Source of the DNA: an uncultured Paracoccaceae bacterium
GTDB lineage: Bacteria; Pseudomonadota; Alphaproteobacteria; Rhodobacterales; Rhodobacteraceae
Assembly: GCA_947498415.1 (NCBI GenBank)
Contig: CANMKB010000001.1
Coordinates: 1 to 64,000, forward strand
DNA: 64,000 bases
Direction of reading: 5' to 3'
Below the pieces are notes generated by a model. It was not told the DNA's origin. It searched no databases and saw only the letters and a program-made list of their open reading frames with translations. Position 1 is the stretch's first letter; each line of letters opens with the position of its first letter. Position numbers and translations under genes: made by a program. Positions 1-64,000 of the stretch are shown one piece after another.

Positions 1-282
1 CGGTGAAGGGGGTTCTAAGGTTAAACCAAATAACCCGCAACCCCTATCTGCACCTTTTTTAAAGAAAATGTGAAAAACTCACTTTTCCAGTTAAAAACGT
101 CAAATATTGCCCAAAATTAATACCGTTGGCGCATCAAATGACTTCAGAAATGGGCCCCCAACATGGCCCACCTACAAACGACACTGGGATTCTGATCCAG
201 ACTCACCCGATTTAGGCGCGGACTCAGGCAGGAATCGCATTCGCAGATGACCCGACTTCGGGGAATCGACCTACCGGGAATC

Positions 283-310
283 AAAAAGAGCGCCATTCGG
301 CGCTCTTTTT
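283..310. terminator. bidirectional rho-independent terminator
   Basis: AAAAAGAGCGCC-ATTC-GGCGCTCTTTTT perfect stem with A/T tracts, directly downstream of the minus-strand phosphomutase gene. Confidence 0.85.
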
Positions 311-330
311 GATTTCAAATGTGAATCGCT

Positions 331-1734
331 TCAGCCGTTCAGCGTTGCAGACAACTGAGACAGATATTTCGCCACAAGCTCTTGAGCACGCGAGGCTGTC
401 GCGGCCTCTGCGTAACACCGGCATTCCGGCGCATTACCGGAAGGGCGCAGATGAAGAGTCTCACCATTTTCAAAAGTCACCCGCAGGCCATCTGTCGTAT
501 CTAGGCTTATCTCCTGCCCCATCGCCTCAAAAAACGTGTCGCGTTGATCTTTGTGGTTGACCAAAGACGAGATGAAGCCGCCTGATACATCGGCCTCGAT
601 CCCGACCAAACGATCAGCCGCAGTAAAGACATTGGGTAAAGTCGCTACGAGCTCTGAAAGAGTTCCCCCCTGCTCTTTCATCATTACTAATGGTGCAAGC
701 ATCGGAAGAACACAGTCTCGAGTCAGCAAGGGAGCCATCGTTTCATTTCCGAAACGCGCCTCAAAACCCAAGAGGAACCCGCCGTTGGCCTCATATCCGA
801 TTACTTCAGCCTCTGCATCATCAGAGAGCGTCTGTTCGATCGCGGCAACTACATAAGGGGAGCCGATCTTTGTCAGGCTGATCTTAGTAAAGTCGCTCAT
901 CTGTGTGATCATCGTATTGGACGAAACCGGCGTGCACAGATGCTTTGCGCCAAGCCGTTTGGCCGTCAACGCACCCAGCACATCGCCGGGAACCAAAGTA
1001 CCAGTGTGATCTGTCACCATAGGTCGATCTGCGTCACCATCGGTTGAAACCAAAGCATCGAGCTGATGATCGCGGCACCAGCGTGCAAACTTCTCACGGG
1101 CTGCCGGATCGACTGCTTCTGTATCGACAGGCACAAAAGTCTCTGTGCGTTCCAACGGCACTACCGTGGCGCCCAGCTGGCTAAAGATTTCGGCCAAGAT
1201 ATCCCGGGCCACAGAACTATGCTGGTAAAGCCCAACAGTCAGATCGGCCAGTGCACTTTGAGAAAAGACCGAAACGTATCTTGCCACAAAGGCTTTAGTG
1301 GCCTGTGCATGGCCATCGACCACACCGCCAGGCGTTGCCGCGACATCGAAACTGGCATCAAGATATGCATTAATCTGCGCTTCGTCGCGCTTGGATATCT
1401 CACCCGCAATGGTGTAAAATTTAATGCCATTGCGGTCTGCAGGAATGTGGCTTCCGGTGATCATGATCGCGCCGGCATTGGCTTGCCCGGCCGAGAAGGC
1501 CAAGGCTGGGGTCGGCAGTACGCCACAAGACACCACATTCTGCCCCATCGCGGTCAGACCATTGATCACCCAGTCTGCGATCAGAGGAGATGACTCTCTG
1601 AGATCCCAACCGACATATACAGTGCCGTTTGTATCGCAGGTCTGAACAAAGGAACTCACATATTGAGTGACGATGTCCTGGGTCAATTCGGTCACCAGAC
1701 CTCTTACACCGCTCGTGCCAAACTTGGGGGCCAT
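331..1734 (-). CDS. phosphomannomutase/phosphoglucomutase family protein
   Basis: N-terminal FGTSGVRGLV, TGSHIPADRNGIKF active-site-like motif, DGDADRP metal-binding motif, C-terminal RPSGNAPECR. Start placed at the internal Met (MAPKFGTSG) rather than the ORF-track start at 1836. Confidence 0.85.
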   Translation of the reverse strand: MAPKFGTSGVRGLVTELTQDIVTQYVSSFVQTCDTNGTVYVGWDLRESSPLIADWVINGLTAMGQNVVSCGVLPTPALAFSAGQANAGAIMITGSHIPADRNGIKFYTIAGEISKRDEAQINAYLDASFDVAATPGGVVDGHAQATKAFVARYVSVFSQSALADLTVGLYQHSSVARDILAEIFSQLGATVVPLERTETFVPVDTEAVDPAAREKFARWCRDHQLDALVSTDGDADRPMVTDHTGTLVPGDVLGALTAKRLGAKHLCTPVSSNTMITQMSDFTKISLTKIGSPYVVAAIEQTLSDDAEAEVIGYEANGGFLLGFEARFGNETMAPLLTRDCVLPMLAPLVMMKEQGGTLSELVATLPNVFTAADRLVGIEADVSGGFISSLVNHKDQRDTFFEAMGQEISLDTTDGLRVTFENGETLHLRPSGNAPECRCYAEAATASRAQELVAKYLSQLSATLNG

Positions 1735-1848
1735 TGGAAAATTCCTTAAAATGTATGTTCTGCATTGAAATGCCCACAGATCCGGCCCGTAGGCGCGCCA
1801 TGGCGAGGCTAAAACAACCAAGCGGGCGAGAAGCATTTGTAATGCTGT

Positions 1849-2490
1849 TTAGATATTTTTACGCAGCAAGCCAAATTGATATTCTGGATATTCGCGAACC
1901 TGTTCATACCCCAAATGCGGCAAGATTGAATCCCACACCAATCGCACAGAAGATGCAGCACGCTCATCCGCATCATAGGGTTTCATCAGTTGAGGGTTCT
2001 CAACGTAATAGCGAGAGCCCCCAATCGTCCAATCCATGTCATCTAACAAAATCATGCCACCCGGGCGCAGCAGCATATCTATGAGTGTGACGCCAAATCC
2101 AGTGCTGTCCCAAGTATGGCCGCCATCAAAAAAGCAGAAATCAAACTGCGGGCGTGGGTTGGCATTGATAAGCCTTTGGAGTTCCCATGTATAAGACCGC
2201 TTTGCAAAAAAGGGTGTCACCCGATGTGACAGCCCAGCGCGGGACAACACGTCGTCAATGTTGGGGTCCTTTTTTCGCGCGGTCAGCAAATCAAAAGTCG
2301 AAAGGTGCCCCCTATCCTGATCCTCCAATATGGCAGCGATATAGGCACTGCTTTTGCCATGATAAAAGCCGACTTCAATCACATCGCCAAAATTGTTGTC
2401 TTGAATAATACTTTGCACCACATCCGCACGGGCACGGTTCATATATGGTAGGTCAGAGAACAATTCATCTATGCGATCTAAGTGCGACAT
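1849..2490 (-). CDS. class I SAM-dependent methyltransferase-like protein
   Basis: 213-aa ORF with VIEVGFYHGKSSAYIA SAM-binding-like motif and FCFFDGGHTWDSTG / ILLDDMDW motifs. Confidence 0.65.
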   Translation of the reverse strand: MSHLDRIDELFSDLPYMNRARADVVQSIIQDNNFGDVIEVGFYHGKSSAYIAAILEDQDRGHLSTFDLLTARKKDPNIDDVLSRAGLSHRVTPFFAKRSYTWELQRLINANPRPQFDFCFFDGGHTWDSTGFGVTLIDMLLRPGGMILLDDMDWTIGGSRYYVENPQLMKPYDADERAASSVRLVWDSILPHLGYEQVREYPEYQFGLLRKNI

Positions 2491-2500
2491 CTCGAGCCTC

Positions 2501-3913
2501 TCACTTCTGTTCTGTTAAGCATTTAAGTCCTTCTACCCCCTCGCCCACGACTTCAACCAGTTGATTGTGAAACGAAACGACAGGCGTACTCTTTGGAATA
2601 TCGGACAAAAGAATGGCCAATTGGTGGTGCTGTTTTGAGCTACGCCCGTGAACAACAACCAACCCGATGCCATCTGCATCGATCATTTCATCAATCGAAG
2701 GCAAAACGCGCATGCGCATATCTAAAGTCTCATCGGGCTCCAGATCTTCAGCGTTATTCGCGGCGATGCCGGTAACGCTTAGCGCACCTAAAGTCAGAAA
2801 GGCCGCGCCGGCTAAGTCCGTCAGTGGCCCAACTTCCAAAACGTTTTGCGAGTGAATGAGACTGGATATACGCTCAAGCCACTCTAGGTCACCTTGGCTT
2901 TGGGCTTGCAGGATAAGCTGCAAAGGCACAGTTTTACCTGCAATGTCGTGCTGCATGAGATGCGCCCAATAGTGGCGCAACGCCCACGTCATGCTTTGAC
3001 TTGCTGGGGCCCATAGTTCAGCGGGATTTGCGCCCGAATGATGGAACGCCAGTAGCTCGGCAAAGGCAGCAAACTCAGTCTCTTTGGAGCGGCGCGGCTG
3101 AATGTGGGGTTCGATGGCATCCCAACATTCTTGATAGCTTCTTTGATGTGGCTGCTCGGCAAGAGCCTGACAGGCGGCATCCCAATTTCCTTGGGTGACC
3201 AGCGCTGCAAGCCGCGCCATGCGCAACAACACACGCGGCTCACTTGCTGTTGACATAAGAGGCGCCATAGGGATGTCCAACACATCCTCCATAAGCTGTG
3301 CAGAACAGGTGCTAAGCTTTGGGCCAGGCTTTAAGACAGCAATATTGCACCATCTGGGTTGTTCTGTCGGGACCACCTCTAACATGTCAGCCGAAATCAT
3401 AGCATCCAGCATACTCATCATATCTAAATGCGCCGGATTTAATCCGTGTTTTATAAGGATAAGGCCACTGCCATCTACATCAAGTGCGACTATACTCAGA
3501 CAAGTTAGCAGATCTTCAGCGGTACGCGGCGCGTCTATGAGGCAAAAGTCGATCTTACCGTGCTGCCAGTCAAAAAACTCGATTTCACCTTCATGAATAG
3601 TGGCCGAAACAGCATGGCGTTCCATGATCCCTTCAAACACGGGGCGGCTGGATGCCCCGACAGGCAAAACATTGGGATGGCGATCTGAATTCAATTCTGA
3701 CCATTCAAACCGATCCACAACATGAAGATCACCATGCTGAGCAAGGATCGTGCTCACCCCACCCAACCAAGGGCCAATTTCTAGTATTGTTGCAGGTTCA
3801 GGCAGGTTCACCAGCATCGATTTGATCAATGTGATGTCGGTTTCCCCCATCATACGCGGCAATTCCGGAAGGTTTTCCAAGGAAAGCTTGCCAACTCTAG
3901 GATGGGTCTGCAT
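2501..3913 (-). CDS. hypothetical protein with methyltransferase-like N-terminal domain
   Basis: 470-aa ORF; ATILEIGPWLGGVSTILAQHGDLHVVDRFEW resembles a SAM-binding Rossmann start, with FCLIDAPRTAED downstream. Confidence 0.5.
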   Translation of the reverse strand: MQTHPRVGKLSLENLPELPRMMGETDITLIKSMLVNLPEPATILEIGPWLGGVSTILAQHGDLHVVDRFEWSELNSDRHPNVLPVGASSRPVFEGIMERHAVSATIHEGEIEFFDWQHGKIDFCLIDAPRTAEDLLTCLSIVALDVDGSGLILIKHGLNPAHLDMMSMLDAMISADMLEVVPTEQPRWCNIAVLKPGPKLSTCSAQLMEDVLDIPMAPLMSTASEPRVLLRMARLAALVTQGNWDAACQALAEQPHQRSYQECWDAIEPHIQPRRSKETEFAAFAELLAFHHSGANPAELWAPASQSMTWALRHYWAHLMQHDIAGKTVPLQLILQAQSQGDLEWLERISSLIHSQNVLEVGPLTDLAGAAFLTLGALSVTGIAANNAEDLEPDETLDMRMRVLPSIDEMIDADGIGLVVVHGRSSKQHHQLAILLSDIPKSTPVVSFHNQLVEVVGEGVEGLKCLTEQK

Positions 3914-3946
3914 ACTGATTTTACCTTTCTGTTGATCGGAAAATCT

Positions 3947-6277
3947 ATGGATCAGGGTAGTTTACTGGATCATTTCGCGCAAGTTCGCCGCCAAGTAATT
4001 ACTCTTTGCTCTGCCAAACGTTTCTCTGCCGCTCAAATGTTACTGGTTGGTTCTGGCCTTTCTGTGGCTGATGCACCCGGTTTGTGGGAACACATCGCAA
4101 GGCGTGCGGCGCAGGCGGGGCATGATCCAATTGCGCATGAGGTTCGAAAAACAATTTGGCAAGCAGGCGGAAACAGCGCCGCGCTAAGCCTTCAAGAAGC
4201 GGCGTACTTTTTGAATAACAAAGATCATGAAAACTGCATCTTTGTTATCGAGGGCCAATTTGGTCCAACACCTAACAACATCGAGGCACATGAATTCCTG
4301 ACACGTGCCTATTTAATGCAGGCGCAATCAGCGCGCAGCGCACGGCAAATTCGCACGAAAAAAGACATCGCGCATCGGCTTACCAAAGGCCTAACACCTC
4401 GGTCCCCGGCGCATGCCATGGCCGCCATCGATCTGTTGCGCTTTTGTGGATCATTCGAACGGGCAATCGCTTTGAACGAAATGGCTCAAAGGCTGTTTCC
4501 ACAGGATGTGCGCTTTTTGATGCGTAACACCAGAATGCTAGAACAAAAAGGGCAGTTCAGCGCCGCTATCCCAATTTGGCAAAGCATTGCTGAAACCTCT
4601 GATCGCTACCGTATTGAGGCGTTGCTGCGACTTCACCGGCTGCAAGAACGGTTGGAGTTGATCAAAGACGCAGACGAAACAGCAGCGCATCTTCTGACGC
4701 TAAACCTCCCGATAGAAAACCGCCTGATTTTGGCCCTGCATTTGGGGCTTCCCCATCTGGTGCAATCAGTGGCCCGTCTTATCGCGCAGGGTGGCCCAAA
4801 GGATGCACCGATCACGTTTGAGCAAGGGCAAAAGATCGGCGAAGCGCTATTAGATCATGGTGAAATTGGCCTGTTGGTATGGCTCAGACGGCAACGCTTG
4901 CCTTTAAGCGATCAGGTAAAAGTAATCTTAGATCAATGCGCCTTTGGAGAGCCAACCGGCCCTGCAATGCCTGACAGCTTTGACGTCGCCGCAAAAATTC
5001 TAAGCCCCGATTTTATGCTGCCTCTTGAAGGATTTGCATCACGGCCTCCCAAGCCTCCGGGATGGCCAGGCTCACGCAAAACGCCCGGCCGCATCCTATT
5101 GGTGAATGCTTCTTTAAAGGCGGGTGGCGCAGAACGACAATTTGTTTCCTTGATCAAATCAATGATAGATCAAGGCGTTCCTAAAGACACAATAGACGTC
5201 GCCTTTTTCTCGCTAGAAACAGATCGCGACATGGACCGTTTTCTACCCGATTTGGCGGATACTGGCGTTACAATTCATGACTTAAGCCAGCGTATCGTGC
5301 ACAATCCTGCGCTGCCAAAGGATGTAGAACGTGTGTTAAGCGCCCTCCCCATCGAAATGCGAAATGATCTACGCCCTCTTTGGCATTTGATTTCAGAAGT
5401 GAGACCAAATGTTCTGCACGGGTGGCAAGACCGGGCTGCTATTTCCTGCGGGCTGGCTGGTTACTTAACAGACACCGAGCGCGTTGTATTAAGTACGCGA
5501 AATATGTCGCCCGCGACGCGACGGGATAAAAAGCTCAGAAAAGCAAAGGCCTTGTTCGCCGATTTCGCAAAACGAGAAAACTACACGCTTACTGCGAATT
5601 CAGAATTGGGCGCCCAGGATTACATCAAATGGCTTTCGCTTGAAAAAGATCTTGTTAAGCCTTTGCGAAACATTGTGGACGTCCGCCAGTTCGAGACTGT
5701 ACTACGCGGTCGAAAACCAAAAGATATCGATACCCCGATCACCATTGGGGGCGTATTCCGTCTGGCGCTCAACAAACGCCCTTTGCTTTGGTTAAATACC
5801 GTCTCAGCCTTGCGCGAATTGCTCGACAGGCCCATCAAACCCGTAATCTTTGGGGATGGTCCAATGCGTGAGGCGATTCTTACAGAAGCAAAGGCATTGG
5901 GATGCGATGACCTTGAAATCATCTCTTCCGAAAGCGCGCCCACAAAAATCTATTCGCAAATCGATGCGCTGTTGTTGATGTCGCGTGTCGAGGGCTTGCC
6001 CAATGTGATGCTCGAGGCGCAAGCCGCAGGGCTTCCCGTTGCAGCCTGCGAAGTTGGCGGGGTGCGTGAGGCCGCGCAGAAACGAGGCGATGCGCGAGCA
6101 TTGCTGTTGCCTGCACAAATCGAGGCCAAAGAGGCCGCAGAAAAGATTGCAAACTGGCTGCCCACAGCACTTTCGGCAAAACCGGATGCGCGTGTTGGGT
6201 TCGTCCGCACACACTTCGGACCCAAAGCGACCATTGACCCGGTGCTAGAAATTTACTGCGGGCGGGATAAGGGATGA
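3947..6277 (+). CDS. glycosyltransferase (GT4-like C-terminal domain, TPR-like N-terminal region)
   Basis: LLVNASLKAGGAERQFVSL (GT-B N-terminal motif) and SRVEGLPNVMLEAQAAGLPVAACEVGGVREA (GT4 donor-binding motif). Start at MDQGSL preferred; ORF track starts at 3902, overlapping the divergent neighbour. Confidence 0.8.
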   Translation: MDQGSLLDHFAQVRRQVITLCSAKRFSAAQMLLVGSGLSVADAPGLWEHIARRAAQAGHDPIAHEVRKTIWQAGGNSAALSLQEAAYFLNNKDHENCIFVIEGQFGPTPNNIEAHEFLTRAYLMQAQSARSARQIRTKKDIAHRLTKGLTPRSPAHAMAAIDLLRFCGSFERAIALNEMAQRLFPQDVRFLMRNTRMLEQKGQFSAAIPIWQSIAETSDRYRIEALLRLHRLQERLELIKDADETAAHLLTLNLPIENRLILALHLGLPHLVQSVARLIAQGGPKDAPITFEQGQKIGEALLDHGEIGLLVWLRRQRLPLSDQVKVILDQCAFGEPTGPAMPDSFDVAAKILSPDFMLPLEGFASRPPKPPGWPGSRKTPGRILLVNASLKAGGAERQFVSLIKSMIDQGVPKDTIDVAFFSLETDRDMDRFLPDLADTGVTIHDLSQRIVHNPALPKDVERVLSALPIEMRNDLRPLWHLISEVRPNVLHGWQDRAAISCGLAGYLTDTERVVLSTRNMSPATRRDKKLRKAKALFADFAKRENYTLTANSELGAQDYIKWLSLEKDLVKPLRNIVDVRQFETVLRGRKPKDIDTPITIGGVFRLALNKRPLLWLNTVSALRELLDRPIKPVIFGDGPMREAILTEAKALGCDDLEIISSESAPTKIYSQIDALLLMSRVEGLPNVMLEAQAAGLPVAACEVGGVREAAQKRGDARALLLPAQIEAKEAAEKIANWLPTALSAKPDARVGFVRTHFGPKATIDPVLEIYCGRDKG

Positions 6278-6283
6278 ATGTGA

Positions 6284-8056
6284 ATGCTTAAAACGTCCGC
6301 CTCGACCCGCCGTATTGGTATAGTCGGCAACCCACATGATCCGATGGGGCAATTGCTGGAAGATCAGCCGCATCGTGCAGATGATGTGTTTTTTCCTTTA
6401 GTTGATCCAGCTGATGCAGACAATTCTCTCGATGAAATTGTGGTGCTTTCTCAGGCCGATGCCCTCGGGCATTTTCCAGCCCTCTTGGCCAGCAGCACCC
6501 CGATTACGATTATATTGCGCCGACATTCGATTGGGCAAAACAGCCCCGACTGGCAGCAAAGCTACAAGCTTCTATTAGCGGGATTGAACGAAGCGCAGCC
6601 CCCGCATATTGCCCTTTGTGCGTTAACAGACGAAGCCGTGCACAGCTTTGTAAAAGTCGCTGATCACAACATTTCCCAACTCCCTCCATTGGTCCCGACC
6701 CGTCAGGTGGAAACGACATTCCCCATAGATCGAAGCGCTTCGGAGACCACGTTCTTCTTGGTGAACTCAGATGGATCACGAGAGGCACGACGCGCAGAAC
6801 ACGCCGCATTCAATTGGGTAAAGTTACGACGATTGGCCAATCTGCGTGCGGTGGATCGCGATGATCAAGATCTTTGCGACCTCGTAGAGCTTGCAAATGA
6901 AACGCGCACTTCTTCGACACAATCACCTACCTCTAAGCCGCTGAAAATGCTGGCCGTTGTCCCCAACGGTGTGGGGCTTGGTCATATTACGCGGATGATG
7001 GCACTGGCCAAGGCGCTTCAGGCGAATGGTGAAACGGAAGTAATCTTCTGGTGTTTCTCGCGCGCTGCGGAAATTCTGCAAGCGGCAGGATACCAGATCA
7101 TATTGCGCCAAACCGCGGCACACCTTGGGGCGCATCCGCCAGATTGGAGAGCCTTGGAAACCCAAGAATTTGCGCTGGCCATCCAAACACTCAAACCAGA
7201 TCTTGTGTCATATGATGGCGCTATGATTGATCCCTTTGTGTTCAACGCGCTGAAAATGCCCGGATGCGGACGCACGGCGTTTTTATGGGTGCGCCGCGGG
7301 ATGCTTCGGCCAGATTCAGACCCCTTATTCATGGAAAATGAGCAATTCGCCGATCTTATATTGGAACCGGGTGATTTAGCCGTCGAAGTCGATAAAGGCC
7401 CAACGCGCACCCGCCAAGCGGACAAGCGTGGGTTTTCGCAACACTTCACATCTGCCCCCGTCTCTCTTGCCATAACCCTTCCGTCCTACACTCGTCGTGA
7501 GGCTAAGGCACAGATGAATCTCGGCTGGGGCAAGCATTGCATTGTATCTCTCGGTGGGGCTTTTGGCGATTGGGACAGGCTTGAAGCGTTATTGATCAAA
7601 CATGCTCATGCCAATGGCGTTAAGCTTATCTGGGCACAGTCTCCATTGGCCGCGCCACCGCGGTCTTCCGAGCTTCTTGTGAGGCGTCTTTTCCCACTCA
7701 GCCGCTATCTGCCCGGCATTGATGGCGTCGTCACCGCGACCGGCTACAATAGCTTTCATGAGTTGATGCTGACCTATGACAAACCCGTTCTATTTGCGCC
7801 CACAAACCATGTGCGGATGGATGATCAAGCCTCGCGTGCGCGCTATGCCGCTGCGCAGGGCTGGGCCTCGGTCGCTTTTTCTGATCGCCCCGAAGACATG
7901 GATCAGCAAATCGCAACGTTCATGAAGCAGGTCAAATCCGGTACATCCGTTTCAAACCGACCAAAGCAATCTCTGGATCAAAGAGATTTCTACAAACGTA
8001 TACAAAGTGTTGCCTCACGCTATCACGCCTCGACATTGGTGGGGGCAGCAGAATGA
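6284..8056 (+). CDS. glycosyltransferase-like protein (GT-B, MurG/GT28-like)
   Basis: VVPNGVGLGHITRMMALAKALQ and TATGYNSFHELMLTYDKPVLFAPTNHVRMDDQASRA motifs. Confidence 0.7.
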   Translation: MLKTSASTRRIGIVGNPHDPMGQLLEDQPHRADDVFFPLVDPADADNSLDEIVVLSQADALGHFPALLASSTPITIILRRHSIGQNSPDWQQSYKLLLAGLNEAQPPHIALCALTDEAVHSFVKVADHNISQLPPLVPTRQVETTFPIDRSASETTFFLVNSDGSREARRAEHAAFNWVKLRRLANLRAVDRDDQDLCDLVELANETRTSSTQSPTSKPLKMLAVVPNGVGLGHITRMMALAKALQANGETEVIFWCFSRAAEILQAAGYQIILRQTAAHLGAHPPDWRALETQEFALAIQTLKPDLVSYDGAMIDPFVFNALKMPGCGRTAFLWVRRGMLRPDSDPLFMENEQFADLILEPGDLAVEVDKGPTRTRQADKRGFSQHFTSAPVSLAITLPSYTRREAKAQMNLGWGKHCIVSLGGAFGDWDRLEALLIKHAHANGVKLIWAQSPLAAPPRSSELLVRRLFPLSRYLPGIDGVVTATGYNSFHELMLTYDKPVLFAPTNHVRMDDQASRARYAAAQGWASVAFSDRPEDMDQQIATFMKQVKSGTSVSNRPKQSLDQRDFYKRIQSVASRYHASTLVGAAE

Positions 8057-8625
8057 GTTCGTCTTTTAGTCCCCCATCTTTGGTACGTCGCCTGACCCGT
8101 GAGAACAAAACCATGGGGCCGCGGCTTGCCCAGCTAGAGTTTCAGAACCTGTCCAAAGAGCTTGAAAGCACCAACCTCTTTGAGCTTCAGATCGACTTTC
8201 CAGAGGTGCAGACGCCACCCGCGATTACATTGCCAACAATCACAAGCTTCCCCTCGGCCCAGCGCCTAACCCCGTTGTCGGTGACTTTGGGGCGTACAGC
8301 TTGGGCAACAGACCCAGAGGCACTTCCGATTGTGGGGATTTGGGTGCCAGATAGGGACCATGCCGAACTTCGCACCGCCTTGCTCGCTTTGCTCAGAAAG
8401 CACTACATCGAACCGTTTGCACGATATGTATTCCTATGCGAAGCGATGCGACCGATCCCCTTTTTAGGACGGTATGAGTTCACCTACGAATACGTCGGAC
8501 AGCAAGATCCGATCCAAGTCGCACAACGTATGCGACTGAGATATGGGATGATTCAACTGCGCGATTTGTTGAGCGGGGCCGCCATTTGGAAGGGTATAAG
8601 CAATCCTTTGCCCTCAACTGGCTGA
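8053..8625 (+). CDS. hypothetical protein
   Basis: 190-aa ORF with a 4-bp overlap (ATGA) with the preceding glycosyltransferase, suggesting translational coupling. Confidence 0.65.
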   Translation: MSSSFSPPSLVRRLTRENKTMGPRLAQLEFQNLSKELESTNLFELQIDFPEVQTPPAITLPTITSFPSAQRLTPLSVTLGRTAWATDPEALPIVGIWVPDRDHAELRTALLALLRKHYIEPFARYVFLCEAMRPIPFLGRYEFTYEYVGQQDPIQVAQRMRLRYGMIQLRDLLSGAAIWKGISNPLPSTG

Positions 8626-8765
8626 ATCTTGCTTGCCACAATTATGTAAAATATTCTTCGTGACCTCGGCATAAAGCTTCCCTAAACCCTCGGCAGGTCT
8701 CATTCTGAAGGTGCCAACATAGGCATCCAAGAATAAGCCAAGATAAATGGATTGAGGACGACAGT

Positions 8766-9062
8766 ATGAAAAAGGCACTTGTAGGCGCACTTATTGTGTC
8801 CGCCGCAATAGCGACAGGTAACTCCGCGATCGCCGCGACCTGTGCAGATCGCGATCATGTGACGGCGCAACTCGCAGAGCGCTTTGGAGAGGCCCCTGTG
8901 GCCAATCAAATCAGCCATAGCAACCGAATCCTTGAGGTCTTTGCCTCACCCGGTGCTAAAACTTGGTCGATTGTGGTGACCCTTCCTGAACGCAATTTGT
9001 CTTGCCTTGCGGCAACAGGTAAAGGCCAAGCTCCACTCAACCGGACGCTCGGCTCTTTGTAA
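8766..9062 (+). CDS. small secreted hypothetical protein
   Basis: 98-aa ORF with signal peptide-like N-terminus MKKALVGALIVSAAIATGNSAIAA; upstream GAGGACGAC. Confidence 0.65.
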   Translation: MKKALVGALIVSAAIATGNSAIAATCADRDHVTAQLAERFGEAPVANQISHSNRILEVFASPGAKTWSIVVTLPERNLSCLAATGKGQAPLNRTLGSL

Positions 9063-9085
9063 ATCTAAGGCCAAAACCTGACCAA

Positions 9086-9113
9086 ACTGCGCCCAATATC
9101 ACTTTGGGCGCAG
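9086..9113. terminator. hairpin terminator
   Basis: ACTGCGCCCAA ... TTGGGCGCAGT inverted repeat between convergent genes. Confidence 0.6.
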
Positions 9114-9130
9114 TGGTATTCTTTATGGGA

Positions 9131-9607
9131 TTAATCGCTGCCGCCTCCGCCATCACAATCACCACCGCCGCCACCCCAGGCGTTCCACAGCCACCAATCC
9201 AGATTTGAACCGGTTTTAGGGATTTCGATCCCCATAGATGTGCGCAGCGCAAAGTACTGGGCCATATGCTCAGAGTTGCCGCGGGCGATAAATGTTTCCA
9301 ACCACCGAGCGTCGAGCGATGCCACTTCTTCTGACGACGCAATCGCATAAGACGTTCGTATAGCGAAATCCAAATCCCCTTTCAGGTCAGTCATATCAAG
9401 AATGTCTTCAAGTTCGGGGCGCAAAGGAACCGTACCCAACCCACTATCCAACTCTCCCTTCAGCTGATCCCAATTCGCAGACAGTTGATCAGTTGCATCT
9501 GCCGCAGGCGGCGCAATGACAGCTGATGCACGCGTGACTGCAATTGCACCAATGATCAGCCCTTTAACCACAGTCGAGAATGTACGAAACTTCGATTTTA
9601 TCGGCAT
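9131..9607 (-). CDS. hypothetical protein with Gly-rich C-terminal tail
   Basis: 158-aa ORF, N-terminal hydrophobic segment, C-terminus WWLWNAWGGGGGDCDGGGGSD. Confidence 0.6.
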   Translation of the reverse strand: MPIKSKFRTFSTVVKGLIIGAIAVTRASAVIAPPAADATDQLSANWDQLKGELDSGLGTVPLRPELEDILDMTDLKGDLDFAIRTSYAIASSEEVASLDARWLETFIARGNSEHMAQYFALRTSMGIEIPKTGSNLDWWLWNAWGGGGGDCDGGGGSD

Positions 9608-9610
9608 CGC

Positions 9611-10612
9611 TTATCCCTCCTCTGGTGCAAAGATAATGCCGGCAACAGAGAAATCGTTGCTAGCGTCAAATGGGGCAAAGAAAGTCAAACCATCCAGACG
9701 TTTCGCGTCTGTAAGTTCCGCTCCGACCTCGCCATTCGACATATTGATTGAGTTGCGCTTGCGTTCTGCGATCAAACGCAGATTTTCGAGCGCTTGCTCA
9801 TTGTTGGCAATTTGCTGCACAGCATCAAAGTTGTTCGTGCCTACGGCAAACAAGTTGGTTCCGTGGAACTCTGCCAAGATTGGCGTGAGATCAATTTCTA
9901 CTGTCTCAACACCTTCAAAGATCGAGCGTTTGTCTTTGTCGATTGTGCCAATTGGGTTCTCGAGCAAGAGATCCAATTCGGTTGACGTGCCACTTGGTGC
10001 AAGAACCGTGATGTTTTCATCTTGGATGATCACACGACGGCGCAAGTCCCCGTTCTCTTTAAAGTTCAACGAGACTTCCTGATTGAACTGCGCCCACGGT
10101 AGTCGATCGGTCGCCGCAAAGGTTTGTTTGCGCACTTCCTCATTGTCGATTACGTAGCCAAGTCCCGCAATTTCAGCGTCCACCGGCTCACCCTCAACGC
10201 GATCAGTCAGATACGAGCCATAGCGCCGGTCTTCCGTGTGGAAGAGATCGCTGTACCAGATTTTGCTGACAGTCCGCGGCGCTGCAAAGCGCACCTCAAG
10301 ACGTTCTTCAAAATCGATCTCATCATTTTGTGCACCATCTTGAATGCCGATGCCGTCGATAGGATCCCAATACAGTGTGGCTTGGTTCCAGGTCAGCCCA
10401 TCGTCATCCAACCGTGAGGCACGTAAAGTGATATCCCCCACCGTGCATTCAGTTTGCCCAAGGCACCCCCTGAATATAAGCGCCCGAAAGTCAATTTCTT
10501 GCCGCAACTCTTGATCGATTTGCGACAGGTTCTGACCCAAAACAGCACTTCCCCCTAATACTAGGGGAACTGCAGCAATAGCGGCCAGACAGTTCGTCCA
10601 TTTTGCTAACAT
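9611..10612 (-). CDS. secreted hypothetical protein
   Basis: Signal peptide-like MLAKWTNCLAAIAAVPLVLGGSAVLG; start chosen at the internal Met (ORF track starts at 10663). Confidence 0.65.
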   Translation of the reverse strand: MLAKWTNCLAAIAAVPLVLGGSAVLGQNLSQIDQELRQEIDFRALIFRGCLGQTECTVGDITLRASRLDDDGLTWNQATLYWDPIDGIGIQDGAQNDEIDFEERLEVRFAAPRTVSKIWYSDLFHTEDRRYGSYLTDRVEGEPVDAEIAGLGYVIDNEEVRKQTFAATDRLPWAQFNQEVSLNFKENGDLRRRVIIQDENITVLAPSGTSTELDLLLENPIGTIDKDKRSIFEGVETVEIDLTPILAEFHGTNLFAVGTNNFDAVQQIANNEQALENLRLIAERKRNSINMSNGEVGAELTDAKRLDGLTFFAPFDASNDFSVAGIIFAPEEG

Positions 10613-10863
10613 AATCCTTCTCCCGCTCCGTTTTCGCACCCGATAGAACACCGGGAGAGACACGGATTTTCTTCTTTAAAAATAACGGATTATGGTGGGT
10701 TCCGGTGAAGTCTTTAGATTATTAATCCAAAGGATTAGCGGGGCTTCCAAAGGGATTCAGCTAGATTAAGCGAATTTTCTGAATGCCCCCCTATATCTTG
10801 TGTCTGAAAGTGCTTTGACCGAATTGCAACATGCACAAACATTTCGCCAAGCTAATGCATGGG

Positions 10864-12285
10864 TCAGTTACTCGCCGCAGAGCTGAGTCGCTGCTGCTTT
10901 TCAGCGCCAATCGCACGGGCCACAAGCAAAGAGCTATCATATGTCACGGGGCCATGTTTACAGGTTTCAAAGATACCCTGAGCCCGGCAATAGGCAAAGA
11001 TTGCGCTGATGGTGCTTGATGTCAGTCGACCCGAAGGCGCTCCGCGATAGGCATCAAGGGCAGCGAGCTCTTTTTGAACAAGATAAACAAAAGACGTTCG
11101 TTCGTGTCCCCGTAAACGCATCGCTGCTTGAACAAAGGCTTCACCCGAGGCTGGCTCAAGCATGTCTGCAATTATCCGCGTCGTACTTGAGTGTTTTCTC
11201 ACGTCGTAGGTCGCACTGACAGATTCAGCCATGCGTTTGTCTTTCGGTAGCAATGACAGGTGATCTTGGACGAGTGCGGCCTGACGGCTCCGAGCATTGG
11301 GGACAAAGGCGCGCAGTTTTTGATAGGCCCGCGCCAAAACAACCGCAGAATGTCGGTTGCCATTCTCTAAGTTCTGCTCCAGCGCAGAAACAATTGCCTT
11401 AACATCGGCCTCTCGCATACGGGTTGACCGACGTTCGTGATTGCGCAGGACAATCGAGGCAGCCGCCGTGTTTCCCGTTTCAGCCATCGCGATCAGGTCA
11501 GAACGCCCAAGTGTAGGGTCAGAATACTCACCCAAGTTGCCCTTATAATGCGCCATCGCCCGCTGTGCTTTGGCTGAACGCAGATCCAACTCGACCGCAC
11601 GATCAAGCGAAGCCTGTGCCCCTTGAAAGTCTCGATTGAAAATTTGCGCTGATGCAAGATCAAGTAAAGCTCGATCATATCCCGCATCTACCGCCTTTCG
11701 GAGCGACTCCGCCGCCATCTTGGTATCTGCAGGCACAGCTGAACCATTCAACAAGTATCGGCCATGTTTCCACAAAGCACGTGGATTTCCTGTTTCAGCA
11801 AGTGCTGCATATAGGGCAAACGCATCTGACTGGGTTCCGCCAATGTCATCTTCGTATAAATCAGCAAGCGCCATTTGCGCACGCGCTGGATCATTGCCAA
11901 CACTCATTTCCTTTAGCGTTGTCAGCCCCTCCTTCGGATCTGAAGCTGAGCCAAAATCCCCTCGCGCGTGGTGAAAGGCCAGCAAAAACCGCGCATAGCC
12001 GCTTCCGGCATCGGTTGCAGATTGAAACGACGCCATCGCCTCGTCTGTTTCGCCCAGGCGCAATTGCAATTGGGCAACCCGTAAAAGCGATTTACGATTT
12101 CCCTTTGCAAAGAGATCTTGCTGGATTTCCAAAGCGCGGCGCAGATCGTCATCTCCCGATGCAGATTTTCGCATCGATTCCGCCAAGTCATAAGCCTTTG
12201 CCATATCCGCAGCTTGGTCAGCGTAAACTGGCCCGGCCAGGCACACACACACCACTGCACTCATTATATACTTTACGCCACGCAT
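10864..12285 (-). CDS. Sel1/TPR-type repeat protein, exported
   Basis: 473 aa; signal-like N-terminus and repeated A-rich helical hairpins (DAGSGYARFLLAFHHARG, DAGYDRALLDLASAQ). Confidence 0.65.
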   Translation of the reverse strand: MRGVKYIMSAVVCVCLAGPVYADQAADMAKAYDLAESMRKSASGDDDLRRALEIQQDLFAKGNRKSLLRVAQLQLRLGETDEAMASFQSATDAGSGYARFLLAFHHARGDFGSASDPKEGLTTLKEMSVGNDPARAQMALADLYEDDIGGTQSDAFALYAALAETGNPRALWKHGRYLLNGSAVPADTKMAAESLRKAVDAGYDRALLDLASAQIFNRDFQGAQASLDRAVELDLRSAKAQRAMAHYKGNLGEYSDPTLGRSDLIAMAETGNTAAASIVLRNHERRSTRMREADVKAIVSALEQNLENGNRHSAVVLARAYQKLRAFVPNARSRQAALVQDHLSLLPKDKRMAESVSATYDVRKHSSTTRIIADMLEPASGEAFVQAAMRLRGHERTSFVYLVQKELAALDAYRGAPSGRLTSSTISAIFAYCRAQGIFETCKHGPVTYDSSLLVARAIGAEKQQRLSSAASN

Positions 12286-12320
12286 TCTTTGTCCTCCTTA
12301 AAGGCCAATGTCCGAAAATG

Positions 12321-12350
12321 AGAAAGGGCCCCCTCCCCTGGGCCCTTTCT
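12321..12350. terminator. bidirectional rho-independent terminator
   Basis: AGAAAGGGCCC-cctccccct-GGGCCCTTTCT, perfect 11-bp stem between the TolC-like and Sel1-like genes. Confidence 0.7.
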
Positions 12351-13717
12351 TAGTTGGTTTGAGAGATGGGCATCTGCGCACTTCCCGCACCAAGAGCAAT
12401 TTGCAACGCAACATAGTTCAACGCTCGCTGACGACGATTTTGGGCAAGGTTTGCCTCTGCATCCAACTTGTTTCTTTGCAAACGTACAAAATCGAGAACT
12501 GAAATCTCTTGTACTTTGAACAGTTCCCGAGACAGCGTCACCGCCTCTGAGTTCAACTTTACAGACTGCGACGACGATCCAACTGCATTGTTGAGCTTTC
12601 GCTGAGCAACCAAAAGGGTCTCAACTTCTTCGACAGCGATCAAAACGCGAGACCGCCACTGCAAAAAGGCTGATTTTGCCCGTGCATTCCGCGCTTGCAC
12701 CCGAGATTGCCGTGCACCTTGATCAAAGATGGGGATATTCAATCCCAATATGGCAATGCCATTGCGCGTCGGACTTAGATCGCTACGGCCAAGGATTGTG
12801 CCAGTCAGATCCAATGTTGGATACCGATCGGCCTCCGCTTCGTTCAGCTCAGCAACCGCCAGACGATACCCACTTTCGGCGCTACGCACATCCGGGCGAT
12901 TAGACAGTAGATCTGCTGGCACACCGGATGACGCACGGAACCGTGGATAAGGTTGTCCGCGATAGGCCAAATTAACCTCGTTTACGCCAGCGACCTTACC
13001 AAGCAAGGTCGCGATCCGATTTTTTTGCCGCTCCACTTCAATGAGCAACACTGAGATTTCAGCCCGCGTTTCTGACACCTCGGCAATCGGCTGCAAAATC
13101 TCAAGGCGCGTTGTGGCCCCCTGCTCACGCAGAATATCCAAATCGCGTGAGGTGCGTTGCCAAGAGCTGAGCTCCTGCCGTTTTAAGGCAAGGCGCTTTT
13201 GTACAAATCGCAGGTCGATATAGGCGGATGTTAGGTTTGAAAGTAAGAACAACCGCGCCGCGTCCAACTCTGCCAGTGCGATCTGAGAACGCGCACGTGC
13301 GGCTTCGTTGCGGTAACGCGCGGTTCCGAAAATTGTGGCGCGTCCTGAAATTGAGCCAAGATCACGATTGCCGCCTAAAGCACTATCAGCCACTTGGGTT
13401 TCAATTCGCCCATTGATATCGACGACAGGCGCTGCGGCAAGAGTCAACGCCCCGGCTTCTTCAACGCGTAGTCGCGCTTGGGCGAGCTGAATGTTATCTT
13501 TTAGCGCGATGGCCACCAATTGATCCAACGTCGGATCTTTGAAGTGGCGCCACCAAGGGCTTTGGATTGATACTTTTTTCGTATTCGCATCCGCCGCCGA
13601 GAATTTAGTTGGTAACGGCGTAGCGGGTTTTTTGTATTCTGTAACTTCAGCGCAGCCTGCGAGCATTAAGCCACACAACCCCGCTTTCAAAAATATTGGC
13701 GCGATGAACGTCCCCAT
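12350..13717 (-). CDS. TolC/NodT-family outer-membrane efflux lipoprotein
   Basis: LMLAGCAEV lipobox; SPWWRHFKDPTLDQLVAIALKDNIQLAQARLRVEEA and NRPDVRSAESGYRLAVAELNEAEADRYPTLDL, typical of NodT-type outer-membrane factors. Confidence 0.88.
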   Translation of the reverse strand: MGTFIAPIFLKAGLCGLMLAGCAEVTEYKKPATPLPTKFSAADANTKKVSIQSPWWRHFKDPTLDQLVAIALKDNIQLAQARLRVEEAGALTLAAAPVVDINGRIETQVADSALGGNRDLGSISGRATIFGTARYRNEAARARSQIALAELDAARLFLLSNLTSAYIDLRFVQKRLALKRQELSSWQRTSRDLDILREQGATTRLEILQPIAEVSETRAEISVLLIEVERQKNRIATLLGKVAGVNEVNLAYRGQPYPRFRASSGVPADLLSNRPDVRSAESGYRLAVAELNEAEADRYPTLDLTGTILGRSDLSPTRNGIAILGLNIPIFDQGARQSRVQARNARAKSAFLQWRSRVLIAVEEVETLLVAQRKLNNAVGSSSQSVKLNSEAVTLSRELFKVQEISVLDFVRLQRNKLDAEANLAQNRRQRALNYVALQIALGAGSAQMPISQTN

Positions 13718-13887
13718 ATCCGGTCTCCTTCTGTCGCCAAATTGAAATGATTTCCAATTCAGTTGTATGATCCGCGTGCATCGACGAATGTCGTGCAGAC
13801 TCGCAGATCATTTGCGAGTTAGACGCCCCCATTTATGTTTGAGTACCAGTTTGTCCCCTGGTGGATCACAGCCCTAAAAGGCTGCAA

Positions 13888-14409
13888 TCACGCTGGAAAT
13901 CCGTGCTTTTGCACAAGTGTCCAGATGTCCACGTTCAGCTGTTCTAGCCGTTCTATGCTTGCATCAATATTCGTCGTTTCATTGCGGGTCACAGGTTCTG
14001 TTTTCCCAACGCGAATGTCTTTACGGCGATCTTGGATGCGCATCATAATTGTTTGCAATCGACCCTCTTCTGGATCGAATGAATAGATGCAGTGGTTGTA
14101 CTTGTTGCGCAGCGTGCTTTCTTTCGTCAGCCGCGAGGTCACTCCCAAGATTTCATCTCGGAGGGCCGCGTCAACTTTCTCAAGTTTGGCAAGCCGTTGC
14201 ACAAGATCCACCCGCGCTCGCGTGGTGCTGAGCGTCAAAAAGATCACCACAGCGGCATCCTTTTCGACCCCAGCCAGCCCAGCAATAAGATGGATGAGCA
14301 AGCTTTCAGTGTTCGTCCACGTATAGTTCAGACGACCGACCCGTCGCAGGATGTCATCCAACACTGGGTCGGTTGTTTGTGGATTATATGCTGCTTCAGC
14401 GGCGCCCAT
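13888..14409 (-). CDS. hypothetical protein
   Basis: 173-aa ORF, no motif recognised; 1-bp gap to the LuxR-type gene. Confidence 0.55.
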   Translation of the reverse strand: MGAAEAAYNPQTTDPVLDDILRRVGRLNYTWTNTESLLIHLIAGLAGVEKDAAVVIFLTLSTTRARVDLVQRLAKLEKVDAALRDEILGVTSRLTKESTLRNKYNHCIYSFDPEEGRLQTIMMRIQDRRKDIRVGKTEPVTRNETTNIDASIERLEQLNVDIWTLVQKHGFPA

Positions 14410-14410
14410 A

Positions 14411-15187
14411 TTATGGCCGACAATGCTGCATCGAATCCACGAACTTCATCGCAGCGGCCGTGCGATTGCTGACCTGAAGCTTTGTTATGATGTGGTGGAT
14501 ATGAAGCTTGATCGTGTGCTCAGACACTTTGAGTTTTGCGGCGATCTGCTTGTTCTGCAAACCATTTACCACCTCTTCCATCACGGCAACTTCTCGCTGA
14601 GTCAGAACGTCTTTCTTAGATTCCTCAGTATCGGTTGCGACGTGTTCAGCCGCAGTCGAACTTTCGGTTTCCAATTGGATTTCCTGCAATTCTGGAGGGA
14701 AATAAGTACCTCCGCTCAGGAATAGGCGCATGACAGCTAGCCAGATATCAATGTTTTGATTCATTGGCAGAAAGCCCTGCACTTCGGCAGTGCCGCCAAT
14801 ATCTTCGAAAACATGTTTCCCCTGGCATTCATTCCAATAGGCCACCACAACACCCGGTGCTTGTTGCATCGGGAAGTCTTCGCTATCGGCATGCGCCAAT
14901 TCTTTGACGTCTTGAATAACATTCTCGCACAGACATGCATCCACAATGATCACGCGAACGGGTGATGACATTGTAGGCAACGTGTTGAGAAATTCGGTGA
15001 CAGTTTCATGTCTCACTGGACATACATCGTCGATTTCCTCGTCAACGATACGCATGACTGTTTGTGTGAAACTTTTTTGCGGTCCAATAAAGACCGCCAT
15101 ATCGCTGCTGATTTGAGAGGCAACCACCTGGTTGGTCTCTAAAGTCAGCGGCGCCACAGCTTTAACACTTGGCATTTGTCCCTCCAA
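14411..15187 (-). CDS. LuxR-family transcriptional regulator with receiver-like N-terminus
   Basis: C-terminal LTQREVAVMEEVVNGLQNKQIAAKLKVSEHTIKLHIHHIITKLQVSNRTAAAMKF is a LuxR/GerE HTH; the N-terminus (VRVIIVDACLCE) is receiver-like but degenerate. Confidence 0.85.
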   Translation of the reverse strand: MEGQMPSVKAVAPLTLETNQVVASQISSDMAVFIGPQKSFTQTVMRIVDEEIDDVCPVRHETVTEFLNTLPTMSSPVRVIIVDACLCENVIQDVKELAHADSEDFPMQQAPGVVVAYWNECQGKHVFEDIGGTAEVQGFLPMNQNIDIWLAVMRLFLSGGTYFPPELQEIQLETESSTAAEHVATDTEESKKDVLTQREVAVMEEVVNGLQNKQIAAKLKVSEHTIKLHIHHIITKLQVSNRTAAAMKFVDSMQHCRP

Positions 15188-15909
15188 CGCTAAGGCGTTT
15201 CAGGACCCATTATTCCCGAACGCCAGGTACTAGCACTAAAGTGGTGCTCCCTTCCCCAAGAAAGCAGACACTTATCCCCAACCGCTCGATTATTAGTTTT
15301 TTATATCTGACTCAGAACTGTTTGAGCACAGAATGTTTATTGTGTGAAATCAACAGTTAAACGATAAGTCGTTAGAGTTGATAGCGTCAATTAACCGAAC
15401 GGTTAATAGCCTTATTCACAAGTTATCCCCAGTTCACCGAATGATTATGTCAACTTTTTGCCACAATTTCAATCTCAACTTGATATTTTCACATTTTACA
15501 CGAATTTTCAGACACTTTCTTGGCTAACCTTAGGGAAATTACAAGGCCAACACTTTGTAATTAAACGATATTTCTTAAATGTTACGCCTGTGACACATAT
15601 GACTACATCTAATCTCCAGCTTACCCTGCGTTGCAAAATCGCAAATTCTGTTCTGGTCCGAAGCGGCAGCTCGGGGTGGGTTCTTTTATAACTGCCCCCG
15701 GTGGGAATTCAGCTCAGCTGTCGTTTTCGGGCCGGCTGTCAAATGAAAGCGAGGGAGGGTACAGCCACAATGACGCGACGCAGCTCGTGGGCTTGGATTA
15801 AGTCAAGCCGTAGCGTGTTCGCGGATTTTCAAACTTCATCAACAGACGTTCGACACTGGTCACTTTAAACAGAGTGTGACCGCTCGAACCCAAATTTGGG
15901 AGAAGTCAT

Positions 15910-17850
15910 ATGCCTGGCAACAGACATCATCATTTATTCGGCCTACAGGGCCAACTACAGGGTCAAGGCCAACTACAAGGTCAGGGCCAAGGCCAACATC
16001 AAGGCCAAAACCAAGGACAGGGCCAAGGCCAAAATCAGGGACAGCATTCTGAAAACCTGAACCTGAATGGCAACGGAAACCTGAACGGGAATGGAAACCA
16101 CAACGGTAACGGGAACGATAATGGGAACCATAACGGTAATGGTAACCTGAACGGGAACGGCAACCTAAATGGCAACGGCAACCACAACAGCAATACCAAC
16201 GACAGCTCTACCAGCTCTGACGCTCTTGGCGCTGGCTTGGGTGCGGGTCTAGGTGCAGCAGCGGCGGGTGCAGGTGCCCATGCGGGTGCTCATTCCGGTT
16301 CTAAGTCCCATTCAAATTCATCCTCTTCTTCCAAGTCAGAGGTCAGCAACAAATCTGACGTCGATGTTGACGTTAAAATTGACCTGTCAGACTGGGAGCC
16401 AACCGATGACGACTTTGCTGACTTTGATCTGAAAGGATCAACAATCGGCGACATCACTATGGCTGATGGAAGCATGGACACGGATGTTGGGGGCGATCAG
16501 CACCTAGCAAAAACACTTCAAAACGCTCTGACAGGTGCAGGCAATGATGTTGGCACAGTCAACACAATGTCGAATGCGCTGCAAGACAACGACAACCTTG
16601 AAGGTGCCGAAGTCAACAACAAGGGTAAGTACTACTCTGGTCAGAAAGCCGAAGGTGGCACTGCAAATTCTGAAGAAGGCATCGACAACGAGTCTGATGG
16701 TGGTTCTGCAGGATACGCAAAAACTTCTGGCGGTGACGGCTATGCCGGTGGCGCTGATGGTGGCGGTGCACTTGCCCTAGGTGGCAAACACTACGGCAAC
16801 GCTGGCGGATACTCCAAAGGTGACGACGGCGGCGAAAGCGGCAACGCGGGCGCAATCGCAGTTGGCCTGGGTGGTCTAGGCGTAGGTGTTGGTGGTTCTG
16901 CTGATGGCGGTACTTCTGGTACAGCAGGTGCTGGTGGTAACGGCGGCAACGGTGGCAATGGTGGCAACGGCGGGAATGGCGGTAACGCTGGTAACGCTGG
17001 TGGTATCGGCGCAGGCGTTGGTGGCGATTCTGGCGCATTGGCCGGTGGTGTCGGAGGTGACTCCGGTGCAGCAGCTGGTGGCGTTGGCGGTAGTTCCGGT
17101 GCAATTGGCGGCGGCGTAGGCGGCGACGCAGGTGCAGCAGCAGCTGGGCTTGGTGGCGGTCTGGGCTTCATTCCAGTTAGCGCAGGCCTTGGTGCTGCAA
17201 ATGCTGAAGGCGGCGACGGCGTAGGCCTCGCAGGTGCTTCTGCTGGCAACGGTGCTGGATTTGCTGGCTCTGACGGTGGTCACGGTGCAGGTATCGCTGG
17301 GTCTTCCGGCGGTGACGCTGGTGGCATCGGCCTAGGGTCTTCGCACTCTGGTGGCAACGACGCTGATGGCGCAGCAGGTGCAGCAGGTGCTGCCGGCGGC
17401 CACGGTGGTAACTCTGGCAATGCAGACGGCGGTATGGCCGGTGGCATGGGCATGGGTATGGGCCAAGGCGGTGGTATCGCTGGCGCATCAACCGGTGCTG
17501 GTGGTGCTGGTGGTGCTGGCGGTGACGCAAGCGGACACGGCGGACAAGCCGGTGACGCTGGCGCACTTGGCGGACACGCGGTTGTCTGGGGCGGTAATGG
17601 CGGCGCAAGCGGTCACGCATCTGCAGACGGCGGCATGGGCGGCAAGACTGGCGGCTCATGGGGTTCCCACAACGGGGATGACGGCTTTGTAAACGGCTAC
17701 TCGACTGCTTCTGCAGACGCGACGCTGGATAACGCAGCTTTCAACCAGAACATCGTTCAAGGTGCCAACGTACTGGGCAACACAGTCGACATGACCGTTG
17801 TTGGTGGAGGCTACTCTTCCACTCTCATCGGCGACGACGACCTGTCCTAA
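15910..17850 (+). CDS. Gly/Asn/Gln-rich low-complexity protein, putative T1SS-exported matrix or fibre protein
   Basis: 646 aa with GQ-rich, N-G-N-rich, GGNGGN and GG(V)GGDSGA blocks; upstream GGGAGAAGTCAT; adjacent to T1SS genes. Confidence 0.75.
   Translation: MPGNRHHHLFGLQGQLQGQGQLQGQGQGQHQGQNQGQGQGQNQGQHSENLNLNGNGNLNGNGNHNGNGNDNGNHNGNGNLNGNGNLNGNGNHNSNTNDSSTSSDALGAGLGAGLGAAAAGAGAHAGAHSGSKSHSNSSSSSKSEVSNKSDVDVDVKIDLSDWEPTDDDFADFDLKGSTIGDITMADGSMDTDVGGDQHLAKTLQNALTGAGNDVGTVNTMSNALQDNDNLEGAEVNNKGKYYSGQKAEGGTANSEEGIDNESDGGSAGYAKTSGGDGYAGGADGGGALALGGKHYGNAGGYSKGDDGGESGNAGAIAVGLGGLGVGVGGSADGGTSGTAGAGGNGGNGGNGGNGGNGGNAGNAGGIGAGVGGDSGALAGGVGGDSGAAAGGVGGSSGAIGGGVGGDAGAAAAGLGGGLGFIPVSAGLGAANAEGGDGVGLAGASAGNGAGFAGSDGGHGAGIAGSSGGDAGGIGLGSSHSGGNDADGAAGAAGAAGGHGGNSGNADGGMAGGMGMGMGQGGGIAGASTGAGGAGGAGGDASGHGGQAGDAGALGGHAVVWGGNGGASGHASADGGMGGKTGGSWGSHNGDDGFVNGYSTASADATLDNAAFNQNIVQGANVLGNTVDMTVVGGGYSSTLIGDDDLS
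15943..16200 (+). repeat. short in-frame repeats encoding (QGQ)n then (NGN)n
   Basis: Repeated ggccaa/ggtcaa units to about 16045, then repeated aacggnaac units to about 16200. Confidence 0.85.
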
Positions 17851-17962
17851 GCCTTAGATTTAAAACTGATTTGCGCGGCTCACGTCGCGCAGATCCACCT
17901 ATAAAAAAGTACTTCGAGCAGATTTTGGTAGACGCATGTCCGAGTGACCGGGGACCAGTATT

Positions 17963-19951
17963 ATGCTTGATGACAAAACAGAAATTATTGCCCATTTTAT
18001 CGGTGTATTTGAATTGAACACAGAGGCCGCGCGCCTCAAACTTCAATACAAAGAATTCGCAGAGCGTCTGGCTGAGAACCCGCAACTGGGTGAACTCTTT
18101 AACATCACAATCAATGTCACAAGTGGTTATGGTCTCGGTGGTTTTATGCCCGATCTGAAGTGGCCATTGTCCTTTGTGAATGTCCCTGTCAGCAACTTTT
18201 CTGTTCTCATTCCAACAGCCTTGGGCTTTGCACCAGCTGGCGTGCCCGTTCTATTTAACGAAGATTTCTTTAATGGCTTTGCGCAGCCCGGTTCTGTCGC
18301 GCAACAAATCTTCACAATTCCACTGCCTTCTTCGATGGCGACGGTCACGGTTCAAGCCAACTTTATGGAGGATATGGACCAGATCACCACCTACGAAGGC
18401 AATGCAGAGTTCATTGATGCCGCAGCTTATAACGCTGGCGTAGATGCTCTGGCGGAAATTGGGCAAACTTTGCAACCGCTTAGAACGCCGGAAGTGGCGA
18501 CGAGCGAAAACGCCATCAAGCAATCTGGGCTTTCCGTTTCAGAACAAATCAACACCTTGTCTGACGAAGGCGTAGAGCCTGCGGTCGAAGGCGCCGAAAT
18601 TTATGTCGCGTTTGATGAAGAGATTTCAGAATTCACTATCAACGGTGAGTCTGGCGAGGAACTGCCAGAAATTGGTGACGTCAGCCATCGTTTCGCGACG
18701 GAAGAAGAGGAAGAAGAAGCCGAAGAAAACACCGGCGAAGCGCAGTCAGCATCGGGTGAAATACTTGATGAGACCTCGCTTGAGGAAGACGCCCACGAAG
18801 TGCTTGCCGGGAACAATGTTCTCTTGAACGAAGCAAACCTTGTCACAAATTGGCTCGATGCGCCGGTCATTTCGGTCATGGGTAAAGTTGTGGTCGCTGA
18901 CGCGATCAGCCAGGTCAACGTCTTCAGCGACGTCGATATGATCAACGGCATGGCGCATCACAGCGGGGAATGCGGCACCGAAACCTATAATGCGGCCCAC
19001 TTCGAATACACGTCGTCACAGCCGGAACAGGAAGAAGGCGAAGTCAAAGAACAAGGCGAAGGCCCACAGAATGTTGTGGTGGTGACCCTTGAGGGCAACC
19101 TGATCAACTACAACTACGTTCAGCAATTCAACTTCGCCAATGATGGCGATCAGCTGAGCATTAGCTTTTCCGCACATGATACGATGATCCAGACCGGGAA
19201 CAACACCTTGGTGAATGCCACAAGCATTCTGGGCCTGGGCTTTCACTATGATCTGATCATGGTGGATGGCGATCTGATTGATGTATCGTATCTGTCGCAA
19301 ACCAACGTGCTGTTTGACAGCGACATGGTGCATTACAGCGGTGAATTTGGCGGCGACCTCACGACATCCGACAACCTTTTGTTCAACTGGGGTAAGATCA
19401 ACAACTACGGCATCGACAAGCACGAAAGCATGAACGAAGCCTATGGCAAAGCATCCAATGCCTTTGCGAATGGCGATCATGACCTGAGTTCCGTTAAAGG
19501 CGATGATGCCTTTGCCAACACCGATTTGCTGCGTGTACTTCACATCAAAGGCAGCATTCTGGACGTTCAGATCGTCGATCAGATCAACGTTCTGGGGGAT
19601 GGCGACCAAATTGAATTTGCCGCATCCACCTTACAAAGCGCAGATGGCGCAAATGTTTCCATCACGACCGGCCAAAACGAACTGATGAACTTCGGTTCGA
19701 TCACAGACGCCGGCATAGATTCTACAATTTATACCAATGAAGGCGCCTACACTGACGCCTTTTTGTACCAAGCGGACTTCGTCACCGATGAAGACCCGCT
19801 CGCGCTCGCAGCCTCGGACACGCTGACGGGCGAAGCCTTCTTGTTCCTCGCAGACGGACTATTGGACCAAGAGCAGGCTGAAGAGACAGGCATGGGCGTT
19901 GAAGCGCCAGCAGAAACGTCAGTCGACGTGATGCAATCCGTGCTTGCTTAA
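17963..19951 (+). CDS. putative type I secreted protein with internal repeats
   Basis: 662 aa; recurring Q-x-N-V-L/F-x-D-x-D motif (ISQVNVFSDVDMING, VQQFNFANDGDQLS, LSQTNVLFDSDMVH, VDQINVLGDGDQIE); no N-terminal signal peptide; next to the T1SS ABC gene. Confidence 0.65.
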   Translation: MLDDKTEIIAHFIGVFELNTEAARLKLQYKEFAERLAENPQLGELFNITINVTSGYGLGGFMPDLKWPLSFVNVPVSNFSVLIPTALGFAPAGVPVLFNEDFFNGFAQPGSVAQQIFTIPLPSSMATVTVQANFMEDMDQITTYEGNAEFIDAAAYNAGVDALAEIGQTLQPLRTPEVATSENAIKQSGLSVSEQINTLSDEGVEPAVEGAEIYVAFDEEISEFTINGESGEELPEIGDVSHRFATEEEEEEAEENTGEAQSASGEILDETSLEEDAHEVLAGNNVLLNEANLVTNWLDAPVISVMGKVVVADAISQVNVFSDVDMINGMAHHSGECGTETYNAAHFEYTSSQPEQEEGEVKEQGEGPQNVVVVTLEGNLINYNYVQQFNFANDGDQLSISFSAHDTMIQTGNNTLVNATSILGLGFHYDLIMVDGDLIDVSYLSQTNVLFDSDMVHYSGEFGGDLTTSDNLLFNWGKINNYGIDKHESMNEAYGKASNAFANGDHDLSSVKGDDAFANTDLLRVLHIKGSILDVQIVDQINVLGDGDQIEFAASTLQSADGANVSITTGQNELMNFGSITDAGIDSTIYTNEGAYTDAFLYQADFVTDEDPLALAASDTLTGEAFLFLADGLLDQEQAEETGMGVEAPAETSVDVMQSVLA

Positions 19952-19973
19952 TCCTTGTTTGGGGAGAGTAAAC

Positions 19974-21995
19974 TTGAAAGATTATCACACCGGGAAAACG
20001 GAAACGCATTCGGATGAGGGGGACACTCGAAACGCAGACGACAAAATGAATTCTCAAAAAGGCTCGGCATCAAACGATCCTGAAATGCGAGAAACATCTG
20101 ATGGTCGCAATGTGCCTTTCACCTCGTATCGAAGTGCAGTTAACGAATTAAAAGGGACGCCGGACAAAGATCGTCCGAAGTCTCCAATCAAGCCCGCCCG
20201 AAACGGCGGCGGCGGCGGTAAGAACGGTGGGTTTCACACCCGTCTTGGACCCAACGATTTTTCAAGGGGATTGGATCGCGGCATCAAAGCGATCCGCAAG
20301 AACCTTTTGTTGGTGATCACCTTTACCTGCGCGACGAACCTATTGATCCTAGCGATCCCGGTCTATCTTTTCCAAATTTCAGACCGTGTTCTCACCAGCC
20401 GTTCCATGGATACGCTGGTTATGCTGACTGCTGTCATCATCGGCGCGGTTCTTTTGCAAGCGATTTTGGATGCCGTTCGTCGATTTGTTCTTATGCGAAC
20501 CGCCGTTGAAGTCGCCGCACAATTGGGAAATCCCATTCTTAGCGCAGCGGCACGTGCATCGCTTAACAGCAATGGACGCGAATATCAGACGCTCGGAGAC
20601 CTTCAGCAACTGAGGGCTTTCCTCGTATCTGGTACGCTTTTGTCCTTCCTGGATGTGCCTTTTGCCCCTTTCTTTATCTTGGCAATCTATCTTGTGCACC
20701 CACATTTGGGCACAATCGTTGTGATCACCGCTTTGATCCTGCTGGTCATTGCACTGGTCAACCAGCGCATCACATCTCGCAGTTTTTCCGAAGCCAACCA
20801 GCACCAATCCAAAGCAAACCTGCATTTGGATTCGATGTCGCGCAACAGTCAGATCATCAACGCACTGGCGATGATCCCTGAAGCTGTCAGCATCTGGGGG
20901 CAAGATACAGCCAAGTCGCTTAAATCCCAGGTCAAAGCGCAAGACCGGAACATCATTACGGCTGCCTGTTCGCGTGCAGTTCGACTGCTGACGCAAATAG
21001 GTATCCTGGGCTGGGGCGCGTCGCTTGCGATTAATGGAGAGATCACCGGTGGTATGGTTATCGCCGCGTCGATTATCGCTGGCCGCGCCCTGGCCCCGGT
21101 GGAAGGCGCCATCGAAGGGTGGAACCACTTCCTCTTATCCCGCGCGGCTTATGGGCGAATTTCAGCTCTGCTGCGTAGCTCGCCTTTGAACAAGGATCGT
21201 TTGATCTTGCCCAACCCCGAAGGGCGGCTGGATGTCGAACGCCTGTTGTTTGTACCACAGGGCACAAAACGCGTGGTCCTGAACGGGCTAAGCTTTACCC
21301 TAACACCGGGCGAGTCATTGGCCATCATCGGCAACTCTGGTGCGGGTAAAACCACGCTAGGTAAAATGCTGGTCGGATCCGTCTTGCCAACTTCAGGTGC
21401 CGTACGCCTCGACTTGATGGATTTGCGAAACTGGGATCAGCGCCAGCTGGGCACCAATGTCGGCTACCTGCCGCAAGACGTGCAATTGTTCCCTGGAACC
21501 ATCAAGCAAAACATTGCCCGGATGCGCGAAGACGCAACCGATGCGCAAATTCACACTGCAGCGGTTTTGGCAGACGTACACGAAATGATCGCAAGCTTCC
21601 CAGAGGGATATGAAACCAAAGTTGCCGCGGATGGCACGCCGTTATCCGGTGGACAAAAACAGCGGATCGCTTTGGCCCGCGCCTTTTTTGGAGAGCCGCG
21701 CCTTGTTGTGCTCGATGAGCCAAACTCAAACCTTGATACCGCCGGGGATGCCGCGCTGGCACGCGCGATGTCTCATGCGAAAGCGCATGGGATGACTGTG
21801 ATCGTCATTACGCAGAAACCATCGCTTTTGGGGTCTGTCGATAAGATCATGCTTATGGCCGAAGGCAACATCGCCATGTTTGGGTTCCGCCAGCAAGTGC
21901 TGGAAGCGTTGGAACAAAGACGGCGTGGCAATCAACAGCAACAGGCCCCTGCCCCGCAGCAAAACCCAAACCTCAATGGTCCGGCACCAGCATAA
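19974..21995 (+). CDS. type I secretion ABC transporter/permease (PrtD-like)
   Basis: IIGNSGAGKTTLGKML Walker A, LSGGQKQRIALARAFFGEPRLVVLDEPNSNLD signature and Walker B. TTG start after GGGGAGAG preferred; ORF track starts at 19944. Confidence 0.9.
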   Translation: MKDYHTGKTETHSDEGDTRNADDKMNSQKGSASNDPEMRETSDGRNVPFTSYRSAVNELKGTPDKDRPKSPIKPARNGGGGGKNGGFHTRLGPNDFSRGLDRGIKAIRKNLLLVITFTCATNLLILAIPVYLFQISDRVLTSRSMDTLVMLTAVIIGAVLLQAILDAVRRFVLMRTAVEVAAQLGNPILSAAARASLNSNGREYQTLGDLQQLRAFLVSGTLLSFLDVPFAPFFILAIYLVHPHLGTIVVITALILLVIALVNQRITSRSFSEANQHQSKANLHLDSMSRNSQIINALAMIPEAVSIWGQDTAKSLKSQVKAQDRNIITAACSRAVRLLTQIGILGWGASLAINGEITGGMVIAASIIAGRALAPVEGAIEGWNHFLLSRAAYGRISALLRSSPLNKDRLILPNPEGRLDVERLLFVPQGTKRVVLNGLSFTLTPGESLAIIGNSGAGKTTLGKMLVGSVLPTSGAVRLDLMDLRNWDQRQLGTNVGYLPQDVQLFPGTIKQNIARMREDATDAQIHTAAVLADVHEMIASFPEGYETKVAADGTPLSGGQKQRIALARAFFGEPRLVVLDEPNSNLDTAGDAALARAMSHAKAHGMTVIVITQKPSLLGSVDKIMLMAEGNIAMFGFRQQVLEALEQRRRGNQQQQAPAPQQNPNLNGPAPA

Positions 21996-22009
21996 GAAGG
22001 AGCAGATAA

Positions 22010-23356
22010 ATGACTCTCGTAAACTTACCGCATGATCCGGCCAACGAATGGTATTCCGAACTTCCTCGTCAGGTTTGGCGGATCGGCCTCTTTGGCCTTA
22101 TCCTGATGTCGGCCTGCCTTGGGGGCTTTGGCTATTGGGCCTTTAGTGCGCCTTTGGCCGCCGCAGTTGTATCCCAAGGCAGCTTTGTTGCCACAGGGCG
22201 CAATAAAATCATCCAACACTTTGAAGGCGGCATTATTCACGACATTGTCGTGAACGAAGGCGATTTTGTAGAAGCTGGCGCTAAGCTTATCACGCTTGAC
22301 ACCACAGCCTCACAAACACGACTTAAGGAACTCAAGCTGCGCCAAGCTCGTCTTGACGCAATGGTCACTCGCTTTCATGCGGAATATGAAAACAGCGAAA
22401 GTCTGCAATTCCCTGACACAGTCACGCTTCAAGCCGCTGAAAACTTTGATTTCTCACAAATTCTAAGCAACCAAGTACAAAGCTTTGAATTGAACCGAGA
22501 CAAGCTCAGCAATGAATTGGAACTGCTCAAGTCAAATGTGTCTGCGCAAGAGTTGCGCAAATGGGGATACACCGAACAGCGCGCATCGCTCGAGGCGCAA
22601 ATTTCCCTTCTGGAAGAAGACTTTAAATCTAAGAGCGCATTGTTTGAAAGTGGCCTGACACGTAAAACTGAAATCAATTCTTTGCGGCGCTCTATCGTCG
22701 ATGCAAAAGGGCAAATCGCCCGCCTATCGGCAGAGATTGGCGAAAGCGATTCCATGATCGACAAGTATCGCAAGCAAGCCATTCAAACGGAACATGCCTA
22801 TAAAGAGGCCGCACTAGATGAACTCAACGCCGCACAGGCAGAGCTCGACAGTATTAAAGAGCAAATCCTGCAGGCCGAAGACGTTATGCGGCGCACAGAT
22901 ATCGTGGCGCCTGTCTCCGGTACAGTTGTGCGAATGCATTATCATACAGCGGGTGGTGTCATCAAAGGAGGCAAGGAAATCGCGGAAATCATCCCGCATG
23001 ACGCCCCACTGATCATCGAAACACTGATCCCACGCACAGAGATCGACAGCGTTCAACTGGGTCAACACGCCTTCATCCGTCTCTCAGCACTCAACCAGCG
23101 CACAACACCGGTTTTAGATGGCGAGGTGATCTACGTATCAGCCGACTCGATTCACAACACCTCGGATAAAAATAATCCAGAAGTATACATTGCACGGATT
23201 AATCTCACGACAGATTCCCTTGGCCAAGTACCGGGCTTTGCCCCCACCCCAGGGATGCCAGCGGAGATCTTAATCACAACGCAGGAACGGACGTTCTTTC
23301 AGTATCTAACCAAACCGATCGTCGATTCTATGTCTCGCGCGTTTAGGGAAGATTGA
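22010..23356 (+). CDS. HlyD-family T1SS periplasmic adaptor
   Basis: VVSQGSFVATGRNKIIQHFEGGIIHDIVVNEGDFVEAGAKLITLD and VAPVSGTVVRMHYHTAGGVIKGGKEIAEIIP motifs; long coiled coil. Confidence 0.92.
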   Translation: MTLVNLPHDPANEWYSELPRQVWRIGLFGLILMSACLGGFGYWAFSAPLAAAVVSQGSFVATGRNKIIQHFEGGIIHDIVVNEGDFVEAGAKLITLDTTASQTRLKELKLRQARLDAMVTRFHAEYENSESLQFPDTVTLQAAENFDFSQILSNQVQSFELNRDKLSNELELLKSNVSAQELRKWGYTEQRASLEAQISLLEEDFKSKSALFESGLTRKTEINSLRRSIVDAKGQIARLSAEIGESDSMIDKYRKQAIQTEHAYKEAALDELNAAQAELDSIKEQILQAEDVMRRTDIVAPVSGTVVRMHYHTAGGVIKGGKEIAEIIPHDAPLIIETLIPRTEIDSVQLGQHAFIRLSALNQRTTPVLDGEVIYVSADSIHNTSDKNNPEVYIARINLTTDSLGQVPGFAPTPGMPAEILITTQERTFFQYLTKPIVDSMSRAFRED

Positions 23357-23366
23357 GCCCGTTCAG

Positions 23367-23420
23367 ACAAAATCACCAACGGCCGTGCGAACCGTTTCTG
23401 CGGTGGTTGGATGATTTTGT
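23367..23420. other. imperfect stem-loop
   Basis: acaaaatcaccaac / gttggatgattttgt long arms with inner accg-tttctg-cggt, downstream of the HlyD gene. Confidence 0.55.
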
Positions 23421-23573
23421 AAAGTGGTGCCCGAGGACGCCTCCAAGATAAGCTTATATTCAATAACTTAGATGACAATCGGCTCCATATTTGACGTCAA
23501 CACCTATGGGGCCAAATAGGGTGATTTGCTAAAAGAGTGTTTGTTGCTCATCGTAAGCACCAAGGAGCGGCCG

Positions 23574-23860
23574 ATGAGAAAGACAACGAAAAGCCCTGGC
23601 GAGAAGATCGTCAAAGACATCAAGCCGGCCACCCGGAAGCATTAATCATTCGAAGAGAAGATCCGGATTGTGCTGGACGGCTTGCGTGGCGAGGACAGCA
23701 TTGCAGAGCTGTGCCGCCCATTGCTCGGCAGGGTCATGCAAAGCATGATCCCGAGAGGGGTGAAGGCATATCTCAGGGCATTTACTACAAGTGGTCCATG
23801 GATTTCATGGAGGTCGTCGCCGAGCAGACGCTCGAATTGCGCCTTCTTTTCAGTTATTTG
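23574..23860 (+). pseudogene. IS3-family transposase orfA remnant (copy 1)
   Basis: MRKTTKSPGEKIVKDIK..., stop, then SFEEKIRIVLDGLRGEDSIAELCR, frameshifts, WSMDFME joined to VVAEQTLELRLL; homologous at DNA level to 34470-34893 on the opposite strand. Confidence 0.8.
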
Positions 23861-24292
23861 AAGATCTCTCCAACCTCGAATATTTGTGTTCAGCCATAGC
23901 GCGGGGTCACGCATGTTGCCTCCTCAACTCCGCACCTGGTGCCGAATGAGGTTTAGTGCGGAAAGTCTAGCTCATAGCAGAATGGCAGAATGGTACCGGT
24001 CCCGAAAGTCCGCATTTTTGTGCCAGGTTATTGCGAGTGAACTTATGTAGAATGTCCGCTTTGGGGAAGCGGCAGCGCAGTGTCGACCTTCAAGATCAAT
24101 GTCCACAAAGAGCCAGAAACATTGGGATAATGGCCTCCATATTGGGCCAGAATTATGTCTCTAGGAATTCCCCGCCCTATCACTGAAGGCTGCAATCAAC
24201 CCATTCAAATCTCGTTTCCGATTTTGTTTCATTTGACATCGCCTCGTTAATATATCACAATATATCTATCGACAGTAGGAGGAGACTTGTTG

Positions 24293-25246
24293 ATGAAACA
24301 CACTATATTTGCGGCGGCTATTGCTGCCCTGCTTCCAAGCTTTGCATTCGCCGCTGACTGGCCTGAACGGCCAGTCACAATCGTTGTTCCTGCAGGTGCA
24401 GGCGGCGGCACAGATGCAACCGCTCGTATGCTCGCTGATCGCCTGCGCGATAAGTTCGGTGTACCCTTTAATGTTGTGAACCAAGGCCAAGGCGGCGGCG
24501 TTGTTGGTATCAACAACATCAAAACGGCTGATCCTGATGGCTACACAATCGGCGTGATCTATAATTTTGCGCACTACGCCCCGATGGGTCAGGCGGATTT
24601 CAATGCCTCAGATTTTACAGCCATTGGGCAGTACAACTTTGACCCAGCGGGTTTCAATGTTCGGGCAAATAGCGAATGGAATTCGATTGGCGATGCGCTT
24701 GATGCCATCAAGGCAGCTCCGGGTGACTATTCCATCGCTTGCGGCGGTGGATGTGGCGGCTCTTGGCCAATTGCAGCGGCGACTCTATTCAGCGAATGGG
24801 GCGTCGACCTTTCACAGGTTCGCATGATTGCCGGTCAAGGTGCTGCGGGCGCATTGCAGGACATGGTTGCCGGCGGATTTGACGTGGTGCCCTCTTCGGT
24901 ACCAGAAGCGGGAGCCTTGATCCAAGCGGGCCGCGTGAAATCCCTAGCAGTATTTGGATCCGAACGTTTGGCGGCTTTCCCAGACATCCCTACTCTGTCC
25001 GAGCAAACCGATCTTGATCTCTCGCTTGGCGCATGGCGCGGTGTCGTTGCTCCTGTAGGCCTAGACGCGGAAATCGCCTCTGAACTCGAAGAGGCTTTGG
25101 GCGAGATTGTCACCGACGAAGGCTGGCAAGCGCAGATGACAGAGCGTGGATTTGGCATTCAATGGCGGGATTCCTCTGCCTTTGCTGACTTCATCGTCTC
25201 TGAAGAAGGCACAGTGCGCGAGATCGTCGCGACACTAGGCCTTTAA
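24293..25246 (+). CDS. tctC: tripartite tricarboxylate transporter substrate-binding protein (Bug/TctC family)
   Basis: Signal peptide, ADWPERPVTIVVPAGAGGGTDATARMLADRL, AGSFDVVPSSVPE-like core; followed by TctB and TctA. Confidence 0.9.
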   Translation: MKHTIFAAAIAALLPSFAFAADWPERPVTIVVPAGAGGGTDATARMLADRLRDKFGVPFNVVNQGQGGGVVGINNIKTADPDGYTIGVIYNFAHYAPMGQADFNASDFTAIGQYNFDPAGFNVRANSEWNSIGDALDAIKAAPGDYSIACGGGCGGSWPIAAATLFSEWGVDLSQVRMIAGQGAAGALQDMVAGGFDVVPSSVPEAGALIQAGRVKSLAVFGSERLAAFPDIPTLSEQTDLDLSLGAWRGVVAPVGLDAEIASELEEALGEIVTDEGWQAQMTERGFGIQWRDSSAFADFIVSEEGTVREIVATLGL

Positions 25247-25314
25247 ACGCATGTGATCTATGCCGGAGTGGCAGCGCTGCTCCGGTGTTTCTGCGTCACG
25301 CGAAAGGACTTCTG

Positions 25315-25800
25315 ATGAAACTGGACGATCTCATCAATGGCGTTGTGTTTCTTGCTTTAGGAATTGGCATTGTCGCCTATGCCCAATCGCTGCCCACAAT
25401 GGCACAAATTGAATACGGTCCCGGGTTTTTGCCCAGCATCGTGGGAACTGGAATGGCCTTGGCCGGGTTGGTCTTGATCGTCGCGCGGATTTGGAGAAAC
25501 GCTGGGGCTGTTGAGGGAGGGTTCGCGTTCAATGGCAATGGAATGCGCGGCCTACTGGGCATCGGTATATTTCTCGCCGCCATTTTCTTTTACATTCTGA
25601 CGGCAGACGCGCTGGGGTTTCTGATTGTCGCCCCGATACTGTTGTTTGTCATCGTCTATTGGTTCGAGCGCCGACTGAAGCTTGCCATTGCGGTTGGCAT
25701 CGTGGGTACTTTTTTGCTGCATACATTCTTCTATCAAATCATGAAGGCACCGCTGCCTTGGGGCATTCTAATTGACTACTCAGGAGCGCTGACATGGTAG
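25315..25800 (+). CDS. tctB: tripartite tricarboxylate transporter small membrane subunit (TctB family)
   Basis: About 160-aa protein with four hydrophobic segments between TctC and TctA; start at MKLDDLING. Confidence 0.85.
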   Translation: MKLDDLINGVVFLALGIGIVAYAQSLPTMAQIEYGPGFLPSIVGTGMALAGLVLIVARIWRNAGAVEGGFAFNGNGMRGLLGIGIFLAAIFFYILTADALGFLIVAPILLFVIVYWFERRLKLAIAVGIVGTFLLHTFFYQIMKAPLPWGILIDYSGALTW

Positions 25801-27281
25801 CCTATGACTCCCTGATGCTTTTGCTGGAGCCAACAACACTGGCGGTCATTCTCGGCTGTGCAGCATATGGCCTTGTTGTTGGTGCGATCCCAGGATTTAC
25901 CGCCACGATGGCGGTCGCCCTTTTGGTTCCGATGACTTATTTTCTCGACCCGGTTCCAGCACTTGCAGGAATTGTTACGCTTGCCGCCATGGCGATCTTT
26001 GCGGGCGACATCCCCGGTGCATTACTGCGCATGCCAGGCACACCTGCATCAGCGGCTTATGCGAATGAATCCTATCTCATGGCCCAACGCGGTCAGGCAG
26101 AGACTGCCTTGGGTGTTGGACTGATCGCATCTGCACTGGGTGGTGTTTTTGGAGCACTCATGCTGATATTCGCCGCGCCCTTACTTGCTGAAATTTCGCT
26201 GAACTTCTCAAGTTTTGAATACTTCTGGCTGGCTTGCCTGGGATTGGTCGCAGCGATTGCTGCCTCCAATGCAACCCCGGCGAAAGGGGCGATATCGCTG
26301 TTTATTGGTCTGACAATTGGGATGGTTGGCCTTGATCCGGTTATGGGCCAACAACGTTTTACCTTTGGTAATATCAACCTCGTTGGCGGTCTTGCTTTCA
26401 TTCCGGTGCTGATAGGGCTTTTTGCTGTATCTGAGGCCTTCCGCTTTGGCGCCAAACCTATCGAACGACCCGACATACTACCAATGTCACCAAAGTCACT
26501 CTTCGTCGGTGTTTTCAGCCACGTGCGCCGCCTGAAGTGGCCGGTCTTGCGTGGGTCGGCCATCGGTTCTGTGGTTGGCGCCATCCCCGGTGCAGGTGCC
26601 GATATTGCGGCCTACATTTCATATGCCGTCGCACGTCGGTCATCGCCGCGCAAAGCGGAGTTCGGGACTGGTTCGGTTGATGGCATTGCACCAGCGACAG
26701 CCGCAAATAACGCAGCCGTCGGTGGTGCGATGATCCCTGCGACGGTATTCGGCATCCCCGGCGATAGCTTGACAGCGGTCATTATCGGCGTGCTCTATAT
26801 GAAGGGCCTTAATCCTGGACCGACCGTCTTCATTATGCAGCCAACGCTGCTTTACGCGATCTTCATCGCTTTCTTAATCGCCAATATCGTGATGGTTCCC
26901 TTCGGCTTTGCCGCCATTGTTCTTTTCCGCCGTATTCTGTCAGCACCTCCAGGTGTAGTCATGGCACTTGTAACGCTGGCCTGCATTGTCGGTGCTTTCG
27001 CGGTTGAAAACACCACATTCGCTATTCTGGTCATGCTGGCGGCAGGGCTTTTGGGGTTTTACCTTGAAGAGAATGACTTCCCCTTGGCACCCGTGATTTT
27101 GGGCATTGTTCTTGGCCCAATTCTAGAATCCACATTCTTGGCATCACTTGCAAAGTCGCAGGGATCTTTCGCTGAGTTCTTCTCACGACCAATCGCGGGA
27201 AGCCTCGGAGCAATTACCATTGCAATCATCGTCGTTCCCTTATTGTATTCAACGCTCAAACGAAGAAAGCGAAGCATATGA
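25794..27281 (+). CDS. tctA: tripartite tricarboxylate transporter large permease (TctA family)
   Basis: GAIPGFTATMAVALLVPMTYFLDP and GAIPGAGADIAAYISYAVARRSS signatures. Confidence 0.93.
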   Translation: MVAYDSLMLLLEPTTLAVILGCAAYGLVVGAIPGFTATMAVALLVPMTYFLDPVPALAGIVTLAAMAIFAGDIPGALLRMPGTPASAAYANESYLMAQRGQAETALGVGLIASALGGVFGALMLIFAAPLLAEISLNFSSFEYFWLACLGLVAAIAASNATPAKGAISLFIGLTIGMVGLDPVMGQQRFTFGNINLVGGLAFIPVLIGLFAVSEAFRFGAKPIERPDILPMSPKSLFVGVFSHVRRLKWPVLRGSAIGSVVGAIPGAGADIAAYISYAVARRSSPRKAEFGTGSVDGIAPATAANNAAVGGAMIPATVFGIPGDSLTAVIIGVLYMKGLNPGPTVFIMQPTLLYAIFIAFLIANIVMVPFGFAAIVLFRRILSAPPGVVMALVTLACIVGAFAVENTTFAILVMLAAGLLGFYLEENDFPLAPVILGIVLGPILESTFLASLAKSQGSFAEFFSRPIAGSLGAITIAIIVVPLLYSTLKRRKRSI

Positions 27282-27964
27282 GTAGTGACCGTCCTGAAAG
27301 CCGATCAAAAGCGGTCTACAAGGATATCGAAGAGAAAATTGTGACGCTCGTCATCTCACCTGGACGCCTTGTGACCGAACAGGAGCTGTGTACGCTCAGC
27401 GGCTTTGGTCGCACGCCGGTTCGAGAGGCGGTTCAAAAGCTTGAACGGGACATGTTGGTCTCGGTGCTACCTCGGCGCGGCATTCTTATCGAACCAATTG
27501 ATGCCCAGAAAGCGATTAAAACGTTGGACGTCCGTCGTCGATTGGAACCTTTCCTTACGGCGCGTGCTGCCAATTTTGCGGAAAGCACAGAGCGGTGGCG
27601 TTTTGGTCAACTGGCCGAGCGGATCGAGGAAGCAGGGCAGAGCGGAGATACTTTGGCGTTTATGGCGTTGGACCGCGAGTTGAATGATCGCGTTGCGGAA
27701 GCCGCGCGTCACGACATCGCCTGTAAGGTTGTTTTCCCGCTTCACGCCATTTCTCGACGTATTGGTTACCTGCTCGCGCGCGAAACAGATACAGGGCCTG
27801 GAAGCGCTGCGGATAACCACAGCCGCATGGCACGCGCTCTTGCTGAAGGCAATGAAGCGGCTGCCCGAGAAGCGCTGGAAGAAACGTTTGAAACATCACA
27901 GGCAACGGCACTCAAGGTCGAAGCCATGATTGACCGAGGACAAATTAAGTTCCCCCCGGCCTAA
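27278..27964 (+). CDS. GntR-family (FadR-like) transcriptional regulator
   Basis: SRSKAVYKDIEEKIVTLVISPGRLVTEQELCTLSGFGRTPVREAVQKLERDMLVSVLPRRGILIEPID. Confidence 0.9.
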   Translation: MSSDRPESRSKAVYKDIEEKIVTLVISPGRLVTEQELCTLSGFGRTPVREAVQKLERDMLVSVLPRRGILIEPIDAQKAIKTLDVRRRLEPFLTARAANFAESTERWRFGQLAERIEEAGQSGDTLAFMALDRELNDRVAEAARHDIACKVVFPLHAISRRIGYLLARETDTGPGSAADNHSRMARALAEGNEAAAREALEETFETSQATALKVEAMIDRGQIKFPPA

Positions 27965-28048
27965 AAGGCCAAATCACATCTCACACTTCCCAACGTTTGA
28001 AGCGATTTCAAACGATGGAGACACTTTGACCACTGAAAGGAAATTCGA

Positions 28049-28585
28049 ATGTTGATGCCACGTAAAAAGACCCCTGACCTGTCGGTTCAGTTGGTCACCG
28101 GTGACAGGTTTACCCTCTCGGATGAAACAAATGAACGCGGGACGGTTGTTTGTTTTTACCGAGGCCTGCATTGCCCAATTTGCGCCAACTACTTGAAAGA
28201 ACTCGAGCGTCTTACACCCGAGTTCAACGAACGCGGCATCGGCACCGTTGCCGTGTCGACAGATGTTGAAGAGCGCGCGCAGGCGATGGCGGAAAAGGTT
28301 GGAATGTCCAGCCTGCGTCTGGGCTATGGCGTCTCGATCGAAGAAGCTATGGATTGGGGGCTCTATATCTCCACATCGCGCGGCAAGTCCTCCTTGGACA
28401 TCATGGAACCGGATCTGTTTTCAGAACCAGGCATATTCCTCGTGCAGCCGGATCGTGCGCTGTATTATGGCTCTGTTCAAACCATGCCGTTTGTGCGTCC
28501 GCACTTTAAAGAGCTGCTGGCTGCCGTCGACGGTGCCATGGCCGCAAACTACCCTGCTCGCGGCGAATATCGCCCGGAACAATGA
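28049..28585 (+). CDS. AhpC/TSA peroxiredoxin-like protein
   Basis: VVCFYRGLHCPICANYLKELERLTPEFNERGIGTVAVSTD. Confidence 0.85.
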   Translation: MLMPRKKTPDLSVQLVTGDRFTLSDETNERGTVVCFYRGLHCPICANYLKELERLTPEFNERGIGTVAVSTDVEERAQAMAEKVGMSSLRLGYGVSIEEAMDWGLYISTSRGKSSLDIMEPDLFSEPGIFLVQPDRALYYGSVQTMPFVRPHFKELLAAVDGAMAANYPARGEYRPEQ

Positions 28586-28626
28586 TCTTCCTGACCGTTT
28601 GGCATCCTTCCCAACCAAACGGCCAT

Positions 28627-28652
28627 GTGAACCCGGGTCAAGCCGGGTTCAC
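28627..28652 (+). terminator. rho-independent terminator
   Basis: GTGAACCCGG-gtcaag-CCGGGTTCAC followed by acctttttag. Confidence 0.8.
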
Positions 28653-28681
28653 ACCTTTTTAGCATTTAGAATGAGGCTCCT

Positions 28682-29311
28682 GTGATCCACCTATATTCAT
28701 GGCCCACACCAAACTGCCGGAAGGTCTCGATCCTCCTGGAGGAACTCCGCGTCCCCTATCAGGTGCACTCCATCGACATTGGCCAAGATCAGCAGTTCAC
28801 ACCTGAGTTTTTAGATATCAGTCCAAACAACAAAGTGCCCGCGATTAACGACACCGAAACCGGAGTTAAGCAATTTGAATCCGGCGCAATCATGATTTAC
28901 CTATCTGAAAAATATGGTAAATTTTTGCCATCTGATGTGACAAGCCGTACTTCAGTAATGAAATGGCTGATGTGGCAAATGGGCGGTCTAGGCCCCATGG
29001 CCGGACAGGGGCATCACTTTATGAAATTTAACCCCGGAGCGTCTGCTTATACAGAGGATCGATTGAAAACAGAAATCGCGCGCCTCTATCGGGTGCTCAA
29101 TGATCAGCTCTCAGACAAGTCCTATGTCTCAGGCGACTACAGCATCGCCGACATGGCCATTTGGCCCTGGGTGTCACGCTATGAATGGCATCAGGTCGAT
29201 CTTAGCGCCTATCCAAATGTGCAGGCTTGGTATCGGAATATCCTTAAACGAGACGCGGTGCAGCGTGGATACCACATTCCGCATGACGCCGGTCCAATTC
29301 CACAGGGATGA
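28682..29311 (+). CDS. glutathione S-transferase (Ure2p/YfcG-like)
   Basis: LYSWPTPNCRKVSILLEELRVPYQVHSIDI, NNKVPAI, FESGAIMIYLSEKYG; GTG start. Confidence 0.85.
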   Translation: MIHLYSWPTPNCRKVSILLEELRVPYQVHSIDIGQDQQFTPEFLDISPNNKVPAINDTETGVKQFESGAIMIYLSEKYGKFLPSDVTSRTSVMKWLMWQMGGLGPMAGQGHHFMKFNPGASAYTEDRLKTEIARLYRVLNDQLSDKSYVSGDYSIADMAIWPWVSRYEWHQVDLSAYPNVQAWYRNILKRDAVQRGYHIPHDAGPIPQG

Positions 29312-29315
29312 CAAG

Positions 29316-29936
29316 ATGATTCAAATTTTAGGCCGTGCAAATTCGATTAACGTTCAGAAAGTCATGTGGTGCGCGACAGAATTAGGTCTGGATATCGAAC
29401 GCTCGGACATAGGGGGCGCCTTTGGAGGCATTGAAACAGCTGAATTTTTATCCCTCAATCCGAACGGTCAAATTCCAGTCTTAAAAGATGGCGAATTTGT
29501 AATTTGGGAATCAAATGCCATCGTACGATATCTTTGTCAGAAGTATGGGAAAACGAGCTGGGTGCCAGAGTGCGTTATGCAGCAGGGCTCTGCACATCAA
29601 TGGATGGATTGGTACCTGACGGCTCTTCACGCCCCGGTATCCACCGTGTTCCTGCAACTGATCCGTACGCCGATCAAAGAACGGGAGCCAGAGTTAATGG
29701 CGACTGCGCATAAACGGTCCGTTGACCTATGGACTATTCTCGATGCGCAACTTGAAGGAAAATCATTTCTGTTGGGTGATCAGATTTCGATGGCCGATAT
29801 TCCAGTTGGATGTGCGGCTTTCCGTTGGCATGCGCTTGAGATTGAACGACCAGTACTTAAGAACCTTGAACGATGGTATAAAAAGCTAAGCGAAAGGCGC
29901 GCCTTTCGCTCTCAAGTCATGCATCCCCTGACATAA
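29316..29936 (+). CDS. glutathione S-transferase family protein
   Basis: MIQILGRANSINVQKVMWCATELGLDIERSDIGG, NPNGQIPVLKDGEFVIWESNAIVRYLCQKYG; start taken at the internal Met after the first GST. Confidence 0.85.
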   Translation: MIQILGRANSINVQKVMWCATELGLDIERSDIGGAFGGIETAEFLSLNPNGQIPVLKDGEFVIWESNAIVRYLCQKYGKTSWVPECVMQQGSAHQWMDWYLTALHAPVSTVFLQLIRTPIKEREPELMATAHKRSVDLWTILDAQLEGKSFLLGDQISMADIPVGCAAFRWHALEIERPVLKNLERWYKKLSERRAFRSQVMHPLT

Positions 29937-29964
29937 CCCAAACCAGTCAAGACCTCACAACGGT

Positions 29965-30336
29965 CTAAGCCGGCAGCGCATTATGGCAAGTGTTCAAAAT
30001 CCACTTGCCGTTTTGTCGTGCCCAGACTTGGGTCGTGACCGCCTTGATGTCAAAATCAGTATTGGTCTCCAGTGTTCTTGTTTGCTGGATCAAATCCCCA
30101 ATCATCACAGCTGTGTCCCCAAAAACACGGATTTGCAAATTGTCCCGTTGCACTGATAAAAACCTAAACCGGTCCCGAACACCTGACAGATAGGCATCCT
30201 TGCCGTCTACATTTCCATTTAGATGAATATGAGACAGATCTTCGTCAAGCATCGTCGCCAACCCATCGACATCATTGTTCATGAGCGCCTTGCAACGCGC
30301 ATTCTCAGCAGCTTGCAACTCTGCGATATCAGACAT
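29965..30336 (-). CDS. NTF2-like / DUF4440-type protein
   Basis: MSDIAELQAAENARCKALMNNDVDGLATMLDEDLSHIHLNGNVDGKDAYL...WILNTCHNALPA; internal start chosen. Confidence 0.75.
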   Translation of the reverse strand: MSDIAELQAAENARCKALMNNDVDGLATMLDEDLSHIHLNGNVDGKDAYLSGVRDRFRFLSVQRDNLQIRVFGDTAVMIGDLIQQTRTLETNTDFDIKAVTTQVWARQNGKWILNTCHNALPA

Positions 30337-30349
30337 GACAGATTCCTTC

Positions 30350-31147
30350 TTATGCAATTTGGCCCAAGAAACCGCGCGTACGCTCGTGGCGTGGCGCTTC
30401 AAAAAATTGTTCCGGGTCGTTTTCTTCAATGATTTCACCGTGATCCATAAAGATCACGCGATCCGCGACTTTCCTTGCAAACCCCATCTCGTGGGTGACG
30501 CAAATCATTGTCATCCCGTCTGAGGCCAGGTCGATCATCGTATCCAAAACCTCGTTGACCATTTCAGGATCCAAGGCAGAAGTAGGCTCATCAAAGAGCA
30601 TCACTTTCGGACGCATACAGAGTGCCCGCGCAATCGCAACGCGCTGTTGCTGACCGCCAGAAAGCTGAGCCGGATATTTATTGGCCTGCTCGGGAATACG
30701 AACGCGCTTTAGATATTCATGCGCAACCTCTTCAGCCTCGGCCCGGGGAACACCACCCACCTTGATTGGGCCAAGAACACAATTCTCTAGGATGGTCATA
30801 TGTGGAAACAGATTGAACTGTTGAAACACCATACCAATTTCACGCCGGACCGCGCGAACGCTTTTTGGATCATTTGTCAGGGCCTTGCCATTAACACGAA
30901 TGGTACCGCCTTGAATTTCCTCAAGCTGATTGATGCACCGGATCAACGTCGATTTGCCAGATCCCGAAGGTCCACAAATTACTATCTTTTCGCTTGATTG
31001 TACGGTCAAATCTACGTTTTTGAGCGCTTGAAAGGCGCCGTACCATTTTTCAAGGCCTTGCAGTTCGATGGTGGGCAGGGTCTGAGCCTGCATTGCAGGC
31101 TCAGGTTTTGTTGGGACCATATTCATGGATGTGTCCTCTGCGCTCAC
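30350..31147 (-). CDS. polar amino-acid ABC transporter ATPase (GlnQ-like)
   Basis: [57 protein letters not shown]. Confidence 0.93.
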
Positions 31148-31950
31148 TTGGTGACCACAACAGAAAAGTCAGGCAGGGATTCCTCAAACCATTTTTGGTA
31201 AGTGGCTTCCAACTGACCGCTGGCTTTGACCTCACCCAGGAAGGTGTTCACATAGTCCATCATCGCATCATCATCCGGGTGCACGCCAAGCGCTAGAATG
31301 AAGCGGTTCATCTCAAACTTCTCGTTGAATTTTCCCGGTGCGATCTGATGAATTTGTTTCATGCCGATATTTGACACGCCAATCGCTTCAACTTGGCCAC
31401 TCAGCAATGCCTGCACTGCACTTACATCATCGTCAAAACGGCGAATGTTCGTACCCTCAGGCGCGATCTTTGTCAGCGTCGCGTCCTGACCACTTGCCCG
31501 TGTCACACCAATCACATGACCCGGCAGATCATCCGCTTCAGAAATATCCAGATCCGTTGGACCGAAAATACCGATGCGTACGGCAGCATATGGATCGCTG
31601 AAGTCAACTTTCTTCGCACGTTCCGGAGTGATCGCAAGCGATGAAATTAGCAAATCAACCTGACCGCTCAACAAATAAGGGATGCGGTTTGGGCCTGTCA
31701 CAGGCACGATTTCCACGTCGACACCCAGTTTCTCACCAAGCATGGCCGAAATATCCGCATCGTAACCGTCTGGCTCATTGTTGGTATTCATGAACCCAAC
31801 TGGCGGGAAATCCACAAGCATGCCAACTTTCATCGAACCTGCGCTTTGAATATCGGAAATGCTATCGGCAGTGGCGTGCTGCGTACCGAGAACGCTCAGC
31901 GCGAGCGCGGCTGACGCTGCGATCAGGCTCTTTGTTTTAGCTAGTACCAT
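31144..31950 (-). CDS. amino-acid ABC transporter substrate-binding protein
   Basis: Signal peptide; [63 protein letters not shown]. Confidence 0.9.
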
Positions 31951-31994
31951 GTTTCTCCTCCTAAATGGCGTAGCGGTTGCATTTGGGCCGCGCG

Positions 31995-32651
31995 TTAGCG
32001 CGCTACGGCCCGATCAAATCTGGTTTCAAGACGCTTTGCGGCCAAAGACAGTGGCCAGCACAGAATGAAGTAAAGGACAGCGACCAAGCTGATCACCACG
32101 AAAGGTTTGAAGGTCGCATTGCTGATGACCTGCCCCGCCCGGGTTAGCTCGGTGAACCCAATAATGGATGCCAGAGAGGTGCTCTTTATGAGTTGCACCA
32201 GAAATCCCGTGGTCGGCGCAGCAGCAATCCGTGCCGCTTGGGGCAGGATCACATCCTTCATGCGCGTGATATAGTTATAAGCCAAAGCATCGGCCGCTTC
32301 GGTCTGGCCGCTTGGCACAGCCTGGATACATCCGCGCCAAATCTCGCCGAGAAAGGCGCTAGCATGTAGCGTCAAGGCAATGGCCGCCGCCAGCCAGGCG
32401 CTGGTTGGCAAGCCAACGATGTTCAGACCGAAGTAGACAATGAACAGCTGCATTAATAGCGGCGTGCCTTGGAACAATCGGATAAATCCGGTCGCGGCCA
32501 ATCGCGCGGAATTGTTTGTCGACACGCGTGCCAACGCAACGGTTAGACCACCCAAGGCCCCGCCCAGAAATGCGATCAACGAAAGCGCAATCGTCCAACG
32601 GATCGCCAGCACGATATAGATGACTTCACCAGTTCCAAATTCACGGATCAT
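31995..32651 (-). CDS. amino-acid ABC transporter permease
   Basis: FIRLFQGTPLLMQLFIVYFGL and SAFLGEIWRGCIQAVPSGQTEAADALAYN (HisM/EAA motif). Confidence 0.9.
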   Translation of the reverse strand: MIREFGTGEVIYIVLAIRWTIALSLIAFLGGALGGLTVALARVSTNNSARLAATGFIRLFQGTPLLMQLFIVYFGLNIVGLPTSAWLAAAIALTLHASAFLGEIWRGCIQAVPSGQTEAADALAYNYITRMKDVILPQAARIAAAPTTGFLVQLIKSTSLASIIGFTELTRAGQVISNATFKPFVVISLVAVLYFILCWPLSLAAKRLETRFDRAVAR

Positions 32652-32660
32652 CTTTGCGTC

Positions 32661-33425
32661 CTACCTGTTAACCGGATAGGCGAACCATGTGCGCCCGATG
32701 ACTGAAAATGCGATGGAAAAGGCAATCGACATCATGAGGTAGATCGCGGTCGTCACCAGATAGACTTCGAAACTCGCAAATGTCAGCGAATTCAAATCGT
32801 TACCGGCGGCCGTCAGATCGGTTGCAGAGATCGCGGACACCACGCTGGAGCCAAGCATCAGAAAGATAAACTGGCTGGTCAACGCCGGGTAGACCGCGCG
32901 CAAAGCAGGCTTGATCACCACATAGCGAAGGACTTGGAGCCACGAGAGACCAATGGCCTGAGCTGCTTCGATCTGGCCGCGATTTATGGAATTGATCCCG
33001 GCCCGAATGATCTCGGTACCATAAGCGCCAAAGTTCACTGTCAAAGCCAACAGGGCCGCTTGGTTCGGCGACATACGAATGCCCAAAGCTGGCAGCCCGA
33101 AAAAGATGAAATAGATCTGAACAAGGAAGGGCGTGTTCCGAATGATTTCGACATAGATGTCGACCAACACATTTAGCAGTCGGACGCCTGATGTTTTTCC
33201 GACAGCACCAAAAATCGACACGGCGAGACCCAACAGCATCGCCATGCATGACATCTGGATTGTGAACCAAGCCCCAATCAAAAGCGTATCGAACGCCGCG
33301 AAGACCGGTTCGAAGTTAAACTGATACAACCTGACTCCTCCCGTCGTATTGTAAATCTTCAGAAGATGCGAATTTGGGTTGATTAGATTCAGCACCCATG
33401 TCGCGGATGCCCGACCTGCCTCCAC
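32661..33425 (-). CDS. amino-acid ABC transporter permease
   Basis: IRNTPFLVQIYFIFFGLPALGI, YGTEIIRAGINSINRGQIEAAQAIGLSW; true start may be downstream of the ORF-track Met. Confidence 0.88.
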   Translation of the reverse strand: MEAGRASATWVLNLINPNSHLLKIYNTTGGVRLYQFNFEPVFAAFDTLLIGAWFTIQMSCMAMLLGLAVSIFGAVGKTSGVRLLNVLVDIYVEIIRNTPFLVQIYFIFFGLPALGIRMSPNQAALLALTVNFGAYGTEIIRAGINSINRGQIEAAQAIGLSWLQVLRYVVIKPALRAVYPALTSQFIFLMLGSSVVSAISATDLTAAGNDLNSLTFASFEVYLVTTAIYLMMSIAFSIAFSVIGRTWFAYPVNR

Positions 33426-34469
33426 AGCTCAAAACCGCTACTCACCTTCTTGATATATCACAGTATATTATTAAATATAAGTCAAGGCGCTTCTTAGAGA
33501 AACCAAGAGAGCGTAATTGCTGAGGAACGGTTAACTGTTGATAAAATTAGCAAATTTAAGGTTTGCATTTTTGAGAAACATGCCAATTTCAATGCCTTGA
33601 GCTACTCACTCTGGGCACCTTGCCTCTATTAGATCAATCGAAGAAAATTTTTGTGAGAGCCAAAGGCCCATGCAACCACGGCCCGCGGCGGACATTCGTA
33701 AATTTCGCTGCGAATGGCCGATAAGGACCGCCCACTGCTGCAGTATTTCTGTACGGCGCGAAAAACCGCTTTAGGGAAACGACTCTGCGCCTAACTGCTC
33801 AACGGTTCTTTCTGTACGATCCCGATCAGGTTTGTAGAGAACCCAGTTCTTCCTTTTGGAAGGCATCATGTTTTCAGCGATTGGGTCGCGTTAGGCCTCC
33901 ATTCAGGGGCCAATTGCAACGCTCACGTTATTGTTCTTGAAAACCAGAGACTAGTGAACCTCGGGGCGTCAGTAACAACTTCGAAGTGAGGGCGAACTCA
34001 TATCCGTTTATGGTGGTAGAATAGGGTCTGAAATTCGCTTCATTTGAGAAACGCTTGATCGTTTAATACTGCAAACCAGCTTGAGAACATTGTTAAACGA
34101 TCATTGCTTGCACCCAGAACTTTATTATTTGTATTTTTTCGCCTAACAGCTGAAAGCCTGTTCTGACGCTCATACCTCCAAATGAACATGATGAACAAAG
34201 CGCACTCAATACGAATATAACGCACTGCCAATCTCGGACACGAGGTTGAAGGCCGTTTCGCTTTGGGGCCAAAGCTTCCCTACAAAGTTCGAGACTTCTG
34301 GCATTTTGCCTGGCGCAAAATGAAAAACTTGGATTCTGAAATTGGAATTCATCATGAAGTTTATTTTCCAGAAACCGTATATTCTTGTGGCTGCGCTGTT
34401 GCAGGGATTTGTTCTCGTTGGCGACGTCATTGAAACTGGCGCCGTAGTCGTCGACGGCAGCTTACGTCA

Positions 34470-34893
34470 CATGCCAGCACGGTCATTGGCCATATCGGGT
34501 TGCCGTTCAAATGGGGCGACGACCTCCTTGAGATCCTTTGCTTCACGGCGCAGTTCCTTGACCTCATCACTGTTTGCGGCCCGCGCGGCGTCACCCGCCA
34601 GCCGCTTCTTCCCGGCTTCCATGAAATCCTTGGACCACTTGTAGTAATTGCCCTGAGATATGCCTTCACCCCTCTCGGGATCACGATTTGCATGACCCTG
34701 CCGAGCAATGGGCGGCACAGCCCTGCAATGCTGTCCTCGCCACGCAAGCCGTCCAGCACAATCCGGATCTTTTTTTCGGATGTATAATGCTTGCGCCCCT
34801 CTCATCGAAACTATGTTTCGATTGCTGATCAACGGTGGCCCGCTTGATGTCTTTGACGATCTTCTCGCCGGGGCTCTTCGTTGTCTTTCTCAT
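34470..34893 (-). pseudogene. IS3-family transposase orfA remnant (copy 2)
   Basis: Minus-strand MRKTTKSPGEKIVKDIKRATVDQQSK..., KIRIVLDGLRGEDSIAGLCR, GNYYKWSKDFMEAGKKRLAGDAARAANSDEVKELRREAKDLKEVVA across several frames. Confidence 0.82.
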
Positions 34894-35100
34894 CGTCCAC
34901 TCCTTGGTGGTTACGATGAGCTACAAACCCTCTCTTAGCAAATCACCCTATTTGGACCCAAAGGTGCTGACGTCAGACACGAAATGGAGTGTGATTATGG
35001 TAAATTTAACTCGATTTTGCGCGACGTAATTGCAACAAATCGCAATCCACGAAATCCCTGCAAACAAGGTTTTATTAGACGTTTTCAAGACTTTGGGAAG

Positions 35101-35175
35101 TGGTGCCCGGGGGCGGAATCGAACCACCGACACGAGGATTTTCAATCCACTGCTCTACCCCTGAGCTACCCGGGC
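35101..35175 (-). tRNA. tRNA-Phe (GAA), CCA encoded
   Basis: Minus strand GCCCGGGTAGCTCAGGGGTAGAGCAGTGGATTGAAAATCCTCGTGTCGGTGGTTCGATTCCGCCCCCGGGCACCA; acceptor pairing and anticodon loop TTGAAAA. Confidence 0.95.
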
Positions 35176-35253
35176 ACGGGAGAGTGATTTCTCACTCGGG
35201 TTGCGGCGTTCTAAGTCACTGTTCGCAGAGTGTCCAGAGCCTTTTTTAATATT

Positions 35254-35436
35254 TCAGTGCAATCGATCTTCTTTTTCCTGAGAGGCTTCGAGCGCCTCCT
35301 CGAGACCGTCAACATTCGCGTCAGGAATACTGTATTCCGAGTTCAACCATTTGCCTAAATCTATGTCAGCACAGCGTTTTGAGCAGAACGGACGATACTT
35401 AGCATCTGCAGCTTTCTGGCAGATTGGGCAGCTCAT
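35254..35436 (-). CDS. yacG: zinc-binding DNA gyrase inhibitor YacG
   Basis: [39 protein letters not shown]. Confidence 0.9.
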   Translation of the reverse strand: MSCPICQKAADAKYRPFCSKRCADIDLGKWLNSEYSIPDANVDGLEEALEASQEKEDRLH

Positions 35437-36455
35437 GACACTAGCTCAAGTGTTGGTAAACGCTCGCGCTTTCGCTGTAGTTCAAAGTGCCCTAGAGGGG
35501 TCCAGCCCACCAAAGCCGTTTCAATGCCATCCACACGCAAAGCCGCCCGCAGAGAGCCTTCAAAGCTGCCGCGATCTTTCTTTGGCATCGGCGCCAAATC
35601 CATCACGATCTGGCCTCCAAGCCCGCGCAAACGGCATTGACGAGGGAGTTCCTTTGCGGCCGCGATATTGGCCCGTAGTCCTGCGGCAGGCGATGTATCG
35701 CCCCCGGTATTCACGTCAACAGCCACCAAAGCGCGGGTCGGTTCGACATACATAAATGCACCGCCGCCAAGTGAGGCTTTCGGGGAGTGAAGTTCCTCCA
35801 ATGCATCCAAAACACCCAAGTGTTCAAAACCGCCTTCTTCGGTTGAAACATCGGCCTCCTCAACCCATTCACGCCATGCGGCCACATGTGGACCATCGCC
35901 TTCGGTTAAGACCTCAGCGTCGCCCTCGGCGTCTGCCAAAACACTCTGCGCCAGCTCTTGCATCGCCTGAATATCGGCAGCAATATCGTCTGGGTTGGCT
36001 TCGGCGCAGCTTGATCGCAGGATCAAGCCCATGTCGCTTTCTTCCATTACCTCATGCGCAATGCCTTTGAGGGTATCACGCAAGTCATCGTCTTTGATGC
36101 GGCGGCTGATGTTCAGGCCGGGCGCATCCGGCGTCACAATCGCATAGCGGCTTTTGAACAGAACGCGTTGTGTAACAGGAATGGCTTTGCCGTCTTCTGC
36201 AACACCAGTGACCTGAACCAAGATCGCCTGCCCTGGTGAAAGCCCTTTGACCTGCCGCAAAAACGCGTTGCCATCCGGGGTTGTTAAAAACATCCCACCC
36301 TGCCCTTTGACAGGTCGATTTGCGATGGCGCGGTAGATCGTGCCTGGCCTTGGGGCATCGCTGTCGATCAAGAAATCGATGAGCTTGCCATCCACCATCA
36401 GCGCGGCGGCTTCTCGATCATTGATATGATCCAGAACGATTTGACGACCCTTCAT
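35433..36455 (-). CDS. ribonuclease E/G family protein
   Basis: [54 protein letters not shown]. Confidence 0.85.
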
Positions 36456-37030
36456 GCGATTTCCTTATGTATGGGATATCCAGCTGCGGACAAAAGTGCA
36501 GCCGTTTCGGCCAACGGCAAGCCAACGATCCCGGTAAATGATCCGCTGATCCAGGGAATAAAGGCCCCTGCTGGGCCCTGAATGGCGTATCCGCCGGCTT
36601 TGCCGCGCCAATCTTCGGATGCGAGATACGTGTTTAACTCGACATCAGAAAGGCGTTTCATTTTTGCGTAGCTGACAACATCTCTTTGCCAGACAGTGTC
36701 ACCGCGGCGCAGAGCAACAGAGGTGATAATCTTGTGTCGGCGACCGCCAAGTACCACAAGAAACTCTGCCGCTTCACCGGCATCTGCGGGCTTGCCCATA
36801 ATGCGGCGCCCAAGAGCAACTGTGGTGTCGGCACACAAGACGATATCGTCTGGGGCCGCCGTAATCGCTTGCACTTTTTCGCGTGCGATCCGGGAACAAT
36901 ATTGTTTGGGAATTTCACCTGCGAGAGGTGTTTCATCGATGTCGGGCGGGCGGATTTCATCCGCCACCACCCCGATTTGCGCTAAAAGCTCACGACGACG
37001 TGGGCTACCGGAGCCGAGAATCAACTTCAT
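36452..37030 (-). CDS. maf: Maf family nucleotide pyrophosphatase
   Basis: [57 protein letters not shown]. Confidence 0.92.
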
Positions 37031-37066
37031 GCTGCTAGGTCCGATGCATCACGCCAGCCAGGCGCA

Positions 37067-37285
37067 TTATTTGAAGCGATAGTTGATCCGACCTTTTGTC
37101 AGATCATATGGTGTCATTTCGACTTGCACTTTGTCGCCTGCCAGAACACGGATGCGGTTTTTGCGCATCTTGCCTGCCGTGTGTGCGATGATCTCATGGC
37201 CGTTTTCCAGCTCGACCCGAAACGTCGCATTCGGCAGAAGTTCCTTCACGACACCTGGAAATTCGAGCAGTTCTTCCTTGGCCAT
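37067..37285 (-). CDS. infA: translation initiation factor IF-1
   Basis: [72 protein letters not shown]. Confidence 0.98.
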
Positions 37286-37458
37286 GGTCTCTCCTTTGCG
37301 TAGCGCTCACTCCTTGTGAGCGGCCCCTTAAATGGGGGCAATTCAGCTTTTTTACAAGCGGAATCCGATCATATCTGTTGATAAACTAGTTTCATTCAAG
37401 AATTTTCAAGCATGCTGCATCAAACCAGCGGAATTCAGGCCCCAATCCGAGGGTGGTT

Positions 37459-39213
37459 TCAAGGCCCAACTGGCGGGGTCTCTAGTTTTTGCAACCAATC
37501 CCCTGCGTAGGCCTCGTATTTTCTCCAAGAATCCGAACTCCCTGTGTAGATCTTTTGTCGAGCTTGTTTCTGGGACGCTGTATTGATCATTTGGCTGGAT
37601 TGCTCAGGAGATAGGCAATCCTCGTTCCAATCAAGCCCCAAGGTCTCCAACAGGATTCGGATGTTCTGTTCTGGCTGTCCGGTTAACGCTTCGTATGTGA
37701 AATCGTAGATAAAGTTTGGAAATCTTTTATGCCAGAAGGACATAAGCCGTTCATACATCTGATAATAATTTACAATGTCATTGGGATCACAAGCGTAAGA
37801 TAGTGCATCTTGGAACGAGGTTTTGAAATTGGACCAACACACAGCTTTGGCATCACGACGGCAATGAATGATCTTTGCCTCGGGGAAAGCCATCGCGATA
37901 TACCCAATCAGGCGGAAATTGAGGGGCATTTTATCGGTAAAGTACGACGCACTCGTTGCCCTATCTGGCAGACGCGAAATGTAGTCTTGGCGAATGAAAT
38001 CAATCTGCTCTGGGGTTGGCAAACGTCCTCCAGCCCCGCTTACCAAAGTTGCCTGCAACAACGCCGAGGTTTCGCCTACGGGTTCCACCTCTGGGTGGCG
38101 TGCCAAAATGGCTTCGGTTAAAGTTGTGCCTGATCTGGGCATTCCCAGAATAAATATTGGGGTCGGCCCCAGATGCTCATCAGAAATAGGTGGTTGTTGT
38201 GCCGACAGAAAGCTTTGTGAAATTTGTGAAAAGACCGCAGCATCTGACCTAAAGTTATATCCAGTCGCTTGTTTCTGGGCTTTGTTCGCGGCAAGAAAAT
38301 GATTGTAGGCGGATGACAAATCATCATTGTCTTCGGAAACTTTCGCCATTGCGAAATGCAGCGCACGCAAGTCTTGCAAGTCACTCGCATCGTTCAATTT
38401 TTCATGTATGACTTTCGATATCTCACCCTCAGAATTCATATCATGATATAGGACGAAGTTATAGAAGTGTGCCGCAGTAGCGTCAGGGCATTGAACCGCC
38501 CGGCGCCCAGCATTCTGAGATTTTTTAAATTCTCCTAAACTTCCAAGTATCGCCATATGCAGATTGTGCAGCACAGCTTTGTCAGGGTGTTTTATGGTGG
38601 CTGGCTCAATCGCCTCCAGCGCTGCTTTACCCTCACCCTGCCCATACAAGCACCTTGAAATAGCAAGGTCATGGATCGGGTTCTCTGGCTCGAGCATTTT
38701 GGCGACACGAAAACTTCCAATCGCTTCGTTAAAAAAACCCCCTTTTTCAAAAGCATTCCCTAATGCAGAGGCATAGATAGGTTCTGTTGGCGCCTTTGAT
38801 AATGCATTCGAGAACTGCACAAACGCCTCTCGAAGGCGGCCCTCCCCCTGCAGCGACAAACCCAACCGATACCATATTGCCGCATCATCCTGCCCGCACT
38901 CAATCGCCTTTTGAAAACTCAACGTGGCATGTCTGAATTCAGAGGACTGAAGGTACAGCACCCCTAAATCGTTATAAAACACAGGCATATCGTCTTTAAG
39001 GTGGATCGCGCGCTTGTAGTGAGAGATGGCCCGATCCAAGTTACCAAGCCCTGCATAAGACGCCCCCGCAAAGCCGTGTAAAATGGCATGCTCGGGGTGT
39101 TTTTTAAGCGCCCTCAGACTCCGCTTTTGCAACCCACGAAAATCACCGCGATTGAATTGCGCTTGCATGAGCCCCAAGTCCGGGCCGGCTTGACGAGTTT
39201 GTAATGCGGGCAA
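37459..39213 (-). CDS. TPR-repeat sulfotransferase family protein
   Basis: N-terminal TPRs; PIFILGMPRSGTTLTEAILARHPEVEPVGE (PAPS-binding motif) and AKIIHCRRDAKAVCWSNFKTSF. Confidence 0.87.
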   Translation of the reverse strand: MPALQTRQAGPDLGLMQAQFNRGDFRGLQKRSLRALKKHPEHAILHGFAGASYAGLGNLDRAISHYKRAIHLKDDMPVFYNDLGVLYLQSSEFRHATLSFQKAIECGQDDAAIWYRLGLSLQGEGRLREAFVQFSNALSKAPTEPIYASALGNAFEKGGFFNEAIGSFRVAKMLEPENPIHDLAISRCLYGQGEGKAALEAIEPATIKHPDKAVLHNLHMAILGSLGEFKKSQNAGRRAVQCPDATAAHFYNFVLYHDMNSEGEISKVIHEKLNDASDLQDLRALHFAMAKVSEDNDDLSSAYNHFLAANKAQKQATGYNFRSDAAVFSQISQSFLSAQQPPISDEHLGPTPIFILGMPRSGTTLTEAILARHPEVEPVGETSALLQATLVSGAGGRLPTPEQIDFIRQDYISRLPDRATSASYFTDKMPLNFRLIGYIAMAFPEAKIIHCRRDAKAVCWSNFKTSFQDALSYACDPNDIVNYYQMYERLMSFWHKRFPNFIYDFTYEALTGQPEQNIRILLETLGLDWNEDCLSPEQSSQMINTASQKQARQKIYTGSSDSWRKYEAYAGDWLQKLETPPVGP

Positions 39214-39278
39214 AGGCGTTCACCTTCCTGACTTAGAATCATCCAAGTCAGTTTGCCCCGAAATCTACGAAAATTTTG

Positions 39279-39737
39279 TTAGCGCGGATCGCCCCAGCGG
39301 CTGACCAGGTTTTGAACGATCTCATCACGAGAGATACGGTAAGATGCGAGCTTTGCGTCGCGTGTCTCCCCATTACTCGTTGGATCTGTGATAGGCCAAA
39401 ACTGAACATCCGTGTGGAAACAGGCACTTAGCTCTTGCGCTTTGGCATGACTGGCAGGTGTTAAGGCTACAATTAAATCAAAGCTCGACAGTTGATCGCC
39501 CAGCTCTTCCATTTCTTCGAATGACCGAGAGCGATGCCGCGAAAGCTCTACCCCGATCTCGGCACATACCGAAATCGCGAACCCATCAATCTCTAGGTCA
39601 TTCTTTAACCCTGCTGATTGGACATAGGCGTCGGTTCCATAGAATTGCTTCATGATCCCCTCTGCCATGGGGGAACGAACTGCGTTGTGATCACAGCAAA
39701 ACAAAATGGATTGAGGCATGCTCGAAGCCATGTTCAA
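39279..39737 (-). CDS. low-molecular-weight protein tyrosine phosphatase family protein
   Basis: SILFCCDHNAVRSPMAEGIMKQFYG; ELGDQLSSFDLIVALTP. Confidence 0.85.
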   Translation of the reverse strand: MNMASSMPQSILFCCDHNAVRSPMAEGIMKQFYGTDAYVQSAGLKNDLEIDGFAISVCAEIGVELSRHRSRSFEEMEELGDQLSSFDLIVALTPASHAKAQELSACFHTDVQFWPITDPTSNGETRDAKLASYRISRDEIVQNLVSRWGDPR

Positions 39738-40213
39738 CCTCCGAAATGCAATACACAGATCAAGGTAAACAGGCGGCGGGCTGTGTCATGATCAACAGAT
39801 GCCTTACCCTCAAGCCGTTCAGCGAGGATGCGTGCGCCTTCGTCATGAATTCCACGCCGCGCCATATCAATCGTCTCAATTTGGCTGGGTGGCATGTTTT
39901 TCACAGCGTCAAAATAGCTTTCGCAGATCTGCCAGTAATCTTTGACAACCTGACGAAACGGGGAAAGCGACAGGTGGAATTCTGCGGCCTTTTCACCACC
40001 TTCCGTATCGATATCAAACACCAAACGCTTGTCGCGGATGGCCAACATGACGGCAAACGGGCCTTCGGGGATGCTGCGATCATCACGGGAAGGCAAATCA
40101 AAACTATTTGCCTCAATCAGATCAAACATAGCCACACGCCGTTCCTGCGCAATCTCCGGTGTCGGAGGCGGTAAGTTACGGTCATCAATTTCAATGCGGC
40201 TGATGCGGCTCAT
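39734..40213 (-). CDS. UPF0262 family protein
   Basis: MSRISRIEIDDRNLPPPTPEIAQERRVAMFDLIEANSF, with conserved genomic context. Confidence 0.8.
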   Translation of the reverse strand: MSRISRIEIDDRNLPPPTPEIAQERRVAMFDLIEANSFDLPSRDDRSIPEGPFAVMLAIRDKRLVFDIDTEGGEKAAEFHLSLSPFRQVVKDYWQICESYFDAVKNMPPSQIETIDMARRGIHDEGARILAERLEGKASVDHDTARRLFTLICVLHFGG

Positions 40214-40339
40214 GGCTCACTCTCTCTCTGACGCGTCATATAACGCGTATCGTAAGGTTTCAGATGCGGCAATGCGGCAAGTGTGTATAGGTATTAATGC
40301 GGGGCAAGTAAGCAACGCTCTTAGGCAGGCTACACACAG

Positions 40340-41095
40340 ATGACCAATATGATGTTTTCGCTAACCGGACAAAACGCGCTGATCACAGGCAGCAGCAGCG
40401 GCTTGGGGTTTGCTTGCGCACAAGCGCTCGCCGACGCGGGTGCCACGGTGTGGGTGAACGGACGCAACCCAATTAAAGTGGATGAGGCATGTCAAAAGAT
40501 CGGTCATAATGCTCGGCCTGCGGTGTTTGACGTAACAGACCCACCAGCCTGCCAAGACATGTTAAGCCAGATTTCAAATGCAGGTGGTCTGGATATTCTA
40601 GTGAACAATGTTGGTGCCCGAGATCGCCGTACGGTCCTTGAATTTTCGCGCGATGACATTAGTCGTTTGGTCGACATTGATCTGGTTTCCCCGTTCTTTT
40701 TATCTCGGCTAGCCGTCGAGCAGATGGCACCGAAAAACTATGGGCGGATCGTAAACATCTCATCCATCGCGGGGCTCATCGCGCAACCCGGTGATGCGGC
40801 CTATACCACCGCAAAGGCAGGCATGAATGGCATGACACGGGCGATGGCCGCCGAATTTGGCCCGCAAGGCATCAATGTGAACGCCGTAGCCCCCGGTTTC
40901 TTCAAAACCGCACCGAATGAAGAGGCGGCAAAAGACCCTAAAATTATGCAACGCCTGCAAATGTGCAGCTCTTTAGGGCGATGGGGCGAGCCCAAAGAAC
41001 TGGCCCCTGCGGTCTTGTTCCTTGCATCCCCAGCGGCATCATTCATAACCGGTCAAATTTTACCTGTTGATGGCGGGTATTCGGCGCACTTCTAA
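40340..41095 (+). CDS. SDR-family oxidoreductase
   Basis: [69 protein letters not shown]. Confidence 0.93.
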
Positions 41096-41248
41096 CCGTC
41101 GAGTAATCAAAAATTAGGAATTTGGATTGAAATTCTGTCTCGCGGCACAGGCGGAGACGCCGATGACCGTGCCCGAAAAAGCCGTTCGACATTTCAAAGG
41201 GGACCCAGTCGTGCGGGAACAACCGGTTCTTTCTCGGGCAAAAAATAT

Positions 41249-42556
41249 CTATTTTTGGTTCAGCGCATCTAGGCGTGCGAGCACAGATAATCCATGCGCC
41301 TCTAGGCTTTCGCTCTCGGCAAGTTTTGCCGCGGACGGGCCAATCGCACGAAGGCTTTCGGGGGTCATCTTTGACAAAGTGGTCCGTTTGACGAAATCCA
41401 TCACTGACAAACCCGAACTAAACCGTGCAGATCGCGCGGTTGGTAGAACATGGTTTGGCCCACCAATGTAGTCCCCAATCGCTTCGGGGGTGAATTGGCC
41501 CAAGAAAATTGCACCTGCGTGGGTGATTTTTTCGCTTAACGCATCTGGATCAGCGACACAAAGCTCTAGGTGCTCGGGTGCGATACGATTGGACAATGCA
41601 GCAGCTTCATCCATGTTCGAAACGGTAATCACCGCTCCGAAATCGCGCCAGCTGGCAGTTGCGATTTTGCGGCGCTCCAGTGTTTCGAGTCGCTTTTCAA
41701 CAGCTTGCACAACTGCCTGACCAAACTCGGCACTGTCTGTAATCAAAATCGACTGTGCACTTTCGTCATGTTCGGCCTGCGACAACAAATCAAGGGCGAT
41801 CCAGTCTGGATTGTTCTCTTTGTCTGCAATCACCAAAATTTCCGACGGGCCAGCAATCATATCGATGCCGACTTTGCCAAACACCCGACGCTTGGCAGCT
41901 GCAACAAAGGCATTGCCTGGCCCTGTGATTTTATCAACCGGGGCAATGGTGTCTGTTCCATAAGCCAAGGCTGCAATCGCCTGAGCGCCTCCGATGCGAT
42001 AAATCTCATCGACACCTGCCAACTGGGCAGCCAACAGCACCAATGGGTTTGCAACGCCATCTGGTGTAGGCACCGCAATCGCCAAACGTTCAACCCCTGC
42101 AACCTTTGCGGGGATTGCATTCATCAAAACAGACGAAGGATAGCTCGCCAATCCACCGGGCACATACAGACCAGCCGCTGAAACCGCTGTCCAGCGCCAT
42201 CCAAGGGTTGCACCGGTGTCGTCCACCCAGCTGTGATTTTCGGGCATTTGTTTAGCGTGGTAGGCGCGAATACGCTCTGCCGCCAACTCCAAGGCTGCGC
42301 GTTCATCATCCGGTACCTGCGCACAGTAATCGGCTATCTCTTGATCCGAAAAACGCAGTGTTTCAGAAGTCAGCTCCAGGCGATCAAACCGTGCAGTCAG
42401 CTCAAGCACCGCCGCATCACCTCGTGTTCTGACATCAGAAATGATGTCAGCAACCACAGCATCCACATCTGGGCTATCTTCGCGCTTTGCGCCAAGCAGG
42501 GCCGTAAACTGCGTCTCAAAGTCTGTGTCGGTGATGTTCAGAAACTGCGGCATCAA
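41249..42556 (-). CDS. hisD: histidinol dehydrogenase
   Basis: GLYVPGGLASYPSSVLMNAIPAKVAGV, DMIAGPSEILVIAD, FTPEAIGDYIGGPNHVLPTARSARFSSGLSVMDF. Confidence 0.97.
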   Translation of the reverse strand: MMPQFLNITDTDFETQFTALLGAKREDSPDVDAVVADIISDVRTRGDAAVLELTARFDRLELTSETLRFSDQEIADYCAQVPDDERAALELAAERIRAYHAKQMPENHSWVDDTGATLGWRWTAVSAAGLYVPGGLASYPSSVLMNAIPAKVAGVERLAIAVPTPDGVANPLVLLAAQLAGVDEIYRIGGAQAIAALAYGTDTIAPVDKITGPGNAFVAAAKRRVFGKVGIDMIAGPSEILVIADKENNPDWIALDLLSQAEHDESAQSILITDSAEFGQAVVQAVEKRLETLERRKIATASWRDFGAVITVSNMDEAAALSNRIAPEHLELCVADPDALSEKITHAGAIFLGQFTPEAIGDYIGGPNHVLPTARSARFSSGLSVMDFVKRTTLSKMTPESLRAIGPSAAKLAESESLEAHGLSVLARLDALNQK

Positions 42557-42631
42557 GCTCTCCTTTGAGCGCGTTATTAGCGACAGATGCGCAAAGCCTC
42601 AAGAAATTAGACAAATCCAGAGTGATGGTGA

Positions 42632-43111
42632 TTAAACGTCGTGGCCCGGCACGCGTTTGGATGGCGCGATATAAGGGCGGGTGACATCTTTCAGAGAGAT
42701 CTCAAGCGCCTCAACAGTCAGTCGCAAAACTCCATCTCCTGCAAGGGTGAGATCTACATCCCCTGCCCCATCCGTACCCTCTTTGAAAGTCAGTGAAAGC
42801 AAAGACAGAATGGTGTCTGTGTCAGAGCGATCGACGCCCTGACTTGCCACCTTCAGCACATTCTCGATGACCAACACAGATTGAACACGCTCGACATCCC
42901 GGCCACGCTTGGCGGCATGATCAGTGTCTTCCCAGCGGAATCGGTTGAGCAAAATGGCAAAGCGTCGTTCGCTTGCGCGCCAAATCATCTCTGTCGCAGG
43001 GAACACCGCATCTTGCGCAAGCGCAGATAAGACTTGCAAATCCTCTGCATCAAGCGCCCCAAGGTTCAAGGGCGCTTCACGGCCATCCTCAAAACGTGCG
43101 TCTTCGGTCAT
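42632..43111 (-). CDS. DUF2948 family protein
   Basis: [48 protein letters not shown]; positioned between murA and hisD. Confidence 0.85.
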
Positions 43112-44376
43112 ACGCCTTGCACCCTTTCAATCAGCGCACCCACGCCACCAAGCTTATCTTCGAGGCGTTCGTAACCACGGTCCAAGTGATACACACGGTT
43201 TACAACCGTTTCACCTTCGGCCGCGAGACCCGCAAGGATAAGGGACACTGAGGCACGCAAATCGGTTGCCATCACAGGTGCACCTTTCAGACGCTCTACC
43301 CCATGAACGGTCGCAGTGCCGCCAGACACTTCGATATTCGCGCCCATACGCCCAAGTTCTGGGGCGTGCATAAAGCGGTTTTCAAAGATTTTTTCTTCCA
43401 AAACCGATGTCCCTTCGGCCGTACACATCAGCGCCATCATTTGCGCCTGAAGGTCCGTTGGGAAGCCCGGGAAAGGCTCTGTCACAACATCAACGGCCTT
43501 CACACGGTCGCCACGGCGCGAAACAAGCAAGCCTTTGTCGGTTTCAGAGATTGATACATCCGCTGCATCCAGTTTTTCACAAAACGCTCCGAGAAGATCG
43601 ATTTTACCGCCCAGCAACTCAACCTCACCACCAGCGATCACAGGCGCCAGCATGTAAGTGCCCAGCTCGATCCGATCGGTCACAACTGGGTGTGTTGCGC
43701 TGCCCAAGCGGTCGACGCCCTGCACCACGATTGTTGGCGTGCCATCACCTTCGATTTGAGCGCCCATCGCACGCAAGCAATTCGCCAGATCAACAATCTC
43801 TGGCTCACGTGCCGCGTTTTTAATGACGGTCGTGCCTTTAGCCAAAGTCGAAGCCATCAGAATATTTTCGGTCGCCCCAACGGATGCAAAGCCAAGCTCC
43901 ATCTCGGCGCCCTTTAGGCCACCGGGTGCTTTGGCGTGCAGATAACCATCTTTCAACTCAATCTGAGCGCCCAGCTTTTCCAGACCGTAAATGTGCAAAT
44001 CCATCGGGCGGGCACCAATGGCACAGCCACCAGGGAGCGAAACCACCGCATGACCAAGCCGCGCCAACATCGGACCAAGCACAAGGTTTGAAGCCCGCAT
44101 TTTACGAACGATGTCATAGTCCGCGATGTGATTGTCCAAGTTGTGGCTCGACATCGCGATGACCTTGCCATCTTGCAAGCTCGACACTTCAGCCCCCAAT
44201 GACTGCAACAATTCAGTCATGGTCTTAATGTCGGACAAGCGTGGCGCATTGGTCAGCGTCAGCGGTTCTTCGCTGAGAAGCGTCGCCGGCATAAGCGTAA
44301 GGCAGGCATTTTTCGCACCTGCGATGGGAATTTGGCCTTTCAGAGGGCCATTGCCTTTTACGATAATCGAATCCAT
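43108..44376 (-). CDS. murA: UDP-N-acetylglucosamine 1-carboxyvinyltransferase
   Basis: [45 protein letters not shown]...[16 protein letters not shown]. Confidence 0.97.
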
Positions 44377-44382
44377 TTGCTC

Positions 44383-44556
44383 TTACCCTTTGCCCTCAAT
44401 ATCTGATTTACCCTCTTTCGCCGCGGACGTTTCTTGCGTGCGCGCCCGCGCTTGGGCCTTACGGCGGCCCATGTTTGCTTTCAAAGCAGCCTTAAGACGA
44501 TCTTCACGCGCCTTTGACTCAGCTTGCTTTCCAGAGGATGACTTTTCTTGTTCCAT
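44383..44556 (-). CDS. small basic hypothetical protein (57 aa)
   Basis: Manual translation MEQEKSSSGKQAESKAREDRLKAALKANMGRRKAQARARTQETSAAKEGKSDIEGKG; below the ORF-track length cutoff; directly upstream of murA. Confidence 0.7.
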   Translation of the reverse strand: MEQEKSSSGKQAESKAREDRLKAALKANMGRRKAQARARTQETSAAKEGKSDIEGKG

Positions 44557-44671
44557 GCACTTTCATTACATGAGCTGAAAAAAACATTCTAGATGCCCTT
44601 GCGCCATCTGAAAATTGAGTCTAATCACCGCGCCACGGCCGACAAGAGACGATCTTGACGCCCAACGGTTA

Positions 44672-44746
44672 GCTGCTGTAGCTCAGTGGTAGAGCGCACC
44701 CTTGGTAAGGGTGAGGTCGGGAGTTCAATCCTCCCCAGCAGCACCA
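44672..44746 (+). tRNA. tRNA-Thr (GGT), CCA present
   Basis: GCTGCTGTAGCTCAGTGGTAGAGCGCACCCTTGGTAAGGGTGAGGTCGGGAGTTCAATCCTCCCCAGCAGCACCA; anticodon loop TTGGTAA. Confidence 0.95.
44724..44746 (+). repeat. att direct repeat, tRNA side
   Basis: TTCAATCCTCCCCAGCAGCACCA, the 3' end of tRNA-Thr. Confidence 0.93.
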
Positions 44747-44803
44747 GAAAATATCCTTTGAGATCAATATAATACATGAAATCAAGGAGTTTCACTCATC
44801 ACT

Positions 44804-44849
44804 TGGGTTAGATTTTGTGTTAGGTTTTGTGTTAGGTGGCACTAACACA
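44804..44849. promoter_or_regulatory. putative integrase arm-site array (left end)
   Basis: TGGGTTAG 44804, TGTGTTAG 44816, TGTGTTAG 44828 in direct 12-bp steps, then inverted CTAACACA 44842-44849. Confidence 0.75.
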
Positions 44850-44870
44850 AAAACCCGAGTAGATGCCGAA

Positions 44871-46445
44871 ATGACCAAACTCCCCAAAGTCTCTGGCGCA
44901 CAACAACGTGGCGGCAAATACTATTTCAACCTGCACATTCCCGTGCAGCTTAGAGAACTGTACGGAAACAAAGCCGCCTTTCGCGACACCATGGGCACCA
45001 GTGACCCTAAAGAAGCTGAACGGAAGATCAGGCAGCAAAAGACAATCTTCGATCAGCAGGAAGCCGACAAGAAACGATCTGACGACAAGGCTCGACTTGC
45101 CAAGCTATTGACTGAGGATCAGCGAGTGAAACTAAAGAGCCTTGAACAATCCGGCGGACTTCTGAAACACATTTCTGACCTACGCGAAGTCGTAGCCTTT
45201 AACGCAGTTACGATGGGCGAAGATGACCGCGAAAGGTCAGATTTGGAGCAAACAATTGAGCATGCTCAAGCGGCATCTGATCACGAATTTGGAAACAGAG
45301 TCCTTGCGGAAATACGCGCCAGCAAACGCATTGCGGCCTCGATTGGGGAAAAAGTCCCACCACCAAGAAGTGGCCTTGATGAAGGAGTTATGGGCCTGCA
45401 CGATGTCGCCGAAAAATTTTTGGATGCGAACGAGTATACGATCCATAATAGGCAGAAGGTGCATTACTCGTTGCGCCGCTGGACTGAATTGCATGGCGAC
45501 ATCCCTTTGGAAAAACTGGAACGTCGCCATCTGAACGAATTTAACGAAGCCCTCAAAGAGCTACCCCCTGCCCTTGGGGACCACCGCAAATTGAGCTTTC
45601 AGAAATCAGTCGCCAAACGAAAACGCGATGGCAAGGAAGCGATCAGCTTCAAGTCGCGCGAAACCTACATATCCCACCTCAAGAGCCTAACGGCCTTCGC
45701 GCTGGACCCCATGGGGGAACTGTCGAGCGATCCCTTTGCCGGATATAAATTGATCAAACCAAAGGGAAAGCACAGTCACGCAATGGAAAAGGCAAGGAAA
45801 CCTTTTTCACCATCGCAATCACGCAGAATCCTAAACTTTGCAAAAAGCACATTCGATGCAAAAATCATGGACCACTGGATGCCGATATTGGCGGCTTATA
45901 CCGGTGCGCAGCAAGAGGAGCTAGCTCAACTAAGATTGGACAACATAGTTCTGATTAAGAGGCATTGGTGTATTCGCATCACTGATTTGGACCCGAAGCA
46001 AAAGGTCAAGAGCAAGCGCAGCATACGTACCCTGCCCGTATCACCTGTTTTGATTGATGCTGGCTTCTTGGAATATGCGAACCGCCGCCGGCACGCTGAC
46101 GCGACTTGGCTCTGGCAAGAAAGCTTCACAGACAAGCACAAGAATACGCGATTGCAAGACATACGCCCCGATAATCGGGGGCGCTTCGCGACAAATTTCG
46201 GGCAACGGTTTGCGCGTAAAGTTCGCGCCCCCTTAAATCTCACAGAACCGGGGATGACGTTTCACAGTTTCCGGCACTCTTGGGCAGACGCTGCTAGAAA
46301 AGCGAAATTGGACCCAGAAATACGCCGCAAGATAGCGGGACGACTTGAGGACTCCGACCCTGTAGAAGCGGACTATGGAGGCGATGACTTGCTTGACGAG
46401 AAGTTGGAAGCCCTAAACGCCGTTGCCCCCTTTGTTGCTAACTGA
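44871..46445 (+). CDS. int: tyrosine-type site-specific integrase
   Basis: Catalytic motifs TGAQQEELAQLRLDNI and FHSFRHSWADAARKAKLDPEIRRKIAGRLEDSDPVEADYGGD; N-terminal KVSGAQQRGGKYYFNLHIPVQL. Start at MTKLPK preferred, because the ORF-track start lies inside the arm-site array. Confidence 0.92.
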   Translation: MTKLPKVSGAQQRGGKYYFNLHIPVQLRELYGNKAAFRDTMGTSDPKEAERKIRQQKTIFDQQEADKKRSDDKARLAKLLTEDQRVKLKSLEQSGGLLKHISDLREVVAFNAVTMGEDDRERSDLEQTIEHAQAASDHEFGNRVLAEIRASKRIAASIGEKVPPPRSGLDEGVMGLHDVAEKFLDANEYTIHNRQKVHYSLRRWTELHGDIPLEKLERRHLNEFNEALKELPPALGDHRKLSFQKSVAKRKRDGKEAISFKSRETYISHLKSLTAFALDPMGELSSDPFAGYKLIKPKGKHSHAMEKARKPFSPSQSRRILNFAKSTFDAKIMDHWMPILAAYTGAQQEELAQLRLDNIVLIKRHWCIRITDLDPKQKVKSKRSIRTLPVSPVLIDAGFLEYANRRRHADATWLWQESFTDKHKNTRLQDIRPDNRGRFATNFGQRFARKVRAPLNLTEPGMTFHSFRHSWADAARKAKLDPEIRRKIAGRLEDSDPVEADYGGDDLLDEKLEALNAVAPFVAN

Positions 46446-46677
46446 CGGCGACGATCACCAAACAAACAGGTCGCCACACCAATCACCTGCCCGTTTGTGT
46501 GGATGGTACTGTCGCCCGCTTCGACGATGCCGAAGGTATCCAGCGTTTAGCGGCCCCCATACTAAGCTTTGAAATTTCTGCGCTGGCGTTTGAGCCCAGA
46601 GTGACCGATGCGGCGCTGTATTCCAATTACCGCTCTTGACACCGAGGACAAATAGCAACGGGTGAGTTGTAGCCGCA

Positions 46678-47175
46678 TTATCGCTCTTGGAACCGACCCG
46701 GTCCGATGCGCCACCTGACAATCAAGGCAATGGCAATACCAGCAAGGACAAACTGCAACGTATTTTGGGTAAGAACCCACCATCCATAAGATGTAAGGAT
46801 GCCGTCAACTGATCGGACAAAATCTCCCCCGCCAATTTGCGACTGGAAGTTCGGGTTTTGAGAAACCCGCCAGCCTTGGTATCGGCCAATGGCTATGCTT
46901 ATCGCCGCGAATAATACAGCGATGGCGCCACCCCAAAGACCTGCCGAAACCCAAGAAACGGGGTATTTCATTAGCCCTCGCAAGATTGGCGCTCCAATCA
47001 ACCAGCATGCACCATAAGCTACCGGCAATCCAAAGACAGCAATCCACGGCAAAGCAAACGGATTGTGCAACAACGAAGGAAGCGCCACCACGAACCAGCC
47101 AAGTAGGGCAGCAGAATTAACCGCTTTGCGATGTTCTTTTCTTGTGTAAGCTGTCGTCTCGTTCATCGAAAACAC
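46678..47175 (-). CDS. integral membrane hypothetical protein
   Basis: 165 aa with several hydrophobic segments (AALLGWFVVALPSLL, LWGGAIAVLFAAISIAIG, FVLAGIAIALIVRW). Confidence 0.6.
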   Translation of the reverse strand: MFSMNETTAYTRKEHRKAVNSAALLGWFVVALPSLLHNPFALPWIAVFGLPVAYGACWLIGAPILRGLMKYPVSWVSAGLWGGAIAVLFAAISIAIGRYQGWRVSQNPNFQSQIGGGDFVRSVDGILTSYGWWVLTQNTLQFVLAGIAIALIVRWRIGPGRFQER

Positions 47176-47693
47176 CTAGTTACCCATAAAATTTGTGTAC
47201 ACTATCCAAAGGGGGCTTTGAAGATGGTGTTGAGACGCGTGCGACAGCCCAAGTCTGCCAGACTTAGTTGGCTTTTCAGTGTGTATCGCGGCACACAGCC
47301 TATGCTGTTTGTTGATTTTAGAAACCGCAGATTAGAACTACATGCTTCAAAAGCCGACCTACGCGCATCCGCAGCGAAAACTAGCTCCGTCCGCACAACC
47401 GACCCTCATTGCAAGATCGCCTACTCACCTGCCAGTAATCAGCAACCCGCGCAGCCCAATCAATAGTTTGGCAGGCTGACAGGCACCTTCGCTTTCAAGT
47501 GTCCAAGATTCTAAGTCTGTGCAACCGAATGAGCTGATACTTGTCCTGACTGAAACAGGCCCGCGTTAGCGGGAAATCCTGCCCTATATTTTCTACTTTT
47601 CTATGACCCGTTTTCGTCCGTTCACTGGATTTTTTGGCCTAGTTGTGGTACAAAGAGCGTACCTTACCCTACCCCCGAAATCAGTGAGAACAC

Positions 47694-47951
47694 ATGACAT
47701 TTTCCCTAACTCGGGACGATATTTCCCGTTGTACAAACTCTGGACGCACACGCGTCCGTTCAATGATTAACACCCCTTTCAAGCTCCCTTTTCAGTCCGA
47801 CATGCCCGGTCCATCAGGTGGCGCTTCACGCGAACGATTTCGACTGAGCGACATCCTCGCCCGGATCAAAACCAAGGCGTGGTTCCGCCCTGAAATGGAA
47901 GCGATGCTTGCTGCGACCGATGCAGCCTACCGACAGGAACAACTTGCATGA
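47694..47951 (+). CDS. small hypothetical protein, possible HTH/excisionase-type DNA-binding protein
   Basis: 85 aa, MTFSLTRDDISRCTNSGRTRVRSMI...RERFRLSDILARIK; ATGA overlap with the next gene. Confidence 0.45.
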   Translation: MTFSLTRDDISRCTNSGRTRVRSMINTPFKLPFQSDMPGPSGGASRERFRLSDILARIKTKAWFRPEMEAMLAATDAAYRQEQLA

Positions 47952-48430
47952 ACCAAATCTCAATCCAAAAAGAAATCGATGCGGAAAACCGCCGCCAAAG
48001 CCGCATAGATGAGCAATTGGCGGTGACATTGCCGCACCAAATGAAACGCTATGAGGCAATTCAGCAGAAGACGGAAAACGCCCTCTACCGTGTGCATGGA
48101 AACCGACTGTCGCCGCAAGTGATTGACCGCATGGTAGCGGGGTTGATCCTTGAGCCATCAGTTTTGTGCTCGATTGGTTCCAGCGAAATCAATGAAATGC
48201 CTTCGGATAATATGGGTTGGGACCGAATGGCGCGTGATCTTGTCGAACGTGAGCCATTGGCACAGTTGAGCATTCAGCACAGCGATGCAGAATTGAAAGA
48301 GAAACTGCGCCAAGAGATCACCGCTGCAATTAATCCTAGCCAACGGCTGGCGATGGCACGATCTGGTGAACTTGATAACTATGTCGATCAACGTGTGACT
48401 GCCAAACTAGATGAGCGGGCTGGATTTTAA
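47948..48430 (+). CDS. hypothetical protein
   Basis: 160-aa ORF coupled to both neighbours by overlapping start/stop codons. Confidence 0.65.
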   Translation: MNQISIQKEIDAENRRQSRIDEQLAVTLPHQMKRYEAIQQKTENALYRVHGNRLSPQVIDRMVAGLILEPSVLCSIGSSEINEMPSDNMGWDRMARDLVEREPLAQLSIQHSDAELKEKLRQEITAAINPSQRLAMARSGELDNYVDQRVTAKLDERAGF

Positions 48431-48942
48431 TGTCTAGTGAGATTGCGACCGAACCGGGTTCTGAGCCACTCAAGAACAAGCGCTGGGAACAGTTCGCCAT
48501 CGCGAAGTCTAAGGGCCTCAACAACAAAGAGGCCTATAAAGCTGCCTTGCCCAAAGGTGTTGTGCAGTCCGATAACTCCCTACGCGTTTCAGGATCAAAT
48601 CTGTTCAAAAAACCAGAGGTCAAAACCCGCGTTTTTTGGCTGATGGATAAAGAGACAGTGAAACGCTCACGCAGCGATGCCACACCGTTCACTGAACAAG
48701 AGCTATTAGCGATCTGCCTTGAGGTCACTGAGGCCTTGGAAAAGGCCTTCTACGCGGCAGAGAAAGCGAGCGTCCCACCCCAATCCTTGGAGCGCCTCAA
48801 GGGCGTCTTGGCATCACACCTGTCGCGGCAGGCAACGCTTATTGACCAAGAGACCCCAGTGAAGTCTGACGAACTCCCTGCCGACATTGCGGCGATGATT
48901 ACTCGCATGGAAAATCTAGGTGGCTGTGCATGCCAACACTAA
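48430..48942 (+). CDS. terminase small subunit-like protein
   Basis: NKRWEQFAIAKSKGLNNKEAYKAA ... VSGSNLFKKPEVKTRV resembles the N-terminal HTH of Terminase_2-type small subunits (Q-F-A...A-Y..A...G..L...P.V..R). Confidence 0.55.
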   Translation: MSSEIATEPGSEPLKNKRWEQFAIAKSKGLNNKEAYKAALPKGVVQSDNSLRVSGSNLFKKPEVKTRVFWLMDKETVKRSRSDATPFTEQELLAICLEVTEALEKAFYAAEKASVPPQSLERLKGVLASHLSRQATLIDQETPVKSDELPADIAAMITRMENLGGCACQH

Positions 48943-49280
48943 AGCAATCCACAGCAGCGTCAGCTATCCGGCTTTTACACGTCAATTTGGACGATCTTCG
49001 GAGCTACGCGCTGGACTTTGATCCGCACCAAATTGATCGGCTTATTAAGTCAGCGGATTTGATTTCAGGACAATTGAAAAAGCTGTTCGAATACGTTGTG
49101 GAAACTGACGCGAATAACGCCCCGAAGCAACCGCCCGGTACGATAATCGACATAAGCGCCGTGTCGCGCTTCTTAGACTCTGTACAGGGTAATCACATCT
49201 GCGGACGTTGTGGGGGCCTCATAGCAGACCCTAGCACCTTTGGTGTCCATTCACAGCCTGACACAGACAACGACGTTTAG
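48930..49280 (+). CDS. hypothetical protein with CxxC motif
   Basis: 116 aa; ICGRCGGLIADPSTFGVH; overlaps the preceding gene by 13 bp. Confidence 0.55.
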   Translation: MPTLKQSTAASAIRLLHVNLDDLRSYALDFDPHQIDRLIKSADLISGQLKKLFEYVVETDANNAPKQPPGTIIDISAVSRFLDSVQGNHICGRCGGLIADPSTFGVHSQPDTDNDV

Positions 49281-49503
49281 AACGGCCTACCCTCCTCAGA
49301 ATTCGCGTGTGAGGTCTGGCTTCCCTCGCTCGCGAACGGCGCTGGTTCTCCTTTCGCTGCGCCTTGCCCCCGCCAGTTTCTTCGCCGAGCTGGCGGGCGG
49401 CTAAACAAAAGCCACACCACGCCATGGTGATCGACGAACGGCGATAACGAACCCAACCACCTCAACCCCGACTAAGAGGAATCCAAAAATGAAGACTTAA
49501 ATC

Positions 49504-49866
49504 ATGCAAAATCAACTTACACGCCCTCAAAAGGCAGAAGCCTATTTAGCACTCATTGGAGCGTTTGGGCCAGAATCCGAGCCTTTCGCGAATGCCATTT
49601 GCTTCGAGACTATCGACAGCAGCATAGGCCTAACGTTCACTCTCCACGAGGGGATCGCGTTTGCAGTCGAGACATCCGGCAAAGAGCGCCTGACCTTAGA
49701 CGTGTCGGAGATACTCGGATATGGGGCACAGGCTGTGACACGCGCGATGGCGATGGCAGGGTTCTTTCCCGTTGGCGACGGCGAAACGTTCACCAATTCC
49801 CCCGATGCAGCGAACACACACCGCATCAAGCTACCTCACGACCTAATCAGCCGTTGGTACGAATAA
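49504..49866 (+). CDS. hypothetical protein
   Basis: 120-aa ORF beginning MQNQLTRPQKAEAYLALIGAFGPESEP. Confidence 0.55.
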   Translation: MQNQLTRPQKAEAYLALIGAFGPESEPFANAICFETIDSSIGLTFTLHEGIAFAVETSGKERLTLDVSEILGYGAQAVTRAMAMAGFFPVGDGETFTNSPDAANTHRIKLPHDLISRWYE

Positions 49867-49932
49867 CGAAACAGCAATGGAGCGGGCAGTCATGCCCTTC
49901 CCGTTACCTTCTTTCATTTGGAGAAACCGCGA

Positions 49933-50235
49933 ATGGCAGGATTGCCAGAATACAAGATTGACCGCTTCGGGAATGTTTGGGGTGAGCTTAACAAGGCCAC
50001 AGGCGCGGCCCACATTCCTTGTGTAATCAAATGGGGTGACGACGACCGGAATGTTTTTCTGTGCGAAGACAAAGACGACCTTCGAACGATAATTCTTGCA
50101 GTAGCTAAAGAAAAAGATCACCGATTCAACCCAGAGGACGTGATCAAGCTCATGACTCAACCTGTATTAACACAGCTTGAAGTCACCAGCGGATTGCGAC
50201 AGTCGAGTATCGATGAGCGCTGGAACGTGTGGTGA
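49933..50235 (+). CDS. hypothetical protein
   Basis: MAGLPEYKIDRFGNVWGELNKATGAAHIPCVIKWG...; about 100 aa, internal start preferred over 49918. Confidence 0.5.
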   Translation: MAGLPEYKIDRFGNVWGELNKATGAAHIPCVIKWGDDDRNVFLCEDKDDLRTIILAVAKEKDHRFNPEDVIKLMTQPVLTQLEVTSGLRQSSIDERWNVW

Positions 50236-50596
50236 TCGTCAGAATTATGAATATTTATCATAATATTAATGAATGTCACTCATGTATAGAATGGCGTGAT
50301 GAATTTACCACAACATATGGTACGACAATGCGACCCAAAACAACATATTGTGTTTATAAATTGTATAGCTAGGTGGTAAATTAATCTTGCAAAGCCACTC
50401 GCAATATTGCAGCCACAAACCATCGACTCAACACGACTTAAGTGATAGGGTCGCGGACATAAGCAAAACGGGCCACCCCTTACTGCAAGATCATTGGCGT
50501 GATCTTACGGGCGACCCGTTCAAATTAACTGAGAAGAACCTAGCACAACCGGCAAAGTAGAGCAAGTTTTTCTCCCCAAGGAGCATAACAATTTAG

Positions 50597-53500
50597 ATGC
50601 ACAAACTCAATACCAACCCCGCCTGCGGGAACAATACCGGCTTGGCCAATGCAGCGCAAATTCCAACAATTGAAGCAATCCGCCAGCTATTCGACTTGGA
50701 CGGTACTAACGAACAAATCTTGACAGGATGCACCGCCTATATTGAGGCACACGGATATGACGACGCGCTGAAAGCGCTTCTGGATGGTTTCAATAAGATT
50801 GATGGTCGTGATTGGGCGATGATGCTGGAACAGTATGTGCCTGATACTGACGCGCGTAGCGCGGGACCTGCGCCTGAAATCCAGAAGATGAATGATGCCG
50901 ACCTCTTGGGCGAGGATCACCCAGAGATGCAAGAGTTATTGCAAAAGCCATTCGTCTTCATGACCGGCTCTATGTACGGACAGAAAGATCACCGCAACAC
51001 ACAGGACGGGAACTGGAATCGGGGCGAAATGCCGTTGGTACAGTGGATCGCTGGTGGCGATGAAGGTAAGACCCCTTGGGGATTAACTCGTCACCCAGTC
51101 GCGAAACGTAAAGAAGGCCCAGCAGTAGTTCTGGCAGATGCGCTGGACGGTGCCCGCAAAGATGCCGCCATTAAAACGATGTATGCCATCGGGCTGGACA
51201 TCGACTCCGGTGCTGCACTTGACGACGTACTGGTTACATTGGAGGAGAAAGGACTGTTCGCGGTCGTGTACACTTCTTTCCGCCACGGCACGACCGAGCT
51301 TGTGCTAATGCACGACGACATCATGCGTAAGCTGAAACTGGACAAGTCCCCGACGCGTGCGCAGATTCAAACTTATCTTCGCGAGCATCACAAAGATCGC
51401 TACGACGCCTCGTTTATTGATCAAATCAAAGTCGTGGATGCGCGAAAGCAAACACCTGATGGTTTGCGCACGATCCTAAAGACCCCGCCCCTTGATAAGT
51501 TCCGTGTGATTTTGCCTCTTTGGGAACCGGTGGAACTGGCTGATCTTGGGGCAACGGTTAATGACTGGAAAAATGTTTGGGCAGATGCCGTTACCGGCGT
51601 CGCGGTAAACACGCTTGGCGTCAACTTCGATGCAACATCTTGCGACGTGAATCGGCTTTTCTATGTTCCCCGACATCCCGCCGATGCAGAAGATTGGTAC
51701 TCTGCGATTGTCCAAGGCCGTCCACTGCGCTTCGAAGAGATCGAGCCATTCTCTAAGACCGCTTACGTTAAAGATCGTGACGCAGGCGATGCTTTCGCCC
51801 AAGCTGGCGGCGGCTCAGGCGGAACGGATACGCGAGAAGAGTTTTTAACGCCTTCTGGACGTAATTTGAACAAGTGGCACAACAAGCACAAAGATCGTTG
51901 GCTTGCGGCGGACGCAATCGAAACGTTCTGCCCGGACAAGGTTCGTGTCGCTGGTGGGGAAAAACCCGGCACAGTTCACTTAGAATGCCCTTTTGAGTAC
52001 ATACATTCTTCCGAAGGTGGCACCGCAACTATGGCGATGAACCCCGACGAAAACGAAATGGGCTACTGGACCATCTTCTGCAAGCACGACTCCTGTCAGG
52101 AGCGTGACAAACTTGAGTTCATCCAAGAGATGTTGGCGCAGGGCTGGTGTGAAGAAGATGTTTTGTGGGATGATGATTGGAACATCCCCTTACCTGACGA
52201 AGATTTAGAGGATGGCGAAAACGAATCCGAACACCACGTCTACAATCTCGATCCTGAAAAAGCGGCAGCAGCGGTAAATAAGGAGGGTATCGACAAAGGC
52301 ACGAGCGTAGAGAAAATTCGCGAGTTTCTGGGGCACTATGTCGAATGCGACTCCGTGACCAAGAACAACCTAACCGATGTGTTGGCGGGACCGTCGCGCG
52401 GTAAAGGTGTTGCCGCTCTATCCAACAAAGAAGTCTCAGAGATTTGGGCCGGTCTGGACAAGCAGGCGGCACGCAAGAAGATCGAAAAGGACGCCAAGAA
52501 GCGCGAGAAGTTAGATGCGCCTGACTATCTGCCATTAGAACAGGCGACCAAAAACACGGTTGAGAAAGCCGCCAAAGCTTCGAAATGGCTTCCCGAAGGC
52601 TTCACCTATCAAGACGGGTATTTTGGCAAACTTGTCACCGTTGGGAATGACCTGAAATTCAACCCAACGTGCAATGCCTTTGAGGTAGTCTATTGTGCGG
52701 ACGGCTCGAAAGGTCTGACGCGAACAAATCAATTGACCATTCGATACATGCACCGTTCTGAGAATTTGGGGATTGTGGAATCCACATTCCGCATCGGCGA
52801 CACGTATAAGGACCAAGGGGCACTGTTGGGCGACCTGCGCAACGAAGGCCTAGAGTTCTCACCTGATGCGCCTACTCAAGACATTCTGGCGCTCTTGCGG
52901 GCTGTATCGTCGGAACGCGAAGGGGTGTATCGGGCGCAGTCGGGATGGACCGATGCACGTGACGCATTCATCGCCCCAACCGGTGAAAGCATCAAGAAAG
53001 ACGACGATCCGCGCCTATACGTTTTGGAAAAGGCTATGCGGGTCTCTGGCAAAACCTGTGGCACTGTTGTTGAGTACGCAGGCGCTATGAACACAGCAAT
53101 TCGCGGTAAGAATGCGAAGCTGTTCCTTCCCGGTGCCCTATTGGGCGCAGTCGGCAATCTTGCGGATTTCATCAACACTGAACATGCGGTGATCATTGCC
53201 AACGAAGGCAAGAAGAACAGCGGTAAAACCACGTCTTTGAAAGCTGGTGTGTCGTTCTTTGCCGTCGCATCGGTTGAAGGCCTGATGTTTTCTGCAAACG
53301 GTACTGAAACCGCATTCGAAGCAATGGCGATGAAAGCATCTGGCGCAGCAATGGCACCAGATGACTCCGGTGCATCAAAGCGCACAGCGGATGACGAACA
53401 GCGCCAAATCTACCAGTACGCAAACCGCATGGGCCGTGGTCGCGGGACCACCACAGGTGGGCTACAGGAGCTTAATAGCTGGAATGGTGCTATGGGTATC

Positions 53501-54415
53501 AGCACCGAGCGAGGCTTGCTGACACGCCTTCAAGCAGAGGGCGCGGATACAAAGAGCGGGGTGCAATCGCGGGTGTTCACTGTCAGATATGATGCAGCCG
53601 AAGTGCTTGATAAAACCGCTGACGCGGACCTACTGAAAGCCTATGAAGTTATCGCCCATGGCGGTGTGTATGGCGTGGCATGGAAGCCATTTGTTACCCG
53701 ATTGTTGGAATTGGGTGTTAAAGTGGTGAAGGGGCGCGTCAGCGCCTATGAGAAGGACTGGGGACACGATGCCCATGGCGGTGAACGTGTCGTGACGACT
53801 GGTGCCCTACTCGCTGTAGCCTCTGAGATTATGCAGGAAGTGAAGTTGTTCCCAGCCAACGATTACGATGTGAAATGGGAAGACGGCAAACCGAAGGTTG
53901 ACGACGATCTTTCGAATGAAGGCGACGGCGGGCTCAACGTTCAGGTGCTACTGAAAGAGGCGCTGGATGATACAATCGCGCAACGTGCCAATGTGCTTGA
54001 TACAGGACAACAAGCATCGGATAGCCTGCGCATTGAAATCATCAAAGCACTGAATAGTCGCCGGATCGTAGATTGCGCCATGGAATGCGAGCACTACGCT
54101 GGGCCTCTAGGCTACTATAAATTGGACGAGAACGCGCCCAATGACGAAGACATCGATGACGGAACGGGCATTTCGAAGAGCATGTTGCGCCGCCAGTATC
54201 ATCTACCATTGGATCGCTTGAATGAACTGGGGGTAAAGATCGAGCTTGCGGGATTGGTGGCACAACTGCGCGAAGTGGGTGCAATCATCGAGCCAACAGG
54301 CAACAAGCGGTATGCCAAGAAAGGAACTTGGCCCAACCCACCGGGCGAAGGTGGCGACATCCCTTCCCTGCGGATTAAAGGTGAATGGGTCCACGGGACC
54401 ACGGCGGCGGATTGA
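50597..54415 (+). CDS. large DUF927-type primase/helicase-like protein (1272 aa)
   Basis: AVIIANEGKKNSGKTTSLKAG (Walker A-like), APDDSGASKRTADDEQRQIYQYANRMGRGRGT, NSWNGAMGISTERGLLTRLQAEGADTKSGVQSRVF, as in DUF927 helicases. Confidence 0.75.
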   Translation: MHKLNTNPACGNNTGLANAAQIPTIEAIRQLFDLDGTNEQILTGCTAYIEAHGYDDALKALLDGFNKIDGRDWAMMLEQYVPDTDARSAGPAPEIQKMNDADLLGEDHPEMQELLQKPFVFMTGSMYGQKDHRNTQDGNWNRGEMPLVQWIAGGDEGKTPWGLTRHPVAKRKEGPAVVLADALDGARKDAAIKTMYAIGLDIDSGAALDDVLVTLEEKGLFAVVYTSFRHGTTELVLMHDDIMRKLKLDKSPTRAQIQTYLREHHKDRYDASFIDQIKVVDARKQTPDGLRTILKTPPLDKFRVILPLWEPVELADLGATVNDWKNVWADAVTGVAVNTLGVNFDATSCDVNRLFYVPRHPADAEDWYSAIVQGRPLRFEEIEPFSKTAYVKDRDAGDAFAQAGGGSGGTDTREEFLTPSGRNLNKWHNKHKDRWLAADAIETFCPDKVRVAGGEKPGTVHLECPFEYIHSSEGGTATMAMNPDENEMGYWTIFCKHDSCQERDKLEFIQEMLAQGWCEEDVLWDDDWNIPLPDEDLEDGENESEHHVYNLDPEKAAAAVNKEGIDKGTSVEKIREFLGHYVECDSVTKNNLTDVLAGPSRGKGVAALSNKEVSEIWAGLDKQAARKKIEKDAKKREKLDAPDYLPLEQATKNTVEKAAKASKWLPEGFTYQDGYFGKLVTVGNDLKFNPTCNAFEVVYCADGSKGLTRTNQLTIRYMHRSENLGIVESTFRIGDTYKDQGALLGDLRNEGLEFSPDAPTQDILALLRAVSSEREGVYRAQSGWTDARDAFIAPTGESIKKDDDPRLYVLEKAMRVSGKTCGTVVEYAGAMNTAIRGKNAKLFLPGALLGAVGNLADFINTEHAVIIANEGKKNSGKTTSLKAGVSFFAVASVEGLMFSANGTETAFEAMAMKASGAAMAPDDSGASKRTADDEQRQIYQYANRMGRGRGTTTGGLQELNSWNGAMGISTERGLLTRLQAEGADTKSGVQSRVFTVRYDAAEVLDKTADADLLKAYEVIAHGGVYGVAWKPFVTRLLELGVKVVKGRVSAYEKDWGHDAHGGERVVTTGALLAVASEIMQEVKLFPANDYDVKWEDGKPKVDDDLSNEGDGGLNVQVLLKEALDDTIAQRANVLDTGQQASDSLRIEIIKALNSRRIVDCAMECEHYAGPLGYYKLDENAPNDEDIDDGTGISKSMLRRQYHLPLDRLNELGVKIELAGLVAQLREVGAIIEPTGNKRYAKKGTWPNPPGEGGDIPSLRIKGEWVHGTTAAD

Positions 54416-54515
54416 ACTATACCTATAATTGTACTTCTAATTGATTGATAGAGGCGGGCGTTAGCCCGCCTTATCTATTTTAAGGCACCCACCACCTATT
54501 TTCAGTAAAAATCCC

Positions 54516-54828
54516 CGTTGGACAGTGTCCAACGAGTGCCCAACGGCTGCCCAACGATTTTTCCCTTTATAATCAACATTCAACGCCGCAATTGGACAAA
54601 TTGGACCCGTTGGACACGAAAATAGAGAGGCCTCCCCGAAACGGAAAAAATGCGCACTGGTTCGCGAGTGCAGGGTGTAAAAAAAAAACGATTCAGCGGG
54701 GCGCTCTTATATTTCTGTCCAATTTGTCCAATGTGTCCAACGAGCATCGAAAACCCCTTATTTATAAGGCTAAAGTCGTTGGACAACCGTTGGATTCTCG
54801 TTGGACACCGTTGGACAATTGTCCAACG
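54516..54828. repeat. iteron-like array of CGTTGGACA 9-mers (candidate replication origin)
   Basis: About 15 exact or near copies in both orientations, including CGTTGGACA-G-TGTCCAACG (54516-54534), two three-copy 9-bp tandem arrays (54591-54617, 54716-54742) and the perfect 20-bp palindrome CGTTGGACAATTGTCCAACG (54809-54828). Confidence 0.75.
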
Positions 54829-55322
54829 AAATGGCGTTTTTAGGGGTATTTTTGCTCAAAAGTCGAAAGTTGGTTTGTTATTTACCCCCTCAAATCCGGG
54901 AAAATACCCCAAGTTGAGGGGGTAGATTACAAACGGACTCGCACCACTTTGAGCACCGGGCAGTTTTTCGGGATCATCCCACCAATCGCGTTAATACCCC
55001 CAAGATTTGGATTAGTCTGGCATTCGCAGGTTAACGGCAAGCGCCGCCACCTTTCGCCAACTCTCTCCTAGGCTGCATTGATGAGAAAGTTACGCATCCG
55101 CCTTATTTCATTTAACGAACCCACCCCCACGACAAAATAACACCAAAGCCTCCATACCCCCGCCAATCGCGAAAACACGCCCCACGTCGGGCGCACGGCT
55201 CGACCCGGTCGAAATTTCTCTGAATTAGCAGGCACAAACATATCGCGCCCAACTCCCGCAAGGGTTGCATAAGGGATCAATTCCTTTAGTCATGGAATTG
55301 AGCAGTACCAAAGGACTTCGGA

Positions 55323-55709
55323 ATGTCAGACCAACTCGTTAAATATCTTCGCGCACAGGCGGAACAATTCTCCCAATATGCTGCGGAAATCTCTAAGGGC
55401 GAATTTCAAGACGCACAGCTATCTGAACTGGCACCGCCATTAATTGAAATGGTGGCCAAACTATTTGGTAAAACATCGGAAGAGTTTAGCGAGTGGGCAG
55501 ACAACCTCGACCCAGTAACTGCGGCGAAGAAGGTTGCGGAGATAGAAGCAAAATTCGCCACTATCATGGGCGAAAGAGACAAATCATATCCGCCTGAATC
55601 CGTCGAAGCAGAGAATTCAGGCGAGGAAATCCCAATGGTCAAATCGCAAGCCACTTATGTCTCGATCAATCCAGCCTACATGAGGCTGCATCCTGAAAAG
55701 TTTTCGTAA
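55323..55709 (+). CDS. hypothetical protein
   Basis: 128-aa acidic ORF MSDQLVKYLRAQAEQFSQYAAEISKGEF. Confidence 0.6.
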   Translation: MSDQLVKYLRAQAEQFSQYAAEISKGEFQDAQLSELAPPLIEMVAKLFGKTSEEFSEWADNLDPVTAAKKVAEIEAKFATIMGERDKSYPPESVEAENSGEEIPMVKSQATYVSINPAYMRLHPEKFS

Positions 55710-55817
55710 ATCGAGCAACGAGATAGCCAAAGACGATTATGAACAAATGTAGCCCGCGAATGTTTAGTTTTGGCGGGGGAAAAGACCTATACCCAAATGA
55801 AATAAACCGGTTCGATA

Positions 55818-56468
55818 ATGAAATTACGAGATAGACTAAAATCAATAAGACGCGGCGATAAAGATAGGATCACATTGGCAGCAAAGTGCTTTGTTAGACC
55901 GGTTTCGCGCTACAAGATACTAAATGAAAGAATTGAAGGCCTATATTCTGACCTTACAGATGAAGTCTACGTTATCGAATTAACATCGAAGACTGACAAA
56001 ACAGACAAAGAAATCGTGTTTTTGGGTAATGTCGCTGGGCCACACCTACTTAAACTTGCGAGACAAGAAGCACCGCCGTGCTTTAATATCGTGCGCTCGA
56101 CCACGATGAGCGAAACCCCATTGACCGTTGGAACTCGTAGTTCACCACCAAAGCCATATAGCCCATTCAACAAAGAGCTTTATACAGCAGTCTTGTTGCT
56201 TATGCTGCAAAAGAAGTGGTCCGCAAAAAATCTTCGCGAAGACGGTAAGCCAATTTCCGATTGTCTGACAAAATTGAGCTGGAATGGCGACGAGGACCTG
56301 CCGGATTATTGGGCCAGATCGATAAACACAATATACATCAGATATAAGACCAGTGCTCAAGCAATGCTGAACGAACTACAAAGGAATACCGGAAACATTC
56401 GACCGTTGAAGTTTCCACTTTTGCAAAAGGCACTACGGAAAGACGGCGTTGAGGACATACGCCTGTAG
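55818..56468 (+). CDS. hypothetical protein
   Basis: 216-aa ORF MKLRDRLKSIRRGDKDRITLAAKCFVRPV; no motif recognised. Confidence 0.6.
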   Translation: MKLRDRLKSIRRGDKDRITLAAKCFVRPVSRYKILNERIEGLYSDLTDEVYVIELTSKTDKTDKEIVFLGNVAGPHLLKLARQEAPPCFNIVRSTTMSETPLTVGTRSSPPKPYSPFNKELYTAVLLLMLQKKWSAKNLREDGKPISDCLTKLSWNGDEDLPDYWARSINTIYIRYKTSAQAMLNELQRNTGNIRPLKFPLLQKALRKDGVEDIRL

Positions 56469-56531
56469 TTTGTACCAGCCTCCTTTGAGCAAGCAGCAGC
56501 ATCGCCCATTTCCACCGAGCTTAGTCTAGTA

Positions 56532-56648
56532 CTGTCCGATTTGAGTAAAAGCACACACGACATCTGAAAATCGCCCAAATGTGTCAGATTTAACTTATCG
56601 AATCACTTATCGGACAGTAAGATAAATCCAGACACTCAAATCTGACAG
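56532..56648. promoter_or_regulatory. putative res-like recombination/regulatory site for the adjacent resolvase
   Basis: CTGTCCGATTTGAG (56532), GTGTCAGATTTAAC (56581), inverted CTTATCGGACAG (56606), inverted ACTCAAATCTGACAG (56634-56648), just upstream of the resolvase gene. Confidence 0.6.
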
Positions 56649-56659
56649 AAAGGGCTTTT

Positions 56660-57232
56660 ATGGGAGAGATTATCGGATACGCTCGCGTTTCCTCGCGCAC
56701 ACAGTCATTAGATATTCAACGTGACGCCCTGACGGGCGCAAATTGCACTAAGATATTCGCAGAGAAGTTCACGGGCACACGCACCACCGGTCGCGTGGAA
56801 CTAGAAAAGATGTTGGAGTACGTGCGGGAAGGTGATGTTGTATGCGTCACCAAACTGGATCGTCTTGCACGGTCGTTGCCTGATCTACTCAAGATCACTG
56901 CCAAGCTGGATACCAAGAACGTTGAGTTGCGCTGCTTGGATCAAGCAATTGATACAACAACGCCAGAAGGTCGCATGACCTATCAGATTCTGGGTGCAGT
57001 CGCCGAATTTGAAACGTCCATTCGCAAGGCGCGTCAACGCGAAGGCATTGATGCAGCGTTAGCCAAAGGACCCGACAGCCCGTTCAAAGGGCGTCCAGCT
57101 ACCATCGAATACAACAAAGTAGCGGCTGCGGTCGAAAAACACGGGAACAAAGCCCAAGCTGCACGGTCGCTGGGCATTAGCCGTGATAGCCTCTACCGCG
57201 TTTTGAAGGCTGGACCTGCTACGCAGGCCTGA
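56660..57232 (+). CDS. serine recombinase, resolvase/invertase family
   Basis: IIGYARVSSRTQSLDIQRDAL, VCVTKLDRLARSLPDLLKI, GAVAEFETSIRKARQREGI, C-terminal HTH AQAARSLGISRDSLYRVLK. Confidence 0.95.
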   Translation: MGEIIGYARVSSRTQSLDIQRDALTGANCTKIFAEKFTGTRTTGRVELEKMLEYVREGDVVCVTKLDRLARSLPDLLKITAKLDTKNVELRCLDQAIDTTTPEGRMTYQILGAVAEFETSIRKARQREGIDAALAKGPDSPFKGRPATIEYNKVAAAVEKHGNKAQAARSLGISRDSLYRVLKAGPATQA

Positions 57233-57566
57233 CGCAGTCCTCTAGCGACAACGACCAACATGCAAACAATCTTACTCATCTTCATTCTATTTATTTAGCA
57301 ATCCTCCTTCGGAGACTTGTCTTCGAAACAAGGCTTCTGGTGATCGCGACCAACACCCAATCGCGTTTCGCAAGGAACTCTGTTCATCGATTCACGGAAT
57401 AGATTGAAAGTGTGATCGCTTGTTGAGCTTTCAGGTTGATGTGTGCCGCCGTTAGGCGGTCCCCCTCTGCCAACCCTGATACCTTGGTCGCGCCGCCTGA
57501 GCCGTCACGAACCCAATCTATACCAACACCCCAGCACCGCCCTGACTGCACCCTGTCACGTGTCGT

Positions 57567-57605
57567 GATTGATCTTGTTTGATGATGAATCATCAGCGAT
57601 CAATC
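57567..57605. other. nested stem-loop
   Basis: GATTGATC...GATCAATC 8-bp stem enclosing TGATGAT-ga-ATCATCA. Confidence 0.5.
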
Positions 57606-57887
57606 GCCTGACATACTGATACTACGTTAAAAAATCGAGGGTCCGCTGACGGCTACCCCACTAGGCCTATCGTGTGCCCCCAGTTGCTGTCCTGATGTAC
57701 TGGACCACAGGATCAACAAGCTAACCCCCAAATGAAAAACAGGGGTACCTTTTCGCCAACATCGTTTCCGTTCCAGACGCTAAGCGCGTCCCGAAAAGAT
57801 TCAAAATTTTCTCAAGGTGTTAATACCGCCAAAAAATCGTCAGATTCAAAGTCCAAAACCGCAGCACGAATTTACATTGAGGTAATT

Positions 57888-58214
57888 ATGCAAAAAGCAC
57901 TCATTTCTCTGCCCCTACTCGCAGCACTTTCAGCGTGTGTTGAACCAGTCATCCAGACACAAGCAGGCTACCCGCCGGTTGCCCCTGAACAAGTCCAAGT
58001 TTCGTTTGCAAAGTCACCGACATGCGCCAATGCGCAAGAAATTGGCTACATGCCACAAGTCGGCTCGAACAAATACGCACAGGATCGCGCGATCAATCAG
58101 ATAAGAACGCAAGCGGGCGCACGGGGTGCAAACCTCGTTCTACTTGAAACTCAAGCCACGAGCTTGTTGGGCGATATGCTCATCAACGCACGACTTATTC
58201 GCTGCCCAGTCTAA
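57888..58214 (+). CDS. putative lipoprotein (DUF4156-like)
   Basis: LLAALSACVEP lipobox; NKYAQDRAINQIRTQAGARGANLVLLET; start at the internal Met after GAGGTAATT. Confidence 0.65.
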   Translation: MQKALISLPLLAALSACVEPVIQTQAGYPPVAPEQVQVSFAKSPTCANAQEIGYMPQVGSNKYAQDRAINQIRTQAGARGANLVLLETQATSLLGDMLINARLIRCPV

Positions 58215-58250
58215 CCCAATTTTAGCACTCAACCACATTACGAGTACCAA

Positions 58251-58883
58251 ATGGATTACATGTTTACCCTGATCAAATTTTCAGTTCTGGCGATGATTGC
58301 AATTGCCGTGCTGTACATCATCTTTGAATTTTCACGCCAAAATAGGATACAAGCATCTGCCGAAAATCTTGTTGATCGCGCCCTAAACAAGTTTCCTACC
58401 TACAGAAACAAACCCGCCGTGTTGGGCGAAGAACTTGTTCTATTGATGGATGAAAGCAAACAGACTGCGCTTGTGGCGACTGCCGAAGGCAACGCGAAAG
58501 AAATCCCGTTCGCAGACTTTACCGGAATTGAAGTTCTCGAAGATGGTCACACTGTTTCAGAGACTCGCCGAAAAGGAACACTCGGAAGAGCTGCCGCTGG
58601 TGGGCTACTAGCAGGTGGTGTCGGCGCTGTTCTTGGTGCAGTCTCCGCTGGCAGTGAAACGCGCCACAAGGAGGTCGTTTCCAACATCACGGTCGCTGTC
58701 AGAACAGAAGACGCAAGCTTCCCCGTTCTTGCTTGGTGCACATTCGCGCCCACTATTGGCTTGGAGCACATGAGCGATGTCGAGGTGCAAATGCAGCGCA
58801 GAGCAGCAAATGACTTTGCTGCTCAGTTTGCTCCGATTTTTGCAGTCAACGCCAAGTCAGACCCGAATCTCAACACAATCTAA
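58251..58883 (+). CDS. membrane-associated hypothetical protein
   Basis: 210 aa; N-terminal TM FSVLAMIAIAVLYIIFEF and Gly-rich hydrophobic AAAGGLLAGGVGAVLGAVSAG. Confidence 0.6.
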   Translation: MDYMFTLIKFSVLAMIAIAVLYIIFEFSRQNRIQASAENLVDRALNKFPTYRNKPAVLGEELVLLMDESKQTALVATAEGNAKEIPFADFTGIEVLEDGHTVSETRRKGTLGRAAAGGLLAGGVGAVLGAVSAGSETRHKEVVSNITVAVRTEDASFPVLAWCTFAPTIGLEHMSDVEVQMQRRAANDFAAQFAPIFAVNAKSDPNLNTI

Positions 58884-58958
58884 TCGGGGTCAAGAAAACA
58901 GAAAGCTCTACGCTTATCTCGTTAGCAATCAACATTCTGGCACCGTTTATTGCGCGAT

Positions 58959-59279
58959 ATGAGTTCAGAATTCTACTTACCGAGCAAACTATACGCTCAA
59001 GACATGCATCTTGGAGAAACTGCAACCCTTGCAGCTTCTTCATTCATTGTCGTGCTGGCAGAACCGGGTGCGGGCAAGACCAAATTGATGGAGAGCTTTG
59101 CGCTCCGTCTCAAGTCCGAGCTTATTACAGCAGGCCGGATTGCGTTTAGCGGTGCACCACAAAAGGGCCAACCTCTTTTGATCGATGCCTACGATGAACT
59201 CGCCAAAATCGACGCGGAGGTGACCCATCCCCTTTTACTGAACAGCTCTGAAATTTCCAATAACGGGCATATGATCTGA
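58959..59279 (+). pseudogene. truncated P-loop (STAND/NACHT-like) NTPase N-terminal fragment
   Basis: VVLAEPGAGKTKLMESFA (Walker A) and PLLIDAYDELAKID (Walker B/DEL), then the reading frame collapses where the convergent gene begins (59235). Confidence 0.6.
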
Positions 59280-60260
59280 CATTTCAAAATCTGTATCTGT
59301 TGTACTGACAGAGACAACTTCCACGTTTGGCGACACAACGAAGCCGTCAATAATAGTGAGATAGTTTTCTCCACGGACAAAGGCTTGGTTTACAGTCCGA
59401 ACCGTAGGGAGCGAAGTATCAATCGCGAGCTTCCAGCCCTCGGGAATACTCTCTTGCGGAAAACGATGGATCCAAAACAGGTCTTCATCAGACGTTTGAT
59501 GCGGAAACGCTGTTTCGGCCAACTCCATGTTCCAATCCCCGCCTATGACGACATGAAAACCGGCCTCATAAAGACTTTTAGCATAGCTAAATACGGAATC
59601 TATCTGTTGGCGTCGCAAATCGCCTCCATCATCGAAGGCTGAAAGATGAATATTTATAAAGGCCCATTCAATACTTTCAGTAGCGCCCGGCATCTTCAGG
59701 ACCTGCATACCATACTGACGATTTAGGAAGCCAAACAGAGGTTCTGGCTCTCCCACAATGGGAAATAGTTCGCCAGTAGTAGCCTTCAGATCAGTAGTAA
59801 TGACGGTCCCATGTTTCAGCCTAATGGGCCACGGCAGAAGCTGTGAAGATATATCTGGACGCCACCAGAAAACATTAGATCCAGCCGTGTTTTCAAGAGG
59901 TGTTGCTACCGACTTCCATAGTGAAAGAGGTCCTGAATAAGAGACTTCTTGAAAAAATTGAACGTTAGTTGCAAGCTGACCTGCAACTTCAGTTATTTGC
60001 TCAATGTTCTTATCAACGATGGCCCTAGAAGGGGGAAATAAGTTCTCACCCCCATCGACAGCAAAATCTGACTCTCGACCGAGCCCTGCATACCCCAAAT
60101 TCCATGTACCCACAGAAACAGTGTCTGGCATCCGCATTTTAGCTCGAGAGGCGCTACTAAAATCGACTGTCCTCGCTGAAAGCACCGCGCCGCGATTCAC
60201 AACTGTAACAACGATGCCATACAGTACGATGGCACCAAAAATGATCAAAGCCAGCTTCAT
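59235..60260 (-). CDS. membrane-anchored endonuclease/exonuclease/phosphatase (EEP) family protein
   Basis: N-terminal TM MKLALIIFGAIVLYGIVVTVV; EEP motifs GTWNLGY, FFQEVS, NIHLSAF, GGDWN, IDGFVVS, SDHMPVIG. Confidence 0.82.
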   Translation of the reverse strand: MKLALIIFGAIVLYGIVVTVVNRGAVLSARTVDFSSASRAKMRMPDTVSVGTWNLGYAGLGRESDFAVDGGENLFPPSRAIVDKNIEQITEVAGQLATNVQFFQEVSYSGPLSLWKSVATPLENTAGSNVFWWRPDISSQLLPWPIRLKHGTVITTDLKATTGELFPIVGEPEPLFGFLNRQYGMQVLKMPGATESIEWAFINIHLSAFDDGGDLRRQQIDSVFSYAKSLYEAGFHVVIGGDWNMELAETAFPHQTSDEDLFWIHRFPQESIPEGWKLAIDTSLPTVRTVNQAFVRGENYLTIIDGFVVSPNVEVVSVSTTDTDFEMSDHMPVIGNFRAVQ

Positions 60261-60342
60261 ATTTGTATCCTCATTGCAAGCAAGTACCTGCTATCTTCTT
60301 TTGGATGGCATTTGGGATCTTGGCCTTACGCCACTCATCCAC

Positions 60343-61680
60343 CTAGCCCGGTTTCAGCTTAGAATTTTCGAGAGCTTTGCTACGTTCGCCGTCTCTATCG
60401 CGTCGCTTATCAATAATCCAGCCTGCGGCGCCTAATGCAAGCAATAGCCCACCCCGATCATTGGTCAATGAGATCATAAAACCTGTCAATCCGCGTCGTT
60501 CTGTCAAGTCAAGGTATAGATCATTGAAGCGTTGAAGCATAATCCATCCTCCGCTTGCAATCTGATCTCGGCTTGCGTCGAGGGCGCTAAGAGCGCCCCC
60601 AAAAAAACCATCATAGACAAAAAAGTGCACAGACCATGCATAGAACGCTATACAGCCGATAGATAGCCACAAAAGCACATCAAATGATCCTAAAGCGCTC
60701 TCCTCGTAGGCTTGTCTGATAGGCGTGTGTTTCACAACATATTGTGTGCCAAAACTGCAAAATACTAACAGAACTAGAGTATTGATCTGATCAACCATAA
60801 ATGAAGCACCTTCCCGAACCTTGCTATAGATTTGCTCGGTGAGAACCATTTTTGCTTCCGGGGAGATATTACCTATGTTGAGGCTAACAAATAAATTATC
60901 TAGTTGTAATTTCACTTCTTGGTAGTCCTGAAACTGTTCAAAGGTTTGAGCAATAACAAGCGCAACAATCATGATTACAGCTGAAAAATTAGTGATGCTG
61001 TAGATTGTGTACGGAACATAACCTCTAGCTAAACGTTTCGCAAAAATAACGCGCTTCTTAACAACACAATTGTTTTCGTCTCTAATGACGCAGTTGTCAT
61101 CGCGCCTACACGTGTAAAATTCATACGCCAAGACAATTAAGCAGACAGCTCCAAATAGACCTATTGCAGGCCATTTATAGCTCGTAATAAGCTTCAAAAT
61201 GCCAACATCTTCTGTGACTAGATTAACTACCAGCAGAATGGTTAAAACCATAGAGAGCGCAGAGATTTCACCATACAAACCTGACTTTGGTGGCGTTAAA
61301 ATAGGTCGTACCCGGCGCTTTTTTGCATCAAGATCACCTTTTATCGCGAACTTGGAGATCCACGCTCGTCCTCCAAAATCATAAGCTAAGAAGGTGGAAA
61401 GAGCCCCAATATTAAGCGCTACAGCTATAATAAAAAGATCAACATCCTCTGTCAGAAAAGTAACTGTCACTAAAATGACAAGGAACGCGGATAGAGCAAT
61501 TATCTCGTGGTGTAGTCCTTGCTTTGGATCAAGCGCGATTGATGACTTTTGACTACCATCTTGGCCGAACGAGTTTCTAATCGCGAGTACCGAGAGCCTG
61601 ATAAAGCGACTTACTTTGTAAACCCAGAAAGTAGAAAGAGCTCCAATACTCAATACTGATGCTATGGTAACAAAATCCAC
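60343..61680 (-). CDS. polytopic membrane protein, co-directional with the EEP gene
   Basis: 445 aa with many hydrophobic segments (IIALSAFLVILVTVTFL, EISALSMVLTILLVVNLV, FGAVCLIVLAYEF, FDVLLWLSIGCIAFYAWSVHFFVY); 82 bp upstream of the EEP gene. Confidence 0.65.
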   Translation of the reverse strand: MDFVTIASVLSIGALSTFWVYKVSRFIRLSVLAIRNSFGQDGSQKSSIALDPKQGLHHEIIALSAFLVILVTVTFLTEDVDLFIIAVALNIGALSTFLAYDFGGRAWISKFAIKGDLDAKKRRVRPILTPPKSGLYGEISALSMVLTILLVVNLVTEDVGILKLITSYKWPAIGLFGAVCLIVLAYEFYTCRRDDNCVIRDENNCVVKKRVIFAKRLARGYVPYTIYSITNFSAVIMIVALVIAQTFEQFQDYQEVKLQLDNLFVSLNIGNISPEAKMVLTEQIYSKVREGASFMVDQINTLVLLVFCSFGTQYVVKHTPIRQAYEESALGSFDVLLWLSIGCIAFYAWSVHFFVYDGFFGGALSALDASRDQIASGGWIMLQRFNDLYLDLTERRGLTGFMISLTNDRGGLLLALGAAGWIIDKRRDRDGERSKALENSKLKPG

Positions 61681-62248
61681 TTTTCATGCCTACCACTTAG
61701 AACTTTCGACAAAAGTCCTCCACCACAAACCGAAGTTCAAGGAAAAACTTGTAGTACAATTGGCTTAATTTTCTGGTTTCAGAGCAAGTGCTATACTAAC
61801 GTTTCTAAAATTTTTGACGGAGAAGCTTCCATCCCCTCACGCAATTTATTCAGTATGCCACTTACCTGCAGATTACTTTAAACTTTTACATAACTCATAG
61901 CGTTTCGAAATTATCCTCTCTATAGAACAAAGTCCCTCATCAAGCCTAGTTTTCTGGAGAGTCTTAAGCGTCCAATATTCTAACAGTCTGTTCAAAAACG
62001 GCCGGTCTACCGTAAGCGGACATTCAAATTTTACGCTGTGGCATCCAGCCTTGGAGTAAAGAGGCAAAAGCGATTGTCTGCTTTGGGCTGGGAGCGGTCA
62101 TCTGGTAAATTTGGAATGGCGTTAACTCGTGGACGAAATTGCGGAGCAACTGCGAAAATATGCACAGACTTTGCACACGCTTTGCACAAAATTAAAATCT
62201 AGCCAACCGCAGCATGAGTAACACCTTGGATTCACTAAGTTTTAAAAA

Positions 62249-62290
62249 GGGCGGTCGAATAGATCGACTTTCGAGTCATCTCGACCGCCC
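62249..62290 (-). terminator. strong terminator-like hairpin on the minus strand
   Basis: GGGCGGTCGA ... GACT-TTCG-AGTC ... TCGACCGCCC, preceded on the + strand by TTTTAAAAA (T-rich tract on the minus strand). Confidence 0.65.
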
Positions 62291-62607
62291 AACGACAGAA
62301 CAGTAATTGATATACGAAATGCAGGCGGCTGATCGCATTGAAGCGCAACAATAAACTCTCTTTGGCACAAGGTCGCAAATCCGCTGTTCCTAGAAGTGCA
62401 AATTGGAAACGCCAATGGCACAATTTAAACAACACCATATTGACGTAGAAGATCACGGCAGGCCACGACCGATCAAAGGGGAGACGGCAAATTGCTTCCT
62501 AACTATGATCGATAAATCCATCCGGATGGTTACGTTGCTTACTCCTTCCTAGCCACAAGAAACGTAGAATCGGCAAAACCAATAGTGATGCACAAAACCG
62601 ATTTTTC

Positions 62608-62653
62608 TGTGTTAGGCATTGTGTTAGCTTTTGTGACACGCGAGACTAACACA
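62608..62653. promoter_or_regulatory. putative integrase arm-site array (right end)
   Basis: TGTGTTAG 62608, TGTGTTAG 62620, degenerate TGTGACAC 62632, inverted CTAACACA 62646-62653; same 12-12-14 spacing as the left end. Confidence 0.75.
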
Positions 62654-62713
62654 CAATTGAATTACCCTTTACTAACAACGCACTAGTGAATTTTTCGCTA
62701 AAGTATTGGAGAT

Positions 62714-62736
62714 TTCAATCCTCCCCAGCAGCACCA
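62714..62736 (+). repeat. att direct repeat, distal side
   Basis: TTCAATCCTCCCCAGCAGCACCA, identical to the tRNA-Thr 3' end. Confidence 0.93.
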
Positions 62737-62859
62737 CCTTCAATACCCACATTCCCACCAGCTGAATACAGCCTTGCCCTTTCTGGTGGCTTCGATTTCA
62801 ATCGGGGTGAAGGCGTGTTTTGATTTTGCAAACGCCCAATGATGCAAAGGTATGTATTT

Positions 62860-63249
62860 ATGAAATTTTCCAAGTCTATCTGTGTTTTCGCAGCGGTGTG
62901 TTTCGCCTCTGGCGTTTTCGCCGAAGAGCTTGTCAGTCGCACCGAGCTAAGCCGCGATCCGCTTTCTGGTGTACCTGGAATGGAAGTGGTGAAAAGCAAA
63001 TTGGTGTTGCAAAACGGAGGACGCATTGTGTTGCACACACATCCTGGGGATGAACATGCGGTCATTGCCCAGGGCGGTATGGTCGAGCTTCCGAATGGGA
63101 AGACGGTGGAGTTTGCAGATGGCACACCGATGTTTTTTCCCGAGGGGCAGGTGCATGGCGGAATCACGTCGCGCCATGACGCGCCGATTGTCGTGTACAC
63201 CACGCATATCGTGCGCAGCGGTGAACCCTTTACGACCCTAGCTGAATGA
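62860..63249 (+). CDS. secreted cupin-domain protein
   Basis: Signal peptide MKFSKSICVFAAVCFASGVFA; GRIVLHTHPGDEHAVIAQGGMVELPNGKTVEFADGTPMFFPEGQVHG. Confidence 0.8.
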   Translation: MKFSKSICVFAAVCFASGVFAEELVSRTELSRDPLSGVPGMEVVKSKLVLQNGGRIVLHTHPGDEHAVIAQGGMVELPNGKTVEFADGTPMFFPEGQVHGGITSRHDAPIVVYTTHIVRSGEPFTTLAE

Positions 63250-63283
63250 TCGGCGATTGGGTGCGCGTTACTCTGTGCGCGCC

Positions 63284-64000
63284 CTAGCACGCTGCCATCA
63301 AACGATAGACAATTTGCGCTGCAGTGAAATCCCAAGCTGCATTGCCATCTGGCGCCAACTCCACAACATCCAGCCCAACGCAGCGACGCCCTTTTAACGC
63401 GTGTTCGACCAAGCGCAGCGCCTGATAATAGCCCAATCCACCCGGCACCGGGGTGCCCGTCGCCGGCATCAGGCTTGGGTCCAATCCATCCACATCAAAG
63501 CTGACATACACATCTTTTGGGAAATCCTCTGGGAGATCGACGGCATGAATGTTGTCGACCACCAGCGCTTCGGCGTCTTTATAAAACACATTGTGATGCG
63601 CACGGCTTTCCATTTCTTGTTCGCACAATGCCCGCACCCCAAACTGTGCAAGCCGCACCCCCTCTTGCGCCAAAAGATGCATCACTGAGGCATGGCTGTG
63701 CTTATTGCCCTGATATGCAATCCGCAGGTCTGCGTGTGCGTCGATTTGCACAAGCCCAATCGGTTTGTTCAATGCACGCGCCACCCCCATAACGGCGCCG
63801 TAGCTCAGTGAATGCTCCCCTCCAAGGGTGACGGGGAGTTTGCCATCTTTCACAACCGCTTCTGTCCGTTGAGCCAGACGCTCCATCACGTCGGGAAGAT
63901 CACCGGTGCAATCAAGAGGCTGCTGGGTGAAAATCCCCTGCGCGCAAGGTTCTTTCCCAACCGTGATCCGCTCAAGCTCGCTTGAGGCTTCGATGATGGC
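63284..64000 (-). CDS. agmatinase/arginase family protein (5' end beyond the window)
   Basis: PVTLGGEHSLSYG, VQIDAHADLR, YVSFDVDGLDPSLMPATGTPVPGGL; frame stays open to the window edge. Confidence 0.93.
   Translation of the reverse strand, partial: AIIEASSELERITVGKEPCAQGIFTQQPLDCTGDLPDVMERLAQRTEAVVKDGKLPVTLGGEHSLSYGAVMGVARALNKPIGLVQIDAHADLRIAYQGNKHSHASVMHLLAQEGVRLAQFGVRALCEQEMESRAHHNVFYKDAEALVVDNIHAVDLPEDFPKDVYVSFDVDGLDPSLMPATGTPVPGGLGYYQALRLVEHALKGRRCVGLDVVELAPDGNAAWDFTAAQIVYRLMAAC

Follow-up and report, generated by a model that had tools for sequence, protein, structure and literature searches.

An integrative element in a tRNA-Thr gene of an uncultured Paracoccaceae bacterium is a probable phage satellite with CbK-like siphophages as likely helpers

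What kind of mobile element occupies the tRNA-Thr gene of an uncultured Paracoccaceae bacterium, and on which phages might it depend? The stretch of DNA that was analysed, called the window here, is 64,000 nucleotides long (GCA_947498415.1 CANMKB010000001.1:1-64000), and a sequence-only reading of it had described an element that was compared to a PICI-like phage satellite. We read the sequence as that of a Rhodobacteraceae integrative element, probably of the phage-satellite type, for which large virulent siphophages of the CbK-like group (DSS3P8/MD18/RcXuper) are the likely helpers.

The ends of the element agree with what had been read. TTCAATCCTCCCCAGCAGCACCA, a perfect 23-bp direct repeat, is present in exactly two copies in the window (44724-44746 and 62714-62736), and the pair occurs 0 times in shuffled sequence, the chance expectation being zero. 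ARAGORN and a whole-genome tRNA search bear out that the left copy completes the tRNA-Thr gene and that the right copy is an orphan: the source genome has a single tRNA-Thr(GGT), one orphan 26-bp end and no further copy. From repeat start to repeat start the element, as a predicted circle, measures 17,990 bp. The empty sites that the earlier reading had proposed to look for in related genomes do exist: in the same-genus genomes G003, G004 and G008 the left and right flanks are found together, the tRNA being followed by right-flank sequence, and in G003 the right-flank homology restarts at a spacing that fits a clean empty site. An Rfam scan found nothing besides the tRNA. The features at the two ends, together with the genes that would act on them, are the following.

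44672..44746, + strand: tRNA-Thr(GGT), the attachment gene, whose 3' end is attL (ARAGORN; repeat search)
44724..44746, + strand: attL core, 23-bp direct repeat (repeat search)
44816..44849: putative left arm-type sites TGTGTTAG, at 44816 (+), 44828 (+) and 44842 (-) (motif search; tandem repeat)
44871..46445, + strand: tyrosine integrase, DUF6538 plus Phage_integrase (Pfam)
47694..47951, + strand: putative AlpA/excisionase-like DNA-binding protein, 85 aa, first gene of the conserved module (by inspection)
62608..62653: putative right arm-type sites TGTGTTAG, at 62608 (+), 62620 (+) and 62646 (-) (motif search)
62714..62736, + strand: attR core, orphan 23-bp tRNA 3' end (repeat search; whole-genome tRNA search)

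The integrase starts with an ATG at 44871, about 125 bp inside the tRNA side, close to the 120 bp estimated before, and is 58% identical to that of the Citreimonas element, which is located in the same tRNA. All six copies of TGTGTTAG in the 64 kb lie at the two element ends, where two direct copies and one inverted copy are found each time; we infer that these copies, absent from the sequence-only reading, resemble integrase arm-type sites. The catalytic box-I Arg is kept in eight of the nine integrases compared. Because Gln replaces this residue in the window copy, the window element may be trapped and immobile, unable to excise by its own integrase; alternatively, the Gln codon may be an assembly error. 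The 85-aa AlpA-like protein has, by inspection, a homologue in L129, and matched no profile in the Pfam or PHROGs scans.

The remaining features up to the cargo region, in which the conserved module and the replication functions are located, are these.

46678..47175, - strand: putative membrane protein, cargo (ORF call; no family match)
47948..48430, + strand: 160-aa conserved module protein, orf160 (homologues in G314, G254 and L134)
48430..48942, + strand: TerS-like protein (family profile matches phage DSS3P8 gp206)
48930..49280, + strand: 116-aa Cys-motif module protein, orf116 (conserved in G190 and L129)
49504..49866, + strand: 120-aa module protein (ORF call)
49933..50235, + strand: 100-aa module protein, orf100 (31% homologue in L129)
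50597..54415, + strand: 1272-aa replication protein, N-terminal AEP primase-polymerase and C-terminal DUF927/SaPI-like helicase (profiles, fold)
54514..54830, both strands: iteron cluster CGTTGGACA, 8 copies, putative replication origin (motif search)
55323..55709, + strand: 128-aa protein, no function assigned (ORF and profile scans)
55818..56468, + strand: 216-aa protein, no function assigned (ORF and profile scans)
56660..57232, + strand: serine resolvase, family-conserved (81% L129, 63% G190)
57888..58214, + strand: small lipoprotein (64-69% identical in elements G056 and G278)
58251..58883, + strand: putative membrane protein (weak matches to phage families of unknown function, phrog_888)

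Profile searches recovered each of the contents that had been listed for the element, namely the integrase, the TerS-like gene, the primase/helicase and the resolvase. In the Pfam and PHROGs scans of the element ORFs no portal, capsid, TerL, tail, relaxase or conjugation gene was matched, as had been claimed, and the hypothetical ORFs, in which a capsid, portal or relaxase gene had been named as grounds for abandoning the reading, yielded none of these. A satellite-like integrative element is therefore preferred over a prophage, for which capsid, portal, TerL and tail genes would be expected, and over an ICE/IME, for which relaxase and conjugation genes would be. The general attributes of a satellite are present, that is, att sites with an integrase, an incomplete set of virion genes and a replication module of its own. 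The 128-aa protein was considered as a tape measure and rejected, its tape_meas_nterm match (E 0.032) being under the cut-off and treated as chance. The small-lipoprotein gene adjoins a tape-measure gene in the element G278.

The replication protein connects the element to one group of phages. Its residues 81-632 share 45% identity with the gp116 protein of phage DSS3P8, and the best phage matches of the primase domain are CbK-like, the 147-kb Roseobacter siphophages (45-51% identity); siphophages of this kind (~147 kb) have been grouped with the CbK-like phages in the MD18 paper (PMC7643831). The predicted primase fold resembles the AEP domain of the cyanophage S-2L PrimPol (E 1.8e-4), and the DxD and zinc-binding motifs are kept in the primase-polymerase domain. 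Contigs of IMG/VR that have the DSS3P8 gene neighbourhood encode primase domains 58-70% identical to that of the window, the highest value (70%) being reached by phage contig L118. This match was obtained with a nine-row primase alignment, which returned phage contigs and one isolate-derived contig but no genome of a free satellite particle; nothing usable came out of IMG/VR with the replication protein alone, with a sister tape measure or with a six-row alignment, and genome contigs scanned with the single replication protein gave no match. In a 41-row primase tree, whose deep branches, as in our other primase trees, are long and uncertain, nine changes of label between phage and element are needed, at least seven of which are forced by well-supported branches, and the window primase falls into a 100/100 clade together with three phage contigs. 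A single phage clade was rejected in the first tree (p-AU 0.00016). The C-terminal helicase varies among the elements: it is of the DUF927 type in the window, where it is profile-similar to the SaPI protein 8tch (E 2.6e-9), and phage-like in the Citreimonas sister G057, whose replication protein is phage-like across 990 aa (54%). The primase exchange by itself could reflect gene swapping without packaging. Directly behind the replication gene, the CGTTGGACA cluster spans about 0.3 kb, which suggests a replication origin; an origin common to element and phage is not supported, as the motif is missing from the phage stretches searched.

The TerS-like protein points to the same phages. Three of the five family members tested match phrog_51 TerS, and a search with the TerS family profile recovers the small terminase of Pam5, whose structure is solved (E 1.6e-5). 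When 1652 ORFs of CbK-like phages were searched with a profile of six window-type TerS sequences, from which phage-like copies were left out, the only match was DSS3P8 gp206 (E 2e-8), which immediately precedes the annotated TerL gp207. As a single sequence the window TerS does not match gp206 (E 0.8), which the family profile alone reaches, and plain tblastn of the window TerS against phages matched nothing. In L140 (Ruegeria sediminis) and L141 (Antarcticimicrobium), TerS shares 36% identity with gp206 along its length (E about 1e-27), and in both elements the tape-measure gene is followed by TerS. A Foldseek search started from the TerS model returned nothing significant; its top entry, the DNA-binding domain of the SF6 small terminase (prob 0.84, E 2.3), is counted as weak support for TerS only. 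In terms of sequence profiles, the element TerS and the phage protein gp206 are remotely homologous, and a role in redirecting packaging is putative.

The element is not alone. Of 397 Rhodobacteraceae genomes, 32 match the replication profile, or by our own count about 16 when the primase region is required, and relatives in other genera were located by searches with the integrase and the replication protein. Repeats of a tRNA 3' end delimit eleven relatives, which measure 12.9-25.0 kb; there are more bounded ones, and the boundaries of some relatives in named genomes are provisional. They use tRNA-Thr, -Leu, -Phe, -Gly, -Pro and -Cys genes, and the elements of Citreimonas (G057 = L133) and G255 occupy the same tRNA-Thr as the window element. 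The common module reads int, AlpA-like gene, orf160, TerS, rep and resolvase. In the nearest relative of the window element, L129, which is present in the Rhodobacterales MAG DOLJORAL78, the AlpA-like gene, orf160, TerS (43%), orf116 (45%), orf100, the replication protein and the resolvase (81%) follow in the same order. In the 11 bounded relatives, 87 ORFs reach 150 aa or more; their PHROG matches comprise integrases, resolvases, methyltransferases, primases and families without a named function. Of the 62 families matched, the 25 commonest were listed, and these include no capsid, portal or TerL, although one weak structural match might be concealed among the others. Members are present in cultured type strains of Citreimonas (C. 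salinaria DSM 26880), Gemmobacter (G. aquatilis DSM 3857), Ruegeria (R. sediminis) and Silicimonas. Our literature search, which covered few subscription papers, found no description of satellites in Rhodobacteraceae or of CbK phages; the family is undescribed in the literature searched, and its novelty is relative to that literature alone.

Ten relatives (G057, G056, G433, G278, L134, L135, L137, L138, L140 and L141) encode a tape-measure protein. That of L141 is a 508-aa piece; the nine full ones are 862-1,127 aa long, some of the ORFs having over-extended start codons, versus 1,815-1,909 aa in the phages, which is about half the length. Most of the likeness to the phage proteins falls within the first ~100 and the last ~400 residues, and much of the phage middle is unfilled. 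In addition, L138 encodes a tail-completion/Neck1 homologue that is 60% identical to DSS3P8 gp041. The window element has neither a tape measure nor a tail-completion gene according to PHROGs, and a tape measure was also not found elsewhere in its genome. The earlier statement that the element has no structural genes thus holds for the window copy and does not extend to those relatives that carry them (tape measure and, once, the tail-completion/Neck1 protein), and the idea that tail length is altered is based on sister elements, not on the window copy.

Hijacking of CbK-like phages is suggested because replication, packaging and sister tape-measure genes are common to both. The sequences directly establish where the element begins and ends, that its site is empty in related genomes, which genes it contains and what they are homologous to, and that phage and element primases are interleaved. 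Beyond this, we propose the following course of events. In its resting state the element would be integrated in tRNA-Thr; infection by a CbK-like phage would lead to excision by the AlpA-like protein and the integrase, upon which the primase-polymerase/helicase would copy the element from the iteron origin and the resolvase would resolve multimers. The element TerS would then guide the TerL of the helper, so that element DNA enters helper particles. Many sisters would add a half-length tape measure, and one of them also a tail-completion protein, giving chimeric particles with shorter tails; the window copy, having no tape measure, would rely on helper tails. On the scale of the Vibrio cholerae satellite PLE, in which 95 aa correspond to about 10 nm, a tape measure with 700-1,000 fewer residues would make the tail roughly 70-110 nm shorter, and two classes of tail length are predicted, with the element tape measure in the short one. 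With moderate confidence we extend this to the view that a widespread alphaproteobacterial satellite family parasitises virulent CbK-like phages with a kit repeatedly taken from those phages (primase-polymerase, small terminase and half-length tape measure) and would form visibly shorter chimeric tails.

Alternatively, the element might be a self-replicating, integrative plasmid-like island. Phages would then be no more than partners in the exchange of replication genes, and the island would spread through generalized transduction, through natural uptake or with a conjugative helper. The window copy has no structural gene, a tRNA site and defence cargo would suit islands as well, and jumbo phages have been documented to transduce integrase-bearing islands, integrated by tmRNA, that have no known transfer genes (PMC12595487). 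However, TerS and the tape-measure and tail-completion genes of the sisters suggest the building of particles, and all of them match one phage group; we regard such an island as unlikely.

The right part of the element contains the following genes.

58950..59279, + strand: EruA-like NACHT antiphage ATPase, N-terminal stub, 109 aa (NF058535, E 4.9e-17)
59235..60260, - strand: 341-aa protein with endonuclease/exonuclease/phosphatase-like motifs, cargo (by inspection)
60343..61680, - strand: 445-aa multi-pass membrane protein, cargo in a low-GC segment (GC and neighbourhood comparison)

Intact EruA-like relatives elsewhere have ~1345 aa, and the window ORF is cut off at 109 aa. The 341-aa EEP-like protein (59235..60260) had no profile match, and GC is lower in the right part of the element (about 60-62.7 kb). 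The region of 58.9-61.7 kb may be a slot for antiphage cargo, which would now contain a truncated NACHT gene and two genes with no function assigned; a two-gene defence unit of the EEP and membrane genes was rejected, since in the flanks examined the EEP relatives do not have the membrane gene as a neighbour. Many relatives have an EruA stub, DarT, a SIR2-like protein, a type I RM specificity subunit or a DNA methyltransferase. This cargo would also fit an element that is mainly a defence island, in which TerS and the short tape measure of the satellites cause dominant-negative interference with the packaging and tails of CbK-like phages, and in the PLE system Rta is known to target the tape measure of the helper (PMC12987554). 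Yet a mobile replicon is implied by the presence of a replication protein, iterons, a resolvase and att sites, and the short tape measures, which are full-length and keep both conserved termini, have the look of functional proteins and not of inhibitory fragments, which leaves this interpretation with a slim chance. A decayed prophage, for which the small size, the integrase and the TerS-like gene might speak, is hardly credible against at least 10 independent elements that occupy different tRNAs, are alike in size and module, and have long, intact ORFs and, among the PHROG matches listed, no capsid, portal or TerL remnants.

A satellite of CbK-like phages, our preferred reading, calls for a comparison with known systems. 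The PLEs of Vibrio cholerae are satellites of ICP1, a large virulent phage, and encode a tape measure with which they build chimeric tails; they have been called 'the first family' to do so, putative tmp genes being present in PLE-like elements and cf-PICIs, and the tape measure of PLE11 is 95 aa different from, and 20% identical to, that of ICP1 (PMC12987554). Our element resembles them in its size of about 18 kb, its probable large virulent helper and, in the sisters only, a satellite-encoded tape measure. The description of PLE sets it apart by host class and helper, and the sister tape measures differ in being up to about 50% identical at the phage termini and roughly half length. What defines a PICI is a combination of traits, namely its att sites, its exclusive genes, its induction by a phage and its packaging (PMC6092414). 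The label 'PICI-like' is apt for the anatomy, which the element shares with PICI/SaPI (int, AlpA-like regulator, primase-helicase with iterons and the 8tch-like helicase, TerS without TerL, defence cargo), and less so for the proteins: PICI-specific ones and an Stl are not recognised, the primase belongs to the CbK-phage AEP family, and the likely helpers are virulent. Scans with the general sets Pfam, NCBIfam, PADLOC and PHROGs matched no PICI model, and a family without phage structural genes, as expected of PICIs, is not what we find in view of the sister tape-measure genes. PICMIs, satellites of Vibrionaceae ranked in 2024 as only the second family with virulent helpers, after PLE, are minimal (six genes in the prototype), integrate at fis and have DUF3987/DUF5906 primases (PMC10803314); they are likewise marine, with int, alpA and prim and with virulent helpers, which are probable here, but the window element is located at tRNA-Thr and has an AEP + DUF927 replication protein. 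VEIMEs and tycheposons, which that account describes as virion-carried marine integrative elements (PMC10803314), are by this description similar in being marine and integrative. The CbK-like siphophages themselves (DSS3P8, MD18, RcXuper and RpAliso) are where the primase-polymerase, TerS and sister tape-measure genes come from, or the partner in their exchange; unlike the elements, they are complete virulent phages of 147 kb that have a capsid, a portal, TerL and a tape measure 1,815-1,909 aa long. The family resembles PLE, PICI and PICMI in its working and is assigned to none of them.

Only a few systems of satellites with virulent helpers are known, and remodelling of tails by a satellite was demonstrated in 2026, for PLE only (PMC12987554). 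If our view is true, the elements described here add one more family to the satellites that exploit virulent phages, and tail remodelling, so far accessible in PLE, becomes open to experiment in a second family. The availability of cultured type strains and cultured phages (DSS3P8, MD18 and RcXuper) makes tail-length control and helper specificity testable. The homologies also suggest functions for proteins of DSS3P8, with gp116 as an AEP primase-helicase, gp206 as TerS and gp041 as the tail-completion/Neck1 protein.

Among the related tRNA-borne elements of Rhodobacteraceae, the following cargo genes occupy what is a defence-gene slot:

L105:580-1527, DarT-type toxin
L107:798-2204, type I RM specificity subunit
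L102:10844-11740, SIR2-like protein
L089:2959-4272, DNA methyltransferase

The 25-kb family member in genome G045 (L048, L056) carries cargo that differs from that of other members, with cytochrome-c-like, CBS-domain and cation-transporter-like genes recognized by inspection.

In the window, a truncated EruA-like NACHT antiphage gene is present at 58950-59279; it breaks off after about 97 aa, where genes on the opposite strand take its place. Genomes G177 and G115 encode intact homologues, each about 1345 aa long. Two low-GC genes at 59235-61680 encode an EEP-like protein, which has a hydrophobic N-terminal stretch, and a multi-pass membrane protein. Relatives of the former (38%) occur in G224 and G189, and the membrane gene was not found beside them in the flanks examined.

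The window integrase (44817-46445) has Gln at the box-I Arg position (motif TGAQ), whereas the integrases of eight relatives have Arg.

The small lipoprotein encoded at 57888-58214, which shows 64-69% identity across three elements and whose gene adjoins a tape-measure gene in the G278 element, could be a surface or superinfection factor. The sub-threshold tape_meas_nterm match (E 0.032) of the 128-aa protein at 55323-55709 is probably due to chance.

Finally, our analysis suggests functions for three unnamed proteins of phage DSS3P8 (KT870145.1):

gp116 (L054), AEP primase-helicase
gp206 (L155), TerS
gp041 (L057), tail completion/Neck1 protein

Follow-up and report, generated by a model that had tools for sequence, protein, structure and literature searches.

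The island under study is a mobile element of about 18 kb in a Rhodobacteraceae chromosome, integrated at a tRNA-Thr(GGT) gene, and its two ends carry matching arrays of octamer sites. Reading from the sequence, we hold it very probable that these arrays are the P- and P′-arm sites of the island's own integrase, with the DUF6538 N-terminal domain of that protein reading them and IHF-like bends bridging. The window, by which we mean the whole 64-kb stretch of DNA analysed, contains the target gene at 44672–44746 on the plus strand (ARAGORN). The longest exact match between both ends is a 23-bp att repeat (TTCAATCCTCCCCAGCAGCACCA), found on the plus strand at 44724–44746, where it forms the 3′-end of the tRNA-Thr, and at 62714–62736. 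An empty-site search in one genome of the same genus returned a homologous right flank without an adjoining tRNA, so that no attB is demonstrated, and no close relative was found among phage and plasmid records.

The left array consists of a weak site (TGGGTTAG, 44804–44811), two copies of TGTGTTAG (44816–44823 and 44828–44835) and an inverted TGTGTTAG on the minus strand (44842–44849). At the right end, two copies of TGTGTTAG (62608–62615 and 62620–62627) are followed by a weak site (TGTGACAC, 62632–62639) and by an inverted TGTGTTAG, again on the minus strand (62646–62653); the first three sites of each array lie on the plus strand. The copies of TGTGTTAG were located by exact motif search, and the two weak octamers were read at their coordinates and by a grid scan. 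All eight positions and orientations reported in an earlier, sequence-only reading were thus recovered, together with its start-to-start spacings of 12, 12 and 14 bp at both ends. Its distance of 57–60 bp to the att repeats resolves into 57 bp for the left array and 60 bp for the right, and the linkers of the two arrays are indeed unlike, as it had described. The octamer search that it proposed, run over the whole window, yields six exact copies of TGTGTTAG, every one of them inside the arrays; 0.86 are expected in 64 kb, and none of 100 shuffles reached six. Scored against a 0/12/24/38(inverted) grid of TGTGTTAG, the arrays depart from it at 1 and 3 of 32 positions; the runner-up in the window, both strands considered, has 11 mismatches at a place that overlaps the left array, and elsewhere the best score is 13. 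Across the 3.37-Mb assembly, TGTGTTAG-N4-TGTGTTAG with at most two mismatches is confined to the two arrays. Arm-site repeats are present on both sides of the core, one of the features by which membership of the arm-binding tyrosine recombinases was judged.

The integrase gene (int, 44871–46445, plus strand, 524 aa) was identified by domain search and by alignment with its relatives. Its N-terminus matches DUF6538 (PF20172), annotated as a domain of unknown function, with 41.5 bits against a Pfam cut-off of 27, and its Phage_integrase match of 25.8 bits lies just under the cut-off of 27.1 (E = 1e-5). The start had been claimed to be 44871 rather than 44817, and the relatives bear this out, their ATG being situated just upstream of a conserved “LPKVxG.” In L006, L008, L017, L053 and L056 a stop closes the integrase frame downstream of the array and before the start, because of which the array in these islands is non-coding. 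The window integrase keeps K380, H465, R468 and Y502; relatives covering these positions carry the Lys, H-x-x-R, Tyr and Arg I, the exception being the truncated end of L019. Residue 347 (codon 45909–45911) is Gln in the window integrase and Arg, within a TGAR motif, in 16/16 relatives, and by alignment this position is the catalytic Arg I. In tyrosine recombinases, loss of Arg I should impair catalysis. The Gln at Arg I probably leaves this copy of the integrase catalytically impaired, and with it the island may be unable to move without help in trans.

In the mechanism that we propose, the DUF6538 domain (about residues 1–45) would read an octamer of the form TGTnnnAn, and the C-terminal domains of the integrase would act at the 23-bp core in the tRNA-Thr. 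The order on the circular attP would be right array, 60 bp, core, 57 bp, left array, with both arrays running in the same direction, and an IHF-like bend on each arm would join the arm-bound and core-bound parts of the tetramer, as in λ. Integrase bound at the left array, which is located in the int leader, would probably repress its own gene too. Binding, bending and autoregulation are the parts of this mechanism that we infer, autoregulation remaining among them because a search upstream of int on the plus strand found no sigma-70 promoter. Two integrases documented to regulate their own int gene by binding arm sites there are IntS of KplE1 (PMC2951348) and IntS of ICEMlSymR7A (PMC11963761). 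As to the bends, perfect IHF-like sequences (WATCAANNNNTTR) occur in 5 of 23 left core-to-array stretches (0.07 expected) and in 2 of 15 right ones (0.08 expected), and across the clade the best shared position stays the same on either side of the core. The window island's own sites at these fixed positions are poor, with two mismatches each: GATCAATATAATA on the left (44762–44774, plus strand, index 15 after the tRNA end) and TAACAACGCACTA on the right (62673–62685, plus strand).

Related integrases, 30–58% identical to that of the window, were taken from Rhodobacteraceae genomes; a single-protein scan of genome contigs found no relatives. A first alignment (A1) was too divergent for patterns and a second set (A2) served, the far ends of the related islands being recovered via the second copy of the tRNA-end repeat. 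A lack of conserved spacing in related elements had been named as a result that would refute the interpretation of the arrays, and the relatives do keep the 12-bp pitch, the distance to the core and, usually, the inversion of the last site. It is the octamer that varies. The island L002 has TGTGTTAG, the same as the window island; the leaders of others contain TGTCCTAG (L003), TGTGCTAC (L004, L047), TGTGCCAC (L006), TGTACCAC (L005), TGTACCAA (L045), TGTCACAC or CGTCACAC (L007, L008, L017) and TGTCCCAA (L018), among others. In members with four sites the left arrays begin 55–58 bp and the right arrays finish 60–62 bp from att, with the inverted site spaced at 14 bp at most ends and at 13 or 15 bp at some. 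Three-site members (L007, L008, L017) and incomplete right arrays (L004, L045, L018) show that four sites are not obligatory. An octamer defined from the left end alone recurs at the island's own right end in 15/15 islands for which both ends are available, a set that takes in three sister-group islands with TTTGCACA sites; the mean is 2.8 sites at the own right end versus 0.66 at the right ends of other islands. That the octamers at both ends of one element change together supports the earlier reading of the arrays as a conserved protein-binding architecture. Where four sites are present, most of the mismatches fall on left site 1 and right site 3 (within-end permutation, p = 0.003 and p = 0.0035, respectively), a result that is suggestive only, the mismatch counts having been read off the array comparison and the consensus octamers chosen by hand.

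A sister group (L053, L054, L055, L056, L059 and L010) has TTTGCACA sites upstream of int, at a pitch of 11–12 bp and without an inverted site. A Rhodobacteraceae-type island like that of the window is also carried by the records L045, titled Exiguobacterium profundum, and L047, titled Anaerolineae. L045 aligns with the murA-tRNA-Thr flank of the window over 3.5 kb at 67%, and the two MAGs seem to be misnamed or contaminated.

AlphaFold2 predicts a strand-strand-strand-helix order for residues 10–77 of the integrase (pLDDT about 90), with strands at 10–13 and 16–19, a short third strand near 40–43 and a helix from 46; the pLDDT is about 88 in the N-terminal part of the full-length model and averages 90.6 for the isolated domain. 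A sequence profile of the domain had no matches in the PDB. Since a fold search with the small N-domain model gave no significant PDB neighbour, the arm-binding fold rests on the order of secondary-structure elements. Covariation between octamer and integrase was assessed on 18 sequences against a null in which octamer positions were simulated on the tree of the remaining protein; with 1000 simulations the p-values of 0.001 are the lowest attainable, and they are uncorrected for the number of columns. A tree-free run, swamped by the split between the Thr and Leu clades, was replaced by this phylogeny-aware null. For octamer position 6, residue 11 comes out best among about 409 columns, Gln going with T6 and Lys or Ile with C6 (exception L003). 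For position 4 the first and second ranks in the same test are taken by residues 38 and 31, position 4 alone having an excess of covarying columns in the N-domain. In the case of positions 5 and 8, third rank goes to residues 19 and 22, among other columns that are outside the N-domain. The predicted covariation of octamer and integrase N-terminus is seen at position 6 and, less strongly, at position 4; that of positions 5 and 8 is inseparable from shared ancestry.

The arrangement is not restricted to the immediate relatives. Upstream of 109 related integrases, exact 7-mer direct repeats peak at offsets of 12 bp (23) and 13 bp (27), where the same count in shuffled upstream regions has a mean of 2.1 and a maximum of 7. 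DUF6538 is present in 13 of the 15 members of alignment A3 and in 10/10 distant integrases with 12/13-bp arrays. A pitch of 12 or 13 bp was found in 15/29 of a phylum-wide sample selected by DUF6538 and in 17/29 of a sample with PF13356, an annotated arm-binding domain. PF13356 had been run as a contrast, and the notion that the 12-bp pitch is a peculiarity of DUF6538 was dropped. In the frequency of this pitch DUF6538 resembles an established arm-binding domain, and the architecture is of a known kind, shared with arm-binding integrases in general.

Directionality factors (excisionases) likewise bind repeated sites in att arms, and the octamers could be theirs rather than the integrase's, a small ORF just downstream of int (47694–47951) being a possible candidate for such a factor. 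We regard this as very unlikely. The ORF has weak matches in just 2 of the 13 other islands compared, whereas the arrays are found in all 13, and in L002 the octamer TGTGTTAG is present without any match to the ORF. Moreover, octamer position 6 follows a residue of the integrase N-domain, which runs counter to recognition by a directionality factor, and the factor RdfS has no consensus motif (PMC11963761).

It is highly improbable that the left array is merely an operator or RNA hairpin for int and the right array an unrelated copy. Site 3 and the inverted site 4 are able to pair in the int leader, which folds better than its shuffles (z = −3.45), but in 15/15 islands the same array recurs in the non-coding DNA of the right end, its distance to the core being fixed, and it is the direct repeats that are conserved and not the inverted pair alone. 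The chance that the arrays match through shared ancestry or duplication of the ends, with no function, appears next to negligible. The ends of one island could be copies of each other, and no result favours duplication: the octamers match and the linkers do not, in the window as in the relatives; the grid sites are near perfect and their flanks diverged, most islands having no alignable flanks between their ends; and the octamer sets vary between islands yet agree between the ends of each. Arm sites bound by the island's integrase remain our preferred explanation.

About 420–550 bp inside the present right end lies a relic end (62159–62292). It begins with an array on the plus strand (62159–62188) composed of TATGCACA at 62159 and TTTGCACA at 62170 and 62181, the 11-bp pitch and the TTTGCACA type being those of the tRNA-Leu group L053, L054 and L056. 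A 23-mer resembling the 3′-end of tRNA-Leu(GAG) (62270–62292, plus strand, 3 mismatches of 23) starts 81 bp past this array, where zero such matches are expected. The right half of the window is collinear with the tRNA-Leu island of Roseovarius tolerans (L053/L172), which holds the only match to the C-terminal half of the primase. The simplest reading, drawn from this one case, is that a tRNA-Leu island gained an int/att module of the tRNA-Thr type beyond its former right end.

The island also encodes a small-terminase-like protein (48430–48942; PHROG 51, E = 1.6e-5), a large primase/helicase-like protein (50597–54415; DUF927) and, by domain search, a serine resolvase (56660). No capsid gene was seen among the island proteins scanned, and with its terminase-like and primase-like genes the island looks satellite-like. 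The islands of L004, L006 and L053 match both the small-terminase-like and the DUF927 genes. Two cargo genes on the minus strand, 59235–60260 and 60343–61680, had no match in Pfam, PHROG or PADLOC; judged by eye, the former, with its GDWN and SDHMPV motifs, is like endonuclease/exonuclease/phosphatase enzymes and the latter resembles a membrane protein.

A wider proposal is put forward tentatively, as one that we think somewhat more apt to fail than to hold. DUF6538 might bind arm DNA through a recognition code that can be read, acting on a rigid, same-orientation scaffold of four sites in each of the two arms, with left site 1 and right site 3 held weak to set the direction of recombination; targets might be changed by swaps of whole int/att modules that leave relic ends such as 62159–62292. 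The arrays give DUF6538 a likely function that is easily tested, and through them the arm sites of many integrases can be predicted from nothing but the sequence. Octamers that vary on a fixed scaffold lend themselves to the study of a protein-DNA recognition code, and the same variation bears on how arm sites set direction.

Among known systems, λ Int is alike in that its N-terminal domain contacts short arm sites to either side of the core and IHF bends the DNA between core and arms (PMC4880445). Unlike the window island, in which each arm is a same-orientation four-site array with its last site inverted and the N-domain is DUF6538, λ attP has five unequally spread sites (P1, P2 and P′1–P′3). 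The alphaproteobacterial ICEMlSymR7A also has int adjoining attL and five arm motifs (TGKTGGTATC); the motif is another one, and matching four-site arrays on both arms are not described in the excerpted text (PMC11963761). In KplE1 the arm sites of attL overlap the int promoter and IntS represses itself, as proposed here, but the arm motif is TAAA-type and the integrase a separate one (PMC2951348). The mycobacteriophage cluster K attP (CrimD, Pixie) has predicted arm-type repeats flanking the core, arm-site differences tied to N-domain residues 17 and 19 and, in Pixie, direct repeats with one inverted site; these are 11-bp repeats in pairs or triplets, in actinobacterial phages, and the excerpted text describes no fixed four-site grid (PMC3203893). 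Island integrases with PF13356 (Arm-DNA-bind_3), another arm-binding family, share the tandem short repeats upstream of int, with a 12-bp pitch in 16/29, a comparison made by upstream pitch alone. Arm-binding domains are already known as a class (PMC8138268), as is the pairing of arm-type sites with N-domain residues (PMC3203893), and our literature search found no paper naming DUF6538. What is new, as far as could be found, is the assignment of arm sites to DUF6538, the two-arm grid and the set of octamers that change together.
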